This document shows positions 1 through 64,000 of a stretch of 64,000 nt of DNA, in pieces. Each line of letters starts with the position of its first letter. The stretch's first letter is position 1. This DNA comes from Streptomyces nigrescens. Lineage in GTDB: Bacteria; Actinomycetota; Actinomycetes; Streptomycetales; Streptomycetaceae. Where the stretch lies: positions 2,914,001 to 2,978,000 of the forward strand of contig AP026073.1 of NCBI GenBank assembly GCA_024349765.1, in the 5' to 3' direction. Made by a program: the position numbers and the translations under genes. Under the pieces are notes generated by a model. That model did no database searches. It saw only the letters and a list, made by a program, of their open reading frames with translations, and had not been told where the DNA came from.

Positions 1-1714
1 CGCCCGCCGCCGCGCCGCTGCCGGTCGCGCCGGCCCCGGTACGGTCCACGACGCGGGCGGCGGTGCGCCCGACGGACTCCGCGACCGCCGCGCACAGCGC
101 CGCCATGCTGCGCCGCACCTCTCTCCCCGCGCCCCGCGGCCAGGCCACCAGACCACAGACCAGCCCGATGGCGCTGCCCGCCAGCACGTCGGTCAGCCGG
201 ACCGGTGCGAGGTGCCAGGTGACCCGGGAGACCTGCGCGAACAGCGTGGCGACGACCAGGGTGAAGCCGCCCTGCGCCCAGGCGAGCCCGCGCAGCGGCC
301 CCAGGGTGAACGCCAGCAGCATCACCGCCGGCAGCAGGACCGCGTACACCGCCGCCCGGTCGTCCACCAGGGCCAGCAGCCCGCCGGCCAGCACGGCGCC
401 GGCCAGCGTGCCCAGCAGCGCCTGCCGGATCGCGGAGCGGGTCTCCAGGCTCGTCGTCCGGGTGAGCGTCAGGGTCGCCAGCAGCACCCAGAAGCCGTGC
501 TGGAGGTCGAGCACCCCGGCGACCGCCCGGGCCGCGGCCAGCCCGAGCGCGAACCGGCAGGCGTTCTGGAAGATCACCGAGCGCGGGGTGAGGTGGCTGG
601 TCAGCCGGAGCCACCACAGCTGGGGGGCGCGCGCCCGGGCGTAGCCGAAGGCGTGCCCGGCGGTGTCCCGGTCGACGCTGCGGTCGCCGAACAGCAGCCG
701 GGTGGCCAGCACCAGCACGACGGTGGCGTCGGCGGCCTGCACCACCAGCGACCGGCGGCGCAGATAGACCAGCCGCTCGTCGGCGTCCAGCCGCTCCAGC
801 GTGTCCAGCGCCTGGTGGGTGCGTACGGGCCCCAGCTCGCGCTCCAGTTCCGCGGTCTGCGGCCCCTGCCCGGGCCGCAGTCGGCGGCCGTCGCGGAGCG
901 CCCGCGCGGATCCGCGGGCGGCCTCGCCGATGCCGGTCAGCAGGGCGACCGTCTCGGGCCGGTAGGCGCGGTGCGCGTCCTCGGCGGTGTGCAGGGCGTC
1001 GAGCCGGGCCAGCAGGGTGCGGGCCGCCTCGGCGGCGTGGCCCATGGCCTTGTGGGCGACGGTGGGGGAGGCCGGCACGTCGGCCGGCGGGACGCGGGCC
1101 GGCCGCAGCGCGTCGGCGCTCGCCTGGGCCCGGGCGAGCAGCGGCCCGGGAGCCGGCGCGCCGTGCAGCTCCGCGAGGTCCGCGGCCGCGTCGGCGGCCC
1201 CGGCCAGCAGTCGGCGGAACGGCGGGGTGTCCGGTTCGGGCAGCAGGAACCGCTGGGCGGCCGCGAGCAGGGCCGCGCCCAGCAGGAAACCGGCCAGCCG
1301 CTGGCCCAGCATCTCGGGAGCGTACGGCGGGAAGCACGGCAGGATGTAGAGCAGCTGCATCCCGGGGGCCGCGCCGGCGATCCGCGGCCCGGTGGTCGCC
1401 GCGTACGCGATCACGAAGCCGACGACGAGCATGCCGAGGACCGCGGCCCAGGTCCGTACGGCCAGCAGCGTGCCCAGGGTGAGCAGCAGCAGACCGGCCG
1501 GGACCGCGGTGAGCACGGTCGCGGCGCGCTGCCGCCCGGACCCGGGGATGCGGGCGAGCGCGCCCAGCGACACCGCGGTGAAGGCCGCGTACACCGCCAT
1601 CACGGTCAGGCCGAGCCCGTAGCGGCCGAGGTAGAAGCCGACGCAGGACGCGGTGGTCACACGGACCGCGTTGCCGACCACCGAGCGGTGCCCGCGCAGG
1701 CCCTGGATGCTCAC
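1..1714 (-). CDS. FUSC-family membrane protein (3' end outside window)
   Basis: Integral membrane protein of the FUSC / aromatic-acid-exporter type, cut by the left edge: 571 codons are visible and the stop lies outside. Two hydrophobic halves can be read. The N-terminal half has several helices within the first 150 residues. The second half carries the FUSC-like segments HGFWVLLATLTLTRT (near residue 400) and GLAWAQGGFTLVVATLFAQ (near residue 475), separated from the first by a soluble, Arg/Ala-rich stretch. Family members are thought to export aromatic acids or similar organic anions; the substrate here is unknown. The GTG at 1714 follows a GGAGAG run that is closer than ideal, and the frame stays open upstream, so the start is uncertain. 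It diverges from the PadR gene at 1837, which may control it. Confidence 0.75.
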   Translation of the reverse strand, partial: MSIQGLRGHRSVVGNAVRVTTASCVGFYLGRYGLGLTVMAVYAAFTAVSLGALARIPGSGRQRAATVLTAVPAGLLLLTLGTLLAVRTWAAVLGMLVVGFVIAYAATTGPRIAGAAPGMQLLYILPCFPPYAPEMLGQRLAGFLLGAALLAAAQRFLLPEPDTPPFRRLLAGAADAAADLAELHGAPAPGPLLARAQASADALRPARVPPADVPASPTVAHKAMGHAAEAARTLLARLDALHTAEDAHRAYRPETVALLTGIGEAARGSARALRDGRRLRPGQGPQTAELERELGPVRTHQALDTLERLDADERLVYLRRRSLVVQAADATVVLVLATRLLFGDRSVDRDTAGHAFGYARARAPQLWWLRLTSHLTPRSVIFQNACRFALGLAAARAVAGVLDLQHGFWVLLATLTLTRTTSLETRSAIRQALLGTLAGAVLAGGLLALVDDRAAVYAVLLPAVMLLAFTLGPLRGLAWAQGGFTLVVATLFAQVSRVTWHLAPVRLTDVLAGSAIGLVCGLVAWPRGAGREVRRSMAALCAAVAESVGRTAARVVDRTGAGATGSGAAAG

Positions 1715-1733
1715 CTCTCCACTATTGGCCGAC

Positions 1734-1764
1734 CGGCCGCGGTCCGCACCGCGCGCCGCGGCCG
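1734..1764. promoter_or_regulatory. GC-rich inverted repeat in the FUSC/PadR divergent region
   Basis: CGGCCGCGG (1734-1742) and CCGCGGCCG (1756-1764) form perfect 9-bp arms around a 13-nt spacer, midway between the divergent FUSC and PadR starts. The position suits a PadR operator, but the all-GC sequence makes chance occurrence plausible. Confidence 0.3.
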
Positions 1765-1823
1765 GGGGCTTGGGAGCAAGGGAGTTGGCGCCTTCCGGAC
1801 CCGGTCGTGGCGGCGCCGGACCG

Positions 1824-1829
1824 TAGACT
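1824..1829 (+). promoter_or_regulatory. -10 element (TAGACT) of a leaderless padR-type transcript
   Basis: TAGACT ends 7 nt before the GTG at 1837, and there is no Shine-Dalgarno sequence there. This is the spacing of leaderless actinobacterial promoters and favours GTG 1837 over the in-frame GTG at 1807, which lies upstream of the -10. No convincing -35 is seen. Confidence 0.5.
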
Positions 1830-1836
1830 GCGGAAC

Positions 1837-2442
1837 GTGACGGACAAGAAGCCGGACGGGGCGGACGCCGGCGACGTGGCGCGGCCGGACCTGCCGGCCA
1901 CCGGCTGGGCGGTGCTCGGACTGCTCTCCTTCGGCGAGGAGCTGTCCGGCTACGACCTGAAGAAGTGGTCGGACCGGTCGCTGCGCTTCTTCTACTGGAG
2001 TCCGTCCTTCAGCCAGATCTACGGCGAGCTCAAGCGCCTGGAGAAGGCCGGTTACGTCAGTTCGCGGACGGTCGCCCAGGAGACCGGCCACCGCGACAAG
2101 CGGGTCTACGTGATCACCGACGAGGGGATGGCGGCGGTCCGCCGGTGGGCCCGCGAGGCGCCGGTGGAACCCCCGGTCCTCAAGCACGGGGTGATGCTCC
2201 GGCTGTGGCTCGGCCATCTGCTGGAGGACGACCGGATGCGGGAAGTCCTGGGCCGGCACCGGGAGTTCGCCGAGACGATGCGGCAGCGCGCCGAGGCCGA
2301 CGCGGCGGCCGCCCGCGACGAGGCGGCCCGGTCCGGCCCGGCGCTGGTGCTGAAGTGGTCCGAGCGGTTCTACGCCGCCGAGCGCGACCTCGCCGACGCC
2401 ATGCTGGCCGACCTGGCGGAACGGGACCGCGGCCGCCCGTAG
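1837..2442 (+). CDS. PadR-family transcriptional regulator
   Basis: A 201-residue DNA-binding protein. Residues about 18-95 form the PadR winged helix: AVLGLLSFGEELSGYDLKKW, then FFYWSPSFSQIYGELKRLEK for the recognition helix, and the wing with DKRVYVITDEGMAAVRRW. The rest is the alpha-helical C-terminal domain of the Vir_act_alpha_C type (LKHGVMLRLWLGHLLEDDRM onwards), used for dimerisation. PadR proteins usually repress an adjacent or divergent gene and are relieved by small, often phenolic ligands. The divergent FUSC gene is the obvious candidate target. The GTG at 1837 is chosen because a TAGACT -10 box sits 7 nt upstream, implying a leaderless mRNA; the GTG at 1807 would lie upstream of that promoter. 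Confidence 0.88.
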   Translation: MTDKKPDGADAGDVARPDLPATGWAVLGLLSFGEELSGYDLKKWSDRSLRFFYWSPSFSQIYGELKRLEKAGYVSSRTVAQETGHRDKRVYVITDEGMAAVRRWAREAPVEPPVLKHGVMLRLWLGHLLEDDRMREVLGRHREFAETMRQRAEADAAAARDEAARSGPALVLKWSERFYAAERDLADAMLADLAERDRGRP

Positions 2443-2519
2443 GCGCGGATCGGCGAACGGCCCCGAGCGGCCGGCGTGCTAGGGTGCCAGGGTTGCAGTT
2501 CGGTACCCATGATCATGAT

Positions 2520-2551
2520 GTGCGCCTGACGGGAATGGTCCGCAGGCGCAC
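2520..2551 (+). promoter_or_regulatory. Perfect 9-bp stem-loop in the 5' leader of the RNA helicase gene
   Basis: GTGCGCCTG (2520-2528) pairs with CAGGCGCAC (2543-2551) around a 14-nt loop, followed by TTGCTGTTTT. It lies about 90 nt upstream of the helicase start. A TAGGGT at 2480-2485 could be the -10 box. It may be a leader hairpin that controls helicase expression (for example cold-responsive or autoregulatory), or a terminator for the PadR transcript. Confidence 0.5.
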
Positions 2552-2641
2552 TTGCTGTTTTCCGGCCGGTTCACGCCTTTCCGGATGGGGGCTCGTCGGG
2601 CCCCGGCCCCGTACTGTCCCAGGCCCTGGAAAGGAACCCCA

Positions 2642-4135
2642 TTGGCTCGCTCCGCACGCCCGCAGCGCACCGGTACACCCCGGCCCGCCGGATCCGGAAA
2701 CCCCCGGCGCAGGAACTCCCCCGGCCAGGCCGCCGGCACGTCCGCGGGGAAGGCGGCGGGCCGGAAGGCCCCGGCCCGCAAGGCCGCCCCGCCGCAGGAA
2801 TTCACCGTGCCGGAGCCGGTGGTCCCCGCGCTGCCCGCCGTCGCGTCCTTCGCGGAGCTCGACCTGCCGGCGGCCCTGCAGAAGACGCTCACCGCACAGG
2901 GCGTGACCGAGCCGTTCCCCATCCAGGCCGCGACCCTGCCCAACTCGCTCGCCGGACGCGACGTCCTCGGCCGCGGCCGCACCGGCTCCGGCAAGACGCT
3001 CGCCTTCGGGCTGGCGCTGCTGGCCCGCACCGCCGGGCTGCGGGCCACCCCGCGCGCACCGCTCGCCCTGGTCCTGGTGCCCACCCGCGAACTCGCCCAG
3101 CAGGTCACCGACGCGCTGCAGCCGTACGCCACCGCCGTACAGCTGCGCATCGCCACCGTGGTGGGCGGCATGTCGATCACCAAGCAGGCCGCCGCGCTGC
3201 GCCGCGGCGCCGAGGTGCTGGTCGCCACTCCCGGGCGTCTGAAGGACCTCATCGAGCGCGGCGACTGCGCGCTCGGACAGGTGCGCCTGACCGTCCTCGA
3301 CGAGGCCGACCAGATGGCCGACATGGGCTTCCTGCCGCAGGTCACGGCGCTCCTCGCGCAGGTCGAGCCGGGCGGGCAGCGGATGCTGTTCTCGGCCACC
3401 CTCGACCGGAACGTGGACCGGCTGGTCCGGCAGTTCCTGACCGACCCGGTGGTGCACTCCGTCGACCCGTCGGCCGGCGCCGTCGCCACGATGGAACACC
3501 ATGTGCTGCACCTCGCGGACGAGACCGACAAGAAGGCCGTCGCGCTGCGGATCGCGGCCCGCGACGGCCGGGTGATCCTCTTCGTGGACACCAAGCGCGC
3601 CGCGGACCGCTTCGCCAAGCGGCTGCTGTCGAACGGGGTGCACGCGGCGGCGCTGCACGGCGGCCGCACCCAGCCGCAGCGCAACCGCACCCTGGACCAG
3701 TTCAAGAACGGCCAGGTCACCGCGCTGGTGGCGACCAACGTCGCGGCCCGCGGCATCCACGTCGACGCGCTCGACCTGGTCGTCAACGTCGATCCGCCGG
3801 CCGACCACAAGGACTATCTGCACCGCGGCGGCCGCACCGCCCGGGCCGGCGAGTCCGGCCGGGTGGTCACGCTGGTGCTGCCGGACCAGAAGCGCGACAT
3901 GACCCGGCTGATGCGGGACGCCGGGATCACTCCGGCGACCACCCGCCTCAAGTCCAGCGACGAGGAACTGGTCCGCATCACGGGCGCGCGCGAGCCGTCC
4001 GGCGTCGCGGTCACCATCGAGGTTCCGGCGCAGCCCACGGCCGCGAAGCCGTCGGCCGCGCGCACCCGGTCCCGCGCGGGCCGCCCGCCGCGCCGGGGCC
4101 GTGGCCGCGGTGGCCGCCGCCCGGTCGCGCAGTAG
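2642..4135 (+). CDS. DEAD-box ATP-dependent RNA helicase
   Basis: A 497-residue RNA helicase that uses ATP to unwind or remodel structured RNA, probably in ribosome assembly or RNA decay. After a basic, disordered N-terminus (about 60 residues) come the Q-motif region (FPIQAATLP), motif I GRTGSGKT (about residue 112), Ia PTRELAQQV, motif II DEAD in VLDEADQMADMGF (about 220), motif III SAT, and the C-terminal RecA domain with VATNVAARGIHVD and motif VI HRGGRTARAG. Motif I has GRTG where AQTG is usual, and motif VI has GG for IG. The tail is Arg/Gly-rich (PPRRGRGRGGRRP) and likely binds RNA. The TTG at 2642 has GGAAAGGA 6 nt upstream; the frame is open further 5' but has no better start. The leader holds a strong hairpin at 2520-2551. 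Confidence 0.93.
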   Translation: MARSARPQRTGTPRPAGSGNPRRRNSPGQAAGTSAGKAAGRKAPARKAAPPQEFTVPEPVVPALPAVASFAELDLPAALQKTLTAQGVTEPFPIQAATLPNSLAGRDVLGRGRTGSGKTLAFGLALLARTAGLRATPRAPLALVLVPTRELAQQVTDALQPYATAVQLRIATVVGGMSITKQAAALRRGAEVLVATPGRLKDLIERGDCALGQVRLTVLDEADQMADMGFLPQVTALLAQVEPGGQRMLFSATLDRNVDRLVRQFLTDPVVHSVDPSAGAVATMEHHVLHLADETDKKAVALRIAARDGRVILFVDTKRAADRFAKRLLSNGVHAAALHGGRTQPQRNRTLDQFKNGQVTALVATNVAARGIHVDALDLVVNVDPPADHKDYLHRGGRTARAGESGRVVTLVLPDQKRDMTRLMRDAGITPATTRLKSSDEELVRITGAREPSGVAVTIEVPAQPTAAKPSAARTRSRAGRPPRRGRGRGGRRPVAQ

Positions 4136-4171
4136 CCGCGGCACGGCATCACCCCGGGGCCACCCCGCAGG

Positions 4172-4210
4172 GCGCGGACGTAGGGGACACCATCTCCCCT
4201 GCGTCCGCGC
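4172..4210. terminator. Bidirectional terminator hairpin between convergent genes
   Basis: GCGCGGACG-T-AGGGGA (4172-4187) pairs with TCCCCT-G-CGTCCGCGC (4195-4210), a 16-bp stem with one T/G position and a 7-nt loop. It sits between the helicase stop (4135) and the glycosylase stop (4226), which are convergent, so it can serve both. Confidence 0.75.
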
Positions 4211-4225
4211 GCAGTTGGGCGGGGG

Positions 4226-5026
4226 TCATGGCCGCCGGGGCGCCGTACGGGGCAGTCCGGCCAGTTCGGCGGCGCGGGTGAGCAGTGCGACGAGCATGTC
4301 GAAGGTGAGCTTGCCGGTGAAGGTGTTGCGCTGGCTGGGGTGGTAGCTCCCCAGGACCTGGAGTGCGGGGCGCCGGCCGGTGGCGGGCAGGGCCAGCTCG
4401 GCGCCGTGGCCGAACGCCGGGCGCGGGCGGGGGACCGGCCAGCCCGCCTCGCCGAGGACGGGCAGCAGCGCCTGCCAGCCGAAGGCCCCGAGCGCCACGA
4501 CCGCCCGCAACCCCGGGGAGAGCAGCTCCAGTTCGGCGGCCAGCCAGGGCCGGCAGGTCGCCCGCTCGGCGGGGGTCGGCTTGTTCTCCGGCGGGGCGCA
4601 GTGCACCGGCGCGGTGACCCGCACCCCGTACAGCTCCAGGCCGTCGTCCCGGTGTGTGGCGGTGGGCCGGGAGGCGAGGCCCACCGCATGGAGCGCGGCG
4701 AACAGGAAGTCCCCCGAGGCGTCCCCGGTGAACATCCGGCCGGTGCGGTTGCCGCCGTGCGCGGCCGGCGCCAGGCCGACGACCGCCAGCGCGGCGTCCG
4801 ACGGGCCGAAGCCGGGGACGGGCCGCCCCCAGTACTCCCAGTCCCGGAACGCCGCACGGGGGTGCGCGGCGACCTGCTCGCGCCAGGCCACCAGCCGGGG
4901 GCAGGCCCGGCAGCGGGCGATCTCGCCGTCCAGTTCGGCGAGTCCACCGCAGCGCGCCGCCTGATGGGCGGGGAAGTCCACCTCGTCGGTGTCCGGCGGC
5001 GGCCCGCCCGGTCCCGTCTCGTCCAC
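4226..5026 (-). CDS. Uracil-DNA glycosylase, family 5 (UdgB type)
   Basis: A 266-residue base-excision-repair enzyme that removes uracil (and in this family also hypoxanthine and other deaminated bases) from DNA. The family-5 signature GLAPAAHGGNRTGRMFTGD is at about residues 84-102; it lacks the polar catalytic Asp/Asn of family 1, as UdgB proteins do. The second active-site motif, SYHPSQRNTFTG, is near residue 230. Four cysteines (C39, C42 in CRACPRLV, C143 and C158) fit the 4Fe-4S ligands of families 4 and 5. The ATG at 5026 lies 22 nt from the divergently unrelated, same-strand PNPOx gene stop. Convergent with the helicase across the hairpin at 4172-4210. Confidence 0.9.
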   Translation of the reverse strand: MDETGPGGPPPDTDEVDFPAHQAARCGGLAELDGEIARCRACPRLVAWREQVAAHPRAAFRDWEYWGRPVPGFGPSDAALAVVGLAPAAHGGNRTGRMFTGDASGDFLFAALHAVGLASRPTATHRDDGLELYGVRVTAPVHCAPPENKPTPAERATCRPWLAAELELLSPGLRAVVALGAFGWQALLPVLGEAGWPVPRPRPAFGHGAELALPATGRRPALQVLGSYHPSQRNTFTGKLTFDMLVALLTRAAELAGLPRTAPRRP

Positions 5027-5047
5027 CCCTCAACGCTAAGGGACTCC

Positions 5048-5755
5048 TCACCCGTGCCGCGTCGCTCCCGCGGCCCGTGCGGTGAGGTGGGCGGGCGGGG
5101 CGATGCCGGCGGGCAGCAGCGGGTCGGCCTGCGGCGGGCCCCAGGTGGTGTGCAGCGGCAGCACCCCCGCCCACAGGCCGAGCGCGGCGTCGGGCCCGTC
5201 GCCGTCGTCCGGCGGCCCGGTACGGACCTTCACCGACGCCTCGTCGAGGGAGAGCGCCAGCAGCGTGGTCGCGGCGAGCTCCTTGCGGTTCGGGCGGCGG
5301 GCGTAGTCCCACTGGCCCGGCGCGGCCTGCTCGGTCAGGCAGCGCAGCCCGGCGAGCTTCTCCTCGGGGTCGGTGACCGGGCGCGGGGTGCCGAACACCA
5401 TCGCGCTGCGGTAGTTGACGCCGTGCTCGAAGACGGAACGGGCCAGCACCAGGCCGTCGACATGGGTGACGGTGACGCAGACGTCGGTCCCGGGGGAGGC
5501 GATCAGGCTGCGGCTGGCGACCGAGCCGTGGACGTAGAGCGTGCTGCCGTCCGCGCCGTAGACCGTGGGGACGACCAGCGGGGTGCCGTCCACCATGACG
5601 CCGAGATGGCACAGGAAGCCCTCGGCCAGGACGGCGTCGAGCGCCGCGCGGTCGGTCGGGCCCTGCTCGCGCAGCCGGCGGTGGCGGGTGCGGTCGGTCT
5701 GCGACAGGCTGCGGCCGGGCCGGGCTGTCATGGGGGCCTTGTGTCCTGATTCCAT
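5048..5755 (-). CDS. Pyridoxamine 5'-phosphate oxidase-like FMN-binding protein
   Basis: A 235-residue split-barrel flavoprotein of the PNPOx-like/FMN-binding superfamily. Residues about 37-190 carry the barrel: AEGFLCHLGVMVDGTPLVVP, YVHGSVASRSLI, VCVTVTHVDGLVLARS, and the FEHGVNYRSAMVFG segment typical of Pyridox_ox_2 proteins. Members bind FMN or a deazaflavin/heme cofactor; the substrate is unknown and true PNPOx activity is unlikely. Two starts compete: ATG 5755, which sits 7 nt below a good promoter and would be leaderless, and ATG 5731, preceded by AAGG at normal distance. I chose 5755 because of the promoter geometry. It borders the biosynthetic cluster, but it is not clearly part of it. 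Confidence 0.85.
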   Translation of the reverse strand: MESGHKAPMTARPGRSLSQTDRTRHRRLREQGPTDRAALDAVLAEGFLCHLGVMVDGTPLVVPTVYGADGSTLYVHGSVASRSLIASPGTDVCVTVTHVDGLVLARSVFEHGVNYRSAMVFGTPRPVTDPEEKLAGLRCLTEQAAPGQWDYARRPNRKELAATTLLALSLDEASVKVRTGPPDDGDGPDAALGLWAGVLPLHTTWGPPQADPLLPAGIAPPAHLTARAAGATRHG

Positions 5756-5762
5756 GGTCGAC

Positions 5763-5792
5763 TGTCTACATGGCGGCGGAATTCGTTGTCCA
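5763..5792 (-). promoter_or_regulatory. Sigma-70-like promoter of the PNPOx-like gene
   Basis: On the minus strand TGGACA (5792-5787), an 18-bp spacer, and TAGACA (5768-5763) form a good housekeeping-type promoter. Transcription would begin at or next to the ATG at 5755, giving a leaderless or nearly leaderless mRNA. Confidence 0.55.
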
Positions 5793-5833
5793 GGTCTTTT
5801 GTCGCGACGGATTCAGTAGATCGTCGAGGTGGG

Positions 5834-7075
5834 TCACCAGCGGGTCGTCAGCTCCACCGTGACGGACTCCAGGGCCGCGGCCGCCGCCTTGTTGACCTCG
5901 GTCGTGGTGCCGGCCCGGAGCATGATCCGGCCGATCCGGCTGAGGTTGTCGTGCGGACCGCCGACGTCGTCGCCGGGCAGCTTCGACAGGCCGGTGGCGA
6001 CGATGTGCTCGCCGCGGGGGAGGGCACTGACCCAGCGCAGCGTGCCGGCTTCCGGAGCGGTGAGGAAACGGATCGCGGCGGCCGCCGCCCGGCGCGGTGT
6101 CACGTCGGGGCGTTCGCCCAGCGCGGCCTGGAGGCAGGCGCGGGCCATGTCGATGCCGAGCGCCTCCTTGACCAGCCTCATGATGTGGTCGCCCGGGGGC
6201 CGGGCACCGACCTCGAGGACGTACGGGCGGCCCCGGGGGTCGACCTTCACCTCGGTGTGCGCGACACCGTGGCGCAGGCCCAGGGCCGTGCACGCCGCGG
6301 TGGCCGCCGCGAGCACGGCCGCCCGTATGTCGCGGGGGAGTTCGGCCGGCACCGTGTGGCCCAGTTCGGCGCGGTGGGCCCCGTCGGTGGTGAACTTCTC
6401 GGTGACCGCGAGGTGGTGGAGCTCGCCGCCGGCCAGGACCGTCTCGACGCTGAACTCCTCGCCGGGCACGTACTCCTGCGCCAGCAGCGTGCGGTCCAGG
6501 GCGATGCCGTGCGAGGGCTTGTGCGTCTCGGAGCGGGCCAGGCGGGCGGCGGCGGGGAGTTCGGCGGCCGAGCGGACGACGGACACCCCGATCGAGGCGG
6601 CGTTCTCGGCCGGTTTGACGACGAGCGGGAAGTCCAGCCCGGCGTCCGCGATCCGGCGGGCCAGGGCGGCGGCGTCCGGCGCCGCGACCGTGCGCGGGGC
6701 CGGTACGCCGCGGGCCGCGAACGCCTCGGCCATCATCCGCTTGTTGCGGCCGGCGTCGGCGAGTTCGGGCCGGTGGCCGGGCAGCCCCAGGTCCGCGGCG
6801 AGCCGGGTGGCGAGCGGGGTGAGGAACTCCCAGCAGGGAACGACGGCGGCCACGTCGTGGGCGCGGCAGAACGCGGCCAGTTCGGCGCGGGCGGCCGCGG
6901 GGTCGGCGAAGTCGGTGAAGACCGGCGCGGTGATCCGCGCCTTCAGATCGGGGCGGTAGCGCGCGTACACGTCCTCATGGGTGGCGGCGTAGGCCGCGAG
7001 GCCCAGCCCGGCGGCCGCGGTCAGCAGGTCCTCGCCCGCGGCGACGTCGGGCTCGATCAGCAGGACTTTCTTCAC
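5834..7075 (-). CDS. ATP-grasp ligase (biosynthetic cluster, left arm)
   Basis: A 413-residue ATP-grasp enzyme of the carboxylate-amine/thiol ligase type, such as L-amino-acid ligases and BtrJ-like carrier loaders. Such enzymes activate a carboxylate as acyl phosphate and pass it to an amine or thiol. Visible parts are an N-terminal Rossmann-like domain (KKVLLIEPD), the ATP-grasp lysine region DFPLVVKPAENAASIGVSVV (about 160-180), the hinge AQEYVPGEEFSVE, and the Mg/ATP-binding end THTEVKVD..YVLEVGARPPGDH (about 290-315), followed by a C-terminal LAL-like lid. The GTG at 7075 has GGAAGGAACC upstream. It is the last gene of the minus-strand arm (adenylation enzyme, MFS, ATP-grasp) that diverges from the main cluster at 10.0 kb. 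It could make a peptide bond or load a carrier protein. Confidence 0.88.
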   Translation of the reverse strand: MKKVLLIEPDVAAGEDLLTAAAGLGLAAYAATHEDVYARYRPDLKARITAPVFTDFADPAAARAELAAFCRAHDVAAVVPCWEFLTPLATRLAADLGLPGHRPELADAGRNKRMMAEAFAARGVPAPRTVAAPDAAALARRIADAGLDFPLVVKPAENAASIGVSVVRSAAELPAAARLARSETHKPSHGIALDRTLLAQEYVPGEEFSVETVLAGGELHHLAVTEKFTTDGAHRAELGHTVPAELPRDIRAAVLAAATAACTALGLRHGVAHTEVKVDPRGRPYVLEVGARPPGDHIMRLVKEALGIDMARACLQAALGERPDVTPRRAAAAAIRFLTAPEAGTLRWVSALPRGEHIVATGLSKLPGDDVGGPHDNLSRIGRIMLRAGTTTEVNKAAAAALESVTVELTTRW

Positions 7076-7090
7076 GGTGCGGTTCCTTCC

Positions 7091-7111
7091 GGTGCGCGGT
7101 GCGCGGTGCGC
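7091..7111. repeat. Three tandem copies of a heptamer (GGTGCGC)
   Basis: Three exact GGTGCGC units plus a partial fourth lie in the 54-bp gap between the MFS stop (7130) and the ATP-grasp start (7075), just upstream of the ATP-grasp ribosome binding site. Probably a small slippage product. Confidence 0.7.
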
Positions 7112-7129
7112 GGTGCGGCGGTTCGCCGG

Positions 7130-8365
7130 TCAGCCGGTGGCGCGGCGGCGCAGCGCCGGTGCCAGGGCCAGCTGGCCGGCCGCGGCGAGCAGGCACAGCG
7201 CGGCGCAGGTCAGCCAGAGGACGGGGGAGCCGAGGGTGAGCAGACGGGTGCCGGCGACGGGGGCGATCAGGAAGCCGGTGCCCCAGGCCATCCCGATCAG
7301 GCCGTTGTAGCGGCCGCGCAGCGGGGCCGGCGCCAGGTCGGCGACGACCGCCGCGGTGACTGCGAAGACCAGGATCTCGCCGACCGTGGAGACCGTGACC
7401 GCCAGCGCGTACCCGACGGTGGCAAAGGCGGTGGCGGCCACCGCGTTGCCACCGGCCGCCAGGGCGAACCCGGTGGCCAGCACCCGGCTCTTGTCGTGGT
7501 CGGCCAGCCGGTGGCCGATCAGCGGCTGCAGGGCGATCACGACGATGCCGTTGACGCCCATCACCAGGCCGTACGCGCCGCTGGACAGGCCGGTGCCGCG
7601 CATCGCCAGCGGCAGGGTGGCGAACGCCTGCTGGAAGACGACCGCGTAGACCACGATGATCCCGGCGAAGGCGAGCATGGGGCGGTCGGCGAGGACGGTG
7701 CGGTAGCTGCCGGCGGTGCGGTCCCGGACGGCCGGGCGGGTCTCCGGGACGGCCAGCCACACCAGCACCCCGAAGAACGTACAGGCGCCCGCGTCGATCC
7801 AGAAGATCAACTGGTAGCCGTGCGAGGCGAGCCGGCCGCCGAGCACCATGGCGACCGAGAAGCCGAGGTTGATCGCCCAGAGCAGCAGCCCGAAGGCGCG
7901 GGTGCGGTCGGCGGCGGGCACCGCGTCGGCGACCAGGGCCTGGGCGGCGGGGCGGAAGAGGTCGATGGTGACGCCGAGCGTGAAGCAGGCGAGGATCAGC
8001 ACGGTCAGGCCGTGGGCGTGGCCGAGGACGAGCAGGGTCGCGCCGTTCGCCAGCATCCCGCCGGTCAGCGCCACCCGGCGGTCGAACCGGTCGGCGAGGA
8101 AGCCGCCCAGCGGCTGGGAGACGACCGAGCCGACGCCGACGACGGCGAGGACCAGGCCGGTGTCGGCCAGCGAGACGCCGCGGGCACCGGTCAGATAGAG
8201 GGCGAGGAAGGGATTGACCATCGAGCCCAGGCGGTTGACCAGCGAACCGCCCCACAGCACCCAGAACGCGCGGGGCAGTCCGCCCGCCCGCACCCGGACG
8301 TAACGGCGCAGCCGGCCGGGTGCGGGCGCACCGGGCGGCGGTGCGGGGGCGTCGGTGCTGCGCAC
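7130..8365 (-). CDS. MFS transporter, probable product exporter
   Basis: A 411-residue major facilitator protein with about 12 hydrophobic segments. The loop 2-3 signature is present as GGFLADRFDRRVALTGGMLA (about residue 75-95), and the second-half counterpart as LIGHRLADHDKSR. In a biosynthetic cluster such a pump usually exports the product and gives self-resistance. I chose the GTG at 8365, which has GGAGAG 6 nt upstream; an alternative GTG at 8392 overlaps the stop of the upstream adenylation gene (GTGA) and would add nine residues. The gene lies between the adenylation enzyme and the ATP-grasp ligase, all on the minus strand, so probably one operon. Confidence 0.88.
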   Translation of the reverse strand: MRSTDAPAPPPGAPAPGRLRRYVRVRAGGLPRAFWVLWGGSLVNRLGSMVNPFLALYLTGARGVSLADTGLVLAVVGVGSVVSQPLGGFLADRFDRRVALTGGMLANGATLLVLGHAHGLTVLILACFTLGVTIDLFRPAAQALVADAVPAADRTRAFGLLLWAINLGFSVAMVLGGRLASHGYQLIFWIDAGACTFFGVLVWLAVPETRPAVRDRTAGSYRTVLADRPMLAFAGIIVVYAVVFQQAFATLPLAMRGTGLSSGAYGLVMGVNGIVVIALQPLIGHRLADHDKSRVLATGFALAAGGNAVAATAFATVGYALAVTVSTVGEILVFAVTAAVVADLAPAPLRGRYNGLIGMAWGTGFLIAPVAGTRLLTLGSPVLWLTCAALCLLAAAGQLALAPALRRRATG

Positions 8366-8388
8366 GGCTCTCTCCTGCGGGTGGTCGG

Positions 8389-10020
8389 TCACTGCGGGCC
8401 GCCGCCGGGCACGGCCGGTGCCACGGCCCGGGCGGCGGCGTCGGCCAGGGCCGCGCGGTCGACCTTGCCGTTCGCCGTGACGGGCAGCGCGTCCAGCAGC
8501 TGGATCTGCTGCGGGACCATGTACGGCGGCAGGGCCGCGGCGCAGAACTCCCGTAGCGCGCCGGCGTCCGGCGGGGTCCGGCCGGCACCGGGGACCACGA
8601 AGGCGGCGAGTTCGAGGCCGCCGCCGTCGGGGAGGGGAAGGGCCAGCGCGGTCGCGGCGGCGGCGCCGGGGAACTCCGTCAACCGCCGCTCCACCTCGGC
8701 GAGTTCGACGCGGTTGCCGTTGATCTGCACCTGGGAGTCGGTCCGGCCGCGGAAGAAGAACGCGCCGTCCTCGCCCCGGACGGCCAGGTCGCCGGTGCGC
8801 AGCACCACCTGGCCGGACTGCGGACACAGCGGGTCGGGGACCAGCGCGGCGCGGGTGGCCTCCGGGTCGTCCCAGTACCCGGAGAACAGCGCGGGGCTGC
8901 GCAGATGGATCTCGCCGGGCACGCCGGGCCGGTCGACGACCGTCCCCGACGCGTCGACGAGCAGCATCTCCGCACCGGGGTGGGCGACGCCGATGGACAA
9001 CCGCTCCACGTCGTCCGGCAGGGGGCGCGGGACGTCCTCGAAGGAGGCGGCCATCGACTCGGTGGCGCCGTAGCAGTTGATGATGCGGGCCGCGGGCAGC
9101 AGTTCCTGGAGCCGCCGCAGTTCGGGCAGCGGGAACTCCTCGCCGCAGAACAGCACCGAACGCAGCCGGTCGAGGGCGGCCAGCCGCTCCGGCTCGTACC
9201 GCAGCGGCTGCCGCCAGATCGACGGGACGCCGTTGACCTGGGTGGCACCGGTCTCCCGCAGCACCCGCAGCAGATGGCGGGGCCAGCGCACCAGTTGCGG
9301 CGGGACCGGGACGACGGCGGCGCCGCTGCCCAGCGCCAGGCCGATGTTGAGCAGCGAGAAGTCGAACTGCAGCGGTGAGGTGCTGGCGACGCGGTCCTCG
9401 GGCGCGGCGATCCGGTGCGCCAGCATGCCCCGGTAGAAGGCGGTCACCGCCCGGTGGCTCATCACCACGCCCTTGGGCCGGCCCGTGGTACCGGAGGTGA
9501 AGATGATGTACGCGGGGTCGGTGACGCAGGGCACCCGGCGGCGGGGCCGGTGGGGTCCGGGGGCGCGGTCGACGGTCAGTCCGTCCGGGCCGAACCGGGC
9601 GGTGCCGGTCGTCGGCGGGAGGCCGGTCCGGGTGCCGTCCGCGGCCTGGAGGTGGAGCGCGGGCCGGGCGGTGGCGAGGATCGACTCCAGTCGCTGCCGC
9701 GGGGTTTCGGGGCTCACCGGGACGAAGGTGAGGCCGGCCCGGGAGCAGGCGAGGAGCGCGGCGACGGCCGGTGCGGTGGTGTCGGACTCCAGGACGACCC
9801 GTGAGCCGGTCTCGATGCCCAGCGCGCCGAGGCCGTCCGCGTACGCGTCCACCAGGGCGCCGAGTTCGGCGTAGGTGGTCACGGTGGTCGCACCGGGCCG
9901 GGGGGACTCGATCACGGCGGGGGCGTCGGGGGTGTGCCGGGCGGCGGCGAGCAGGAAGTCGTGGAGGAACTCCCCGGCCGGACCGGCGGGGGCGGACGGC
10001 GGCTGACTCACGGTGCTCAC
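8389..10020 (-). CDS. Free-standing adenylation enzyme A1 (DltA-like)
   Basis: A 543-residue ANL-superfamily enzyme that activates a carboxylic or amino acid as the adenylate and passes it to a carrier thiol. Core motifs are A3 FTSGTTGRPKG (about 174-184), A4 FDFS, A5 INCYGATES, A7 LRTGDLAV, A8 GRTDSQVQINGNRVELAEVE and A10 NGKVDR with its catalytic lysine (about 517). FDFS supplies the Asp that binds an alpha-amino group, so an amino acid is the likely substrate. The VLFCGEEFP stretch resembles D-alanine:carrier ligases. My reading by eye of the pocket residues (D-F-L-N-L-C-C-A-A) matches no specificity I know. There is no carrier domain in cis; partners are the carrier protein at 19927 and/or the one fused at 18712. 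GTG at 10020 opens the divergent operon. Confidence 0.9.
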   Translation of the reverse strand: MSTVSQPPSAPAGPAGEFLHDFLLAAARHTPDAPAVIESPRPGATTVTTYAELGALVDAYADGLGALGIETGSRVVLESDTTAPAVAALLACSRAGLTFVPVSPETPRQRLESILATARPALHLQAADGTRTGLPPTTGTARFGPDGLTVDRAPGPHRPRRRVPCVTDPAYIIFTSGTTGRPKGVVMSHRAVTAFYRGMLAHRIAAPEDRVASTSPLQFDFSLLNIGLALGSGAAVVPVPPQLVRWPRHLLRVLRETGATQVNGVPSIWRQPLRYEPERLAALDRLRSVLFCGEEFPLPELRRLQELLPAARIINCYGATESMAASFEDVPRPLPDDVERLSIGVAHPGAEMLLVDASGTVVDRPGVPGEIHLRSPALFSGYWDDPEATRAALVPDPLCPQSGQVVLRTGDLAVRGEDGAFFFRGRTDSQVQINGNRVELAEVERRLTEFPGAAAATALALPLPDGGGLELAAFVVPGAGRTPPDAGALREFCAAALPPYMVPQQIQLLDALPVTANGKVDRAALADAAARAVAPAVPGGGPQ

Positions 10021-10160
10021 GGTGCGAAAGACCCCTCGTGGTGTACGGGAACGGTGAATCCGGGGCAGCCGGGGCGGATATGACGATCCGTCGGCTGCTG
10101 ACGGGCGTGCGCGGCGGCGCCCCGGGAAGCGCCCGGCCGGCGGTCGAAGCGCCCTCCATG

Positions 10161-10177
10161 CTTCCGTATAGCGGAAG
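10161..10177. promoter_or_regulatory. 17-bp palindromic operator candidate
   Basis: CTTCCGTATAGCGGAAG has perfect 6-bp arms (CTTCCG/CGGAAG) around TATAG. It is the only strong palindrome near the minus-strand arm start (10020) and suits a dimeric repressor such as an IclR- or GntR-type protein. No such regulator is encoded in the cluster. Confidence 0.5.
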
Positions 10178-10229
10178 TTGAATTTCGAAGAGTGGTGATC
10201 AGGTTCTCATGTGCGCGACGGGGTTGGCG

Positions 10230-10245
10230 TGTGAGGTGGGTCACG
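10230..10245. promoter_or_regulatory. Crp/cAMP-like site (TGTGA-N6-TCACG)
   Basis: TGTGAGGTGGGTCACG matches the classical TGTGA-N6-TCACA Crp half-site pair at 9 of 10 fixed positions, and Streptomyces Crp recognises a related GTG-N6-GNCAC-type motif. It lies 109 nt upstream of the condensation gene. Confidence 0.45.
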
Positions 10246-10353
10246 TTTGATGGTCGCCCGGTCGACCTGGACAGACTTCAACAGCTTGTGGCAGCGTCGG
10301 TCGTGCACGGAATTCAAATTTCGCATGATGGAAGTGCAGCAATGGGGGAACGT

Positions 10354-11613
10354 ATGACCGAGGCCGGACCGCTCTCGCTGGGCCAGCTCTCGGTGTGGCA
10401 TGACATCCGCGACCTGCCGGCCCACCGGCGGCACGAGCCCAACAACGCCGCCGCCTGGCCGCTGCCGCGCGGCACCGACGCCGCACGGGTCCGCACCGCG
10501 CTCGGCGCCGTCGCCGCCCGGCACCCCTCGCTGCGCACCCGCTACGACCTCCAGGACGCCGACGCGCCACGGCAGTTGACGCCCGACCGCGACACCGACG
10601 ACACCCTGCCGGCCGTACCCGACGACGGCACCGCGCCCGACCGCCGCGCCGCCGAACTCGCCCACCAGCCCTTCGACCTCGGCCGGCAGCACGGCTGGCG
10701 GGCCCGACTGCTGACCCGCGACGGCACCCTCACCCACCTGCTGTTCGTCAAACACCACATCACCGCCGACGCCTGGGCCCAGGAACTCCTGCACCGGGAA
10801 TTCCGGCAGGCGCTCACCGACCCCGACGGCCTCGGCCCCACCCCGCCCGGCCCCGCCGACCTCGCCGCCGAACAGTACGGCCCCGCCGGACTCCGCCGGC
10901 AGGCCGCCGCGCTCGACCACTGGACCCAGCTGCTCTCCCACGCACCGCCGGCCGCCCTGCCCCACACCGGCGCGGCGGGCGGCACCGTCCAGGCCACCCT
11001 GCACTCCGCGGCCGCCCGCCCGGCCGCCCACACCCTCGCCGAACGCGCCCGGGTCTCCGTCTCCAGCGTCGTCCTCGCCGCCTACGTCCGCAGCGTCGCC
11101 CGCCGATGCGGCACCGACACCCTGCTCGTCCAACTGATGAGCGCCAACCGCTTCGCCGGCCGCTGGAAGACCGTGGTCACCTCGATGAACCAGTGGGTCC
11201 CCGCCCTCGTCGAACAGGCCCGCACCGACGACCTGGTCACCCTCGCGGACGCGGTGCACTGGAGCGGCCTGACCGCCTTCCGGCACGGCATGCACGACGT
11301 CACCGCGGTCGCCGCCCTGCGCGCCCGGACGCCCGGTGCCGCCGAACCGGCCTGCGCCTTCAACTACGTGGCCGTACCCGGCGGTTCGCCACTGGACGCC
11401 CCACCGCAACAGGGCCCGAGGGACGGCCGCCCACCCACCCTCACCTGGGAGGAACCCTTCACCACCATCGGGCCGCGATGTTACGCCCGCGCCCTGGAGA
11501 CCGACGCCGGGCTCTCGATCCGGCTCACCGCGAAGGACCTCGGCCGCGAACAGTGCGCCGAGCTGCTCCGGGACCTGCACGACGGCCTGCTCACCGCCGC
11601 CGGGCGGCCCTGA
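10354..11613 (+). CDS. Free-standing condensation-domain protein
   Basis: A 419-residue protein of the NRPS condensation/CoA-dependent acyltransferase superfamily. The catalytic motif HHITADAW (HHxxxDxW) is at residues 134-141, with His135 as the expected catalytic base. The N-terminal PLSLGQLSVWHDI matches core motif C1, and ANRFAG..MNQWVP in the second half matches the DFGN/bridge region loosely. At about 420 residues it is a whole stand-alone C domain without A or T domains. Such proteins join a carrier-bound acyl group to a free amine or a second carrier. ATG 10354 follows GGGGGA; ATG 10342 is an alternative. It is the first gene of the right arm. The 202-bp spacer to the next gene (11614-11815) is C-rich and holds no gene. 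Confidence 0.85.
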   Translation: MTEAGPLSLGQLSVWHDIRDLPAHRRHEPNNAAAWPLPRGTDAARVRTALGAVAARHPSLRTRYDLQDADAPRQLTPDRDTDDTLPAVPDDGTAPDRRAAELAHQPFDLGRQHGWRARLLTRDGTLTHLLFVKHHITADAWAQELLHREFRQALTDPDGLGPTPPGPADLAAEQYGPAGLRRQAAALDHWTQLLSHAPPAALPHTGAAGGTVQATLHSAAARPAAHTLAERARVSVSSVVLAAYVRSVARRCGTDTLLVQLMSANRFAGRWKTVVTSMNQWVPALVEQARTDDLVTLADAVHWSGLTAFRHGMHDVTAVAALRARTPGAAEPACAFNYVAVPGGSPLDAPPQQGPRDGRPPTLTWEEPFTTIGPRCYARALETDAGLSIRLTAKDLGREQCAELLRDLHDGLLTAAGRP

Positions 11614-11815
11614 GGCGGAACCGCCCACCCACACCGGCACCGGCCACGGCCACGCGCCGCGGCCCGGCGGATCCCGCCCGCCGCACCGGCCGGCCCCGTG
11701 CCCCCCCCGCCGGACCACACCGCGCGCCGCCGATGCCGCGCGGCCGCACCCCCGGCCGGCCCCCGTCGCCCGCCCCACCCCCGCCGTGCTCGTTCCTGCC
11801 CCCAGGAGGCCGCCC

Positions 11816-14284
11816 GTGCCCGAACACGTCCTGGTCCTGCACCGCTGGACCGATCGCTACGCCGACTACGCCGCCTACTTCGACCACTCCGTCCACCGCG
11901 TCAGCTACCTCACCACCGAACGGGCCGCCCGCCACCTCCCCGTCGAACAGGCTGCCGCGGTACGGCTCGTGGACAGCACCGAGAACGTCAAGGAGGTCCG
12001 CGCCGCCCTCGACACCCTGGTCGAGCGGCTCGGCCCGCCCACCCGGATCGTCGCCCTCCAGGAGACCGACCTCGACCTCGCCGCCGACCTCCGCGACGCC
12101 TTCGGCCTGCCCGGACAGCGCGCCGAGGACCTGCTGCCGCTGCGCGACAAACTGCTGATGGCCCAGCGGCTCGAAGCCGCCGGCCTCCCCGTACCGCCCA
12201 CCGCCGCGGCCACCGGACCCGACGCGGTGGCCGCCTTCGCCGCCCGGCACGGCTGGCCGGTCCTGCTCAAACCGCGGCGCGGCACCGCCAGCGCCGGCAT
12301 CACCCGTCTCGACTCCCCGGACGACCTCGGGCGCCACGCCTTCCCGCCGGAGACCGGCATGCTCGTCCAGCAGTGGCGGCCCGACCAGGTCCTGCACGTC
12401 GACGGCGTGCACACCGGCGACCGCCTCGGTCCCTGGCGGGCCTCCCGCTACCTCCACACCTGCCTGGAGTTCACCACCGGCGCGGCACTCGGCTCGGTGG
12501 AGATCGACGACCCCGCGCTCCTCGCCCGCATCGGAGGGCTCACCGCCGCCGCCACCGAGGCCCTGTTCACCGGCCCGTCCGTCTTCCACCTCGAACTCTT
12601 CGAGAGCGAGCGCGGCGACCTGACCGTCCTGGAGATCGGCGCCCGCCCCGGCGGAGCCGAAGTCCCCTTCGTCTGGCGCGAGGTGCACGGCATCGACCTG
12701 ATGGCCGCGGCCTTCGCCCACCAGGCCGGCACCCCCGACCCGACCGCCGGCGCGCACCCCGCACCGGACGAGGTGGCCGGCTGGCTGCTGGTCCCGCCCT
12801 CCGTCCCCGCACCCTGCCGGGTACGCGATATCACCGGATATCCTGCCGACGACGGACCGTACGCCCAAGTCCTCCCGGAACGGGGCACGTTGATGCGGGG
12901 CGGTGGATACGAACACGCCGGGGCACGGTTCCGCTTCCGCGGCCGCAGCAGCGCGGAAGTGACCGCCGCCCTCCACCGCACCCTGCGCACCGCCCGGCTC
13001 GACTGCACCCCCGTCGACCCCGCGGCACCCGCCCGGCTCGTCCTCGTCGGCTGCGGCAACCCGCCCTACCGCGCCTACGCCCTGGACACCGTCGCCGGCC
13101 GGGTGACCACCGCCCTCGTCCAGTCCACCGAGCCGGACTGGCAACGCCGGTACCTCGCCGACCGGTTCCGTACCGCGGACACCTCCGACGCCACCGCGAC
13201 CACCCGCGCGATCGCCGACCTGCTCGCCGGCCACCCCGGCCCCGGGGCCGTCCTCACCTGGGACGAGACCCTGCTGGAGAGCACCGCCGAGGCCGCCCGC
13301 CGGCTGGGCCTGCCGCACATGAGCCCCGAGGCCGCCCGCCGCTGCCGCGACAAGCTCGCCACCCGCCGGCTGCTCGCCGCAGCCGGAGTGCCCTCCGCAC
13401 GCTTCCACGAGGTCCACACCCCCGACGAGGCGGTCGCCGCCTCCGAGGAACTCGGCCGGCCGGTCGTCGTCAAACCCCGGGCCCTGGCCGGCAGCATCGG
13501 CGTCACCCTCGCCGGCGACCCCGAACAGGTCCGGCACGCCTTCGACCAGGCCCGCACCGCCGCCTTCCCCGGCATCCCCGCGACCGCCGGCGCGATCGTC
13601 GAGGAATACCTGACCGGACCCGAGATCAGCGTGGACTGCGCGGTCGCCGACGGCACCGTCCGGATCGTCAACGTGGCCCGCAAACGCCTCGGCTTCGCCC
13701 CGTACTTCGAGGAGACCGGGCACCTCGTCGCGCCCTGGCGGCACGAGCCGTGGGCCGACGAGGTGCGCTCCGTCGTCACCGACGCGCACACCGCCCTCGG
13801 CATCCGCACCGGCCTCACCCACACCGAACTCCGCCTCACCCCCACCGGACCCCGCGTCGTCGAGGTCAACGGCCGGCTCGGCGGCGACTTCATCCCGCTC
13901 CTCGGCACCCTCGCCACCGGCGTCGACCCGGTCGCGGCCGCCGCCGATCTCGCCCTCGGCCGGACCCCGGAACTCACCCCGCACCACGACCGCTGCGCCG
14001 AGGTGAGCTTCGTCTACCCCGAGCACGACGGCACCGTCCGCTCCCTCGACCTCACCACCGCCGCGACCGTCCCCGGCATCGTCCGGGCCGTGCCGCTCGC
14101 CGCGCCCGGCACCACGCTGCGGCTGCCGCCCCGCGGCATCGTGCCGCGCCTCGCCGCCCTCATCGCCGTCGGCGACACCCCCGAGGAGTGCGCCACCGCG
14201 CTGACCGGTGCCCGGCACGCCGTACGCCACTCCCTGACCCCGCTGCTCCGACCGTCCACCCCGACCAAGGACAACCGCCCATGA
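11816..14284 (+). CDS. Tandem double ATP-grasp protein
   Basis: An 822-residue protein made of two consecutive ATP-grasp units. Unit 1 (about 1-400) has RDKLLMAQRLEAAG, WPVLLKPRRGTASAGITRL, and LEIGARPGGAEVPF. Unit 2 (about 405-822) has CRDKLATRRLLAAAG, RPVVVKPRALAGSIGVTL, VEEYLTGPEISVDCAV, and THTELRL..VVEVNGRLGGD. Both keep the lysine and the acidic/Asn Mg-ligand regions, so both may be active, which would allow two successive carboxylate activations, for example assembling a tripeptide or ligating and loading. The GTG at 11816 has AGGAGG 6 nt upstream, a near-perfect ribosome binding site. It overlaps the carbamoyltransferase start by 4 nt (ATGA). Family knowledge supports ligase activity; the substrates are unknown. 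Confidence 0.87.
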   Translation: MPEHVLVLHRWTDRYADYAAYFDHSVHRVSYLTTERAARHLPVEQAAAVRLVDSTENVKEVRAALDTLVERLGPPTRIVALQETDLDLAADLRDAFGLPGQRAEDLLPLRDKLLMAQRLEAAGLPVPPTAAATGPDAVAAFAARHGWPVLLKPRRGTASAGITRLDSPDDLGRHAFPPETGMLVQQWRPDQVLHVDGVHTGDRLGPWRASRYLHTCLEFTTGAALGSVEIDDPALLARIGGLTAAATEALFTGPSVFHLELFESERGDLTVLEIGARPGGAEVPFVWREVHGIDLMAAAFAHQAGTPDPTAGAHPAPDEVAGWLLVPPSVPAPCRVRDITGYPADDGPYAQVLPERGTLMRGGGYEHAGARFRFRGRSSAEVTAALHRTLRTARLDCTPVDPAAPARLVLVGCGNPPYRAYALDTVAGRVTTALVQSTEPDWQRRYLADRFRTADTSDATATTRAIADLLAGHPGPGAVLTWDETLLESTAEAARRLGLPHMSPEAARRCRDKLATRRLLAAAGVPSARFHEVHTPDEAVAASEELGRPVVVKPRALAGSIGVTLAGDPEQVRHAFDQARTAAFPGIPATAGAIVEEYLTGPEISVDCAVADGTVRIVNVARKRLGFAPYFEETGHLVAPWRHEPWADEVRSVVTDAHTALGIRTGLTHTELRLTPTGPRVVEVNGRLGGDFIPLLGTLATGVDPVAAAADLALGRTPELTPHHDRCAEVSFVYPEHDGTVRSLDLTTAATVPGIVRAVPLAAPGTTLRLPPRGIVPRLAALIAVGDTPEECATALTGARHAVRHSLTPLLRPSTPTKDNRP

Positions 14285-16065
14285 CCTGGATCCTCGGTGT
14301 CAACGCACCGCCCACCGGCTGGCACGACAGCGCCGCCTGCCTCGTCAACGGGGACGGCGACATCATCGCCTTCACCGAAGAGGAGCGCGTCAACCGCCAC
14401 CGCCACTCCCTCTACCGCAAGCCGTTCGGCGCCGCCCGCTTCTGCCTGGCCCAGGCCGGCATCACCGCCGCCGACATCGACGTGGTCGCCCTCGGCTGGG
14501 ACAGCGAACAGCTCTACCCGCGGCGCTTCGCGAACGACGCCGAATTCCTCGCCTACGCCGTCGGACTGGACTTCACGGGCCGCACGCCCGAGGTCGTCCG
14601 CGTCCCCCACCACCAGGCGCACGCCGCCTCCTCCTTCTACGCCTCACCCTTCCCGAAGGCCGGGGTGCTGGTCGTCGACGGCCACGGCGAGAACGAGTCC
14701 TCCACGATCTGGACGTACGAGGACGGCGCCGAACCCCGCCTGGAACGCAGCTGGCAGCGCACCGCCTCGCTCGGCTACGCCTACGACGCCGCCTCCACCT
14801 GGCTCGGCTTCTCCTTCCTCAACGCCGGCAAGACCATGGGCCTGGCCGCCTACGGGCGCGCCGCCGGGCTGGACGTCGAGCCGCTGGTGGACCTCACGGC
14901 CGACGACTTCGGCCTGGCCGTCGAACCGCTGGCGGAGAGCCGGGGGAAGGCCACCGCCGACGAGATCAAGGCGCAGTACGACGACACCGTCGGCCGCTGG
15001 CGGGAGCGCTACACCAAGATCGCCGGGGCGGACGGGCCGTGCGTCCCCGAGGAGCGGCTCCCCGACGACCCGAACGCCGTCCTCGTCGCGTACACCGCCC
15101 AGCGGCTCATCGAGCAGACCGTGACCCATCTCGCCGCGCTGACCCGCAGGGCGGCCGGCGTCGAGGAGCTGTGCCTCAGCGGCGGCGTCGCCCTCAACTG
15201 CAGCAGCAACGGCACGCTGCCCGGCCCGCTGTACGTACCGCCCGTACCGCACGACGCGGGGGTCGCCCTCGGGGCGGCCTGGACGGTGCGGCCGCCCAGG
15301 AGGAGGGCGGGGGCGCTGAGTCCCTATCTGGGGGTGGATGTGTGGGCCCCTGATCGCCTCAACGGCGGGGAGGGGGCGGGTATTCCGGGGGCCGGGGTGC
15401 CGGGAGCGGGTGCTCCGGGGACCGGTGTTACGGGCGCCGGTGTGCCGGGGCGGGGCCGGCGTGGGGCCGTGGCCGAGGGGCTGGACCTCTCGGGGCTGGT
15501 GCGGGCGGATCTGGACATCGACGAGCTGACCGGGTTGCTGCTGGACGGGCAGGTGGGGGCGGTCGCCCAGGGGCGGGCCGAGGTGGGGCCGCGGGCGCTG
15601 TGCCGGCGCTCGATCATCGCCGTGCCGGACACCGCGGACGTCAACACCCGGGTCAACACCATCAAGAACCGCGAGCAGTGGCGCCCCTTCGCCGGCGTCA
15701 CCCGGCCCGGCTACGGCGCCCGACTCTGGGCGCAGCAGGAGTACTTGAGCCTCTACATGCTCGGCGCCGCCAAGGCCACCGAGCTCGGCCGGCAGGTCGC
15801 CCCCGGCGTCGTCCACGTCGACGGCACCACCCGGCCGCAGGTCCTGCACGGCGACGAGGCTCCCGCGGTCGGCGCCGCCCTGGACGCCCTGGAACGGCAC
15901 GGCGCGCCCCCGGTCCTGCTCAACACCTCCTTCAACGACAAGGGCGAGCCCATCGTCAACACCGCCGCCGACGCGCTGCGCGCCTTCCGCGCCATGGACC
16001 TGGACTTCCTGGTCCTCGGCGACGACCTCTACCGCAAACCGCACCGGACCGGGGGTGAGCGCTGA
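14281..16065 (+). CDS. Carbamoyltransferase (NodU/CmcH/TobZ family) with a Gly/Pro-rich insert
   Basis: A 594-residue O- or N-carbamoyltransferase that uses carbamoyl phosphate and ATP. The N-terminal Kae1/TsaD-like domain has ILGVN..HDSAACL, EERVNRHRH, metal-binding VPHHQAHAASSFY (about 102-114), VVDGHGENESS, NAGKTMGLAAYG and LCLSGGVALNC. The C-terminal YrdC-like part has VAQGRAEVGPRAL..RSI, INTIKNREQWRPFAG-like NTIKNREQWRPFAG, and LNTSFNDKGEPIV. Between them, residues about 355-395, lies an unusual insert of repeated GAGVP/GAGAP/GTGVT units. The DNA around it (about 15280-15600) switches from C-ending to G- and T-ending codons, unlike both neighbours. The start overlaps the previous stop (ATGA). 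In other pathways the product is a carbamoylated sugar or amino alcohol; the acceptor here is unknown. Confidence 0.9.
   Translation: MTWILGVNAPPTGWHDSAACLVNGDGDIIAFTEEERVNRHRHSLYRKPFGAARFCLAQAGITAADIDVVALGWDSEQLYPRRFANDAEFLAYAVGLDFTGRTPEVVRVPHHQAHAASSFYASPFPKAGVLVVDGHGENESSTIWTYEDGAEPRLERSWQRTASLGYAYDAASTWLGFSFLNAGKTMGLAAYGRAAGLDVEPLVDLTADDFGLAVEPLAESRGKATADEIKAQYDDTVGRWRERYTKIAGADGPCVPEERLPDDPNAVLVAYTAQRLIEQTVTHLAALTRRAAGVEELCLSGGVALNCSSNGTLPGPLYVPPVPHDAGVALGAAWTVRPPRRRAGALSPYLGVDVWAPDRLNGGEGAGIPGAGVPGAGAPGTGVTGAGVPGRGRRGAVAEGLDLSGLVRADLDIDELTGLLLDGQVGAVAQGRAEVGPRALCRRSIIAVPDTADVNTRVNTIKNREQWRPFAGVTRPGYGARLWAQQEYLSLYMLGAAKATELGRQVAPGVVHVDGTTRPQVLHGDEAPAVGAALDALERHGAPPVLLNTSFNDKGEPIVNTAADALRAFRAMDLDFLVLGDDLYRKPHRTGGER
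15361..15465 (+). repeat. In-frame GAGVP-type repeat inside the carbamoyltransferase
   Basis: Imperfect 15-30-bp units of the form ggGCCGGgGTgCCggg encode repeated Gly-Ala-Gly-Val/Ala-Pro. They lie in the linker between the two enzyme domains and keep the reading frame. Confidence 0.7.
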
Positions 16066-17447
16066 TGCCGGCCGGCCTGCCGGAGACCGCCCGCTTCCGG
16101 GCGTTCGGCCCCCGCCACCTCGACGAGATCGCCCGCCGCCACGGCCTGCCCGACGACCTCCGCGAGACCGTGCGCCGGGTGTCGCTGGTGCTGCCGTTCC
16201 GCGTCAACGAGTACGTGCTCGGCGAACTCATCGACTGGGACCGGGTCCCCGAGGACCCGATGTTCCAACTCACCTTCCCGCAGCGCGGCATGCTCGCCCC
16301 GGCCGACGAGAACCAGCTGGCCAAACTCTCCGCCGACCCCGCCGACAAGCCGCTGCTGCGCGGGGCCGTCCAGGAGATCCGCCGCCGCCTCAACCCCCAC
16401 CCGTCCGGCCAGCAGCAGCTCAACGTGCCCACCCAGGACGGCGGCCGGCTCCCCGGCCTGCAGCACAAATACCGCGAGACGGTGCTCTACTTCCCCGGCC
16501 AGGGCCAGACCTGCCACGCCTACTGCACCTACTGCTTCCGCTGGGCCCAGTTCATCGGCGACGCCGACCTCAAATTCGCCGCCCCCGACCCCGGCGGGCT
16601 GATCCGCTACCTCGCCGACCACTCCGAGGTCCACGACGTGCTGGTCACCGGCGGCGACCCGATGGTGATGTCCACCGAGCGGCTGCGCGGCCACCTGGAG
16701 CCGCTGCTGGGCGTCGAGACGGTCCGTACGATCCGGATCGGCACCAAGTCCGTCGCCTACTGGCCGCAGCGCTTCGTCACCGACCCGGACGCCGACGACG
16801 TGCTGCGGCTGTTCGAGCGGGTGATCGCCTCCGGGCGGCAGCTCGCGGTGATGGCGCACTTCAGCCACCCGCGGGAACTGGCGACCGGCCTCGCCCGGCA
16901 GGCGCTGGCCCGCATCCGTGCGACCGGCGCGGTGGTCTACTGCCAGGCGCCGCTGATCGCCCACGTCAACGACGACGCCCGGGTCTGGAGCGAGCTGTGG
17001 CGGGCCGAACTCGCGGCCGGCGCGGTGCCCTACTACCTGTTCGTCGAGCGCGACACCGGCCCTTACGACTACTTCAAGGTGCCGCTGGCCAGGGCGGTCG
17101 AGATCTTCACCGACGCCTACCGCACCCTGCCGGGCCTGGCCCGCACGGTGCGCGGCCCGGTGATGTCCGCCACCCCCGGCAAGGTCGTCGTGGACGGCGT
17201 CGAGGAGACCCCCGACGGGGCGTACTTCCGGCTGCGGATGCTCCAGGCCCGCAACCCCGACCTGGTCGGCCGGCCGTTCCGGGCCCGCTACTCCGCCGAC
17301 GCCGCCTGGCTCGACGACCTCGTACCCGACCCCGCCACCCCGGCCGACCTCGCCGCGGCCCTGCGCGGCGGCGCACCGACCGCACCCGGCCCGGCCGGCC
17401 CCGGCGCGGCCCGCCGCACCGGCCGCGCGGAGAGGAACCCCGCATGA
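16065..17447 (+). CDS. KamA-family radical SAM protein (lysine 2,3-aminomutase-like)
   Basis: A 460-residue radical SAM enzyme. The cluster motif is CHAYCTYC with Cys150, Cys154 and Cys157 (CxxxCxxC), followed by FRWAQF instead of the RRR/RRH of standard lysine 2,3-aminomutases. LVTGGDPMVMS (about 200-210) is the KamA-type SAM-binding GGD motif. The C-terminal MSATPGKVVVDG, with a lysine after PG, may be the PLP-binding site corresponding to the GGGGK of KamA. If so it would move an amino group from C2 to C3 (or similar) and supply a beta-amino acid. The substrate cannot be read from sequence, and relatives with this FRWAQF signature are, as far as I know, uncharacterised. The start overlaps the previous stop (TGATG). 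The last 50 residues are Pro/Ala/Gly-rich. Confidence 0.85.
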   Translation: MPAGLPETARFRAFGPRHLDEIARRHGLPDDLRETVRRVSLVLPFRVNEYVLGELIDWDRVPEDPMFQLTFPQRGMLAPADENQLAKLSADPADKPLLRGAVQEIRRRLNPHPSGQQQLNVPTQDGGRLPGLQHKYRETVLYFPGQGQTCHAYCTYCFRWAQFIGDADLKFAAPDPGGLIRYLADHSEVHDVLVTGGDPMVMSTERLRGHLEPLLGVETVRTIRIGTKSVAYWPQRFVTDPDADDVLRLFERVIASGRQLAVMAHFSHPRELATGLARQALARIRATGAVVYCQAPLIAHVNDDARVWSELWRAELAAGAVPYYLFVERDTGPYDYFKVPLARAVEIFTDAYRTLPGLARTVRGPVMSATPGKVVVDGVEETPDGAYFRLRMLQARNPDLVGRPFRARYSADAAWLDDLVPDPATPADLAAALRGGAPTAPGPAGPGAARRTGRAERNPA

Positions 17448-18715
17448 CCGCCGTCACCGTCGCCCCGCCCTCCCCGAACCTGGCGCTCAACCAGCTCGTC
17501 GACCGGCGCCGCGCCGAAGGGGCCTCGCTGGTCCACCTGGCGTTCGGCGAGGCCCGGCTGCCGGTCCTGCCCCAGCTCGCCGCCCAGCTGGCGGCCGGCG
17601 CGAGCCGCTCGGCGTACGGGCCGGTGGCCGGCGCGGAGAGCGTGCGCCGCGCGGTGGCCGGCTACTTCACCCGCCGCCGGCTGCCCACCGAACCCGACCG
17701 GGTGATGGTCGCCCCCGGCAGCAAACCGCTGCTGATGGCCCTCCAACTCGTCGTCCCCGGCGACCTGTTGCTGCCCCGGCCCGCCTGGAACAGCTACGCC
17801 CCGCAGGCCCGGTACGCCGGCAAGAAGGTCTTCGGCGTGCCGGTCCCCGCCGAGTGCGGCGGCGTCCCGGCGCCCGACGCGCTGCGCGAGACCCTGCACC
17901 GGGCCCGGGCGGCCGGCGCCGACCCCCGGCTGCTGGTCCTCACCCTCCCCGACAACCCCACCGGAACCGTGGCCCCGCCCGCGCTGATCCGCGACCTGTG
18001 CGCGCTGGCCCGCGCCGAGGACCTGCTGATCGTCTCCGACGAGATCTACCGCGACCTCGTCCACGACCCCGCCGCCACCCCCTACCTCAGCCCCGCCGAA
18101 GTCGCCCCGGAACGCACCGTCGTCACCAGCGGACTGTCCAAGACCCTCGGCCTCGGCGGCTGGCGGATCGGCGTGGCCCGCTTCCCCTCCGGCGACACCG
18201 GCGCCCTGCTCCGGGACGCCACCCTCGCCGCGGCCAGCGAGATCTGGTCCACCCTGGCCGGGCCGATGCAGCAGGTCGCCGAGTACGCGTACGCCGAACC
18301 GCCGGAGATCACCGCGCGGATGCGGGCGAGCGCCCGGCTGCACGGCGCGGTGGCCCGGGCCGTGCACCGGACCGCGGTCGAGGCGGGCGCCGTGTGCCGC
18401 CCGCCCACCGGCGGCTTCTACGTCTACCCGGACTTCGCGCCGCTCCGCGACCGGCTGGCGGCCCGCGGCGTCACCGACTCCGCCTCGCTCGCCGCCCGCC
18501 TCCTCGACGACGCGGGCATCGTCGTGCTCGCCGGACACCTCCTCGGCGACGCCCCGCAGGCGCTGCGCTTCAAGGCCGCCACCAGCCTGCTCTACGGCGA
18601 CGAACGGCAGCAGCACGAGGCGCTGCACGCCGCCGACCCCACCCGCCTGCCGCACATCGCCACCGAACTCACCCGGATCGCCGAGGGCTTCGCCCGGCTG
18701 ACGGGGGCGGCATGA
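17444..18715 (+). CDS. PLP aminotransferase, class I/II fold type I
   Basis: A 423-residue aspartate-aminotransferase-fold enzyme. Lys233 in TSGLSKTLGLGGWRIG is the Schiff-base lysine; Asp199 in IVSDEIYRD contacts the pyridine nitrogen; LPDNPTGT (about 168-175) and the Arg in LRFKAATSLL near the C-terminus fit carboxylate binding. It may transaminate an amino acid precursor or its keto acid, or act as a PLP lyase or cyclase as related enzymes do in peptide antibiotic pathways. The ATG at 17444 overlaps the radical SAM stop (ATGA) and has GAGAGGAA upstream, so translation is coupled. The radical SAM and aminotransferase genes side by side suggest they build one unusual amino acid. Confidence 0.9.
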   Translation: MTAVTVAPPSPNLALNQLVDRRRAEGASLVHLAFGEARLPVLPQLAAQLAAGASRSAYGPVAGAESVRRAVAGYFTRRRLPTEPDRVMVAPGSKPLLMALQLVVPGDLLLPRPAWNSYAPQARYAGKKVFGVPVPAECGGVPAPDALRETLHRARAAGADPRLLVLTLPDNPTGTVAPPALIRDLCALARAEDLLIVSDEIYRDLVHDPAATPYLSPAEVAPERTVVTSGLSKTLGLGGWRIGVARFPSGDTGALLRDATLAAASEIWSTLAGPMQQVAEYAYAEPPEITARMRASARLHGAVARAVHRTAVEAGAVCRPPTGGFYVYPDFAPLRDRLAARGVTDSASLAARLLDDAGIVVLAGHLLGDAPQALRFKAATSLLYGDERQQHEALHAADPTRLPHIATELTRIAEGFARLTGAA

Positions 18716-19905
18716 GCCCCACCACCCCGCACGGAAGGACACCGGCCATGGCCGTCACAGGGGAACCGGAGCAGTTCGCGTTCGGTTCCGTCCACAGCGG
18801 TCTGCTCGACTGCGTCCAGGTCAACCTGGCGGTCCTCGCGGACCACCACCACGGGCCCGGAGCACACCTCCGGCTCGGCGCCCCCCTGGGCTTTCGCTCC
18901 TGGGAGGGCCCCGGCGGACTGCCCACCGTCGATCCGCCGCTCACCGAGCAACTCCGGCTGGCGCCGGGCCTCCTGGGGCTCCGCGTCGTGCGGCGGGAGC
19001 GGATGAGCCGCACCGGCATGTTCGCGGCGATCCGCCGGGCCGGCGCCGCCCGCTACGTCGTCGCCGACTCCTTCCACCTGCCCTGGCTGCCGTACCACGG
19101 GCAGGCACACATGGAACACAGCTTCCTGCTCGCCGCCGGGCCCGGCGGCTGGCACGTCACCGACGCCTACCGCAGCGAGACCTCCTGGGGCACCGCCGCC
19201 CCCGGCACCTGGGTGCTCACCGAGGACGCGCTGGCCGGCATCGAGTCCGCCGAGGTCGTCGAGGTGGCACCGGACACCGCCCGCCCGGCCGCCGGACCGC
19301 CCCCGCTGGTGTCCGTCGACGAGAGCGCGGTCGCCGCCTACCTCGACGCGTACGACGTCTGTCCGGACCGCGTCCGGGCGATCGGTCAACTGACCGTCGA
19401 GACCTGGCTGCTGGCTCGCTCCCGCACCCTGCACGCCACCTACCGCGCGCTCTTCACCGACCACGCCGACGAGGAGCGGCGGGCGGCCGAGGCCGGGCAC
19501 CTGCGGGCCTGGGACAAGGTCGTCGAGCAGACCTACCTCGCCCACCGCCGGCTGTCCCGCGGCCGCGCCGAGCCCCCGGGCGTCGTGGACCGGCTGCGGC
19601 AGGTGCTCACCGCCGACATCGCCGTCTTCGGCACCCCGCCCGGCAACCCGGCCCCCGCGGCCGCCCCACCCGCCGACGACGCGCTCCGCGACCGGGTGGC
19701 CGCCGTGGCCGCGGAGGTGCTCGGCGTGGAGGTGGCCGGCCTCCTCGACGGCGCCCCCTTCGACTCCTTCCCCTCCTTCAGCTCCTTCCGGCTGATCGAG
19801 ATCATCGAGCGGCTGGAGACCGCACTGGGCCGGGAACTCGACGCCGACGCTCTCGTACCCGAAAACCTCCGCCGGGTCGACGACCTGTGCCGCATCGCCC
19901 GCTGA
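18712..19905 (+). CDS. BtrH-like (C39-peptidase-fold) domain fused to a carrier domain
   Basis: A 397-residue two-part protein. Residues about 25-160 resemble the N-terminal domain of butirosin protein BtrH, which moves an acyl group from a carrier protein to an amine. A papain/C39-like triad can be placed at Cys34 (LLDCVQVN), His136 (HMEHSFLL) and Asp151 (HVTDAY), and the ADSFHLPWLPYH strand is typical of the family. A helical region (about 205-300) and a Pro/Ala linker follow. The last 75 residues look like an acyl/peptidyl carrier: SSFRLIEIIERLE aligns with DSMQAIELLFAVE of the free carrier next door, making Ser358 the phosphopantetheine site, with Ser replacing the usual Asp before it. 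The fusion suggests the domain acts on its own carrier. The start at 18712 overlaps the previous stop; ATG 18748 behind GGAAGGA is the alternative. Confidence 0.7.
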   Translation: MSPTTPHGRTPAMAVTGEPEQFAFGSVHSGLLDCVQVNLAVLADHHHGPGAHLRLGAPLGFRSWEGPGGLPTVDPPLTEQLRLAPGLLGLRVVRRERMSRTGMFAAIRRAGAARYVVADSFHLPWLPYHGQAHMEHSFLLAAGPGGWHVTDAYRSETSWGTAAPGTWVLTEDALAGIESAEVVEVAPDTARPAAGPPPLVSVDESAVAAYLDAYDVCPDRVRAIGQLTVETWLLARSRTLHATYRALFTDHADEERRAAEAGHLRAWDKVVEQTYLAHRRLSRGRAEPPGVVDRLRQVLTADIAVFGTPPGNPAPAAAPPADDALRDRVAAVAAEVLGVEVAGLLDGAPFDSFPSFSSFRLIEIIERLETALGRELDADALVPENLRRVDDLCRIAR

Positions 19906-19926
19906 CCGCACCACGAAAGAGACCCC

Positions 19927-20205
19927 ATGGACGCCCGCTTCACCGCCCTGCTGCGGCCCTTCCTCAAGCCCGCCGGCCCCGGCGAGATCACCCTCACCCC
20001 CGACACCGACCTGCGCAAACTCGGCGTCGACTCCATGCAGGCCATCGAGCTGCTGTTCGCCGTCGAGGACACCTTCGGCATCTCGCTGCCGGACGAGGAG
20101 CTCAACGACACCACCTTCGCCACCGCCGGCAGCCTCTGGAACGTGATCGCCGCACAGCTGCCGGCGGGCGCCGGCGACGGCACGGCCGGCCGGGAGACCG
20201 CATGA
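19927..20205 (+). CDS. Acyl/peptidyl carrier protein
   Basis: A 92-residue carrier protein. Ser36 in LGVDSMQAIELL is the 4'-phosphopantetheine attachment site, with the canonical Asp before it, and the remaining helices (FAVEDTFGISLPDEEL) are typical. It would carry the amino acid loaded by one of the adenylation enzymes or ATP-grasp ligases and present it to the two dehydrogenases encoded directly downstream. GAAAGAGA lies at the right distance before the ATG. The stop overlaps the first dehydrogenase start (ATGA). This is the only free carrier in the window. Confidence 0.92.
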   Translation: MDARFTALLRPFLKPAGPGEITLTPDTDLRKLGVDSMQAIELLFAVEDTFGISLPDEELNDTTFATAGSLWNVIAAQLPAGAGDGTAGRETA

Positions 20206-21383
20206 CCACCGAGCCCGCCCCCCGGCCCCCGCTCGACCTGACCGACCGGCTCGCCGCCGTCACCGAGGCCACCGAGGAACACCTGGCGCACACCGACCGC
20301 GCCGCGGAATTCCCGGTGGCCGCGCTGGACGCGCTGCGCCGCACCGCCCTGCTCGGCCTGCTGGTCCCCGTCGCACACGGCGGACTCGGCGGCACCGCAC
20401 GGGACCTGGTGGCCGCCGCCCAGACCCTCGGGCGCAGCGACATGTCCGTCGGCATGATCTTCGCGATGCACTGCCAGCAGGCGGCGGCCCTGGTCCACTA
20501 CGGGAGCGAGCGGCTGCGCAAGGAGGTGCTGCCGCGGATCGCGGCGGGGGAGTGCTACCTCGCCTCCGTCACCACGGAGGCCGGCAAGGGCGGCCACCTG
20601 CTCAGCGCACAGGCGCAACTTGCCGACGAGGGCGGCGAGTTGGCGGTGGAGCGGTTCGCGCCCATCGTCACCGGCGGCACCCACGCCGACGGCTTCCTGA
20701 TCACCATGCGCAGCCCCGGGGCCGACGCCACCGCCCACGAGGTGACGCTGGTCTACGCCCACCGCGACCAGCTCGACCTCACCGCCTCCGGCGACTGGCA
20801 GCCCATGGGCATGCGCGCCGGCCACAGCGCCGCGCTCACCCTGACCGGACGCGTCCCCGGCCACCAAGTCGTCGGCGAAGTGGGGGAGTTCCACCGGATC
20901 GCGGCCACGGTCTTCGGGCCGCTGGCCCACCTCGGCTGGTCGGCGGTCTGGCTCGGCACCGCCGCGGGGGCGCTCTCCCGCGTGCTGCGCCTGCTGCGCA
21001 GCCCCGCCGGCCGGGCCCGCTTCGACCTCACCTCCGAGCTCCTCCTCACCCGGATCGCCCGGTCCCGGCAGCGCCTCGACACCGTGCACGCCCTGCTGCA
21101 ACAGGCCCTGCGCACCGTGGAGTCCGGCGCCGACCTGTCCGCACCGGCCCGCCAGCTCCAGCTCAACGCGCTGAAGATCACCGCCTCCGAGGAGTGCCTG
21201 GCGGCCGTCGACGACCTGATCGCCGCGCTCGGACTGCGCCACGGCTACCTCAAGGACTCACCCACCCGGCTCGAACAGGCCCTGCGCGACCTGCGGTCCG
21301 CGCCGCTCAACTACAGCAACGACCGGCTGCACCTCGCCGACGGCCGGCTGGCGCTGCGCGACCAGGGGGTGAGCTTTGCCTGA
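20202..21383 (+). CDS. Acyl-CoA dehydrogenase-like flavoprotein 1
   Basis: A 393-residue protein of the acyl-CoA dehydrogenase family: helical N-terminus (FPVAALDALRRTALLGLLVP, VAHGGLGGTARDLVAAAQTL), central beta domain (YLASVTTEAGKGG, ADGFLITMR) and C-terminal helices ending LEQALRDLRSAPLNYSNDRL. It binds FAD and would remove two hydrogens from C-alpha and C-beta of a thioester. Next to a carrier gene such enzymes often oxidise a carrier-bound aminoacyl group, as in prolyl-carrier dehydrogenation, so a carrier substrate is more likely than a CoA ester. It shares few exact motifs with the second dehydrogenase. The start overlaps the carrier stop (ATGA). Confidence 0.85.
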   Translation: MTTEPAPRPPLDLTDRLAAVTEATEEHLAHTDRAAEFPVAALDALRRTALLGLLVPVAHGGLGGTARDLVAAAQTLGRSDMSVGMIFAMHCQQAAALVHYGSERLRKEVLPRIAAGECYLASVTTEAGKGGHLLSAQAQLADEGGELAVERFAPIVTGGTHADGFLITMRSPGADATAHEVTLVYAHRDQLDLTASGDWQPMGMRAGHSAALTLTGRVPGHQVVGEVGEFHRIAATVFGPLAHLGWSAVWLGTAAGALSRVLRLLRSPAGRARFDLTSELLLTRIARSRQRLDTVHALLQQALRTVESGADLSAPARQLQLNALKITASEECLAAVDDLIAALGLRHGYLKDSPTRLEQALRDLRSAPLNYSNDRLHLADGRLALRDQGVSFA

Positions 21384-22482
21384 CGCCCGCTACGCCCCGC
21401 TCGACGCACTGCCCCGCACCGCACCCGGCGCACAGGTCTGGGCCGCACTCGGCGGCGCCGGTCTGACCGCCGGCGCCTACCGCGACCGGCGGCCCGGCAC
21501 CGGCATCGACCCGGCCGGCCTCGCCGATCTGCTCACCGCCGTCGACGCCCGCTTCTCCGTCGCCGCCACCCTGTCGGTCAGTGTCCAGCTGGCCACCGCG
21601 CTGCCCCTGCTCACCACCGGCCGGGCGCCGGTGGCCCGGCAGGCCCTGGACGGTGCGCTCGCCGGGCGGGCCACCCTCGCCCTCGCCGCCACCGACGTCA
21701 CCGCCGGCACCGACCTCACCGCCCTCCGCACGGAACTGCGGATCGAGGACGACGCCCTCGACGTGACCGGCGAGAAGAACTGGATCGCCAACACCACCAC
21801 CGCCGCCCACTTCCTCGTCCTCGCCCGGCACCGCCCCGGACGGCACTTCACCCACTTCACCTGGGTCCTGGTGCCGGCCGACGCACCGGGCGTCACCGTG
21901 CGTCCCGCCGACTCCGCCCTGTTCGCCGCCTCCGGCGCCGGCCACGTCACCTTCGACGGGGTACGGCTCGGCCGGGACCACGTGCTCGGCCGCGTCGGCC
22001 TCGGACTGCCGCTCTTCGCCCGCCACATCGGCACCGAACGGCTGGCCGGCGCCCAGTGGGGCGTGGCGCTGTGCCGCCGGGTGCTGGCCGACACCCACCG
22101 CCGCCTCGCCGGGCGCCCGCACGGGGACGGCGCCCTGTGGGACCGTGACGCGGTCCGGCAGCGGTTCGCGGCCGGCCTGCTCCGCGTACGCGCACTCCAC
22201 GCCCTCACCGTCGAGTTGGCCGACCAGGTGGCGCTGCGGCACGACGCCACGGCGGCCGCCACCCTCAAGGCGGCCGCCGGCGCCACCGTCCACCACGTCC
22301 TCGCCGACTGCGCCCAGCTGTGGGGCGCGGCCGGCTTCACCACCGGAGGGATCCAGGAACTCCGCGCCCAGGCCGCGCTGTTCGGCATCGGCGGCGGCGC
22401 CGACGAGGTGGTCCTCGGCACCCTCGCGGACGCCGCCGAGGACGTGCTGGCCGCCCTCGAACGGCCGGGCACCCTGCCGTGA
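21376..22482 (+). CDS. Acyl-CoA dehydrogenase-like flavoprotein 2
   Basis: A 368-residue acyl-CoA dehydrogenase family protein, encoded immediately after the first. GEKNWIANTTTAAHFLVLAR (about 134-153) is the usual GxKxWITN-type strand, FDGVRLGRDHVLG the next beta element, and QLWGAAGFTTGGIQELRAQ..GIGGGADEV the C-terminal FAD-contacting helices. The N-terminal helical domain is short. The TTG start at 21376 overlaps the previous stop by 8 nt and has GGGGGTGA upstream. Two adjacent, dissimilar dehydrogenases could form a heteromer or act in sequence on a carrier-bound substrate. Confidence 0.83.
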   Translation: MPDARYAPLDALPRTAPGAQVWAALGGAGLTAGAYRDRRPGTGIDPAGLADLLTAVDARFSVAATLSVSVQLATALPLLTTGRAPVARQALDGALAGRATLALAATDVTAGTDLTALRTELRIEDDALDVTGEKNWIANTTTAAHFLVLARHRPGRHFTHFTWVLVPADAPGVTVRPADSALFAASGAGHVTFDGVRLGRDHVLGRVGLGLPLFARHIGTERLAGAQWGVALCRRVLADTHRRLAGRPHGDGALWDRDAVRQRFAAGLLRVRALHALTVELADQVALRHDATAAATLKAAAGATVHHVLADCAQLWGAAGFTTGGIQELRAQAALFGIGGGADEVVLGTLADAAEDVLAALERPGTLP

Positions 22483-23165
22483 CGGCACCGATCGAGGTGG
22501 CCCGCGGGGTCTGGGTGGCCACCACGACCGCGGACCGCACCGCCCCCAGCACCCACCGGGACGACCGGCGCCGGGCGGCCGCCCTGCCCGAATGGCGGGC
22601 CCGCGAATTCCTCGCCGGCCGCGGGCTGTTGCGGCAGCTGCTGGCCGCCGTACGGCCCGGCCCGGCCGGGGCGGAGATCGTCCCCGACCGGCGGGGCAAG
22701 CCGCATCTGCGCGGGCACCCGGACCTCGGCATCAGCGTGTCCCACAGCCCGGGCGCGCTCGCCGCCGGGGTGGCGCCGGGGCGCGCCGTCGGCGTGGACG
22801 TCCAGTGCCCGGACCCCGCCGTCAGCGCCTCCTTCGCCCGGCGGCTGCTCGGAGCGCACGCCGGGCGGCTCACCGCACTGCCCCCGGCCGCGGCCGCCGA
22901 GGAGGTCGCCTGGGTGTGGACCGCCCAGGAAGCCTGCGTCAAGGCCGGTGGACTGGGCCTCGCCGGGCGGCCCTGGACCATCGACGTCCCGCCCGGCGCC
23001 CGCTCGGGCCGCTGGCAGGGCTACCGCTGGCTGAGCCTGCGCGACCACTCCAGCACCCCGCTGAGCTGCGCATTCGCCATGACCGCAGGCACGCGGGGCG
23101 GGCCCGCTGGTACGCCCGGCACCCCTGCCGCGCACCACCCCATCCCTTGGAAAGGCGAACGGTGA
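22479..23165 (+). CDS. 4'-phosphopantetheinyl transferase (Sfp type)
   Basis: A 228-residue enzyme that transfers phosphopantetheine from CoA to carrier serines. VPDRRGKPHL and ISVSHSPGALAAGV are the first motif, GVDVQ the Mg-binding motif (usually GIDIE, here with Gln for Glu), and VWTAQEACVKAGG the third (usually W..KEA, here QEA). These substitutions occur in actinobacterial members but should be kept in mind. It would activate the carrier at 19927 and the carrier domain at 18712. The GTG at 22479 overlaps the previous stop (GTGA). A dedicated transferase supports this locus being a self-contained carrier-based pathway. Confidence 0.88.
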   Translation: MTAPIEVARGVWVATTTADRTAPSTHRDDRRRAAALPEWRAREFLAGRGLLRQLLAAVRPGPAGAEIVPDRRGKPHLRGHPDLGISVSHSPGALAAGVAPGRAVGVDVQCPDPAVSASFARRLLGAHAGRLTALPPAAAAEEVAWVWTAQEACVKAGGLGLAGRPWTIDVPPGARSGRWQGYRWLSLRDHSSTPLSCAFAMTAGTRGGPAGTPGTPAAHHPIPWKGER

Positions 23166-24727
23166 GCATCCCCGCCGCACGGCACACCCTGTACGACTGG
23201 TTCGCGGCCACGGCCGCCGCCCACCCGGACCGGCCCGCGCTGGAGACCGGCGGCAGCACGCTGACCTACGCCCGGCTCGCCGCCCGCGCCGACGCCCTCG
23301 CGGTCGCGCTGCTCGACCGCCTGGACGGAACCCCGCCCCGCCGGGTGGGCCTGCTGGCCGGCCGCACCGCCGTCGCCTACGCCGGATACCTCGCCGTCCT
23401 GCGCCTCGGCGCCACGGTCGTCCCGCTCGGCCCCGCCTTCCCGGCCGAGCGCAACGCCCGGATCGTCCGCGCCGCCCGGCTCGACGCCGTACTCTCCGAC
23501 GGGACCGCCGCCTCGCCCACCCCGCCCGGCGTGCCCCTGGTCACCCGCACCGACCCCGAACTGCCGCACCTCCCCGCCGCACCGCTCCCCGCCCTGCCCG
23601 CCGCCCTCCCTGAGGACCTCGCCTACCTCCTCTTCACCTCCGGCTCCACCGGCGTCCCCAAGGGCGTCCCCATCCAGCACCGCAACGTCTGCGCCTACCT
23701 CACGCACGCCGTCCCGCGCGCCGCCGCCGGCCCCGGCGCCCGCTGCGCACAGACCTTCGACCTCACCTTCGACCCGTCCGTGCACGACATGTTCACCACC
23801 TGGGGGAGCGGCGCCACCCTCGTCGTCCCGTCCCGCGACGACCTGCTCGCCCCGGTGCGCTTCGTCAACCGGCACGCCCTGACCCACTGGAACTCCGTAC
23901 CGTCGGTGATCTCCCTCGCCCGGCGGTTCCGCGCGCTGAAGCCGGACAGCATGCCGACGCTGCGCCACAGCATGTTCTGCGGTGAGCCGCTGACCCTCCA
24001 GCAGGCCGCGGCCTGGCACCGCGCCGCCCCGCACAGCCGGCTGGAGAACGCCTACGGCCCCACCGAGCTGACCGTGACCTGCACCGCCTACCGCCTGCCC
24101 CCCGACCCCGCCCACTGGCCGACCCCGGCCAACGGCACCGTCCCCATCGGAGCCCCCTACCCGGGACTCCAACTCCTCGACCACGACGGCGAGTTGTGCG
24201 TCCGCGGCGCACAGCGCTTCCCCGGCTACCTCGACCCGGCCGACAACACCGGCCGCTTCCTGGCACCCGACGGCTCCCCGTACGACCCGGCCACACCGCT
24301 GACCGACGACCACTGGTACCGCACCGGCGACCGCGTCACCGCGCTGGACGCGTCCGCCGCCCCGGCCGCCGGCGACGGCAGCCGGCCGCTGGTCCATCTC
24401 GGCCGCGGCGACCAGCAGGTCCAGGTGCACGGCTACCGCGTCGAACTCGGCGAGGTCGAGGCCGCGTTGCGCGCCCTGCCGGGCGTCCGGGACGCCGCCG
24501 TGCTGCCCCGGAGCACCCCCGGCGGCGTGGAACTCACCGCCGCGTACACCGGCACCCCGGGCACCACCGCCGACGGCCTCCGCGCGGCCCTGCGCGACCG
24601 GCTCCCCGGCTACATGGTCCCGGCCACCCTCACCGCCCTCCACGCCCTGCCGCTCAACGCCAACGGCAAGACCGACCGCGCCGCGCTCGACGCGCTGCTG
24701 CCGGGCGCGCCGGACCGCGCCCCTTAG
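23162..24727 (+). CDS. Free-standing adenylation enzyme A2 (DltA-like)
   Basis: A 521-residue ANL adenylating enzyme, the last gene of the right arm. Motifs: A3 LLFTSGSTGVPKG (156-168), A4 FDLTFDPSVHDMF, A5 ENAYGPTEL (about 295-303), A7 YRTGDRV, A8 GRGDQQVQVHGYRVELGEVE and A10 NANGKTDR. FDPS provides the amino-group Asp, so an amino acid is likely. SMFCGEPLT is the D-alanine:carrier-ligase-like segment also seen in enzyme A1. Pocket residues read by eye are D-P-H-N-M-C-A-V-T, with the same Asn and Cys as A1 but otherwise different, so the two probably activate different acids. GTG 23162 overlaps the previous stop and has GGAAAGG upstream. It converges with GH65, leaving only 17 bp between the stops. 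Confidence 0.9.
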   Translation: MSIPAARHTLYDWFAATAAAHPDRPALETGGSTLTYARLAARADALAVALLDRLDGTPPRRVGLLAGRTAVAYAGYLAVLRLGATVVPLGPAFPAERNARIVRAARLDAVLSDGTAASPTPPGVPLVTRTDPELPHLPAAPLPALPAALPEDLAYLLFTSGSTGVPKGVPIQHRNVCAYLTHAVPRAAAGPGARCAQTFDLTFDPSVHDMFTTWGSGATLVVPSRDDLLAPVRFVNRHALTHWNSVPSVISLARRFRALKPDSMPTLRHSMFCGEPLTLQQAAAWHRAAPHSRLENAYGPTELTVTCTAYRLPPDPAHWPTPANGTVPIGAPYPGLQLLDHDGELCVRGAQRFPGYLDPADNTGRFLAPDGSPYDPATPLTDDHWYRTGDRVTALDASAAPAAGDGSRPLVHLGRGDQQVQVHGYRVELGEVEAALRALPGVRDAAVLPRSTPGGVELTAAYTGTPGTTADGLRAALRDRLPGYMVPATLTALHALPLNANGKTDRAALDALLPGAPDRAP

Positions 24728-24744
24728 CGAGGGCGCCCGGCGCG

Positions 24745-27147
24745 TCAGGGGTCGGGCAGGTCGAGGCGGCGGGCCGTGCCGGGCGCGATGACGAAGGACC
24801 GGTCGCGCAGCCGGACCCGGACCGGCGGCAGGTCCGACTCCGGTACGGCGATGCCCACTTGCTCGGCGCGGATCCGCAGATCGACGTCCCAGTGCCAGCG
24901 GTAGCGGATCCGCACCGCGAACTTCGACAGCTGCGGGAGCGGGGCCGGGTCCAGCCAGAGGGCCTCCTCCCGGGTCTCCAGCCCGGTCAGGCCGCGCTGT
25001 ACCAGGTCCAGGCTGCCGGCCATCGCGCCCAGGTGGATGCCCTCCGCGGTCGTACCGCCCTGGACGTCGGCCACGTCCCCGGCCAGCGCCTCCTCGCAGT
25101 ACGCCCAGGCGTCGGGCCGCTGGACCCGGGCCAGCACCCAGGCGTGGGCCAGCGCGCTGAGCGTCGAGCCGTGGCTGGTGCGGCTCAGGTAGTAGTCCAC
25201 CGTGGCGTGCCAGGTGTCCTCGTCGAGCGGATACCCCAACCCGGCGAACACGGCGGCGAGTTCGGACGGCGAGAAGAGGTAGCCGAGCATCAGCACGTCG
25301 GCCTGCTTGGACGCCTGGTAGCGGTTGACGGTGTCGCCCTCCGCCTCCAGGATCCGGTCCAGCCGCCGGATGTCGCCGTACCGCCGCCGGTAGCCCTCCC
25401 AGTCCAGTTCGGCGAGGTCCCCGTACCCGGCGAACTGGCTGATGACGCCGCGGTGGTGCGGTACGTGCAGCCGGTGCGCGATGTCCTCCCAGCGCTCCGG
25501 CTCGTCCGGGGTGAGCTGCATCCGTTCGAAGAGCTGCCGGCGGTGCGCCTCGGGCAGTGTGTCGCACAGCTCCAGGGCCCGCATCAGCACCCAGGCCGCG
25601 GTCACATTGGTGTAGGCGTTGTCGTCCACGCCCGGCTGCGCCGCCCCCGGATAGCCGTCGTGGTACTCGTCGGGACCGACCACCCCGCGGATCCGGTACC
25701 GGCCCAGCCCGGTGTCCCAGGCCGTGGCCGAGGCCCAGAAGCGGGCGATCTGCAGCAGCATCTCCGCGCCCTTGGTCTGCACGAAGTCGCTGTCACCACT
25801 GGCCTGTCCGTACTGCCAGATGTTGTACGCGATGGCCGAGCCGACGTGGTGCTGCAGCCGCGAGTAGTCGGGCAGCCAGCGGCCCGAGCGCGGGTTGAGG
25901 TGGAGCTGCTGGGTCTCCTCCCGGCCGTCCCCGGCGCTCTGCCACGGGTACATCGCACCGGTCCGGCCGGCCTCCCGTGCCGCGTGGACGGCGGCCGGCA
26001 GCCGCCGGTAGCGGTACTCCAGCAACGCCCGGGAGACCTGCGGCAGATGCAGGTTCAGGAACGGCAGCACGAACAGCTCGTCCCAGAAGACGTGCCCCCG
26101 GTAGGACTCGCCGTGCAGTCCGCGGGCCGGCACCCCGACGTCGAGTTCGGCGGTGTGCGGCGACAGGGTCTGCAGCACGTGGAAGAGGTGCAGCCGCAGG
26201 ATCTGGCCGGCCTCCCCGGGCACCTCCAGCTTCGCCTGCCGCCACAGGTCCGCCCAGGCGCGGCGGTGCGACGCCAGCAACTGCCGGAAGTGCGGCGCCT
26301 GGACCACGCAGTCGACCGCCGCGCGCCGGGGACTCTCGATCGCCGGGTCGCGGGAGGTGTACAGCGCCACGGTCTTGTCGACGACCGCGGTGCTGCCGGG
26401 GCCGATCGGCAGCACCATGGTCTGAAAGGTCCGCAGCACCGTCAGCCGGGTCTGGTGCGCCACGCCCCGGGCCGGTGTGGCCCGCAGCCGCGCCGCCAGC
26501 GCCACCAGGATGTCCGAGTCGATGGTGCGCGAGGTCAGCCACATGGTGTCGGGCCGCTCGGAGCCCGCCTCCCAGCCGCGCAGATGCTGGTCGGCCAGCC
26601 CCTGGTAGCGCGCCACCCCGGCATTGCGGACCCCGCCGTCGATCGCCGCCTCCACCTCGACCGCGCCGGCCCACCCGTCGGCCGTGAACGTCAGGCGCTG
26701 CGCGGCCAGGTGCGGCTCGCCCATGTGCACCAGGCGGCGCTCCTCCACGCCCAGCCGCCGCCCCGCCTCGTCGATGTACGCCGAGGAGCGGGTCAGGGTG
26801 CCGCCGCGCAGGTCCAGAGCCTGCCGGTGCGCGGTGAGATGCGGGTGGTCGGGCGAGAGCCACGGGCCGGGAGCGGCGTCGGCGGGGCAGATCCGGTAGC
26901 GCAGCGGAAGCCAGTTGGGCATGTTGACCATGTCCTCGTTGTCCACGGACCGGCCCGCCACGGTGGAGGTGAGCCGGTCGTAGCAGCCGGCCACGTACGT
27001 CCCCGGATAGTGCACGGGGTCGCCCAGCACCTCGCACGCCGCGCCACGGGTGACGAAGTAGCCGTTGCCCAGCGCGCACAGCGTCTCCCGCAGCCGCTCG
27101 CCCGCCGGGTCATAGCCCTCGTACGACCAGCTCCAGAGGCGCGCCAT
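24745..27147 (-). CDS. Glycoside hydrolase family 65 protein (disaccharide phosphorylase)
   Basis: An 800-residue GH65 enzyme of the maltose/trehalose/kojibiose phosphorylase type, cytosolic (no signal peptide). The N-terminal beta-sandwich (ALGNGYFVTRGA, DRLTSTVAGRSVDNEDMVNM) is followed by the (alpha/alpha)6 barrel with GHVFWDELFVLPF (about 351-363) and the catalytic acid Glu494 in VGPDEYHDG. A C-terminal beta domain ends the protein. It would split an alpha-linked glucose disaccharide with phosphate to give beta-glucose 1-phosphate. The next gene upstream, a beta-phosphoglucomutase-like HAD enzyme, would turn this into glucose 6-phosphate; start and stop overlap (TGATG), so the two are co-translated. 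The exact disaccharide is not determined by sequence inspection. Confidence 0.9.
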   Translation of the reverse strand: MARLWSWSYEGYDPAGERLRETLCALGNGYFVTRGAACEVLGDPVHYPGTYVAGCYDRLTSTVAGRSVDNEDMVNMPNWLPLRYRICPADAAPGPWLSPDHPHLTAHRQALDLRGGTLTRSSAYIDEAGRRLGVEERRLVHMGEPHLAAQRLTFTADGWAGAVEVEAAIDGGVRNAGVARYQGLADQHLRGWEAGSERPDTMWLTSRTIDSDILVALAARLRATPARGVAHQTRLTVLRTFQTMVLPIGPGSTAVVDKTVALYTSRDPAIESPRRAAVDCVVQAPHFRQLLASHRRAWADLWRQAKLEVPGEAGQILRLHLFHVLQTLSPHTAELDVGVPARGLHGESYRGHVFWDELFVLPFLNLHLPQVSRALLEYRYRRLPAAVHAAREAGRTGAMYPWQSAGDGREETQQLHLNPRSGRWLPDYSRLQHHVGSAIAYNIWQYGQASGDSDFVQTKGAEMLLQIARFWASATAWDTGLGRYRIRGVVGPDEYHDGYPGAAQPGVDDNAYTNVTAAWVLMRALELCDTLPEAHRRQLFERMQLTPDEPERWEDIAHRLHVPHHRGVISQFAGYGDLAELDWEGYRRRYGDIRRLDRILEAEGDTVNRYQASKQADVLMLGYLFSPSELAAVFAGLGYPLDEDTWHATVDYYLSRTSHGSTLSALAHAWVLARVQRPDAWAYCEEALAGDVADVQGGTTAEGIHLGAMAGSLDLVQRGLTGLETREEALWLDPAPLPQLSKFAVRIRYRWHWDVDLRIRAEQVGIAVPESDLPPVRVRLRDRSFVIAPGTARRLDLPDP

Positions 27148-27908
27148 CAGTCCTCCCCGGCCACCAGCAGCTCGCCGGGGTCGGCCACGACCAGATCGGC
27201 GCCGTGCCGGCGCAGGGCCGCCGCGCTGATCCGGCCGCCGGTCCGGTCCACGCCCACCACCAGCCCGAACCCGCCCCGCCGGCCCGCCTCGACACCGGCC
27301 AGCGCGTCCTCCACCACGGCGGTGTCCCGGGGCGGCACGTCCAGCCGCCGGGCCGCCTCGACGAACAGCGCCGGGTCCGGTTTGCCGGGCAGGTTCAGCC
27401 GGCGCACCTCGTTGCCGTCCACCACGGTCTGGAACAGCGCCAGCACGCCGGCCGCGGCCAGCAGCTCGGTCGCGTGCCGGGACGCCGAGACCGCGGCGCA
27501 CGGGACCCGGGCCCGCCGCAGCGCGTCCAGCAGGCGCACGCTGCCGGGCCAGGCCTCGATGGTGTGGGTCCGCAGGCCGGCGGTGAAGAGCTGCTCCTTG
27601 CGGGCGGCCAGGGCCCCGACCGAGCCGGTGCCGGGGGCGTCGTCCATGTTGCCGGGCGGCAGATCCAGGCCCCGGGACGCCAGGAAGGTGGCCGCCCCGT
27701 CCAGCCGGGAGCGGCCGTCGACGTACCGCAGGTAGTCCTCCACGAGGTCGAACGGGCGCTGGCCGCCGGTGGCCTCCAGGAACGGGTCGAAGGCTTCCTT
27801 CCAGGCCGCGGCGTGCAGCCGGGCGGAGTCGATGATCACTCCGTCGGTGTCGAGGACCACGGCCCGCAGTGAGCGCAGGGCCGTGGCGAGCAACGGCGCA
27901 CCGGTCAT
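27147..27908 (-). CDS. HAD hydrolase, beta-phosphoglucomutase-like
   Basis: A 253-residue haloacid dehalogenase superfamily protein. Motif I is VVLDTDGVIID (the DxD nucleophile and acid), followed by the helical cap with WKEAFDPFL and the insert typical of phosphoglucomutases. Motif II is AAVSAS, motif III lysine NLPGKPDPALF, motif IV VVEDALAGVEAG. The last two agree well with beta-phosphoglucomutases (GKPxPE, EDAxAG). It likely interconverts beta-glucose 1-phosphate and glucose 6-phosphate downstream of the GH65 phosphorylase with which its stop overlaps. The ATG at 27908 has only a weak ribosome binding site. It diverges from the universal stress gene at 28089 across 180 bp. Confidence 0.88.
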   Translation of the reverse strand: MTGAPLLATALRSLRAVVLDTDGVIIDSARLHAAAWKEAFDPFLEATGGQRPFDLVEDYLRYVDGRSRLDGAATFLASRGLDLPPGNMDDAPGTGSVGALAARKEQLFTAGLRTHTIEAWPGSVRLLDALRRARVPCAAVSASRHATELLAAAGVLALFQTVVDGNEVRRLNLPGKPDPALFVEAARRLDVPPRDTAVVEDALAGVEAGRRGGFGLVVGVDRTGGRISAAALRRHGADLVVADPGELLVAGED

Positions 27909-28088
27909 CGTGACATCCGTTCGTCGCTGTCCGTCGCCGGTTCTGTCGGGTCCGGCGTCGGTGTCCTTTCCATGGCACCACGCCCGGCAGCCGCGGGCGC
28001 GTTTGGACGTGGCGGGCGCCCGTACGCGGGGTGACGATGGGAGGGCGCGGGCGGGAGCCGGACGACCGTGAGAAGGGCGGTGGCGGCC

Positions 28089-28970
28089 ATGGAACGGCCC
28101 TTGGTCGTGGGTGTCGACGGTTCGGACCCGGCCCTGCGGGCCCTGGACTGGGCGGTGGACGAGGCGGCCCTGCACGGCCTGCCGCTGCGGATCGTGCACG
28201 CCTCCACCTGGGAGCACTACGAGCCCCCGGAGTCCGGCCCGGACGCCGCGGAACCGCCCGGTGAACAGGTGCTCGCCGAGGCCGTCGCCGGAGCCGCCGT
28301 GGAGCGCGCCCGCTGCCGCCGCGCGGACGTCGAGGTCTCCGCCGAGGTGCTGCCCGAGGAGGCGGTCGACGCGCTGCTGCGCGAGGCCCACTACGCCTAC
28401 GCGCTGGTCCTGGGCTCCCGCGGCCGCGGCGAGGTCCTCGGCCGGCTGCTGGGCTCCGTCGGGGTGGCGGTCGCGGCCCGGGCCCGGTGCCCGGTGGCCG
28501 TGGTGCGCGGCGACCGGGCCGGGCTGGTCGGCAGCCACCGGAGCATCCTGCTCGGCGTCGGCGAACCGGCGAAGAGCGCGGAGGCGGTGCGGTTCGCCTT
28601 CCGGGAGGCCGAGGCCCGCGGCTGTCTCCTCAAGGCCGTCCGCGCCTGGCGCTGTCCCGCCCACGAACGCAGCGACGACCCGCCGCTGCTCGCCGCCCAG
28701 GCGCAGAGCTACCACGACAAGCAGGCCGCCGAGCAGCTCGACGCGGCGCTGGCGGAGACGGCCGCCGAGCACCCGGCGGTCACGGTGCGCCGCACCACCG
28801 TCGAGGGGCCGGCGCACAAGGTGCTGGTGCACCGCGCCGCCGCGGCCGACCTCCTGGTCGTCGGCGCGGGGCACCGCCACGGGCACTTCGGGCTGCCGCT
28901 CGGCCGGGTCGCCCACAGCGCGCTGTGCCACGCCGACTGCCCCGTCGTGGTCGTCCCGGAACGGGCCTGA
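28089..28970 (+). CDS. Universal stress protein, two tandem USP domains
   Basis: A 293-residue cytosolic protein with two UspA folds. Domain 1 (about 1-145) starts RPLVVGVDGSDPALRALDWA and ends with the nucleotide loop VLGSRGRGEVLGRLLGSVG; domain 2 ends VVGAGHRHGHFGLPLGRVAH. Such actinobacterial twin USPs bind ATP and are induced by hypoxia, nitric oxide or stationary phase. I chose ATG 28089, with GAAGGG about 12 nt upstream; in-frame GTG codons at 28068 and 28080 are possible. Together with the second USP at 30753 (also 293 residues), DUF1876, the alcohol dehydrogenase and GH65, it forms a stress-type gene group. Confidence 0.9.
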   Translation: MERPLVVGVDGSDPALRALDWAVDEAALHGLPLRIVHASTWEHYEPPESGPDAAEPPGEQVLAEAVAGAAVERARCRRADVEVSAEVLPEEAVDALLREAHYAYALVLGSRGRGEVLGRLLGSVGVAVAARARCPVAVVRGDRAGLVGSHRSILLGVGEPAKSAEAVRFAFREAEARGCLLKAVRAWRCPAHERSDDPPLLAAQAQSYHDKQAAEQLDAALAETAAEHPAVTVRRTTVEGPAHKVLVHRAAAADLLVVGAGHRHGHFGLPLGRVAHSALCHADCPVVVVPERA

Positions 28971-29031
28971 CGGCGCGCATCCGGGCGGTCTCCCGGACCG
29001 CCGCTCCTCGGTCCGCGTCTCCTCGGGGCCG

Positions 29032-30378
29032 TCAGGCGCCCGCCCCGAACGGCGCCAGCATCTCGCGCTCGGTCCGCCGCCGGACCCGGTCGGTCAGCAC
29101 GGCCAGCCGGTGCGACACCACCGCCCGCACCGGCTGCGGCGACCGGATCCGCCGGGCCGGCCCGGGCAGCCCGGCCAGGTCCGTCGTCAGCCGCTGCCGG
29201 GCGTCCGCCAGCCGGTCCCGCGGCGCGTAGCACTCGCCCGCCCGCATCAGCGTCGCCAGCAGCGGCACGCTGTCCGCGGGCGGCGCCTCGTCGGCCAGCC
29301 CGATCACGTCCAGGAAGCCGGGCCGGCGGAACACCTGCTTGCGGCCCGGCGCGCTCACCTTCGCCGCCGACAGCTTCATCACCGGCCGGCCGTCGTACGC
29401 CACGAGCTTGTACGCCGAGTCCAGGTAGGGCGCGTCGGCGCTCACCCCCACCCGGGTGCCCACCGCGAAGACGTCGATCGGCGCCCCCGCGGTCACCAGG
29501 TCGTGCACCGCGAACTCGTCGAGGCCGCCGCTGGCGACGATGCGGACCTGCGGCAGGCCCGCGTTGTCGAGCATCGCGCGGGCCTGCCGGGAGAGCCGGG
29601 CCAGGTCCCCGCTGTCCAGCCGGATCGCGGAGCCGTCCCCGCGGCCCAGGGCGGTCAGCACCCGGGCCGCCGCGGCGACCCCGGACGCCGTGTCGTAGGT
29701 GTCCACCAGGAAGGTCACCGGCCCGGGATGGCAGCGCGCGAACGCGGTGAACGCCGCCTCCTCGTCCTCGAAGGCCTCCACGTACGAGTGCGCCATCGTG
29801 CCGACGGCGGGCAGGTCCTCGGCGTGCGCCGCGGCGACGTTGCTGGTGCCGGCGAAACCGGCCATCGCGCCCAGCCGGGCCACCGTGTGGGCCACCGCGG
29901 TGCCGTGGGTGCGCCGCAGCGAGAAGTCCACCACCGGGCGCCCGTGCGCGGCCAGCACACAGCGGGCGCACTTCGACGCGAGGGCGGTCTGATGGCTGAG
30001 CTGGTTGAGGACGTACGACTCCAGCAGCTGGGCCTGGGGGAGCGGTGCGGTGATCTCCAGCAGCGGTTCGCCGGCCAGCACCACACGCCCCTCCGGCACC
30101 GCCCGCACCTCGCCCGTGAAGCGCATGCCGAGCAGCGGGGCCAGGTCCTTTGCCGGCCGTTGCAGCGTCTCGGCGAACACCTCGACGTCGTCCTGCCCGA
30201 CCCGGAACCCCTCCAGGTGCGTCAGGACGGTCTCCACGCCCGCCGCGACCAGGAAGCCCCGGTCCGGCGGCAGGTCCCGGACGAAGCAGCTGAAGGTCGC
30301 CGGCCGCACCATGCCCTCGCGGACGTACGACAGGGCCATGGTCACCTCGTAGAGGTCGGTGAGCGTGGCATCCGACAT
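29032..30378 (-). CDS. pncB: Nicotinate phosphoribosyltransferase
   Basis: A 448-residue NAD-salvage enzyme that joins nicotinate and PRPP with ATP hydrolysis to form nicotinate mononucleotide. Diagnostic stretches are LTDLYEVTMALSYV at the N-terminus, LNQLSHQTALASKCAR, VVDFSLRRTHG, FAGTSNVAAAHA (usually GTSNVxAG), FLVDTYDTASG and AIRLDSGDLA. The ATG at 30378 has GGAAGGAG 7 nt upstream. The frame is open for 12 codons further 5' but that part is not conserved. It lies between two universal stress genes, on the same strand as DUF1876, with which it may share a transcript (42 bp gap). Confidence 0.92.
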   Translation of the reverse strand: MSDATLTDLYEVTMALSYVREGMVRPATFSCFVRDLPPDRGFLVAAGVETVLTHLEGFRVGQDDVEVFAETLQRPAKDLAPLLGMRFTGEVRAVPEGRVVLAGEPLLEITAPLPQAQLLESYVLNQLSHQTALASKCARCVLAAHGRPVVDFSLRRTHGTAVAHTVARLGAMAGFAGTSNVAAAHAEDLPAVGTMAHSYVEAFEDEEAAFTAFARCHPGPVTFLVDTYDTASGVAAAARVLTALGRGDGSAIRLDSGDLARLSRQARAMLDNAGLPQVRIVASGGLDEFAVHDLVTAGAPIDVFAVGTRVGVSADAPYLDSAYKLVAYDGRPVMKLSAAKVSAPGRKQVFRRPGFLDVIGLADEAPPADSVPLLATLMRAGECYAPRDRLADARQRLTTDLAGLPGPARRIRSPQPVRAVVSHRLAVLTDRVRRRTEREMLAPFGAGA

Positions 30379-30420
30379 GGCCGGCTCCTTCCACGACCGG
30401 GCACGGTCCGCCACCGCGGC

Positions 30421-30720
30421 TCAGGCCAGTGCGTCGGTCCAGCCGTAGGCGGTGCGGGTCTCGTGCCGCGGCGGCGCGGCACCGGCGTCCTCCAGGTCGT
30501 CGTCGGCCGTCCGCAGCAGCTGCCCGGCCAGGTCCCGCAGCGCCCGCCCGGCCGCGATCTCCTCCCCGATCTCCGGCACGTCCCGGTCCTCCGGGCTGCG
30601 CCGCGCGGTGCCGTGCCCGGTGAAGGTCGCGGCACGGGTACGGAGTTCCACCCGGGCCGTGGTCGTGCCGCCCTCCTCGACGAGCCGCAGCCGGACCGGC
30701 CATTCGACGCTGATCGCCAT
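30421..30720 (-). CDS. DUF1876 small protein
   Basis: A 99-residue protein of the DUF1876 family, a small actinobacterial fold resembling a double-stranded RNA-binding domain. The sequence shows beta strands SVEWPVRLRLVEE and TTARVELRTRAATFTGHGTA, then the family-typical RSPEDRDVPEIGEEIAAGRAL and a helix RDLAGQLLRTA. Its function is unknown, but in other actinomycetes DUF1876 genes tend to lie beside universal stress and dormancy genes, as here. The ATG at 30720 has GGAGGTGA upstream in the minus sense. Same strand as the flanking USP and nicotinate phosphoribosyltransferase genes. Confidence 0.85.
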   Translation of the reverse strand: MAISVEWPVRLRLVEEGGTTTARVELRTRAATFTGHGTARRSPEDRDVPEIGEEIAAGRALRDLAGQLLRTADDDLEDAGAAPPRHETRTAYGWTDALA

Positions 30721-30752
30721 GGTTCACCTCCGCTTCGGTGCCCCTGTCGTCA

Positions 30753-31634
30753 TCATCCGCCCTTCCCCTCGTGCGGCACCACCGCCACCGGGCACGCGGC
30801 GTGGTGGACGACCGCCTGCACGACGTGGCCGATCCGCGGCCCGGGCCGCAGATGGCGGTGGCGGCGCCCGACGACCAGCAGCCCGGCGTCCGCGGTGTCG
30901 CGCAGCAGCGCCGGCGCCGCGCTCTCCAGCTCCACCCGCGCGTCCACCGCCACGTCCGGGTACTTCTCCCGCCAGGGACCGAGCGCCCGGGCCAGGTCCT
31001 GACGAGCCACCGCGGCCGCCTCCTCGGCCGCGTACGGCTCCACCCCGCCGCCCCGGTTGTACGCGAACGACGGCAGGTGCCGGCCGTGCACGACGCGCAG
31101 CGTGACGCCGTGCCGCAGGGCGCAGTCGAAGGCGAAGGTGAGCTGGGGCTCGTGCGGTTCGTGCAGGCCGACCCCGACGACCACGTCACCGCCGTGGCCG
31201 GCCACCGCCGCGCCTTGCCGGGTGCGGACCAGGACCAGGGGGGTGGTGGTGCGGGCGATGAGCTGGAGGCCGACCTCGCCCAGTACGTATCGCGACACCG
31301 GGCCCAGGTCGCGGGTGCCCAGGACCAGCAGGTCCGAGCGGCCGGCGGCGTCCGTCAAAGCCTCCAGCGGGTCCTTGGGCACCAGTTCCCGCTCCAGCGG
31401 GAGGTCCGGGTAGCGGGCCCGGACGGTACCGGCCACCTCGTCCATCATCCGGTGGGGCCAGTAGTTCTGGTCGCTCTCCCCGCCGGGCGGCCCGGCGGAC
31501 TCCGGGGCGAGCAGCACCCAGGCGTGCAGCAGCCGCAGCCGGGCCCTGCGCAGCTCTGCCTCCTGGGCCGCCCACAGAACGGCGGCCGACGACTCCGGCG
31601 TACCGTCCACGCCTGCGGTGATGGTTTCCTGCAT
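30753..31634 (-). CDS. Universal stress protein, two tandem USP domains
   Basis: A second twin UspA protein, 293 residues. Domain 1: ITAGVDGTPESSAAVLWAA to LVLGTRDLGPVSRYVLGEVG; domain 2: DVVVGVGLHEPHEPQLTFAF to LLVVGRRHRHLRPGPRIGHV, ending with HAACPVAVVPHEG. The ATG at 31634 follows GGAGAGGAG; an earlier in-frame ATG at 31685 lacks a ribosome binding site. It may head an operon with DUF1876 and nicotinate phosphoribosyltransferase, since all three run on the minus strand with gaps of 32 and 42 bp. Confidence 0.9.
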   Translation of the reverse strand: MQETITAGVDGTPESSAAVLWAAQEAELRRARLRLLHAWVLLAPESAGPPGGESDQNYWPHRMMDEVAGTVRARYPDLPLERELVPKDPLEALTDAAGRSDLLVLGTRDLGPVSRYVLGEVGLQLIARTTTPLVLVRTRQGAAVAGHGGDVVVGVGLHEPHEPQLTFAFDCALRHGVTLRVVHGRHLPSFAYNRGGGVEPYAAEEAAAVARQDLARALGPWREKYPDVAVDARVELESAAPALLRDTADAGLLVVGRRHRHLRPGPRIGHVVQAVVHHAACPVAVVPHEGKGG

Positions 31635-31766
31635 CGCCTCGCTCCTCTCCTTCGGGGCCGGGCCAGGACCGGTGTGCGTCGCCACACCTCCAGGGTGCGC
31701 GGCGCGGTCCGGTCCGGCACCGGCAGAACGGAAGAGGGCCCGCGCGGCCGGGCCGGGGCGGGCGCC

Positions 31767-33008
31767 TCACACCCTGCCGTGCGCCCGCCGGGCCCGCCGG
31801 GAGAGCGAGTCGATGACGACGGCGACCAGCAGCACCCCGCCGGTGATCATGAACTGGACGGCGGTCTGGATGCCCATCAGGGCCACGCCGGACGCGATCG
31901 ACTGGATGACCAGGACACCGAGCAGCGCGGACCAGGTCCGGCCGCGGCCGCCGAACAGGCTGGTGCCGCCGATGACCGCGGCGGCGATCGCGTCCATCAG
32001 CAGATTGCCGGACCCCGCGGTCTGGGTGGCCGAGGTGACCCGGGAGGCCAGGAACAGCCCGCCGATCGCGGCCATCGTCCCCGAGACCATGAACACCGAG
32101 ATCCGCACCAGGTCCACGTTGATGCCGGTGCGGCGGGCGGCCTCCACGCTGCCGCCGAGCGCGAAGATCATGCGCCCGTACGGCGTCCGGCGCAGCACCT
32201 GGTCGAGACCGACCAGGAACACCAGGAAGATCAGCAGGGCCAGCGGCAGGCCCTGGAACTGGTTGAGCACGAACGCCGCGGCCAGCGAGACGACCGCCAG
32301 CACCGCGGTGCGCAGCACGATCTCGCCGAGCGGCCTGGCCGGCACCCCGGCGGCCCGGCGGCGCCGCACGTCCTGGTAGGAGGCGAGGAAGTAGCCGGCC
32401 GTCCCGAGCGCCGCCAGGCCGTACGCGGCCGCCACCGGGGTGAAGTAATAGCCGGTCAGCTTGGCCAGCAGGCCCTGGTCGTCGAGGTTGATGGTGCCGG
32501 CGGAGCCCAGGATGTAGAGCATCAGCCCGTTCCAGCCCAGCAGTCCGGCCAGGGTGACCACGAAGGCGGGCACCCCGACCTTCGCGAAGAAGAACCCCTG
32601 CACGGCCCCGATCACGGTCCCGGCGAGCACGGCCAGGACCAGCGCGAGCCCCTCCGGGACGCCCTGGTTGACGTTGAGCACCGCGAACCCGGCCGCGGCC
32701 AGCCCGCTCACCGAGCCGACCGACAGATCGATCTCGCCGAGCAGCAGCACGAACACCACCCCGGTCGAGATCAGGCCGATGCCGACGATGTCCACGCTCA
32801 GGTTGGACAGGTTGCGCGGCGAGAGGAAGTTCTCGTTGAGGCTCTCGAAGATGATCCACACCACGAGCAGCCCGAGCACGACCGGGACCGAGCCGAGCTC
32901 CCCGCTGTGGAACCGGCGCTTGAGGGCCGCGAGCGGGTTCCGGTCGGCCCGCCCCGGCGCCGGCCGGGTGCGGCGCGCCGCCTGCTCGCCCTCCCGCTGC
33001 CGGGTCAT
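31767..33008 (-). CDS. CUT2-type sugar ABC transporter permease (XylH/FrcC-like)
   Basis: A 413-residue inner-membrane permease with about 10 hydrophobic helices. Typical CUT2 sequence elements are NFLSPRNLSNLSVDI, LLLGEIDLSVGSVSGLAAA, GVPAFVVTLAGLLGWNGL, and near the C-terminus GRMIFALGGSVEAARRTGIN with the EAA-like loop that docks onto the ATPase, then FGGRGRTWSALLGVLVI. It would import a pentose or hexose together with the ATPase at 33005 and the binding protein at 33793. Start ATG 33008 overlaps the ATPase stop (ATGA). It is the last gene of a four-gene overlapping operon that begins with the sensor phosphatase at 37394. Confidence 0.92.
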   Translation of the reverse strand: MTRQREGEQAARRTRPAPGRADRNPLAALKRRFHSGELGSVPVVLGLLVVWIIFESLNENFLSPRNLSNLSVDIVGIGLISTGVVFVLLLGEIDLSVGSVSGLAAAGFAVLNVNQGVPEGLALVLAVLAGTVIGAVQGFFFAKVGVPAFVVTLAGLLGWNGLMLYILGSAGTINLDDQGLLAKLTGYYFTPVAAAYGLAALGTAGYFLASYQDVRRRRAAGVPARPLGEIVLRTAVLAVVSLAAAFVLNQFQGLPLALLIFLVFLVGLDQVLRRTPYGRMIFALGGSVEAARRTGINVDLVRISVFMVSGTMAAIGGLFLASRVTSATQTAGSGNLLMDAIAAAVIGGTSLFGGRGRTWSALLGVLVIQSIASGVALMGIQTAVQFMITGGVLLVAVVIDSLSRRARRAHGRV

Positions 33009-33781
33009 CGCTCCGTCTCCCAGTGGGACGCGCGGCGGGAGACCGCGTTGTCGGTGGCCCCGGTGATGGAGGAGATGATCTGCTCGTGGGACGTGGTGGT
33101 CACGTCGAAGAAGCCGTTGTTGCGGCCCAGCCGAAGCACCGCGATCCAGTCCGCGACCGCCTTGACGTCGCCCATGTTGTGGCTGATCAGGAGCACTCCG
33201 AGGCCGCGTTCCCGCAACTGCTCGACGAGGTCGAGGACCTGGGCGGTCTGCTCGATGCCCAGCGACGCGGTCGGCTCGTCCAGCAGCACCAGCCGCGGCT
33301 CGCCCAGCATCGAGCGGGAGATGGCGACGGTCTGCCGCTGGCCGCCGGACAGCGAGGCCACCGGCAGCCGCACGCTGGGCAGCCGGATGGCGAGGGTGTC
33401 GAGCAGGCCGAGCGTGACCCGCTCCATCTCCACCTCGTCCAGCAGCCCGGCCCGGTGGATCTCCCGGCCGAGGAAGAGGTTGCCGACCACATCGAGGTTG
33501 TCGCACAGCGCGAGGTCCTGGTAGACGGTGGCGATGCCCAGGTCCTGGGCCTCGTGCGGCCGGGTGATGTGCACCGGCCGGCCCTGCCACTCGACGGTGC
33601 CCTCGTCCGCCGGATCGACCCCGGCGATCACCTTGATCAGGGTGGACTTGCCGGCCCCGTTGTCCCCGACGAGCGCCACGACCTGACCGGCGCGGACCTC
33701 CAGGTCGACGTCAGCGAGGGCCTGCACGGCGCCGTACCGCTTGAAGATGCCGCGCAGCGCCAGCAGCGGAGGTGCTGACAT
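33005..33781 (-). CDS. Single-domain sugar ABC transporter ATPase (FrcA-like)
   Basis: A 258-residue ABC ATPase: Walker A GDNGAGKST (about 39-47), Q-loop YQDLALCDNL, signature ASLSGGQRQ (about 143-151), Walker B LVLLDEPTASLG, H-loop LLISHNMGD. Most CUT2 systems (XylG, RbsA, MglA) use a duplicated ATPase of about 500 residues; this half-length form matches the FrcA (fructose) type, in which one domain dimerises. It energises the permease encoded next, with which it overlaps by 4 nt. The ATG is at 33781, 11 bp after the binding protein stop. Confidence 0.93.
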   Translation of the reverse strand: MSAPPLLALRGIFKRYGAVQALADVDLEVRAGQVVALVGDNGAGKSTLIKVIAGVDPADEGTVEWQGRPVHITRPHEAQDLGIATVYQDLALCDNLDVVGNLFLGREIHRAGLLDEVEMERVTLGLLDTLAIRLPSVRLPVASLSGGQRQTVAISRSMLGEPRLVLLDEPTASLGIEQTAQVLDLVEQLRERGLGVLLISHNMGDVKAVADWIAVLRLGRNNGFFDVTTTSHEQIISSITGATDNAVSRRASHWETER

Positions 33782-33792
33782 GGGTACCTGCC

Positions 33793-34887
33793 TTAGCTGG
33801 TGAGCCCCGCCTTCCGGCAGGCGGAGGCGTATTTGGGGGTGCAGATCTGGTCGATGGTGTACATACCGTCCTTGACCACCGTGTCCTTGATGTTCGCCGC
33901 CGTCACCTCGACGGGCGTGAGCAGCACGGCCGGGATGTCGCGCAGGGTCGGGCTGTTGATCCGGTGGGGAGCCAGGCGGCCGAGCCGCTCACCGCGCCCC
34001 AGGGTCACCGCCATCGCGGCCGCGGCGTCGGCCTCGGGCTTGAAGGGCTTGAGGACGGTCATGATCTGTTCGCCCTGGAGGATGCGCTGAATGGCGGGGA
34101 GTTCGGCGTCCTGACCGGTGATCGGCGGCAGCGGGGAGATCTTGGCGGCCTTCAGCGCGGAGATGATGCCGCCGGCCAGGCTGTCGTTGGCGGAGTAGAC
34201 CCCGTCGATGTGGTCGGCGCCGAGCGCCGCGATCGCGGCGGTCATGTTGCCGTTGGCGGCCTCCGGACGCCAGCCGGCCGTGTCGTACGACTTCCCGATC
34301 CGCACCTTGCCCGCGAGGACGGACAGCGCACCGCGCTTGAACCACGCGGAGTTGGGGTCGGTCGCCGCGCCGTTCATCATCACGATCTGCGCGCGGTGCG
34401 CCGCGGGGCCGAGCGCCCGCAGCAGCGCCTCGCCCTGCAGCCGGCCGACCTTCGCCCCGTCGAACGAGACGTACGCCGAGATCGGGCCCTCCGCCAGCCG
34501 GTCGTAGGCGACGACCGGGATGCCGGCCCGGTGGGCGTCCTCGACGGAGGAGCGCAGCGACCGGGAGTCGGTGGCGTCGAGGATCAGCACGTCGACCCGC
34601 TTGGTGATCATCGCGTCCATCTGCTGCTGCTGGGTGGCGACGTCGTGCTGGGCGCTGACGGTCTCCACCGAGCACCCGGGGCACAACCGGTGGATCCGCT
34701 GCTCGATCAGCGGCTTGTCGAAGTGGTAGAAGCGCGAGGTGCTGTCCGGCAGGAGGACCCCGATCCGCAGGGCGCCGGGGGAGGAGGCCGTCCGGTGTCC
34801 GCCGCCGGCCTCGCCGCAGGCCGCCGGGCCGGCCAGCAGTCCCAGCGCGGCCAGCGCGACGACGGCTCTGCGCAGACGCCCGGTCAC
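33793..34887 (-). CDS. Sugar-binding lipoprotein of the CUT2 ABC transporter
   Basis: A 364-residue periplasmic-binding-protein-fold lipoprotein. The N-terminus has RRA, a hydrophobic core, and a lipobox ending GPAAC, with the cysteine near residue 24. The mature part starts LRIGVLLPDSTSRFYHFDKP and has VDVLILDATDSRSL, IPVVAYDRLAEGPISAYVSF and GADHIDGVYSANDSLAGG, all close to xylose-binding (XylF-type) proteins, so a pentose or related sugar is likely. The GTG at 34887 overlaps the stop of the sensor phosphatase gene (GTGA) and has AGGAGG about 11 nt upstream. It leads the transporter trio and is translationally coupled to the phosphatase. Confidence 0.92.
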   Translation of the reverse strand: MTGRLRRAVVALAALGLLAGPAACGEAGGGHRTASSPGALRIGVLLPDSTSRFYHFDKPLIEQRIHRLCPGCSVETVSAQHDVATQQQQMDAMITKRVDVLILDATDSRSLRSSVEDAHRAGIPVVAYDRLAEGPISAYVSFDGAKVGRLQGEALLRALGPAAHRAQIVMMNGAATDPNSAWFKRGALSVLAGKVRIGKSYDTAGWRPEAANGNMTAAIAALGADHIDGVYSANDSLAGGIISALKAAKISPLPPITGQDAELPAIQRILQGEQIMTVLKPFKPEADAAAAMAVTLGRGERLGRLAPHRINSPTLRDIPAVLLTPVEVTAANIKDTVVKDGMYTIDQICTPKYASACRKAGLTS

Positions 34888-37394
34888 CGCCCCGGACCTC
34901 CTTCCGCGATCCCGGCGGCCTCGATCCGCTCGTCCGGCTGCAGGCTGATCTCGCTCCACACCTGCTTGCCGCCGCTCAGCGGCACCGAGCCCCACGAGGC
35001 CGACATCGCCTCGACGAGCAGCAGCCCGCGGCCGCCGGTCGCCTCCCAGTCCACGCTCGCCGGCTTGACCGGGGCCCGCGGCGAGGCGTCGTTGACCGCG
35101 ATCCGCAGTCGGTCGGCGGCCAGCGTCAGATCCAGCCGCACCTCGCCCTGGGTGTGCGCGATGGCGTTGGTGACCAGCTCGGACACCACCAGCAGCGCCA
35201 CGTCCATCTCCTCGGTCACGCCCCACGTGCGCAGCGTGCGGCCGGTGAACCGGCGGGCGTGCATCACCGCGTCGGGCAGCCGCCACACCGCCCAGTGCGC
35301 CCGGGTCGGGCGGACCCGCATGCCGTCGTAGCGCAGGACCAGCACCGCCACGTCGTCGTCCCGCCGTTTGGCGCTGCCCAGCAGTTCGTCGGCGACCCGC
35401 CCGGTGTCGGCCGGATCGGCCGCGGCGAGCACCTCGCACACCCGGCGCATCCCGTCCTCCAGGGGGAGGCTGGCCGACTCGGCCAGGCCGTCGGTGAGCA
35501 GCACCAGCAGCGTGCCGGGTGCCAGCCCGACCTCGGTCAGCGGGAACTCGCCCTCCGCGGAGACCCCCAGCGGCGGCCCGCCCTCGATGCTCAGCTCCTC
35601 GGTCCGGCCGTCCGGGTGCCGCAGCACCGGCGGCAGATGCCCGGCCCGCACGAACCAGGCGATGCCCTCCTCCATGTCGAGGTCCACGTAGGAGCAGGTG
35701 GCGAAGAGATCGGTCTCCATGCCGAGCAGCAGCCGGTTGGCGTGCGCGATCACCACGTCGGGCGGATGGCCCTCCACCGCGTACGCCCGGATCGCGGTGC
35801 GCATCTGGCCCATGATCGTCGCGGCGCCCGCACTGTGCCCCTCGACGTCCCCGATCACCAGCGCCACGTGCCCGTCGGAGAGCGGGATGACGTCGTACCA
35901 GTCACCGCCCACCTCCAGGCCCATCGTGGCCGGCAGATAGCGGACCGCGGTGTCCCCGCCGGCCAGCGACGGCAGCGTACGGGGCAGCAGGCTGCGCTGG
36001 AGCATGGTGGCGAGCTCATGGCCGGCGTCCAGCGCGTGCGCGCGGACCAGGGCCTGGCCGACCAGCCCCGCGGTCGCGGTCAGCAGCGACCGCTCCTCCG
36101 GCCCGAACCGGTGCTCGGTGTCCCAGCCGAGCAGGCACACGCCGACCACCCGGCCGTCGGCCGGCAGCGGCAGGATCGCCAGCCCGCCCGGCCCGATGTC
36201 CGCGAGCCCCGGCTCCAGCTCCGCCCCCGGGGGCCACAGCGCCACATGGCCGCCCCGCAGGACGCCCTCCAGCGTGGGCAGGGCGTGGCACGAGGCGTCG
36301 GGCCATTCGGTGCGCCATTCGCGCTGCCAGCTCTCGGGCCAGGATTCCGGTTCGGGGGGATCGAGGACGGTGACCACGAGCCGGTCGGCCTCCAGCTCGG
36401 CGACCCCCATCCGGCTGGCGGCCAGCGGCGGCCGCAGCACGTCGACCACGGCCCGGCTGACCTCCCGGATCGTGGTCGCACCGGCCAGCGCGGTCGACAG
36501 CCGCTGGACGACGGACACCTCGTCGGCGCTGGGGCGCAGGTACGAGGCGTCGGCGACCACTCCCAGCATCCGCTCCGGCGTCCCGTCGGCGTCGTAGCGC
36601 ACCCGGCAGCGCAGACTCAGCCAGCGCAGCTCGCCGTTGGGCCGGCGGATCCGGAAGGACAGCTGCTGCCCGGAGACGGGCAGTCCGCCCGGTTCCACGA
36701 TCGACATCAGCGCCGGAACGTCGTCCGGCGCGGTCCGCTCCAGCAGCGTCTCGACCCGCCGGTCGAACTCCGGCGGCGCGATCCCGAACAGCGACAGCAC
36801 CAGGGCGTCCGCGTCGATCCGGCCGGTGCGCAGCACCAGCGTGAACGCGCCGCCGCGCAGGGTGTCCAGCCCCGGGCCGAGCAGCGACTGCCGCTCGGTG
36901 CGCGCCATGACCCGGGCCGCCACCGCCTCCAGGCCCGCGGCCACCTGGTCGGCGTGCAGCTCCAGGAGGTGCCGGCGGTCCTCGTCGAAGGCGTGCGTCG
37001 CCTGGTCGACGACGACGAGGCAGCCCAGCCGCCTGGTGTCGTCGCCCAGCGGCAGCACCCCGAGCGAGACCTCTCCGTGCCCGGCGAGGTCGGCGGCGCC
37101 CACCCACTGCGGCCGGCCGGTGCGGAAGGCCGCGGCGACCGGGGAGTTGCCGGACGCGTCGTAGCTGGCGGGCAGTCCGATGCGGACACCGGAGCCACCC
37201 ACCATCTCGGCCAGATGGAGTTCGCCGTCCCCTTCGGCCGGGACATAGACGGCGGTCAGCTCGGCCCCGGACGACCCGAGGACCCGCGTGGTCACTGCCT
37301 GCACCGCCTCCGTACGCGGAGGGAAGCCGTTGTCGTACGCCACGGTTGCCGAATCCGCCCTCGGGGCCAGGGCTCCACCCCGCCGCCATTTCAT
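34884..37394 (-). CDS. GAF-PAS-GAF-SpoIIE phosphatase-ATPase sensor protein
   Basis: An 836-residue cytosolic signalling protein. Order: GAF-like domain (about 25-160), PAS/PAC (about 165-290, with FRIRRPNGELRWLSLRCRVR), second GAF (about 295-450), a SpoIIE/PP2C phosphatase (about 465-675) with metal-binding GGDWYDVIPL, VIGDVEGHSAGAATIMG, LLTDGLAE and RDDDVAVLVLR, and a C-terminal HATPase_c anti-sigma-factor-type kinase domain (about 700-825) with ELVTNAIAHT and GGRGLLLVEAMS. Such proteins control a partner-switching module by dephosphorylating anti-anti-sigma factors and may also phosphorylate them. The stop overlaps the sugar-binding lipoprotein start, so sensor and sugar transporter are co-expressed. 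A 15-bp palindrome covers its putative -10 box just upstream. Confidence 0.9.
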   Translation of the reverse strand: MKWRRGGALAPRADSATVAYDNGFPPRTEAVQAVTTRVLGSSGAELTAVYVPAEGDGELHLAEMVGGSGVRIGLPASYDASGNSPVAAAFRTGRPQWVGAADLAGHGEVSLGVLPLGDDTRRLGCLVVVDQATHAFDEDRRHLLELHADQVAAGLEAVAARVMARTERQSLLGPGLDTLRGGAFTLVLRTGRIDADALVLSLFGIAPPEFDRRVETLLERTAPDDVPALMSIVEPGGLPVSGQQLSFRIRRPNGELRWLSLRCRVRYDADGTPERMLGVVADASYLRPSADEVSVVQRLSTALAGATTIREVSRAVVDVLRPPLAASRMGVAELEADRLVVTVLDPPEPESWPESWQREWRTEWPDASCHALPTLEGVLRGGHVALWPPGAELEPGLADIGPGGLAILPLPADGRVVGVCLLGWDTEHRFGPEERSLLTATAGLVGQALVRAHALDAGHELATMLQRSLLPRTLPSLAGGDTAVRYLPATMGLEVGGDWYDVIPLSDGHVALVIGDVEGHSAGAATIMGQMRTAIRAYAVEGHPPDVVIAHANRLLLGMETDLFATCSYVDLDMEEGIAWFVRAGHLPPVLRHPDGRTEELSIEGGPPLGVSAEGEFPLTEVGLAPGTLLVLLTDGLAESASLPLEDGMRRVCEVLAAADPADTGRVADELLGSAKRRDDDVAVLVLRYDGMRVRPTRAHWAVWRLPDAVMHARRFTGRTLRTWGVTEEMDVALLVVSELVTNAIAHTQGEVRLDLTLAADRLRIAVNDASPRAPVKPASVDWEATGGRGLLLVEAMSASWGSVPLSGGKQVWSEISLQPDERIEAAGIAEGGPGR

Positions 37395-37401
37395 CGGATA
37401 T

Positions 37402-37416
37402 GCGGTAATTTACCGC
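37402..37416. promoter_or_regulatory. Palindrome GCGGTAATTTACCGC over the phosphatase promoter
   Basis: Perfect 7-bp arms GCGGTAA/TTACCGC around one base, 8-22 nt upstream of the phosphatase ATG. On the minus strand its centre reads TAAATT, a good TAnnnT -10 box, so a protein bound here would block the promoter of the phosphatase-transporter operon. The region is AT-rich compared with its surroundings. Confidence 0.5.
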
Positions 37417-37493
37417 TTTGCCTCCATGGTGCGGCATCCGGCGAGGCGGGAGCCAGTCGGCGTCCGCGCGGCCCCAGGCCGGCGGGCGCCCGG

Positions 37494-38546
37494 TCAGGTG
37501 GGCACCAGCACCGCCGCGCCCCGCACCCGGCCCGCGGCCAGATCGGTCAGCGCCTGCGGGGCCCGGGCGAGCGCATACGGACTGACGGTGACCTGGATGC
37601 CGATCCGCGCCGCGGTCCGCAGGAACTCCTCGCCGTCCTGGCGGGTGTTGGAGGCCACGCTGCGCAGATCGCGCTCGTGGAAGAGGTGGCGCTGATAGTT
37701 GAGCACCGGGATGTCGGTGAGGTGGATCCCGGCGATGGCGAGCGTGCCCGACCGGTCCAGCGCCTCCAGCGCCACCGGCACCAGGTCGCCCACCGGCGCG
37801 AAGAGGACCGCCGCGTCCAGCGGCTCGGGCGGCCGGTCGTACGCGTCGCGGGCCGAGGTCGCCCCCAGGTCGAGGGCGAGTTGGCGGGCGGCCGCCGAAC
37901 GGGTCAGCACATGGACCCGGGCCCCCTCGGCCAGCGCGACCTGCGCGGCCAGATGCGCCGAGGCCCCGAACCCGTAGATGCCGAGCCGGCCGCCCGGCGG
38001 CAGCGCGCTGCGGCGCAGCGCCCGGTAGCCGATGATCCCGGCGCACAGCAGCGGCGCCAGCTGCACGGCGCTCTGGTCCTCCGGCAGCGGATAGGCGTAG
38101 TCCGCGGGGACCACGGCGGCCTCGGCGAACCCGCCGTCGGCGTCCCAGCCGGTGTACCGGGAGGCCGGGCAGAGGTTCTCGCGGCCCGCCCGGCAGTAAC
38201 GGCAGCCGCCGCAGGTGCCGCGCAGCCAGGCCCCGCCGGCCCGGTCACCGACGCGGAACCGGCCGACCGCCGCCCCCGTGGCCACGACCCGGCCGACGAT
38301 CTCGTGCCCCGGGACGGTCGACGGGCGGCGCGGCGGCAGGTCCCCTTCGGCCAGATGGAGATCCGTACGGCAGACCCCGCACGCCTCGACCCGCAGCAGC
38401 AGATCGCCGGGACCCGGCGCGGGAACGGGGCGCCGCACCGCCACCAGCGGCCCCGAGGCCACCGGACCGGGCCGCCCGACGGCCCAGGCGGACGCCAGAT
38501 CCGGGCCGGAGACCGGTGCCGGGGCTCCGGCCGTGTGTGCGGCCAT
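37494..38546 (-). CDS. Zinc-dependent alcohol dehydrogenase family protein
   Basis: A 350-residue medium-chain dehydrogenase of the AdhA type. Catalytic zinc ligands are in [10 protein letters not shown] (Cys near residue 57) and PGHEIVG; the structural zinc site is [15 protein letters not shown] with four cysteines. The NAD(P)-binding glycine motif is [14 protein letters not shown] (about residue 188-201, GxGxxA form). It would oxidise an alcohol or reduce an aldehyde. ADH genes of this type lie beside universal stress genes in other Streptomyces, which fits the setting. The ATG at 38546 has no strong ribosome binding site close by. Not overlapping with neighbours. Confidence 0.92.
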
Positions 38547-38657
38547 GCGTCCAGCATCGCGCCGGGCAGGGAGGCGGACAAACGGGGCCCGCGCGCACGC
38601 CGCCGGTCCGGGCTGCCGGGCCCCGGCGGCTCCCGCCTGGTCGCCCGCCCCGCCTCG

Positions 38658-38927
38658 TCAGGAGGCCGAGCCGCTCCGCCCGTTGGCGGAGCCGGGCCGG
38701 CCCTTCCGGCGAAGGCGGAGGGTGCGCAGCAGCGCGGTCAGCGGACGGCGGCGCCCGCGGGCGACGGGGGCGTCCGCGGTGTCCGCCGCGTCCGGGGCGC
38801 CCGGCGGCGGGACCGGCCGGCCGGGCGGCCGCGAGGTGGCCGGGGGAGTGGTCTTCGGCTTGGGGACGGTGCGCGAGGCCTCGGCGCGGACGAGCGCGCC
38901 GAGGGCCCCGAAGATGTCGCGGGGCAT
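38658..38927 (-). CDS. Small basic hypothetical protein (89 aa)
   Basis: An 89-residue protein with no family I recognise. It begins MPRDIFGALGALVRAEASR, an amphipathic helix, continues with a Pro-rich disordered stretch, and ends with an Arg/Lys-rich segment (RRRPLTALLRTLRLRRKGRP). A strong ribosome binding site (AGGAGAACC) 4-10 nt before the ATG at 38927 and consistent codon bias support it as a real gene. It lies between the alcohol dehydrogenase and a small secreted protein, all on the minus strand. Confidence 0.6.
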   Translation of the reverse strand: MPRDIFGALGALVRAEASRTVPKPKTTPPATSRPPGRPVPPPGAPDAADTADAPVARGRRRPLTALLRTLRLRRKGRPGSANGRSGSAS

Positions 38928-39037
38928 ACCGGTTCTCCTGCGGTGCCGGTCCTGTGAGCGGATGGCGGCAGGCCGCGCACGCCGCACCCCGGTGGCCCGT
39001 CGAACGGGCCGGGGCGGGCGGATGCGGCCGGGCCCGG

Positions 39038-39475
39038 TCAGCAGCGCAGAACGGTCACGCGCCCCGCGGGAGCGGCGGCGGAGGAGGTGTGGACGGCACC
39101 GGACGCTGGGACGCCGCCCGCGGTGCGGGCGGCGGCCACCGGTGACGCCCCGAGCGCCTTGCCGGCCGCCCCGGTCGGGACGTGGTGGCGCAGATGGCAG
39201 ACCGACCCCTCGCACCGGTGGCGGACGCCGCTGCCCGGATGCCTGGGGTCGCCGTCGCCGGACGCCAGCACCGGCGCTCCCACGGCGCACGGCCGCACGG
39301 CCGGTGCGGACGCGACGGGGGCCGTGGCGCGGGGGGCACAGGCCCTGGCACCGGCCGGCGCCTCCGGGGAGCCCGGGGCGAACGCCGCGTGCAGCAGGGC
39401 CAGCAGAGCGAGCAGGAGCAGCACGCGTCGGCCCTGTGTCGCCGCGGAGCGGCCGGTGCTGACGGTGTCCCGCAT
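39038..39475 (-). CDS. Small secreted or membrane-anchored protein (145 aa)
   Basis: A 145-residue protein of unknown function. Residues about 17-35 (RVLLLLALLALLHAAFA) form a signal peptide or anchor, and the rest is Ala/Gly/Pro/Val-rich with five cysteines, including CEGSVCHLRHH, which could bind a metal. The stop follows VTVLRC, so a cysteine is the last residue. The ATG at 39475 has GGGGAGA upstream. Similar small Ala-rich exported proteins are common in Streptomyces. Confidence 0.6.
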   Translation of the reverse strand: MRDTVSTGRSAATQGRRVLLLLALLALLHAAFAPGSPEAPAGARACAPRATAPVASAPAVRPCAVGAPVLASGDGDPRHPGSGVRHRCEGSVCHLRHHVPTGAAGKALGASPVAAARTAGGVPASGAVHTSSAAAPAGRVTVLRC

Positions 39476-39704
39476 ACGGATCTCCCCACGCTCTTCCAGG
39501 AAGCAATCCCCGGTACGACATCGGGGCACTCCGGAGAGACCGGAAAGAGACCGCAATTCCACCCGTTCCGGCTACGGGCCGTACGTATGCTCCGGAAACG
39601 GACAAGCCGCCGCGGTCAGGGAACACACCGGGCGCATCGCGTACGGGCCACGGACCGCTGACGACGTGCGCCCGCGCGGCGCCCCGCTCGCCCCGGTCCG
39701 GGCT

Positions 39705-40655
39705 TCAGCTGTCCGCTATCGCCCGCTCGAAATGGTGCGTGAACCGCTCCATGGGCTCACCGTCGAGGTTCCACGGCCAGGGCGTGGTGACGCCCTTGGT
39801 GGCTCGCAGGGCGATCGCCGCCTCGGTCATCCGGGCGGACTTGATCAGCGCGTACGCCAGGACGTTCAGATCCACCATCGCCTGGGCGTGGTGCAGGTAG
39901 CCGGGGGCCGGCCAGTACCGTGCCGCCTGGTCGAGGGCCCGGGCGGCGTCCGGGCGGCGCCAGATCTCGCCCGCGCCCAGGGCGGACAGCCCGCCGGTGG
40001 CCACCGCCCGCTGATGGGCGCGGACCAGCGCGGTCAGCTCCAGGCCGGCGGCGGGGGCGTCCGGCGGCATGCTGTTGCGCACACCGTCGAGCAGGTCCAG
40101 CACCAGGGCGCTGGAGCCGCACTCGTCGGGCGAGAGGTAGCCCAGGGCCTGGAGGTGCGCCTCGCGGTTCCAGGGATCGCGGGCCTTGATCTCGCGCCAG
40201 ATCGCCGACAGTTCCTGGGAGGGGCGGCGCTCCAGCCGCAGCACGGCCAGCTGCAGGGTCCACGGCGTGGGATCGGCCGGCACCAGATCGGCCGCGATCC
40301 GGCAGGTCTCCCGGGTCTCGGCCAGGTCGACGGCGGAACCCGGCTCGCGGGCCCGGAGGAGATCGGACCAGGCGTGCAGCAGCAGGGCGTCCGGGTCGTG
40401 CGGGCTGTGCCGCCGCCAGATGCCGGGCAGTCCCCGGCCGGCCGACGCGGCCAGTACGGCGAGCCGGTGCGCCTTGCGGTCCCAGTCGTCGCCCGTCTCG
40501 TCGAGCAGCTGCGCCATGGTGGCCATCACGGCGGTGTCCAGTGAACCGCGGGACCAGGCGGTCTCGACGCGCTTCCGGACCCGGCCCAGGGTGACGTCGT
40601 CGAGCTCCGGGGCCATCCGGGGAACGTTGTCCTTGCGGCGTCTGAAGACGGGCAT
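39705..40655 (-). CDS. Hypothetical helical-repeat protein (316 aa)
   Basis: A 316-residue cytosolic protein without a family I can name with confidence. It is helical and TPR-like: repeated patterns such as DPDALLLHAWSDLLRA, DPTPWTLQLAVLRLE and DPWNREAHLQALGYL have the spacing of helical repeats, and the ending FTHHFERAIADS is compact. Such proteins are frequent in Streptomyces as scaffolds. The ATG at 40655 (PVFRRRKDNVPRM) was chosen over the earlier ATG at 40742, which precedes a low-complexity Pro-rich stretch; the ribosome binding site GGAAGG lies somewhat far upstream. A strong hairpin separates it from the permease. Confidence 0.65.
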   Translation of the reverse strand: MPVFRRRKDNVPRMAPELDDVTLGRVRKRVETAWSRGSLDTAVMATMAQLLDETGDDWDRKAHRLAVLAASAGRGLPGIWRRHSPHDPDALLLHAWSDLLRAREPGSAVDLAETRETCRIAADLVPADPTPWTLQLAVLRLERRPSQELSAIWREIKARDPWNREAHLQALGYLSPDECGSSALVLDLLDGVRNSMPPDAPAAGLELTALVRAHQRAVATGGLSALGAGEIWRRPDAARALDQAARYWPAPGYLHHAQAMVDLNVLAYALIKSARMTEAAIALRATKGVTTPWPWNLDGEPMERFTHHFERAIADS

Positions 40656-40715
40656 CGTCGTGGGCTGGCCTTCCGAGCGGGAGTCGTGGGCGGCGGGGGG
40701 CGGCGGTCCAGGGAT

Positions 40716-40758
40716 CGTACGGGGCGGTGGCGTGCCGTGCACACCACCGCCCCGTACG
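40716..40758 (-). terminator. Terminator hairpin downstream of the amino acid permease
   Basis: CGTACGGGGCGGTGG (40716-40730) and CCACCGCCCCGTACG (40744-40758) pair perfectly over 15 bp around a 13-nt loop. It starts 12 nt after the permease stop (40770) in the minus direction. Confidence 0.8.
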
Positions 40759-40769
40759 GTCCGTTTCTG

Positions 40770-42233
40770 CTAGCGGGTGGGGAGCCCCGCCGTCTTGTCG
40801 GACTTGCCGCCGATCCGGTCGCGGACCAGGGAGATCCCGACGACCACGACCGCCAGCAGCACCGACAGCAGCACCTGGATGCGGCCGCCGCCCTCGCTGT
40901 CGTCGGTCAGCATGTAGGCCAGCACGAACGTGATCATCGCGATCGTGGCCCAGGTCAGGTACGGGAACAGCCACATCCGCACGACCAGCTTCGCCGGGTT
41001 CTCGCGCAGGATGATCCCGCGCATCCGCAGCTGCGAGAAGCAGATCACCAGCCACACGAAGAGCGCGACCGCGCCCGAGGAGTTCAGCAGGAACTGGAAG
41101 ACGGTGTCGGGCCACAGGTAGTTGAAGCCGACCGCGATGAAGCCGAAGATGACCGAGGCCAGGATCGCGGCCTGCGGGACGCCGCGCACGCTGGTCCGGG
41201 CGAAGCTCTTCGGCGCGTCACCGCGCTGGCCGAGCGAGAACGCCATCCGGGAGGCGGTGTACAGGCCGGAGTTCAGGCAGGAGAGCACGGCGGTCAGCAC
41301 GATGACGTTCATGATCTGGCCGGCGTGCGGGATGCCGATGGAGTCGAGGGCCGCGACGTAGGAGCCCTTCTTGGTGATCGAGGGGTCGTTCCACGGCAGC
41401 AGGGAGACGACGACCAGGATCGAGCCGAGGTAGAAGATGCCCACTCGCCAGATCACGCTCTTGGTGGCCTTCGTGACCGCGCGCTCGGGGTCCTCGGACT
41501 CACCGGCGGCGAGGGTGACGATCTCGGAGCCCATGAAGGAGAAGACGACCATCAGGACACCGGTGAGGATCGCGCTGGGCCCGTGGGGCAGGAACCCGCC
41601 GTGCGAGGTGAGGTTCCCGAAGCCGGTCGCCGCGTGGCCGGTGCCGGGCAGCACTCCGAAGATCGCCAGGCCGCCCAGGACGATGAAGGCCGCGATGGCG
41701 ACGACCTTGATGCCCGCGAACCAGAACTCGAACTCGCCGAAGGAGGCGACCGAGGCGAGGTTGGTGGCGGTCAGTACGACCATCACGATCAGGGCCCAGG
41801 CCCACTGCGGGACGGCCGGGACCCAGCTCGTGAGGATGGCGGCCCCGGCGGTCGCCTCGACGGCGAGCACCACGACCCAGAAGAACCAGTACAGCCAGCC
41901 GATCGAGAAGCCCGCCCAGCGGCCGAGCGCCCGGTCCGCGTACGCGGAGAAGGAACCGGAGGTCGGGTTGGCCGCCGCCATCTCGCCGAGCATCCGCATG
42001 ACGAACACGACGAGCGCGCCGACCAGGGCGTAGGAGAGCAGGATGCCGGGGCCGGCCGCGGCGATGCCCGAGCCGGAGCCGACGAACAGGCCCGCGCCGA
42101 TGACCCCGCCCACGGCGATCATGGACAGATGGCGGTTCTTGAGGCCGGAGCGCAGCCCTGACTGCTGCGACGCCGACCCGTCTTCCGGGGGAGCGGGCGG
42201 AGCGGCCAGGTGGCTCTGGGGAGGTGTGGTCAT
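40770..42233 (-). CDS. Amino acid permease (APC superfamily, AAT type)
   Basis: A 487-residue transporter with about 12 helices. The first helix has the APC signature HLSMIAVGGVIGAGLFVGSG, with MRMLGEMAAANPTSGSFSAY next and FSFMGSEIVTLAAGESEDPE in the middle, all as in the GABA/proline/aromatic amino acid permeases (GabP, AnsP, CycA). It would import an amino acid by proton symport. The ATG at 42233 lacks a classic ribosome binding site. A 345-bp leader without a gene precedes it, including a 10-bp inverted repeat. Terminated by the hairpin at 40716-40758. Confidence 0.9.
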   Translation of the reverse strand: MTTPPQSHLAAPPAPPEDGSASQQSGLRSGLKNRHLSMIAVGGVIGAGLFVGSGSGIAAAGPGILLSYALVGALVVFVMRMLGEMAAANPTSGSFSAYADRALGRWAGFSIGWLYWFFWVVVLAVEATAGAAILTSWVPAVPQWAWALIVMVVLTATNLASVASFGEFEFWFAGIKVVAIAAFIVLGGLAIFGVLPGTGHAATGFGNLTSHGGFLPHGPSAILTGVLMVVFSFMGSEIVTLAAGESEDPERAVTKATKSVIWRVGIFYLGSILVVVSLLPWNDPSITKKGSYVAALDSIGIPHAGQIMNVIVLTAVLSCLNSGLYTASRMAFSLGQRGDAPKSFARTSVRGVPQAAILASVIFGFIAVGFNYLWPDTVFQFLLNSSGAVALFVWLVICFSQLRMRGIILRENPAKLVVRMWLFPYLTWATIAMITFVLAYMLTDDSEGGGRIQVLLSVLLAVVVVGISLVRDRIGGKSDKTAGLPTR

Positions 42234-42578
42234 TGCGACATCCGTTGAGGGGTTGGAGGGGTCATGCACGGGGTGACTGCTGGGATCGCCTCGGTCTGGA
42301 CGCACGACAGGGCCGGGTGCTGGCAGGTGGCGATCATGGCCCTGTCGAATGTCGAAAGCGGCGGCACGGGGCCGCGGATTCCGGATGCTCGCGCGGGTGG
42401 GGAGCGCTGATCGCGCCGCCGCAGCGTGCCCGGCCTCCTCGTGAGAGGTGAGCGGCATCACGTCCGAATGGATTTGCGTCAGCGTATGTGGCGATGCGCG
42501 GCGGCGTATTTGTGAGGGACGACAAAGTCACCCCCGATGGCTGTGCGACCGGCCAATGCGAAATCCGTAGCCGGCCGC
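42234..42578 (-). promoter_or_regulatory. Gene-free 345-bp leader of the permease with an inverted repeat
   Basis: No convincing gene is seen here. CGACAGGGCC (42305-42314) and GGCCCTGTCG (42338-42347) are perfect 10-bp arms 23 nt apart, about 75-115 nt upstream of the permease ATG. This could be an RNA stem-loop that controls the permease or a protein-binding site. The part nearer the MarR stop is ordinary intergenic sequence. Confidence 0.5.
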
Positions 42579-43049
42579 CTACGAGGACTCCCCCCGGTGC
42601 GGGACGCGCCCGCCCTCGGCACCCTCCTGGCGGTCCAGCTCGGCGAGCAGGCGGCGCAGGAACGCCCGGGTCTCGGCGACCGCGGACGCCGGCAGAGCGG
42701 GGGCCAGGGCGCGGTGGACGGCGGTGGCGCGCTCCGTGACGCGGGACAGCGCCCGCCGCCCCTCGGAGGTGGGCACCAGCAGCGGGGAACCACGGTGATC
42801 CGGGTTGGGCTCGAAGGTGAGGTGGCCCAGGTCCGCGAGGTCGTTGGCCACCCGCTGCACGTTCTGCCGGCTGACCCCGAGCCGCCGGGCCGCCCGCGGC
42901 ACCGTCATCGGCGCGTCCGACGCCACGCTCAGCACCTGCCACCGGGCCTGGGTGAGCCCCTCCGCCTGCGCGGTGCGCTCGCCGAGGCGGCGCAGGGCCC
43001 CGGCGGCCTCGAAGACATCGGCCACCAGCAGGGCCATCTCGTCCGACAC
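42579..43049 (-). CDS. MarR-family transcriptional regulator
   Basis: A 156-residue winged-helix regulator. The helix-turn-helix is at about residues 45-75 (TVPRAARRLGVSRQNVQRVANDL), followed by the wing LGHLTFEPNPDHRGSPLLVP with the conserved DxRxS-type DHRGS, and C-terminal dimerisation helices. MarR proteins commonly repress a divergent gene and respond to phenolic or oxidising ligands. The GTG at 43049 has AGGAGGACC directly upstream and is preferred over earlier starts. Its likely operator, TGACAACGCATTGTCA, lies 70 bp upstream and overlaps the promoter of a divergent but truncated gene. Confidence 0.85.
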   Translation of the reverse strand: MSDEMALLVADVFEAAGALRRLGERTAQAEGLTQARWQVLSVASDAPMTVPRAARRLGVSRQNVQRVANDLADLGHLTFEPNPDHRGSPLLVPTSEGRRALSRVTERATAVHRALAPALPASAVAETRAFLRRLLAELDRQEGAEGGRVPHRGESS

Positions 43050-43119
43050 CCGGTCCTCCTCCCGGGCCCCCTTCACGGGACGCCTTTTCGGCACGTGGCA
43101 CACACGTGACCACGACACT

Positions 43120-43135
43120 TGACAACGCATTGTCA
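43120..43135. promoter_or_regulatory. MarR-type operator palindrome TGACAACGCATTGTCA
   Basis: Perfect TGACAA/TTGTCA arms around CGCA between the MarR gene and the divergent gene fragment. The right arm coincides with the -35 box of the plus-strand promoter, so binding there would repress it. Confidence 0.6.
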
Positions 43136-43159
43136 GAATAGCAACGTGGTGTCTATATG
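43130..43159 (+). promoter_or_regulatory. Promoter facing away from marR-type gene
   Basis: TTGTCA (43130-43135), an 18-bp spacer, and TATATG (43154-43159) form a reasonable sigma-70-like promoter that fires toward the truncated frame starting at 43183. Confidence 0.45.
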
Positions 43160-43182
43160 CACACCGCGGCACGTGGTGGCGG

Positions 43183-43341
43183 ATGTCCACCCCGCAGGGC
43201 CCCGCCGGGCTCCGGATCCGCCCGCACGCCGCGCTGGGCGTCCTCGATCACGACTACCTCGACGACACCGCCTCCTGGCGGGTCCCCGCCCACGTCGTGC
43301 CCAACGGCGCCGGCGCCGTCCCGGAACTCCTACGCCGTCTC
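43183..43341 (+). pseudogene. Truncated divergent gene fragment
   Basis: The frame starting at ATG 43183 (STPQGPAGLRIRPHAALGV..) has a promoter, a weak ribosome binding site and strong coding bias for about 50 codons, with segments such as VLDHDYLDDTASWRVP and HVVPNGAGAVPELLRRL that read like a real protein. At about 43330-43341 the bias is lost, exactly where it meets the stop codon of the minus-strand phosphatase gene; beyond that the frame is only the antisense of that gene. I infer the 5' end of a MarR-controlled gene whose remainder was deleted or rearranged. I do not recognise the protein family. Confidence 0.4.
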
Positions 43342-45783
43342 GGACGGCAGGTCCTGCTCGGTCCAGATGATCTTGCCGGTGGGGGTGTAGCGGGTGCCCC
43401 AGCGCCGGGTCAGCTGGGCGACGATGAACAGCCCGCGGCCGCCCTCGTCGGTCGTCCGGGCATGGCGCAGATGCGGCGCGGTGCTGCCGCCGTCGAAGAC
43501 CTCGCAGATCAGCCCGGCCTGCCGGATCAGCCGCAGGGTGATCGGGCCGGTGCCGTGCCGGATCGCGTTGGTGACCAGCTCGCTGACGACCAGCTCCGTC
43601 GTGAACTGCAGCTCCTCCATGCCCCATTCGGCCAGCTGCCGGCCGGCCAGCGCCCGGGCGTTGCCGACCACGGCCGGGTCGGCGGGCAGGTCCCAGGACG
43701 CCACCTGGTGCGCACCGAGCGCGCGGGTACGGGCGAGCAGCAGCGCCGCGTCGTCCGACGGCGGTCCGGTCAGCAGCGCCTTGACCGCCCGCCCGCCGAT
43801 GTCCTTCAACGCCGCCCCGGGCATCGTCAGCGCGCCGCTCAGCCGGGCCAGCCCGACCCCGATGTCCGGATCGCAGGTCTCGATCAGCCCGTTGGTGTAG
43901 AGCGCGAGCAGACTGCCCTCGGGCAGCTCCCGCTCGACCGCCTCGAACGGCAGCGAGCCCAGCCCCAGCGGGGGACCGGCGGGCAGGTCCACCAGCTCGA
44001 CCGTGCCGTCCGGCCCGGCCACCGCGGGCGGGAGGTGCCCGGCCCGCGCCATGCAGCACCGCCGGCTGACCGGGTCGTAGATCGCGTACAGACAGGTCGC
44101 GCCCATGAACGTGGCCGCCACCGTGGCGTTCCCGGTCTCCGCCGGCTCGGCGCCGTAGGTCTTCACCAGGCCGATGACCAGGTCGTCCAGCCTTGCCAGC
44201 AGCTCATCGGGCGGCAGATCGAGGTTGGCCAGGGTGCGCACCGCCGTCCGCAACCGGCCCATGGTGGCCGCGGCGTTGATGCCGTGGCCGACCACGTCCC
44301 CGACGACCAGCGCCACCCGGGCACCGGACAGCGGGATCACGTCGAACCAGTCGCCGCCCACCCCGCTCGGCGCGTCCGCCGGGAAGTACCAGGACGCGAC
44401 CTCCAGGGCGGAGCCGCCGGTCAGCTCGTGCGGCAGCAGGTTCTGCTGCATCACCCGCGCCGCGGTCCGCTCCCGTGTGTAGCGGCGCGCGTTGTCGACG
44501 CACACCGCGGCCCGCGCCACCAGCTCCTCGGCCAGCCGCACGTCGTCCGCGGTGAACGGCCCCAGCCGGCGCGAGCGGAAGAACGTCGCCGCGCCCAGCG
44601 TCACCCCGCGGGCCTGCACCGGCGCCACCATCACCGACCGGAACCCGTACGCCCGGATCACCGCGCCGCGGGCCGGGTCCTCGGTGACCCAGGCGCTGGA
44701 CGTCTGGTCCAGGGCCGCCTCCACCAGGGACTCGCCGGCCAGCAGGCAGCGGGTGATGGGCGATGCCGGGGAGCGCCGGACGGCCTCGCCGACCGCCAAC
44801 CCCGCTTCCGGGCAGCCCTCGTTGACCGACTGCTGGCCGCAGCGCCGCATCAGCAGACTGCTGTCGACCGGACCGGGCACCGGCTCCTCGCCCCGGAGGA
44901 CCGAGTCCAGCAGATCGACGGCGACGAAGTCGGCGAGCGCCGGCACCGCGACGTCGGCCAGCTCCTGCCCGGTGCGGGTGACGTCCAGGGTGCTGCCGAT
45001 CCGGACGCTGGCGTCGTTCAGCAGGGCCAGCCGCTCCTGCGCCCGCCAGCGCTCGGTGACGTCGATGACCATGTACCAGATGCCGATCCGCCGCCCCTGC
45101 GGATCCGCCAGCCCGAAGAAGGACGCCGAGTAGGCGCGCTCCTGGTTGGGGTCGGCGTAGGTGGGGCTGCGGAATTCGTAGTCCATCACCGGGATGCCGG
45201 TGCGCAGGACCCGCAGCATCCGCTCGTGGAACGCCTCGGCCTCCAGCGGCGGCAGGACCTGGTCCACCGTCCGCCCCAGCCGGCGTTCCAGGGGTATCAG
45301 CCGTTCCAGCACGTCGTTGACCCACACGTAGCGCAGCTCGGTGTCCAGCACGGCCATGCCGACCGGGGCGTGTGCCAGGAACGGTTCGAGCATCAGCTGG
45401 TTGACCCCGCCGCCCGGCATCCGCCACTCCTCCAGGGCGAACACCGACCACCGCTCGCCGCCGGCGCCGTCGAGCACCGGGGTGACCTGGACGGCCAGCT
45501 GCAGATCGCGGCCGTCGCGGTGGCGCGCGGCCACCGAACCGCCCCAGCCGTCGCCGGTCCGGCACCACGCGGCGACCGCGGCCGCCCGCTCCCTGTCGCC
45601 GGGGAGGGCCAGCAGTTCCGCCGCGGGGTGGCGGAGGACCTCCTCGGCCCGGTAACCGAGCAGCCGCTGGGCGGCGAGGGTCCAGGAGACGATCAGCCCC
45701 TGTGCGTCCAGTTCGGCCGTGGCGGCCTTCGCGAGGTCACCCGCCCGGTCGGAACCGCCCGGCCGTGCCTTGTCGGAGCTCAT
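43330..45783 (-). CDS. PAS-PAS-GAF-SpoIIE phosphatase-ATPase protein with a TNG motif
   Basis: An 817-residue signalling protein: PAS (about 20-120), PAS/PAC (about 130-255, RRIGIWYMVIDVTERWRAQE), GAF (about 265-435), SpoIIE/PP2C (about 450-680) and HATPase_c (about 700-810, ELVTNAIRHG and GGRGLFIVAQL). In the phosphatase VGGDWFDVIPL and VVGDVVGHGINAAATMG are intact, but the usual TDG metal ligand is TNG (Asn near residue 631, codon 43891-43893), in LYTNGLIE. Loss of this Asp may weaken phosphatase activity, leaving sensing or kinase roles. The ATG at 45783 has a weak ribosome binding site; TAGACT (45827-45822, minus) is a possible -10 box. Its 3' end abuts the gene fragment at 43183. Confidence 0.9.
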   Translation of the reverse strand: MSSDKARPGGSDRAGDLAKAATAELDAQGLIVSWTLAAQRLLGYRAEEVLRHPAAELLALPGDRERAAAVAAWCRTGDGWGGSVAARHRDGRDLQLAVQVTPVLDGAGGERWSVFALEEWRMPGGGVNQLMLEPFLAHAPVGMAVLDTELRYVWVNDVLERLIPLERRLGRTVDQVLPPLEAEAFHERMLRVLRTGIPVMDYEFRSPTYADPNQERAYSASFFGLADPQGRRIGIWYMVIDVTERWRAQERLALLNDASVRIGSTLDVTRTGQELADVAVPALADFVAVDLLDSVLRGEEPVPGPVDSSLLMRRCGQQSVNEGCPEAGLAVGEAVRRSPASPITRCLLAGESLVEAALDQTSSAWVTEDPARGAVIRAYGFRSVMVAPVQARGVTLGAATFFRSRRLGPFTADDVRLAEELVARAAVCVDNARRYTRERTAARVMQQNLLPHELTGGSALEVASWYFPADAPSGVGGDWFDVIPLSGARVALVVGDVVGHGINAAATMGRLRTAVRTLANLDLPPDELLARLDDLVIGLVKTYGAEPAETGNATVAATFMGATCLYAIYDPVSRRCCMARAGHLPPAVAGPDGTVELVDLPAGPPLGLGSLPFEAVERELPEGSLLALYTNGLIETCDPDIGVGLARLSGALTMPGAALKDIGGRAVKALLTGPPSDDAALLLARTRALGAHQVASWDLPADPAVVGNARALAGRQLAEWGMEELQFTTELVVSELVTNAIRHGTGPITLRLIRQAGLICEVFDGGSTAPHLRHARTTDEGGRGLFIVAQLTRRWGTRYTPTGKIIWTEQDLPSETA

Positions 45784-45867
45784 GATCGCCAGTCCGTCGG
45801 CTCAAGGGGAGCATCGCGCCCAGTCTAGGAGAAATATGAACCAACAGCCGCTGCAGTCGGTGACGGC

Positions 45868-47496
45868 TCAGGGGGCCGGCGGCAGCCGCAGTTGCAGCAT
45901 GGCCAGCAGGCGCTGGTCGGGGCGGCCGAGGTCGAGGCCGGTCAGCTCCTCGGCCCGGCGGATCCGGTAGCGGAGGGTGTTGGGGTGCACGTGCAGCTGG
46001 GTGGCGGCGGCCCGGACGTCGCCGAAGGCGTTCAGATAGGCGAGCACGGTCTCGGCCAGCTGCCCCTGGTTCCGGCTGTCGTGCGCGACCAGCGCGGTCA
46101 GCCGCGGGTCGCGCATCTCCGGATGGGCGGAGAGCAGCGTGAGCACCTCGCTGACCAGCACCTCCGCCTGGATGTCCGGCAGTGCCGCGACCGTGGTGGC
46201 GACGCCCACGCTCACCATGGCGTCCAGGATCCGGTCCGCCTCCCGCCGGGACTCGGGGACCTCGCCGAGCGCCGGCACGATGCAGCCCACCGAGCCGCGC
46301 AGCGACAGCCCCAGGTGGCGGCGGACGGCGTCGGTGATCTCCTGCCCCCAGAGGCGCAGGGTGCCGAGGTCGATGCTGCGCGGCAGCTGCGGCAGCAGCA
46401 CGTAGATCCGGGAGTCGGCCTGGGTGACCAGGGCGCTGCGGTGCCGGGCGGCGGTGTGCACCGAGACCAGGTTGCCGACCTCGGCCCGGGCCAGCTCCGG
46501 CGGCGGGGCCTCGGTCCCGTACGAGAAGCCCAGGACGGCCGCCGGGCGGGCGGCGTCGAGGCCCATGTGGGAGGCGAGCGGCTGCGGCCCGGTGGTGCCC
46601 TCCAGCAGCCCGGCCGCCAGCGTCCGGGTCAGTGTGAGGTCCGCCGAGAGCTCCCGGCGGCGGCGCACGAGATGCTGCGCGGCGACCCGGGCCGCGCCCA
46701 GCAGGGCCTGGTCGCAGTGGTCGGTCAGCGGCGTCGAGCCCTCCTGCACCCAGATGGTGCCCAGCTGCCGCTCCCCGGACCGGATCGCCACCGCGAGCCG
46801 GGCGCGGATGCCCAGCTCCGGATGGCTTTCGATGCGGATCACCTCGTCGGAGGCGCGCAGCCGCTGGAAGACCCCCCATTTCCGGAGCCGGGCCAGATAC
46901 GCCTCGGGGCCGTGCCAGCCCAGGATGGACAGCCGCCGCAGATCGTCCACCTCGTCGGAGTCGGTGGAGCGGGAGTACGCCAGCACCCGGTTCGCGGTGT
47001 CCTCGATGCTGACGATGCCGCCGGTGAGGACGGCGGTGGTCTGGGCGAGCGAGAACAGATCGCCCTCCTCGTCGCCCGCGCCGGGCAGCCCCGGCGGTGA
47101 GTCCTCCAGGGCCGCCCGGGCCAGCGCGTCCACCTGCTCCCAGCGCGCCTCACTGCGGACGGACAGCAGCGCGATCCCGGCCTCGACGGCGGTCTCACTG
47201 AGCGCCGCGGCCTGGCCGGGGGCGTCGAGCTTGACCGCGACCGCGGCCGCCCCGTCGCGCCCGCCGGCCCGCAGCGCCGGGAACGCGGCGCGGCCGCGGG
47301 CGCCTATGGCGAGGATCAGCTCGCCGGGGCGGGCCATCGGCGGATCCTCGGGGTCGAGCAGGGCGACGCTGCGGATCTCGACGTCCAGCCCGGCGGGCGC
47401 CGCCTGCAGCTCGACCAGCGGCTCGCCCAGCGACATCAGCAGCTGGCGCAGGCTGATGCCGGTACGGGGCGGTGTTGCCGCCGCGGCTGTGTCCAT
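45868..47496 (-). CDS. PucR-family transcriptional regulator
   Basis: A 542-residue regulator. The N-terminal PucR-like domain (about 20-150) has RSVALLDPEDPPMARPGEL-like sequence; the middle is a GGDEF-like/GAF-like region (LFSLAQTTAVLTGGIVSIED, then GTIWVQEG). The C-terminus has the PucR helix-turn-helix (about 495-525: AAATQLHVHPNTLRYRIRRA followed by EELTGLDL). Relatives control purine, amino acid or osmolyte catabolism. The ATG at 47496 is preferred because the extra 27 residues of the longer frame are Gly/Pro-rich and unconserved; no strong ribosome binding site is present. It lies downstream of a membrane acyltransferase gene, 108 bp apart. Confidence 0.85.
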   Translation of the reverse strand: MDTAAAATPPRTGISLRQLLMSLGEPLVELQAAPAGLDVEIRSVALLDPEDPPMARPGELILAIGARGRAAFPALRAGGRDGAAAVAVKLDAPGQAAALSETAVEAGIALLSVRSEARWEQVDALARAALEDSPPGLPGAGDEEGDLFSLAQTTAVLTGGIVSIEDTANRVLAYSRSTDSDEVDDLRRLSILGWHGPEAYLARLRKWGVFQRLRASDEVIRIESHPELGIRARLAVAIRSGERQLGTIWVQEGSTPLTDHCDQALLGAARVAAQHLVRRRRELSADLTLTRTLAAGLLEGTTGPQPLASHMGLDAARPAAVLGFSYGTEAPPPELARAEVGNLVSVHTAARHRSALVTQADSRIYVLLPQLPRSIDLGTLRLWGQEITDAVRRHLGLSLRGSVGCIVPALGEVPESRREADRILDAMVSVGVATTVAALPDIQAEVLVSEVLTLLSAHPEMRDPRLTALVAHDSRNQGQLAETVLAYLNAFGDVRAAATQLHVHPNTLRYRIRRAEELTGLDLGRPDQRLLAMLQLRLPPAP

Positions 47497-47604
47497 GATC
47501 GGCGCCTCTGCTGGGTCGGTTCGGCCCGGGCCGGACGGCGCAGGCCCGCTCATGGCGCATACGGTCCCGACCGCCAAGCAGCCGGTCGGCCAAAGTCGGG
47601 CCTG

Positions 47605-48756
47605 CTACGGCACGTATGAGCCACGCCAACAGTACTGCTGCTCCCCGTCGGGACAACCGCGGCCGCGGGGCGCCCGGCGGAAGGCCCAGTGCATCCGCGG
47701 CTCCACCGCGAACCGGAAGACCTTCCGTACCGGCGGGGTGCACAGCAGCGTCACCACCACGGCGGCGATCAGCGTCACCACGACGTGGCCCCACGGCGTA
47801 CCGATCCAGGCCGCGTCGTACCAGTGCCACCAGCGCGAGCCCTTGGCCAGGAAGCCGTGCAGCAGATAGCCGTAGAGGGTGCCGGCGCCCAGGGCGGTGC
47901 ACCACATCCGGCGGCCCGGCACCCAGGCGAGGAAGCAGGCGGTCAGCACCAGTGAGCAGCCGAACATGGCCAGCTGCATCAGCCCGCCGCCCCACCACGG
48001 CGCTCCCAGTGTCCTGGCGCTGTCGGTGTGGTAGAACCACGCGTCGTTCATCCGCGGCACGGCCCAGTAGGCGAACGCGGTCGCACCCAGCACCACGGGC
48101 ACGGCCGCGATCCGCACCGCCCGGCGGCGCAGCAGGCGGAAGTGCTCGGGGGACAGGCGCAGGCCCAGCACGAAGAACGGCAGGAACTGCAGTACCCGTT
48201 GGAGATCGAGATCGCTGCCGATCTCCGGGGAGGCCGAGGCGAGTGCGGCGATCGTCAGGGCGAGCGGCACCGGCAGGCGGATGATCGGCCACAGCGGGGC
48301 GGTGAGCCGCCAGATGAACAGCGCCGGCAGGAACCAGGTGAGGAACCACGGATCCAGCAGGCCGACCGAGAGGTCCGGCTGATCGCCGGCCGCGTACCGG
48401 AACAGGGCGTAGGCCGTCCGGAAGAGGATATAAGGGACGGCGATGCCGGTGACCAGTCGCTGCAGCTGGTCGGGGCGGAAAGTGAAACTCCGGGAAAAAT
48501 AACCGGAGATGACGATGAACGCCGGCATGTGGAAGGCGTACACGACGAGGTAGAGCGCGGCCGAGGTCCGGCTCGTGGCGTAGAACGGCTCCCAGGCGTG
48601 GCCGATCGCCACCCATACGATGGCCAGGTATTTGGCATTGTCGAAGTAGGCGTCGCGCCGGGTGCCGCCGGTGGGCCCCGCGACATCCTCCGGGGCCGGG
48701 GCGGGGGCGCGCGCGGAGGCGGTGGTGGAGCGGCGGCGGAGCGGGGCCGCGGTCAT
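47605..48756 (-). CDS. Membrane acyltransferase (acyltransferase 3 family)
   Basis: A 383-residue integral membrane protein of the acyltransferase 3 family, related to fucose-4-O-acetylase-like proteins (COG3594). YFDNAKYLAIVWVAIGHAWE begins the first helix, with the catalytic His in the GHA stretch, followed by AFHMPAFIVISGYFSR and about eight more hydrophobic segments. It likely moves an acetyl or other acyl group from the cytosol to an extracytoplasmic sugar or polymer. The ATG at 48756 follows GGGGAGGAACG (4-14 nt upstream). A perfect 18-bp palindrome at 48779-48796 sits just before the gene. Confidence 0.85.
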   Translation of the reverse strand: MTAAPLRRRSTTASARAPAPAPEDVAGPTGGTRRDAYFDNAKYLAIVWVAIGHAWEPFYATSRTSAALYLVVYAFHMPAFIVISGYFSRSFTFRPDQLQRLVTGIAVPYILFRTAYALFRYAAGDQPDLSVGLLDPWFLTWFLPALFIWRLTAPLWPIIRLPVPLALTIAALASASPEIGSDLDLQRVLQFLPFFVLGLRLSPEHFRLLRRRAVRIAAVPVVLGATAFAYWAVPRMNDAWFYHTDSARTLGAPWWGGGLMQLAMFGCSLVLTACFLAWVPGRRMWCTALGAGTLYGYLLHGFLAKGSRWWHWYDAAWIGTPWGHVVVTLIAAVVVTLLCTPPVRKVFRFAVEPRMHWAFRRAPRGRGCPDGEQQYCWRGSYVP

Positions 48757-48778
48757 GGAATCGTTCCTCCCCTCGGTC

Positions 48779-48796
48779 GTCTACAGTGTTGTAGAC
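48779..48796. promoter_or_regulatory. 18-bp palindrome GTCTACAACACTGTAGAC (minus strand)
   Basis: On the minus strand GTCTACA and TGTAGAC are perfect 7-bp arms around ACAC, 23 nt upstream of the acyltransferase ATG. The form is typical of TetR-family operators. No TetR gene is nearby. It may overlap the -10 region (TAGACG on the minus strand). Confidence 0.5.
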
Positions 48797-48893
48797 CATC
48801 GCGCACTGTAGGGGCCCGGGCGTGCGCCGCGCATCCCGGTCCGCTCAGCCGGCCCGCGGGGGCCTTCCCGTCGGCCCGACGGCGAAACCCCAG

Positions 48894-48899
48894 TAAAGT
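48894..48899 (+). promoter_or_regulatory. Possible -10 box of the uppP gene (TAAAGT)
   Basis: TAAAGT lies about 114 nt upstream of the UppP start, in the least GC-rich part of the divergent gap 48757-49012. No good -35 is visible, so this is tentative. Confidence 0.25.
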
Positions 48900-49012
48900 C
48901 ACTCATCGCGCCAAGGCGTGTCGTCCGGGTCGGCCCGGGCGATCCACAGACCCGCCCCACGCGCCGAGGCGTGCCTGCGCCCACCGTCCACCCGTCCCGA
49001 GAAATGGATCCC

Positions 49013-49846
49013 ATGAGCGCGATCAGCATCGGCCAAGCCGTCATCCTCGGAGCCGTGGAGGGGGTGACGGAATTCCTCCCCGTCTCCTCCACCGGCCACC
49101 TCAAGATCACCGAGGGGCTGATGGGCATCCCCGTCGACGACAAGGCCGTCGTCGGCTTCTCCGCGGTCATCCAGGTCGGCGCGATCGCCGCCGCGCTCGT
49201 CTACTTCTTCAAGGACATCGTGCGCATCGTGGGCGCGTGGTTCCGCGGGCTGACCAACAAGGAGGAGCGCTACCACCACGACTACAAGTTCGCCTGGTGG
49301 GTGATCTTCGCCACCCTTCCGATCGTCGTCGTCGGCCTGGCCGCCAAGCCCCTGATCGAGGGGCCGCTCGCCTCGCTGTGGGTGGTGGCCGGCTCGCTCA
49401 TCATCGGCAGCGGTGTCATGTGGGCCGCCGACCAGATGGGCCGCCACAAGCGCGGTGAGGACGACACCTCCCTCAAGGACGCCATGTGGGTCGGCTGCTC
49501 GCAGATCCTCGCGCTGCTCTTCCCCGGCTTCTCCCGCTCCGGCGCGACCATGTCCACCGCGCTCATCCTCGACCTGGAGCGGGTCGCCGCCACCCGGCTG
49601 TCCTTCTTCCTCGGCATCCCGGCCCTCACCGGCGCGGGGATCTACGAGCTCAAGGACGCCATCGGCTCCGGCGCCGCGATCGCCCCGCTCGCCGTCGGCA
49701 CCGTCGTCTCCTTCGCCGTCGCCTACGCCTCGATCGCCTGGCTGCTGAAGTTCGTCGCCAAGCACTCCTTCAACTCCTTCGTGGTCTACCGCATCCTCAT
49801 CGGCGCCCTCCTCTTCGGCCTGCTGGGCATGGGCGTCCTCAACTGA
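49013..49846 (+). CDS. uppP: Undecaprenyl-diphosphate phosphatase
   Basis: A 277-residue membrane enzyme that dephosphorylates undecaprenyl diphosphate to recycle the lipid carrier of cell-wall synthesis. Both BacA/UppP signatures are exact: EGVTEFLPVSSTGHL (about residues 17-31) and PGFSRSGATMSTAL (about 175-188), the latter supplying the catalytic Arg and Ser. Seven or eight helices are apparent. UppP also gives resistance to bacitracin. I chose ATG 49013; an in-frame ATG at 49004 is equally possible, and neither has a strong ribosome binding site. The hairpins at 49868-49911 probably end the transcript. Confidence 0.95.
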   Translation: MSAISIGQAVILGAVEGVTEFLPVSSTGHLKITEGLMGIPVDDKAVVGFSAVIQVGAIAAALVYFFKDIVRIVGAWFRGLTNKEERYHHDYKFAWWVIFATLPIVVVGLAAKPLIEGPLASLWVVAGSLIIGSGVMWAADQMGRHKRGEDDTSLKDAMWVGCSQILALLFPGFSRSGATMSTALILDLERVAATRLSFFLGIPALTGAGIYELKDAIGSGAAIAPLAVGTVVSFAVAYASIAWLLKFVAKHSFNSFVVYRILIGALLFGLLGMGVLN

Positions 49847-49867
49847 CCCCGCCGCGGCCGCCGCGCC

Positions 49868-49884
49868 GGACCGGGATCCGGTCC
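49868..49884 (+). terminator. Hairpin after uppP
   Basis: GGACCGG/CCGGTCC arms around GAT, 22 nt after the uppP stop. A second hairpin (GCTGGTG 49886-49892 with CACCAGC 49905-49911) follows at once, and a short GGGC..GCCC element comes after that. Together they make a reasonable terminator and leader for the next gene. Confidence 0.5.
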
Positions 49885-49953
49885 CGCTGGTGATATGGGT
49901 GCAACACCAGCAACCCCGTCCATAGCGGGCGCAGCGCCCTGGAGGAGGCCGTA

Positions 49954-51264
49954 ATGAACCGGGACGGCTCCAACGACGCGGGCCGGGACGCCGAGGACGC
50001 CCGCCTACGGGCCCGGCTGCGCACCATGGACGAGGCCGTCGAGCGCATCGGCACCACCCTCGACGCCCAGACGACCTGCACCGAGCTGTCCCGTTTCCTG
50101 TGCCAGCACATCGGCGACGCCGCCGCGGTGGAACTCCTCCCCGAGGACGCCACCGCGGCCCGCCGCCCCGCCGAGGCCCCGGCGCTCCGCCGGGTGGCCT
50201 CGGCCGGCCTGGTCAAGGTGCTCGAAGCCCGCTTCCCCGGCGACGTCCCGGAGAGCGGCGACGGCCCGGAAGGCCCCGACGCCGGCTCCCCCCTCCTGCC
50301 CGCCCTGGCCGAGGACCGCCCCGTCACCGCCCGGGCCGTCCTCTCCGGCGGGATGTCCGCCCAGGCCCTCGCGGTGCCGCTGTCCACCCACGGCCGCCGC
50401 CACGGCGTCCTGCTCGTCCTCCGCGCCGGCGGCAGCTTCAGCGAGGACGAGACCGCCACCGTGCTGCACGCGGCCCGCCTGGCGGCCGCCCATCTCGCCC
50501 ACGCCCGCCGGCACTCCTCGGTGCAGCGCACCGCGATGGACCTCCAACGGGCGCTGCTGGCCGAACCGGGCCGCCCGCACCCCAACCTCGAACTCGCCAC
50601 CCGCTACCTCCCCTCCGGCAGCAGCGCGCTGGTCGGCGGCGACTGGTTCGAAACCGTCCGGCTGCACTACGGGCGCACCCTGCTCGTCATGGGCGATGTC
50701 ATGGGCCACGGGCTCGACGCCGCGGTCGACATGAACGCCTACCGCTCCAGCCTCCGCTACGTCGCCTCGACCGACCTGCCGCCCCACCGCGTCCTGCGCC
50801 AGCTCGACACCGCGGTGGCCGAGGACGAGTCCCGCCGCCCGGCAACCTGCCTGCTCGCCCGGGTGGACCCGGCCCGCGGTATCGCCGGCTTCGCCAGCGC
50901 CGGCCACCTCTCCCCGGTGGTCTTCGGCGGCGACGGCACCGCCGACCTCCTACGGGTCCCCGTCGGCCCGCCCCTGGGCACCGGTGCCGGCGGCTACGAA
51001 CAGATCACCCGCGGCCTCACCCCCGACGACACCCTGCTGATGTTCACCGACGGCCTGGTCGAACGCCGTGGCGAGGACATCGACACCTCGCTCTCCCGGC
51101 TCTCCCGCCTCCGCCTCCCCGCCGGAACCGACGTCGAGCAGGTCCTCGACGAAGTCCTCGACCACCTCGACGGCCTGCACGCCGAGGACGACGTCGCCGT
51201 CCTCGCCGCCCGGATCCGCCGCCACCCGGAACCCCCGGCCCGGCAGGACCCTGTCAGGCTCTGA
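49954..51264 (+). CDS. GAF-SpoIIE (PP2C-type) phosphatase
   Basis: A 436-residue cytosolic phosphatase of the RsbU/SpoIIE family. The N-terminal GAF-like domain (about 25-190) includes RIGTTLDAQTTCTELSRFL. The phosphatase domain (about 205-425) has LVGGDWFETVRL (Glu replaces the second Asp of GGDWYD), VMGDVMGHGLDAAVDMN, MFTDGLVERRGE and EDDVAVLAARI. There is no ATPase domain, unlike two other phosphatases in the window. It probably dephosphorylates an anti-anti-sigma factor. The ATG at 49954 follows GGAGGAGG. It is 107 bp downstream of uppP, in the same direction. Confidence 0.9.
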   Translation: MNRDGSNDAGRDAEDARLRARLRTMDEAVERIGTTLDAQTTCTELSRFLCQHIGDAAAVELLPEDATAARRPAEAPALRRVASAGLVKVLEARFPGDVPESGDGPEGPDAGSPLLPALAEDRPVTARAVLSGGMSAQALAVPLSTHGRRHGVLLVLRAGGSFSEDETATVLHAARLAAAHLAHARRHSSVQRTAMDLQRALLAEPGRPHPNLELATRYLPSGSSALVGGDWFETVRLHYGRTLLVMGDVMGHGLDAAVDMNAYRSSLRYVASTDLPPHRVLRQLDTAVAEDESRRPATCLLARVDPARGIAGFASAGHLSPVVFGGDGTADLLRVPVGPPLGTGAGGYEQITRGLTPDDTLLMFTDGLVERRGEDIDTSLSRLSRLRLPAGTDVEQVLDEVLDHLDGLHAEDDVAVLAARIRRHPEPPARQDPVRL

Positions 51265-51341
51265 CGAAGCGTCAGGTTTCATCCTCGGCCTCGGGCCCGA
51301 CCGGGACCCCGGGGACGTACCGCAACGAGGCGTGGAGGAAG

Positions 51342-51383
51342 ATGACCAAGAGGCACACCACGCGGACACGGGGGACGTTGTGA
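51342..51383 (+). CDS. Possible 13-residue leader peptide
   Basis: ATG at 51342 with GGAGGAAG directly upstream opens MTKRHTTRTRGTL, whose TGA (51381-51383) overlaps the GTG start of the next small gene (GTGA). The very strong ribosome binding site with a tiny Arg/Thr-rich peptide suggests either a leader whose translation is coupled to the downstream gene, or a spurious ribosome binding site. Nothing else supports it. Confidence 0.35.
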   Translation: MTKRHTTRTRGTL

Positions 51384-51610
51384 GACCGAAGACCATGAGC
51401 AGGGGTACGGGGATAGCGCTCTCGGCCGCCGTACTGCCCTTCCTGGCCCTGGCGGTTCTCCTCGGGCGCACGGGCACCGGCAGTGCCTCCGGGGTGCGCA
51501 ACGAGGGCCCGGCCTATCCGGGGCCGCACCCCACCATGATCGGCTACCTGCACGAGGAAGCGGGCAAGGACGACTGGATGGTGCTGGTCCCCGCCAAGGA
51601 CAAGCGGTGA
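51380..51610 (+). CDS. Small membrane or exported protein (76 aa)
   Basis: A 76-residue protein with one hydrophobic segment (IALSAAVLPFLALAVLLG, about residues 13-30) that could be an anchor or signal, and a short acidic/basic tail ending WMVLVPAKDKR. I do not recognise the family. The GTG at 51380 has GGGGGA 4 nt upstream and is coupled to the possible leader peptide; ATG 51395 is an alternative. It lies 115 bp after the phosphatase. Confidence 0.5.
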   Translation: MRPKTMSRGTGIALSAAVLPFLALAVLLGRTGTGSASGVRNEGPAYPGPHPTMIGYLHEEAGKDDWMVLVPAKDKR

Positions 51611-51691
51611 ACACCTGGCCCGGTCCGCCCTGAACGGCCCGTTGGTGAGCGAGCACCCCGTCCCGGGTGACGGCGACGGGCCTACGATCGC

Positions 51692-51875
51692 CTGACGGCC
51701 ACCGTATTGATCATCGGCGCGGGCGGCCTGGGCGAGCGGATCGCCGACGGTCCGGCCGCCGGCGGCCGGGTACGGCGCCGACCTCGCACCGGACCTGGCC
51801 CACCCCCTCGCCGCCGACGACCTCGCGCACCGGGCGGCCCGGCTCGACGCCGTACCCGCCCGGCACACCACCTGA
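51692..51875 (+). pseudogene. Remnant of a nucleotide-binding (Rossmann) protein
   Basis: The frame TATVLIIGAGGLGERIADG, with a dinucleotide-binding GxGxxG-like GAGGLG, reads well up to about 51765, then becomes Arg/Pro-rich. A neighbouring frame continues with ADLAPDLAHPLAADDLAHRA and a stop at 51873-51875, as if a frameshift had occurred. TACGAT at 51683-51688 looks like a leaderless -10 box, but the expected ATG or GTG is absent (CTGACG instead). I infer a decayed start of an NAD(P)-dependent oxidoreductase. The rest of the gap to 51990 holds no gene. Confidence 0.4.
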
Positions 51876-51990
51876 CCGACGCGGCCCTCCCCCGGGGGGT
51901 ATCCCAGGTCAGCGGCCGGATCGGTACGATCTTCAGCCGTTGCCACCGCACACCGCGGCGGCACGTTCGACGTCTCACGGGGGATCGCAC

Positions 51991-53349
51991 ATGTTCGGAA
52001 TCGTCAGGCCCTGCAGCCATCGCCTGACCCAAGGGCTCAAGGCCGAATGGATGGCCCACCTCTGCGGTCTGTGCCTCGCGCTGCGCGGCGACCACGGACA
52101 GTTCGCCCGGGTCGTCACCAACTACGACGGGCTGATCGTCTCCGTCCTGACGGACGCCCAGACCGGACGCACGGAGGCTGGCCGACGCACCGCGGGACCC
52201 TGCCCGCTCCGTGGCATGCGCACCGCCTCCGTGGCGCAGGGCGAGGGCGCACGGCTCGCCGCGTCGGTGTCCCTCGTGCTCGCCTCGGCGAAGATACGCG
52301 ACCACGTCGCCGACCGGAACGGACTGCTGCGCCGCCGCCCGGTGGCCGCCGCCGCGCGCCGGGTCGCCGCCGGCTGGGACCGGGCCGGAGCCCGCACCGG
52401 CGCCACCCTCGGCTTCGACACCGCCGTACTCGTCGACGCGGTCGACCGTCAGCCCGCCATCGAGCAACTGGCCGGACCCGGAACGCCGTTGACGGTCATC
52501 ACCGAACCGACCGAGACCGCGACCGCCGCTGCCTTCGCCCACACCGCCGTACTCGCCGGCCGCCCCGGGAACGCCGCGCCACTGGCCGAGGCCGGCCGGC
52601 TCTTCGGGCGGTTGGCCCACCTCCTCGACGCCGTGGAGGACCGGGCCGCGGACGCCGCCGAGGGCGCCTGGAACCCGCTCACCGCGACCGGCGCGAGCAC
52701 CGCCGACGCCCGCCGGCTCTGCGACGACGCGCTGCACGGCATCCGCCTCGCCCTGCGCGACGTGGAGTTCACCGACTCCGCCCTGGTGCACGTGTTGCTG
52801 GTGCACGAGCTGCGGCGGTCGGTGGACCGCGCCTTCGGCACCTCGGCGTGTTCCCACCAGGGGCATGCCTCCCACGAGGGACATGCTTCCCACCCGTACC
52901 AGGGCGGGGGCGGCCAGCAGGGTCCGTACGGCCAGCCTCCCCAGTACGGTCAGCCTCCGCAGTACGGGCAGGCGCCGGCCGGCGGGCCGTACGCCCAAGG
53001 GCCGTACCTGAACGCCCCGCAGAACCCCTACGCGGGGGGATCGGTGCCGCCCGGTGGTCACGGCGGTGGCTACGGTGGCGGGCACGGTGGCGGCGGCAAC
53101 GGCGGGGACGGCGGCGGCTTTCCGCACTTCCCGCACCAGCCGAAGAAGCCCCGGGGTTTCTTCGCGGGCTGTGCGGTGGCCATCGGGCTGTGCTGCACCT
53201 GCAAGGTGTGCTGCGCGGAGGAGTACGAGGGCGCCTGGTCGCGCAAGAAGCGCGAGGGATGCTGCCAGGACTGCGATTGCTGCGACGGCTGTGACCCCTG
53301 CAGCGGATGCGACTGCTGTGACTGCTGCAGCTGCTGCGACTGCGGCTGA
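51991..53349 (+). CDS. DUF5685 protein with cysteine-rich tail
   Basis: A 452-residue protein of the DUF5685 family, unknown in function. The N-terminal helical domain (about 1-290) begins with the conserved FGIVRPCSHRL and AEWMAHLCGLCLALRGDHG, with conserved cysteines near 8, 29 and 32. Next come HASHEGHASH, tandem QYGQPP repeats and a long Gly-rich stretch (about 305-385). The last 60 residues contain 24 or so cysteines (CCTCKVCC, then CCQDCDCCDGCDPCSGCDC and on), which could bind metal or form a disulfide mesh. ATG 51991 has GGGGGAT upstream. Directly after the TGA the same frame goes on with WDCGGCGGGCDGRR, suggesting that an original longer tail was cut by a new stop or is reached by readthrough. 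Confidence 0.85.
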   Translation: MFGIVRPCSHRLTQGLKAEWMAHLCGLCLALRGDHGQFARVVTNYDGLIVSVLTDAQTGRTEAGRRTAGPCPLRGMRTASVAQGEGARLAASVSLVLASAKIRDHVADRNGLLRRRPVAAAARRVAAGWDRAGARTGATLGFDTAVLVDAVDRQPAIEQLAGPGTPLTVITEPTETATAAAFAHTAVLAGRPGNAAPLAEAGRLFGRLAHLLDAVEDRAADAAEGAWNPLTATGASTADARRLCDDALHGIRLALRDVEFTDSALVHVLLVHELRRSVDRAFGTSACSHQGHASHEGHASHPYQGGGGQQGPYGQPPQYGQPPQYGQAPAGGPYAQGPYLNAPQNPYAGGSVPPGGHGGGYGGGHGGGGNGGDGGGFPHFPHQPKKPRGFFAGCAVAIGLCCTCKVCCAEEYEGAWSRKKREGCCQDCDCCDGCDPCSGCDCCDCCSCCDCG

Positions 53350-53517
53350 TGGGACTGCGGAGGATGTGGTGGCGGCGGGTGTGACGGCCGGCGAAGTCTC
53401 GCGTCACAGGGAGGACTTGGCTGGCCCGAACGACGCGGGCCGACCGCCGTGGCTGACCGCCGCGGCTGACCGACGAGGTTGACCAACGAGGCCGGCCGAC
53501 GGGGCTCGGTGACGAAC

Positions 53518-53550
53518 GGGGCGGCCACGGCACCGTGCCGTGGCCGCCCC
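53518..53550. terminator. Bidirectional terminator hairpin (15-bp stem)
   Basis: GGGGCGGCCACGGCA (53518-53532) and TGCCGTGGCCGCCCC (53536-53550) pair perfectly around a 3-nt loop, between the convergent DUF5685 gene and the gene at 53566. Confidence 0.85.
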
Positions 53551-53565
53551 GCCGTGCGGCCTGAC

Positions 53566-54387
53566 TCAGGCGCCCGGCGGCACCCGTGACGGGCGGCCGG
53601 AGCCGCGGGTGACGGAATAGCCGGCGATGCCCCCGAGCGCCGCGAGCAGTCCGCCGGCCGCGGTCCACAGCCAGCGGTCCGACCACCAGCCGGAGGACCA
53701 GCCACCGTCCGGCTCCGCCATGGCCGCCGGCCGCGGCGACGGCGTCGCCCCGTCGGACTGCGGCGTGGCCGTACCGGCACCCGGCATCAGGGGAGCGGCG
53801 AGCGTGCCGTCCACCGCCTGGGAGCCGCCCTGGTCGGCCGTGCCCGCCTCGACCTTCGCATGGACCGGCAGCCCCAGGTCCTCTTGCGGAAGATCGACGA
53901 CCGTCAGGCGGACGTAATAGCTGCCGGGCAGTGGATCGTTGGCCCACGGCTCCGCCCAGGCGCGCACCGTGCGCAGCGTGCAGGTCAGCTCGACGGAACC
54001 GGCGTCCTGGGCCGCGGCCTTGGTCGGAGCGCCGTATTTGCACGGCTGCCGCCGGCGCAGCCCGTCGTAGACGTCCAGCTGCCAGGTGGCCGCACCGTGC
54101 CGGGCGGCGGTCGGCAGCGTCACCGTCGCCTTGACCGTGGCGCGCTGTCCCGCGTCGACCGGCAGCACCCAGTACAGGTAGTCACCGGTGGACGCATCGG
54201 CCGTCGCGGGCTGACCCGACTTGATGGCGGTCGCCGTACGGAACGAGGTACCGGCCTCGGTCGGCGCCGCCTCCGTGCTCGCACTCGGACTCGGCGTCGC
54301 GGTGTCGGCGACCGCGGGCCCCGCCACACCGAGGAGACCCGCCCCGGCCAGCGCGGCGGTCATCAGCATCCTGCGTACGGTGCGCAT
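53566..54387 (-). CDS. Secreted, membrane-anchored protein paired with the VWA protein
   Basis: A 273-residue exported protein with no family I can name. A signal peptide (RRMLMTAALAGAGLLGVAGPAVA-type, about residues 1-28) ends in AVADT. The central part (FRTATAIKSGQPATADASTGDYLYW, beta-rich) resembles the extracellular lectin/prepeptidase-like beta domain seen also in the VWA partner. A C-terminal helix (WLWTAAGGLLAALGGIAGYSV, with basic RGSGRPSR tail) anchors it. The ATG at 54387 overlaps the VWA gene stop (TGATG) and has GGAGG upstream. Co-translation suggests a shared complex at the membrane surface. Confidence 0.75.
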   Translation of the reverse strand: MRTVRRMLMTAALAGAGLLGVAGPAVADTATPSPSASTEAAPTEAGTSFRTATAIKSGQPATADASTGDYLYWVLPVDAGQRATVKATVTLPTAARHGAATWQLDVYDGLRRRQPCKYGAPTKAAAQDAGSVELTCTLRTVRAWAEPWANDPLPGSYYVRLTVVDLPQEDLGLPVHAKVEAGTADQGGSQAVDGTLAAPLMPGAGTATPQSDGATPSPRPAAMAEPDGGWSSGWWSDRWLWTAAGGLLAALGGIAGYSVTRGSGRPSRVPPGA

Positions 54388-55661
54388 CAGTTGGTCCTCC
54401 AGACGGAGACGCGCCAACGGGAGATCCAACCCCAGACCAGACCGGCCACCAGCCCGGTGAGGGCCAGCGTGATCAGCAGCCACCAGCCGTGGCCGAGCCC
54501 GAGGAACGCCGCGTCGGAGGCGTCGCTCGGACCGTCCACCACGTCGACCGCCAGCTCGACCGGCATACCGGGCTCGGTTTTGACCGAGGGCGGCGCCGAG
54601 AAGGAGTTGCTGACCTGGAGACAGACCGTCTTCAACGGCGGCTCGTCCGCCCCGTCCGGGGCATCGGCCGGCGGCTCGGGATAACGCAGACCGGACGAGA
54701 TCACATCCGTCCGCCCGTCACCCGCCTCCGCGCCGCGCACCAGCTCCCGCCCGTGCTCCGTCGAGGCCCGCAACAGCACGCCGTAATCGTTGTTGACGGC
54801 ACGGTCCGCGGCGACGCTCACCGAGGCCCGCAGCTCCTGACCGGGCCGGACGTCGACCCGGTACCAGCGGTGCTCGGCGAACTTCTCCCGGTCGCTGTAG
54901 AGCCCCGGCTTCAACTTCGGCGCGTCGGCGCAGCTCTGCGCCCCCTGCGTCGCCACCGGTGTCACGACCGGATCAGCCGTCCGCTCCACCAACTGGTGTA
55001 CGCGGTCGCGGAGTTGCTTGGTGTGCTGCACCGAGGTGTACGTCCCGCCGGTCGCCTCGGCGATACAGCTCAGCTGCTTACGGGTCTTGGCGTCCGGCAG
55101 CAGACCGAGCGTGTCGACGGTGAGGTGGATGCCCTGCGCGGCGATGTCCCGGGCCACCTGGCACGGGTCGAGCGGGGCGCAGGTGTCCTCGCCGTCGGTG
55201 ATCAGCACGATCCGCCGGGAACCGTCCCCGCCCTTGAGGTCGTGCGCCGCGCCCTGCAGGGCGGGGCCGATGGGCGTCCAGCCGGTGGGCGTGAGCGTCG
55301 CCACCGCGGTCTTCGCCTCGGTACGGTCGAGTGGCCCCACGGGGTAGAGCTGACGGGTGTCCTTGCAGCCGGTCTTCCGGTCCTCGCCGCGGTAGTCGGC
55401 GCCGAGCGTCCGTATGCCGAGCTGGACACCGTCCGGCACCGCGTCCAGCACCTCGTTGAACGCCTGCTTCGCGGCGGACATCCGGCTCTGACCGTCGATG
55501 TCGCGGGCCCGCATCGAGCCGCTGACGTCGAGGGTCAGCTCCACCTTGGGAGCGGTCTTCGCATCCGGTTCCCCGGCGCTGGCGGGTGTGGGAAGGAGGG
55601 CGACGGCCATCGCGGCCAACAGCCCGCACACCCCGGCCGCCAGCCGTTTTCTTGTGATCAT
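54387..55661 (-). CDS. Secreted von Willebrand factor A-domain protein
   Basis: A 424-residue exported protein. A signal peptide (first about 27 residues, LLAAMAVALLPTPASA) precedes a VWA domain (about 35-215) with an intact metal-ion-dependent adhesion site: DVSGS (DxSxS), the Thr in GWTPIGPAL, and VLITDGEDTC. A beta-rich domain follows (about 225-385, YRVDVRPGQELRASVSVAADRA), then a C-terminal transmembrane helix (WWLLITLALTGLVAGLVWGW) with a basic tail. It may bind a ligand or partner protein at the cell surface. The ATG at 55661 is 6 nt below TACGAT and probably leaderless. It overlaps the following gene. Confidence 0.88.
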   Translation of the reverse strand: MITRKRLAAGVCGLLAAMAVALLPTPASAGEPDAKTAPKVELTLDVSGSMRARDIDGQSRMSAAKQAFNEVLDAVPDGVQLGIRTLGADYRGEDRKTGCKDTRQLYPVGPLDRTEAKTAVATLTPTGWTPIGPALQGAAHDLKGGDGSRRIVLITDGEDTCAPLDPCQVARDIAAQGIHLTVDTLGLLPDAKTRKQLSCIAEATGGTYTSVQHTKQLRDRVHQLVERTADPVVTPVATQGAQSCADAPKLKPGLYSDREKFAEHRWYRVDVRPGQELRASVSVAADRAVNNDYGVLLRASTEHGRELVRGAEAGDGRTDVISSGLRYPEPPADAPDGADEPPLKTVCLQVSNSFSAPPSVKTEPGMPVELAVDVVDGPSDASDAAFLGLGHGWWLLITLALTGLVAGLVWGWISRWRVSVWRTN

Positions 55662-55667
55662 CGCTGG

Positions 55668-55673
55668 ATCGTA
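55668..55673 (-). promoter_or_regulatory. -10 element (TACGAT) of a leaderless VWA transcript
   Basis: TACGAT on the minus strand ends 6 nt before the ATG at 55661, with TTGGTG about 17 nt upstream as a weak -35. There is no ribosome binding site before the ATG. Confidence 0.5.
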
Positions 55674-56415
55674 TGGAGAAACCCGCCGCACACCAAAACG
55701 ACCGCGGGACGCGGCTGCAGGGGCAGTTGAACCACCGTGACCGACCGGCCACGCGCGCCCGCGCCCCGCGCGGGACCCACTCAGGGCCCGCCCGGGGCAG
55801 GTTGCGGACTGCGGGAGTGCTGTCCGCCTGCTGCCGGCGTTGTGACTCGTGCGGGATCTGGGGTTGGTGCCGCTCGGTCGTGGTTGGGCGGATGGTCGGA
55901 TGGGTGGATGGCCCGGTGTCGGTGTCGGTGTCGGTGTTGGTGTCTGTGCTGCTGGGCCGCGGACGGTGCGGGGTCCGTGCCGGTCGGCCGCCGGCGGCGT
56001 GGCGTTCGTGCCGATTCGTTGCGGACGGTGCGGACTCCGCATGGCCACGCGGCCGATGGCTCGCCGTCTGCGTTGCCTCACGCTGACGACCGGCCGTCTG
56101 TGGCCTCACGCCGATGGCCCGCCGCCCATGCCCTCGCGCCACGGCCTGCCGTCTCCCGGCCAGCGCCCAACTCGGTCCAGCTCGCTGGCGCTCGCGGTGT
56201 GCCGATTGCCGTGCCGATCGCCCTGCCACATCGCCGCCGGCGGCCTGCCGTCTGTGTGCCGCGTGCCGATGGCTCCCCGTCTGTGCCACCTCGCGTCAAC
56301 GGCTCGTCGTGCGTCTCGCCCTGTCACGGAGGGGGCGCCGTCCGTGCGGTCTCGCCTCCGACGGCTCATCGTCGGTGCGGCCCGCCGCCCAAGCCGCCTC
56401 TCACCCGCGCCCGTT
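55674..56415. repeat. Gene-free 740-bp region with degenerate repeats
   Basis: No gene is supported on either strand. Part 1 (about 55917-55948) is an imperfect GGTGTC hexamer run. Part 2 (about 56040-56390) repeats variants of GATGGCTCGCCGTCTG, GCCTCACGCCGATGG and CGGCCTGCCGTCTG at irregular 35-60-bp spacing. Codon bias is absent in all frames, and G/T-rich composition differs from the surroundings. It separates the divergent VWA gene from the C-S lyase. Confidence 0.6.
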
Positions 56416-57594
56416 TCAGTCCAGCGCTTCGGCCATCCGCCCCACCGCCTCCGTGAGTACCTCGGGGGAGGTCGCCAGATTGAGCCGCACATGGCCGGCG
56501 CCGCCCGTGCCGAAGTCCGGGCCGGGGCTGAGGGCGACTCTGCCGCGCTCCAGGAAGAACGCGGCCGGATTGTCGCCGAGGCCGAGCGGACGGCAGTCGA
56601 GCCAGGCGAGGAAGGTGCCCGAGGCCGGGCGGTAGCGGACCGCGGGCAGCCGCTCGGCCAGCAACCGGGCGAGCAGTCGGCGGTTCTCGTCGAGCCCGGC
56701 GCGCACCGCGTCGAGCCAGTCGCCGCCGTCCCGCAACGCGGCCGAGTGCGCGAGGACGCCGACGTGGCTCGGCCCGTGGCTCACCTCCTCCGGCATTCGC
56801 GCCAGATCCCCGCCGGCCTCCGGACCGGCGACGGCCAGCGCAGCCTTCAGTCCCGCGAGGTTCCACGCCTTGGACGCCGACATCAGCGAGAAGCCGCGCT
56901 CCGCGCCCGGCACGCTCAGGTACGGGACGAAGGTGGCGTCCAGCGCCACCACCGGTGCGTGGATCTCATCCGCCACGACCCGCACGCCGTACTCCGCAGC
57001 CAGCGCCGCCACCGCCGCCAGCTCCTCCGCGCTGTGCACCGTGCCGGTCGGATTGTGCGGGCTGCACAGCAGGTACGCGCCCCGGCCACCGCCTGCAGCG
57101 GCATCCCGGAACGCCGCTTCGAGCACATCGAAGTCGATCCGCAGACCGGCACCCAGCGGGGCCTCCACGACCCGCCGGTCCATATGCGTGAGGAACTGGT
57201 AGAACGGCGGATACACCGGGCAGTTGACGACCACCGGGTCGCCCGGCCGGGTGACCAGCTTGAGCACCTCGACGATGCCCAGCATCACATCGGGCACGAT
57301 CGCGGTGCGCTCCACGGCGAGGCCGTGCCAGCCCCACCGCTCACGGGCGAAATCGGCCAGCGCCCGGGCGTACGCCGTCCCGGCCGGATAGCCGGTGTCG
57401 CCCAGCGCAACCGCGTCCGCGATCGTCCGGGCCACCGGTGCGGCCAGCGGTACGTCCATCTCGGCCACCCACAACGGCAGCACATCGGCCGGATACGTAC
57501 GCCACTTCATGCTCGTCCGCTGCCGCAGCGTGTCGAGGGAGAGCGCACGCAGCGGGTTCGCGTCGGCGGAGACGTCGGGCGGCTTGGGCTCCAT
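56416..57594 (-). CDS. MalY/PatB-type pyridoxal-phosphate C-S lyase
   Basis: A 392-residue fold-type I PLP enzyme. Characteristic pieces are [16 protein letters not shown] (about 40-55), [31 protein letters not shown] (about 175-187), [11 protein letters not shown] and [13 protein letters not shown] with the Schiff-base lysine (about residue 240). This group contains cystathionine beta-lyase/regulator MalY and PatB, which cleave the C-S bond of cystathionine or other cysteine conjugates to give a thiol, pyruvate and ammonia. The ATG at 57594 starts [10 protein letters not shown]. It lies 27 bp downstream of the sensor phosphatase (stop 57622) and may share its transcript. Confidence 0.9.
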
Positions 57595-57621
57595 GAGGCA
57601 ACGATAGGGGCGTCGGCGCGG

Positions 57622-60045
57622 TCAGGTGGCGGTGAGCACCAACGCGGCCTGGTCGTCGTCGGTGGAATCGCCGGCGAAGGCCGTGACCGCCGCGGTGACG
57701 GACTCCAGCAGCGCGGCGGCAGAGGGAGCCGGACCGCGTACCGCGACCAGCGCATCGGCCAGGCGCTGGTCCTCGAAGAACTCGCCGCCGGCGTCACGGG
57801 CCTCGGTGATGCCGTCGGTGACCAGCACCAGGCTGTCGCCCGGGGACAGTGCCACTTGGCACGGAGACCCGCCGACATCGGGCGCGATACCCAGCAACTG
57901 CCCCGGCTGCGCGAGTTGCTCCACCGTGCCGTCGGCCCGGCGTATGAGGGGCGGCACATGACCGGCACGCATGATGTCCAGGACGATCCGCCCGTCCTCG
58001 CGCCGCAGTTCGCCGTATATCAGCGACACGAAGGTGTCCTCGCTGGTGCCTTCGATGAGCGCATCGTTGATGGCCGCGACGACGGCCGCCGGGTCGTGCA
58101 GAAGGCGCGCGGCGGCACGCGCCGTGTGGCGGACCATGCCGGTCGTGGTGGCCGCCGTCGCACCGCGCCCGCAGACATCGCCGATCATCAGCCCCCAGCG
58201 GTCGTCGGGCAGCGGGAAGACGTCGTAGAAGTCACCGCCGACATCGAGCCCTTCGCCCGCGGGGTGGTACGACGCCGTCAGCTCGGCGCCCGGCACGGTC
58301 GGCAGTTCGGGCGGAAGCAGACCGGCCTGCAGTTCACGGGCGAGCCGGACCCGGTCGGTGAACTGGTGGGCGTTGTCCGCACTCGACGCGGCCCGCCGCG
58401 CCAGCTCCTCGGCCAGCGCGATCACATGCCCGTCCAGCTCCCGGTCCGTGGCCAGCAGGGTCAGCACCCCGAACGTACGGCCACGGGTCGCCAACGGCAC
58501 ACACACATAGCCGGTGACGATGGACCGGCCGGGAGGTGTGCCGGCGCCGGTGCTCTCGTGGGAGTGGGAGCTGCCGTCGGGCCGGGAGCTGCCGTCGGGG
58601 TGAGCGCGGCCGGCAGTGCCGTCGGGGTTGCGGCGGTTGTCGGCACCGTCAAGGCTGCTGCTGTCGCTGCTGTCGCTGCTGTCGCTGCTGTCGCTGCTGT
58701 CGCTGCTGTCGCTGCTGTCGCTGCGGCCGTCGGGACCGGAACGGTCGTCGTGGCCGTGACTGCCGTCGGGGCCGGTGGCGCGGCTCTCGGGACCGGTGGC
58801 ACGGATACGGCCCGTTTCGGTGGCGCCGGAGGCCAGCACCCGGGCGACCGCGCCGTCGATCTCGTCGCTCAGCCCGGGGGCGGACAGCAGGCTCTCGCCG
58901 GCCAGGCCGTCCGCGGCCACCGCGATCCGGTGGGTGTGGCCGTCCTCGACGACGTGCACGGTGCACAGCGGCGCCAGCGAGGGCACGGTCAAACGGGCCA
59001 GGCACTGCAGGCAGTCGAAGTAGTGCGGCTCACGGGTGATGGCGGTGCTGGCATCCAGCACGAACGCCAGGTCCTCCCGGGCCTCCTTCTCCCTCTCCTG
59101 GGCGGCCTGGCCGGCCTCCAGCGCACGGCGGCGCTCGATCGCCAGGGCCGCGATCCGGGCGAAGGCCCCGCTCAGCGCCACGTCCTTGTCGTCCGGGGCC
59201 TTCGGGGTCCGGTGGTACATCGCGAAGGTGCCCAGCAGCTCACCGTCCGAGCCCATGATCGGGGTGGACCAGCAGGCCGCCACCCCGGCCCGCCGCGCCA
59301 GCTCCTGATAGCCCTCCCATCGGGGGTCCGTGGCGATGTCCGTGACGATCACCGGGGCGCGCAGATACGCGGCGGTGCCGCAGGAGCCCACGTCCGGGCC
59401 GATGGCGACCCCGTCGATCGCCTCGTTGTAGAAGGCGGGCAGGCTGGGCCCGGTCCCGTGCCGCAGATGCGCCCCGTCGGGATCGGCGAGCAGCACCGAG
59501 ACGATCAGGTCCGGGGAGAACTCCTCGATCGCCCGGGCCATCCCGGTCAGGATCTCGCTGAGCGGTGCATCGCGCGCGATCTGCTCCAGCAGCACCCGCT
59601 GCTCGGTGGCGAGGACCTGGGTGTGGTGATACGCGGTGGTGTCCACCGCGATCACGGCCACCCCGTCGACCACGCCGTCCGCGTCCCGCCGGGGCTCGTA
59701 GGTGAAGTCGAAATATCCCTCCCGCTCCGCTCCCGGCGCGCCGAGCACCAGCCGGGCCCCCCGGGCCCGGTAGGCGGTGCCGGTCCGGTACACCTCATCG
59801 AGCCGGTTCAGTACGCCCTGCGGGCCGAGCTCCGGCAGCAGCTCACCGATCGGTACCCCGATCTGCCCCCGGCCGCCGCCGACCACCTCCAGGAATGCCG
59901 GATTCGCCGCCTCGAGCCGGTGCCGCGGGCCGCTCAGCGCAGCGAAGATCACCGGAGCCTGGTCGAAGAGATCCTCGTACTCCGTATTCCGCCTGTGCAA
60001 GGGCCTGATCCGTTCGGTGACCGATCCGAGGCGATCCGTGGACAT
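57622..60045 (-). CDS. PAS-GAF-GAF-SpoIIE phosphatase with a (DSS)n insert
   Basis: An 807-residue signalling phosphatase: PAS (about 15-140; [27 protein letters not shown]), GAF (about 155-325; [21 protein letters not shown]-like [14 protein letters not shown]), a second GAF (about 340-565), and SpoIIE/PP2C (about 580-805) with [40 protein letters not shown] and [10 protein letters not shown], all metal ligands present. There is no ATPase domain. The second GAF is interrupted at about residues 410-505 by a hydrophilic low-complexity insert ([20 protein letters not shown] region, then (DSS)7, then [16 protein letters not shown]). The ATG at 60045 has GAGGG upstream. It diverges from the transporter at 60298 across 252 bp. 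Confidence 0.9.
58658..58720. repeat. Seven exact 9-bp tandem repeats (CTGCTGTCG)
   Basis: Seven consecutive CTGCTGTCG units on the plus strand encode (Asp-Ser-Ser)7 in the minus-strand phosphatase. The reading frame is unaffected by copy number because the unit is three codons. Confidence 0.95.
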
Positions 60046-60110
60046 GGCAGGCTGCCCTCTCGTGTGTTCGCCGACCGCGCCGTCGCGTCCTCCCTTAACT
60101 GTGACATACC

Positions 60111-60122
60111 GGGCATATGCCC
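60111..60122. promoter_or_regulatory. Palindrome GGGCATATGCCC in a divergent promoter region
   Basis: A perfect 12-bp palindrome between the phosphatase (60045, minus) and the transporter (60298, plus), within the AT-richer TTAACTGTGACATACC stretch. It could be an operator for either gene. Confidence 0.35.
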
Positions 60123-60297
60123 AATGGCTCCGAGTGGTCACCCGGCTCCGCTGCCCGGCGTCGCCCGGTGGGCCCACCTGCCGGAATCCCCCGGCGGCAC
60201 GCCGGGCGCCGCCACGCTGCGGGCCACCTGTTTCCGTACGCTGACCTGGCCGTCTCGCCGATGGCTGGACGCTTTCGCGGCACGACAGGAGCGCACG

Positions 60298-62268
60298 ATG
60301 CCCCCCTCCGCCCCCGCGGGCTCTTCCACCCCGTCCGGACCGCGGCACCGCCTGCGGGCATGGCTTCTGGAGGGGCTGACCGACATGGCCAAGCGCCATC
60401 CCGGTCCGCACGCCGGCCCGCAGAGTGCCCACCAGGGCCAGCGGTGGTGGCGGGTGATGTGCCTGACGGGCGTCGACTACTTCTCCACTCTCGGCTACCA
60501 GCCGGGCATCGCCGCCCTCGCGGCCGGACTGCTGTCGCCCGTGGCCACGCTCGTCCTGGTCCTGGTGACGCTTGCCGGGGCACTGCCGGTGTACCGCCGG
60601 GTGGCGAAGGAAAGCCCGCACGGCCAGGGATCGATCGCGATGCTGGAGCGGCTGCTCTCCTTCTGGAAGGGCAAGCTGTTCGTCCTCGCCCTGCTCGGCT
60701 TCGCCGCCACCGACTTCCTGATCACCATCACCCTCTCCGCGGCCGACGCCGCCACCCACCTGGTCGAGAACCCGCACCTCACCAGCGCTCTGCACGGCCA
60801 GCAGATGCTCATCACCCTGATCCTGGTGGCGCTCCTCGGCGCGGTCTTCCTCAAGGGCTTCCTGGAGGCGATCGGCGTGGCGGTCGTCCTGGTCGGGATC
60901 TACCTCGGGCTCAACGCGGTGGTCGTGGTGGTCGGTCTGGGGCACGTCCTCACCGCGCCGCACGTCGTGACCGACTGGACCCAGGCGCTGACCACCGAGC
61001 ACGGCAACGGCCTGGCGATGGTTGGCGTGGCCCTGCTGGTCTTCCCGAAGCTGGCCCTGGGCCTGTCTGGTTTCGAGACCGGCGTGGCGGTGATGCCGCA
61101 TATCGAGGGTGATGCCGGCGACACCGAGGAGCGCCCCACCGGGCGGATCCGCGGTGCCAGGAAACTGCTCACCACCGCCGCCGTGATCATGAGCGTCTTC
61201 CTGATCATCACCAGCTTCGTCACGACCTTGCTGATCCCCGAGTCGGCCTTCAAGCCCGGCGGCTCGGCCAACGGGCGCGCCCTGGCCTACCTTGCCCATG
61301 AGTACCTGGGCTCCGCCTTCGGCTCCGTCTATGACATCTCCACCATCGCCATCCTCTGGTTCGCCGGCGCCTCGGCCCTGGCAGGCCTGCTGAACCTCAT
61401 GCCCCAATACCTGCCGCGCTACGGCATGGCGCCCCACTGGGCACGGGCCGTGCGCCCGATGGTGCTGGTCTTCATCGCCGTCGCCTTCCTGGTGACCTGG
61501 ATCTTCGATGCAAACGTGGACGCCCAGGGCGGCGCGTACGCCACGGGCGTGCTGGTGCTCATCAGCTCCGCCGCGATCGCGGTGACCATCGCCGCCCGGC
61601 GGAGCGGGGAGCGCGGCTGGACCATCGGCTTCGCCGTGATCGCGGCGGTGTTCCTCTACACGACCGTGGCGAATGTGATCGAGCGGCCGGACGGGGTGAA
61701 GATCGGCGCCTGTTTCATCGCCGGGATCATCCTGCTGTCGCTCCTCTCCCGGCTCGCCCGGGCCTTTGAGCTGCGGGTGACCAGCGTCGCGCTCGACGAC
61801 ATGTCCGAACGGTTCATCCGCGACGTCGCCCACCGCGAGATCCGGTTCATCGCGAACGAGCCCGACCAGCGCGATCTTGCCGAGTACCGCGACAAGCTCC
61901 AGCAGATCCGCACCGACAACGACCTCCCGGCCGACGACGACTTCATCTTCGTCGAGGTCACCGTCCTCGACCCGTCCGAGTTCGAGAGCGAGCTGCGGGT
62001 ACACGGCGAGGTCCTCCATAACCGCTATCGCGTGCTCGTCCTCGAAAGCTCCACCATCTCCAACGCACTGGCCGCGCTGCTGCTGCACGTCCGCGACGAG
62101 ACGGGCAAGCGCCCGCACATCTACTTCGAGTGGACCGAAGGCAATCCCTTCGCCCAGTTCCTCCGTTTCTTCCTCTTCGGCCAGGGCGAAGTCGCCCCCG
62201 TCACCCGCGAGGTCCTCCGCGAGGCCGAACCCGACCGTTCCCATCGCCCCCGTGTCCATGTCGGCTGA
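60298..62268 (+). CDS. APC-superfamily permease with a C-terminal cytosolic domain
   Basis: A 656-residue transporter with about 12 helices (residues about 50-485), then a soluble domain of about 170 residues. [22 protein letters not shown] is in the first helix and [20 protein letters not shown] in the middle; both are typical of a large actinobacterial APC subgroup. The C-terminal domain ([14 protein letters not shown].. [18 protein letters not shown].. [18 protein letters not shown]) is conserved in that subgroup, and its role is unknown. Substrate uncertain: amino acids or cations. The ATG at 60298 has AGGAG at normal distance. It converges with the FAD oxidoreductase; only 3 bp separate their stops. 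Confidence 0.87.
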
Positions 62269-62271
62269 CCC

Positions 62272-63936
62272 TCAGCGTGTGAACGGCTGGATGGACTGGG
62301 CATGGCGGAAGACGTTGCGTGGGTCCCAGTACTCCTTGACCTCCTGCAGACGTGTGTAGTTGTCGCCGTAGTACAGACGGTGTGAGGGTTCGCCGGAGGT
62401 GTTCCACTCGGGATCGTCGAGATCGGTGTCCGGGTAGTTGATGTAGCAGCCGTCGGTCACCGGTGCCGGCCGGTCCTCCACCGCGGCGCTGTCCGGCGCC
62501 AGCACCGGAACACCGCCGGTGTCCGCGTAGACATCGCGGTAGAACTCGCGGATCCAACGGAGATGCGGTGCCGCGATCGAGGGGTCGACATCGGCATCGT
62601 GCTGGTCGGCGACACCGTCCTTGTTGACGTCCCGCTTCCAGCTCCAGTACGTCTGGTACTGCAGCTTCAGCACCGAACTGCGCTGGTAGACCGCCGTGTC
62701 GGCGCTGTCGGGGAGGTTGATGGCACCGCCGTAGGAGTCGACCTGGAGCAGTGCCTGCGGATTGTCGTAGTCCGCGCGGGTCAGGTGGCTGAAGAGGGCG
62801 TCGAGCTGCTTCTCGGTGAATCCCCGCGTCATGTACGCCGACTTGTATTTGCCGCACTGGTTGTCACCGGAGCCGTTGAGCGTCTGGGTGGCCGTCAGCC
62901 AGGGCAGCCGGGTCGGCACGTGCAGTCCGCCCATGGGCGCGTGTTCGCCCATCCGCCGGTCCAGCGGCGTCGGGTCGACGCCGAGGTCCTGGGTGATCCA
63001 GTCCAGGAAGGCGTTGAGCCGCTGCACGCTGTCGGGGCGGGTGGCGTCGAGTTGGGTGATCAGGCCGATCTTGCCGTTGGCGCGGTGGTTCAACTTCAGC
63101 AGGGTGAACATGTCGGTGTAGTCGGCGCGGAGCGATTCCGGGAGCCGCGGGGTGTTCTCGTACTCGAAGAACAGCCCGTAGTTGCGCACCAGGGACTTGA
63201 AGCGCTCCGGCTGGCCCTTGAGCTTGTCCCACGGCCAGGCGATGGCATGCAGAAGAACCTGTGACGGGGGCTTGGGCAGTCCCTTGAACCAGTACCGCGT
63301 GACCACACCGAAGTTGCCGCCGCCCCCGCCGGTGTGGGCCCACCACAGATCCCGCAGCTCACGCTCGGGGGAGTCGCGGCGCGCGACCACCACCTCGGCG
63401 TGCTGACCGTCGCGGACCACGACGACCTCGACCGCGTAGAGATAGTCCACCGTCAGCCCGTGCTGCCGGGACAGCAGTCCGTACCCGCCTCCCGACACAT
63501 GGCCCCCGGCGCCGACGGAGTAGCACGACCCACCGGGCAGCGCCACGCCGAACGGTGCGTAGAGGTGCGTGGCGACATGCCAGTTGGTGGCGCCGGATTC
63601 GACGCAGTACGCGCCCATCTCCTGGTCCAGATAGGCCCGGTCCATCTGCCCGAGGTCGAGGATGACGCCCACGTCCTCCCCGCAGACGAAGTTCTCGTAG
63701 CAGTGGCCTCCCGAACGGACCGTGATGCGGCGGCTGAGGCTCTCGTCCGAGCGGTGATCCGCCAGGTACTTGTTGAGCGCGGCGACGGCCTCGCCGGTCG
63801 AGCCGATCACGGACACATAGTCAGGTGTCGCGATGAAGCGCTGGTTGAATCCCCTTCTCAAGGCCTCGTAGCGTGCGTCCCCGGGAACTACTTCGGTACC
63901 GCTCTCGGTGCCGGCGCTGATCTGATACGTGGCCAT
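62272..63936 (-). CDS. BBE-type FAD-linked oxidoreductase
   Basis: A 554-residue flavin oxidoreductase of the vanillyl-alcohol-oxidase/berberine-bridge family. FAD-binding motifs: RSGGHCYENF (His near residue 77, the first covalent FAD link) and GGSCYSVGAGGHVSGGGYGL (the Cys near residue 136 for the second link), so bicovalent FAD is likely. The substrate domain (about 240-500) has long helices and the C-terminal BBE segment YYGDNYTRLQEVKEYWDPRN. Relatives oxidise sugars, antibiotics or alkaloid-like molecules; bacterial forms often tailor natural products. A DVNKDGVADQHDADVD-like loop near residue 440 resembles a calcium-binding EF-hand. The ATG at 63936 has GGGAGG upstream. No clear signal peptide. 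The remaining 64 bp to the window edge show no gene. Confidence 0.9.
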   Translation of the reverse strand: MATYQISAGTESGTEVVPGDARYEALRRGFNQRFIATPDYVSVIGSTGEAVAALNKYLADHRSDESLSRRITVRSGGHCYENFVCGEDVGVILDLGQMDRAYLDQEMGAYCVESGATNWHVATHLYAPFGVALPGGSCYSVGAGGHVSGGGYGLLSRQHGLTVDYLYAVEVVVVRDGQHAEVVVARRDSPERELRDLWWAHTGGGGGNFGVVTRYWFKGLPKPPSQVLLHAIAWPWDKLKGQPERFKSLVRNYGLFFEYENTPRLPESLRADYTDMFTLLKLNHRANGKIGLITQLDATRPDSVQRLNAFLDWITQDLGVDPTPLDRRMGEHAPMGGLHVPTRLPWLTATQTLNGSGDNQCGKYKSAYMTRGFTEKQLDALFSHLTRADYDNPQALLQVDSYGGAINLPDSADTAVYQRSSVLKLQYQTYWSWKRDVNKDGVADQHDADVDPSIAAPHLRWIREFYRDVYADTGGVPVLAPDSAAVEDRPAPVTDGCYINYPDTDLDDPEWNTSGEPSHRLYYGDNYTRLQEVKEYWDPRNVFRHAQSIQPFTR

Positions 63937-64000
63937 GGTGGCCTCCCTACGACGATGGATCGATACGGGGTCTGACGGCTGCGAGCACCGACGCGACATC

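Follow-up and report, generated by a model that had tools for sequence, protein, structure and literature searches.

A polyketide-synthase-free gene cluster of Streptomyces nigrescens with a predicted route from 3-aminobutyrate to an enamide

Background

Several described pathways share parts with the locus reported here. Macrolactam biosynthesis draws on a 3-aminobutyrate starter cassette, set out for incednine (IdnL1, IdnL3, IdnL4 and IdnL7) and vicenistatin (VinK, VinL, VinM, VinN and VinO) in the available text of PMC11284099. In bolagladin the genes bolO, bolC, bolN and bolQ are proposed to give rise to dehydro-beta-alanine through a beta-aminoacyl-ACP, its N-acylation and its desaturation by an acyl-CoA-dehydrogenase-like protein (ACAD) to a beta-enamino acyl group, and the accessible part of that 2020 paper names the enamidonins as the sole other products with dehydro-beta-alanine (PMC7756342). 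Enamidonin, autucedine and olenamidonin are Streptomyces peptides with this residue, a likeness that comes from the products, but they are cyclic lipopeptides (PMC11204786, partial text), and a review adds the ribosomal peptide kintamdin as also carrying a beta-enamino residue (PMC10880069, partial text). The residues of solanimycin are, in the part of the source available, dehydro-alpha-alanine. The available portions of PMC7756342 and PMC10880069 did not name a 3-aminocrotonyl residue as a natural product unit.

The Pbo cluster of Pseudomonas syringae pv. phaseolicola resembles our locus in its described genes, with a KamA-like protein, an ACAD, a stand-alone adenylation (A) enzyme, a carrier, an ATP-grasp ligase and an MFS transporter co-clustered, but differs in its ketosynthase, dioxygenase and reductase-type genes, and in its gene table, as far as the available text gives it, neither a NodU-type carbamoyltransferase nor a BtrH-like gene was seen (PMC8473136). 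Here we compare these systems with a cluster in the window, the whole stretch of 64,000 nucleotides of Streptomyces nigrescens DNA that was analysed.

Results

Gene content and conservation of the cluster

The cluster spanning 5834-24727 is an intact antibiotic-type gene cluster of 14 genes, all long frames with coding bias, arranged in two divergent arms of three (LIG1, MFS, A1) and eleven genes (Table 1). Family searches and gene calls recovered every gene family and both arms that the earlier note had named, although it had counted 13 genes, and its eight overlaps on the right arm are seven of ten junctions in the gene calls, becoming eight only if the amide-synthase gene begins at the upstream ATG at 18712 rather than at 18748. 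On the left MFS and A1 occur in all five orthologue left flanks and LIG1 in four, in one of these at partial length; further outward PPOX (1/5) and UDG (2/5) are not kept. Beyond A2, at the right border, lies a gene whose family is shared, among the compared loci, only with the near-identical L062. VinK, VinJ, a modular PKS and a flavin reductase were all absent from the 14 genes in our searches and we recognised no description of this gene set in the open full-text literature, which supports the earlier view of an uncharacterised cluster without a modular megasynthase.

Table 1 Features of the cluster, with positions in the window
Feature	Position	Strand	Basis
LIG1, ATP-grasp ligase with LAL_C2 domain, 413 aa	5834..7075	-	Pfam ATP-grasp_4 73 bits, LAL_C2 47 bits
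MFS, predicted efflux-type transporter	7130..8392	-	Pfam MFS_1 157 bits; orthologue flanks (5/5)
A1, free-standing beta-amino-acid adenylation enzyme, IdnL1 type; predicted (S)-3-aminobutyrate	8389..10020	-	Solved-structure matches
Intergenic region separating the divergent arms	10021..10353		Gene calls and sequence
C, free-standing condensation domain, HHxxxDA motif	10354..11613	+	Pfam Condensation 69 bits; conservation over 14 sequences
LIG2, two ATP-grasp units in one protein	11816..14284	+	First unit weak, EIGARPGG; second EVNGRLGG with LAL_C2
CARB, NodU/TobZ-type carbamoyltransferase	14281..16065	+	Pfam Carbam_trans_N/C; best solved match TobZ, E 8e-68
KAM, KamA-family radical SAM, predicted glutamate 2,3-aminomutase (IdnL4 role)	16065..17447	+	Motifs; synteny with macrolactam starters
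AT, fold-type I PLP enzyme, predicted beta-glutamate beta-decarboxylase (IdnL3 role)	17444..18715	+	Pfam Aminotran_1_2 143 bits
BTRH-PCP, papain-like cysteine amide-synthase fold fused to carrier domain	18712..19905	+	Fold, triad, gene calls
ACP, free-standing carrier protein	19927..20205	+	Pfam PP-binding 43 bits
ACAD1, acyl-CoA-dehydrogenase-like protein	20202..21383	+	Family in 70 of 81 compared loci
ACAD2, acyl-CoA-dehydrogenase-like, nearest RedW and MbtN models (carrier-bound acyl substrates)	21376..22482	+	Models
PPT, 4'-phosphopantetheinyl transferase	22479..23165	+	Pfam ACPS 26 bits, cut-off 25
A2, free-standing adenylation enzyme, VinM/IdnL7 group; predicted acylation of beta-amino group on ACP	23162..24727	+	Family profile

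C and LIG2 are carried by 14 of the 81 compared loci, the window included, and in the 13 named Streptomyces loci all eleven right-arm genes are collinear with A1 divergent, at 55-96% identity, except that in L067 the contig end falls inside PPT. As C and LIG2 recur in 14 of 81 loci and the order is kept in the 13 named, the arrangement is more than chance. For this tally A1 was entered manually at 13 loci, being confirmed in 12 where the locus edge cuts it and resting on another comparison in L116, and cut contigs were retained so that absences are lower bounds. Twelve of the 13 named loci carry a mycothiol-isomerase-like gene between AT and BTRH, as does the cut-off contig L073; the window and L062 have none at that place, and its own-genome relatives (35-48% identical) are located elsewhere. 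The second half of LIG2 matches the L-amino-acid ligase BL00235 (3VOT, 87 bits).

Predicted supply of the beta-amino acid

A point absent from the earlier note is that five genes, KAM, AT, A1, A2 and ACP, have sequence counterparts in the macrolactam 3-aminobutyrate starter cassette. Identities to the macrolactam-type loci L178-L187 are 57-78% for KAM, 64-68% for AT, 58-62% for A1, 38-43% for A2 and 35-41% for ACP, and L180-L183 hold all five together. In contrast to that cassette the window has no VinK, VinJ or PKS, and in their place it carries two ACAD-like genes, a carrier-fused amide-synthase-fold protein, C, LIG1, LIG2, CARB and a PPTase; a PKS-free case was not found in the available text of the macrolactam genome-mining paper.

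The best solved matches of A1 are 5JJQ (IdnL1, 640 bits), 5JJP (626) and HitB (622), followed at 319 bits by the two-domain LgrA, and its nearest solved A enzymes form the IdnL1/CmiS6/HitB group. A1 has a leucine at the position of IdnL1 L220, a residue with a role for short 3-aminobutyrate (PMC11253843, partial text), together with an Asp-Phe pair, in the motif DFSLL. Over 20 sequences, four of them macrolactam, the motif is DFSLL or DFALL in 18 and DLSLF in two. A1 is predicted to activate (S)-3-aminobutyrate.

CX3CX2C, Arg329 and Lys373 are present in all 29 KAM sequences, four of them macrolactam; we take Lys373, by its position, to be the lysine in the region where KamA-family enzymes bind PLP. 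Arg329 aligns with Asp293 of the lysine 2,3-aminomutase 2A5H, a residue that presumably contacts lysine, and on this ground we rejected a lysine-type KamA although the lysine model (106.6 bits, cut-off 525.4) outscores the NCBIfam glutamate 2,3-aminomutase model TIGR04368 (86.7 bits, cut-off 650). The shortfall against TIGR04368 weighs against our assignment, as does the fact that activity of the incednine enzyme IdnL4 has not been seen in vitro (PMC11284099, partial text). The macrolactam KAM homologue of L181 likewise falls short of TIGR04368 (90.1 bits), and KAM scores 114 bits against the KamA family model TIGR00238, under its cut-off.

AT had been called an aminotransferase, a plain version of which we rejected on its synteny with macrolactam starter genes; it is probably a decarboxylase, an assignment that comes from its gene neighbourhood. 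In L181 the AT relative is the sole PLP enzyme among eight starter-cassette genes scanned, and at 13 further AT places (among them L187, close to a cassette locus in the same genome) KAM adjoins AT in 11, an IdnL1-like A enzyme in five, and a VinM-like A enzyme and ACP as well in four. Against this, two of the 13 places are without KAM, and AT relatives are common, occurring in 286 of 388 genomes at E 1e-60 and mostly 43-50% identical.

The supply genes are exchangeable within a syntenic cassette: A1/KAM/AT and a VinN/VinO-like pair never occur together in 72 related loci. Two ACAD1 loci have neither supply within the compared sequence, which counts against our reading. Labels used thresholds of our own choice (A1 at least 50% identity; KAM, AT and ACAD1 at least 38%; families 7 and 8 by 38% single linkage).

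A2, the ACAD-like pair and the amide-synthase-fold protein

In the A2 family profile 8K4R, which we take to be VinM, reaches 451 bits, 6AKD (IdnL7) 447 and 8XJZ 443, the next single domain being at 309 and the LgrA rows ranked above summing two domains. 8XJZ is a large peptide synthetase, and a score similar to those of the VinM and IdnL7 entries tells against a VinM-like role. At the positions of Cys217, Ala285 and Thr318 of IdnL7, the VinM-type pocket residues (PMC11253843, partial text), A2 has Pro205, Cys273 and Thr306; A2 was not filed as a VinM because only one of the three is kept, and three of four macrolactam controls have Cys, Ala and Thr. A2 may work like VinM, judged by its relatives, although its macrolactam counterparts serve amine protection and not enamide formation, which again counts against us.

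ACAD1 is best matched by ordinary acyl-CoA dehydrogenase models, a result unfavourable to our reading (NCBIfam FadE16 107 bits, AcrC 81, then the oxidoreductase models SfnB 77.8 and DszC 59), and a PDB search at E 1e-20 gave it no solved-structure match; its quick tree used SH-aLRT only and 70 rows, those under 300 residues being left out. The top models of ACAD2 are RedW (75.6 bits, cut-off 650) and MbtN (71.9), and among solved structures it is closest to MbtN, an acyl-ACP dehydrogenase. Neither ACAD shows the catalytic Glu that is common at the C-terminal end, judged at the position that we assume for it.

The "carrier fusion" of the earlier note does hold a carrier domain, and its partner is a domain of the CtaG/CcbD/AziU3 amide-synthase fold whose triad Cys33-His135-Asp150 (numbered from the codon at 18715) is invariant in 18 of 18 sequences. 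CtaG and AziU3, known here from PDB titles, share fold and Cys-His-acid triad; titles of CtaG variants name C11, H128 and D144, compared with our triad without residue superposition. The lincosamide enzymes CcbD and LmbD also share both, the acyl donor of CcbD being carrier-bound, but its third triad residue is Glu where ours is Asp (PMC12945683, partial text). Identity to these proteins is 9-16%, and the window protein differs in its fusion to a carrier. Pfam BtrH_N (PF14399) gave no match to the domain at E up to 1, and F6, a second BTRH-type protein of the sister clusters, scores 26.5 bits (cut-off 29.7).

Discussion

We propose, at a probability of roughly 0.57, that a PKS-free pathway makes an enamide from 3-aminobutyrate, which is coupled and carbamoylated into a small peptide-like compound. 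All the reactions and the sequence in which they occur are what we infer from the computed gene set, as are the residue that A2 loads, the amide-synthase acceptor and the position of the carbamoyl group. Starting from L-glutamate, KAM would shift the amino group to C3 and AT would strip one carboxyl to leave (S)-3-aminobutyrate; A1 would charge ACP with it, whereupon A2 would place a small amino acid on the amino group in VinM-like manner. ACAD2, with ACAD1 as partner, would then convert the N-acylated beta-aminoacyl-ACP into a 3-aminocrotonyl (beta-enamino) thioester, comparable to BolQ (PMC7756342, partial text). The cysteine amide synthase would take the acyl chain from a carrier onto Cys33 and couple it with an amine. 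Further residues would come from C, LIG2 and LIG1, while CARB would carbamoylate a hydroxyl and MFS would export the product. Bolagladin shares the VinN/VinO-like supply of the window's sister clusters but differs in its fatty acyl group on nitrogen (aminoacyl in the window), aspartate origin, single ACAD and modular NRPS, and an amide synthase of the window's kind was not seen in the available text (PMC7756342).

An unlikely alternative is that A2 loads ACP or PCP with an alpha-amino acid and the ACADs oxidise it there, in the manner of RedW/PigA (pyrrole from proline) or VioJ, with 3-aminobutyrate as a second, saturated block. The top models of ACAD2, the co-occurrence of A2 and the cassette in loci of either supply class and the VioJ precedent (PMC10880069, partial text) fit it, but A2 groups with the amide-forming VinM/IdnL7 and the beta-aminoacyl supply swaps while the ACADs persist. 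The A2 pocket, DPHNMCAVT, is presumably not a proline code, and the proline-to-pyrrole route was rejected on the RedW cut-off. Rather more doubtful is that 3-aminobutyrate is made and coupled while the ACAD-like pair carries out another flavin reaction such as oxygenation, giving no enamide; this would suit the SfnB and DszC matches of ACAD1 (behind FadE16 and AcrC), the absent Glu and the flavin reductase family in 29 compared loci, but the window cluster lacks that family, ACAD2 points to MbtN and bolagladin offers a precedent for desaturation (PMC7756342, partial text).

The analogies drawn in the earlier note lead to the picture of a viomycin-, butirosin- or dapdiamide-like peptide with beta-lysine or ureido-dehydroalanine, which we regard as very improbable: the sub-cut-off KamA scores (TIGR00238 114, lysine model 107 bits), the carbamoyltransferase, the ATP-grasp ligases and the BtrH-like fold are compatible with it, but Arg329, the macrolactam synteny of KAM and AT and the TobZ-type CARB are not what it predicts. 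VioL is, we assume, ornithine-carbamoyltransferase-like, and CARB with its Carbam_trans_N/C domains is not of that tuberactinomycin type. Resormycin was set aside as a product, a literature search having found no cluster for it. The interpretation in the earlier note is partly supported, in that the product is likely to be carbamoylated and to contain both a beta-amino acid and a dehydro residue.

Returning to the enamide pathway, we tentatively suggest, at somewhat less than even odds, that Actinobacteria share an undescribed "beta-enamide module", proposed to consist of ACP, two ACADs, a carrier-fused cysteine amide synthase, a PPTase and an amide-forming A enzyme and to accept beta-aminoacyl thioesters. 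It would be fed by interchangeable suppliers (aspartate, 3-methylaspartate or glutamate derived) and deliver enamide units to back ends of very different kinds; the version in the window would give a carbamoylated product with a 3-aminocrotonyl (dehydro-3-aminobutyrate) residue made without a PKS or modular NRPS. Natural peptides seldom contain beta-enamino residues. If the proposal is true, a widespread cassette with swappable beta-amino-acid suppliers would be a concrete and testable route to them, some 70 loci would be tied to one chemistry and the carrier-fused amide synthase would be usable for engineering.

Organization of the cluster

Coding bias and scans with Pfam and NCBIfam place 14 genes in the cluster, which lies in a genome of 9.3 Mb in two contigs. 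The earlier note gave a total of 13 genes and put ten of them on the right arm, one too few, as the right arm carries eleven. All 14 genes have open frames throughout and no TTA codons were found in a scan of the called genes.

Strands, coordinates and content of the cluster and other located features
Feature	Coordinates	Strand	Content
Cluster	5834-24727		14 genes
LIG1		minus	ATP-grasp ligase
MFS		minus	transporter
A1		minus	IdnL1-type beta-amino-acid adenylation enzyme
C		plus	condensation domain
LIG2		plus	two ATP-grasp units
CARB		plus	NodU/TobZ-type carbamoyltransferase
KAM		plus	KamA-family radical SAM enzyme
AT		plus	PLP enzyme
BTRH-PCP		plus	cysteine amide-synthase fold and carrier (carrier fusion)
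ACP		plus	
ACAD1		plus	acyl-CoA-dehydrogenase-like
ACAD2		plus	acyl-CoA-dehydrogenase-like
PPT		plus	phosphopantetheinyl transferase
A2		plus	VinM/IdnL7-group adenylation enzyme
Tandem array in CARB	15372-15450		15-bp unit, 5.3 copies; encodes a segment rich in Gly, Ala, Val and Pro where conservation is poor
Right of the cluster	27147-31685		frame with a HAD domain; genes for a nicotinate phosphoribosyltransferase and for universal stress proteins
Weakly ACAD-like gene of L183	764-2527 (in L183)		27.1 bits (cut-off 33.3); the locus carries KAM, AT and A1, with a VinM-like gene at a distance of 4.7 kb

Predicted supply and loading of 3-aminobutyrate

Of the solved adenylation enzymes IdnL1 is closest to A1, and A1 carries Leu at the position setting 3-aminobutyrate size. 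In KAM, Arg329, which is Arg in 29/29 sequences, aligns with Asp293 of lysine 2,3-aminomutase, a residue that binds the lysine side chain. The NCBIfam lysine model scores KAM higher than the glutamate model, both far below cut-off, and this counts against a glutamate-type reading. Relatives of AT are common in the family (286/388 genomes at E 1e-60) and we compared 13 of these places, with AT identities of 51-68%, one of which (L187) lies near a cassette locus of its own genome. KAM adjoins AT at 11 of the 13, an IdnL1-like adenylation enzyme is present at five, and a VinM-like adenylation enzyme, ACP and IdnL1-like enzyme occur together at four. In L181 the order is PKS, proline iminopeptidase, KAM, AT, VinK (PF21124, 124.7 bits), ACP, VinM-like enzyme, IdnL1-like enzyme and PKS, with AT the sole PLP enzyme among the scanned genes; position and N-terminal sequence indicate an identical order for L182, and for L180 one that differs in lacking the peptidase. 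This arrangement agrees with the known 3-aminobutyrate macrolactam starter cassette, for which conversion of Glu through beta-Glu to 3-aminobutyrate has been described (PMC11284099, PMC9230918).

Against solved structures the A2 family profile matches 8K4R (451 bits), 6AKD (IdnL7, 447) and 8XJZ (443), with the next entry at 309; LgrA rows rank above 8K4R by summing two domains, the best single LgrA domain reaching 275 bits. The pocket of A2 departs from the VinM type at two of three named residues, while 3/4 macrolactam control sequences gave the expected Cys, Ala and Thr. A2 may therefore acylate the beta-amino group with a small amino acid other than that used by VinM.

Predicted desaturation

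In neither ACAD1 nor ACAD2 is the common C-terminal catalytic Glu seen at its usual position; an 'ERLA' stretch is kept in ACAD2, whose best solved match is MbtN. In the bolagladin study, mutants deleted for bolQ, an ACAD gene, made the dihydro compounds, and BolQ was proposed to act on N-acyl-beta-alanyl-ACP. By analogy ACAD2, with ACAD1, would convert an N-aminoacyl-3-aminobutyryl-ACP to the 3-aminocrotonyl enamide.

Distribution of the cluster

With the carrier-fusion protein as query, 43/394 genomes of the family gave a match (E 1e-3), which in many cases was to a short piece or to the carrier region. Of 23 match places compared, with 20 kb around each (15 kb for one), five (L039-L043, 59-88% identity) keep the right-arm genes in unchanged order. 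A profile scan of named genomes gave a further view, its 80 loci and the window making 81 compared for gene families. C and LIG2 are present in 14 of these, namely the window and loci of Streptomyces sp. NRRL S-337, S. rhizoryzae, S. humicola, S. lydicus, NBC_01306, SID10853, S. albospinus, yr375, NRRL F-4489, WAC05374, S. seoulensis, S. galbus and S. inhibens. By direct comparison all 13 named loci hold the eleven right-arm genes and the divergent A1 at 55-96% identity, L067 being cut inside PPT; nearest among them to the window is NRRL S-337, with cluster proteins 85-96% identical. CARB occurs in 16 of the 81, and most other loci retain BTRH, ACP, ACAD1 and ACAD2, often with PPT and A2, beside different genes.

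The 21 kb compared at L069 (Streptomyces sp. CB02959) contain, of the 14 genes, just MFS, BTRH and one quarter of C; UDG, a gene from outside the left border, adjoins MFS, and the locus resembles a decayed copy. Fifteen loci (L063-L068, L070-L074, L076, L128, L085 and L096) contain a gene resembling mycothiol isomerase (MDMPI). Each of them also has supply genes for 3-aminobutyrate, but the MDMPI gene is absent from the window cluster and from L062. Among the sister clusters of L075-L137, a second BtrH_N-like protein with a weak Pfam match recurs (43 loci), as do TrpB-like and ProA-like genes. One sister cluster, otherwise actinobacterial, sits on a 34.8-kb contig of 70% GC in a record titled Burkholderia multivorans WS-FJ9, through either contamination or transfer.

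Interchangeable supply genes

Supply genes were counted over the 72 loci with ACAD1, window included. A VinN-like adenylation enzyme (in one example 365 bits to 3WVN) and a PLP decarboxylase of fold type III (Pfam Orn_Arg_deC) are present without any of A1, KAM or AT in 39, while 21 hold A1, KAM and AT without the VinN-like or the decarboxylase gene. The rest carry A1 alone (4), A1 and KAM (3), KAM and AT (1), a lone VinN-like gene (1), a lone decarboxylase gene (1) or neither system (2), and genes of both systems were found together in 0/72. Forty loci have a TrpB-like or ProA-like gene, 24 with VinN/VinO-like supply, nine with A1/KAM/AT, none with both and seven with neither. A quick tree built from 70 rows of ACAD1 has four supply changes, of which at least three are forced by starred branches. 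Putative genes for glutamate mutase subunits S (5 loci) and E (4 loci) all accompany VinN/VinO-like genes. Glutamate mutase belongs to the vicenistatin pathway (PMC11284099).

Every part of the cluster has a known counterpart. A full-text literature search returned no paper recognisable as describing this gene set, and within the literature surveyed both the gene combination and the employment of macrolactam starter genes in the absence of a PKS are new. The simplest reading of the gene content is that the shared cassette accepts a beta-aminoacyl thioester from any source.
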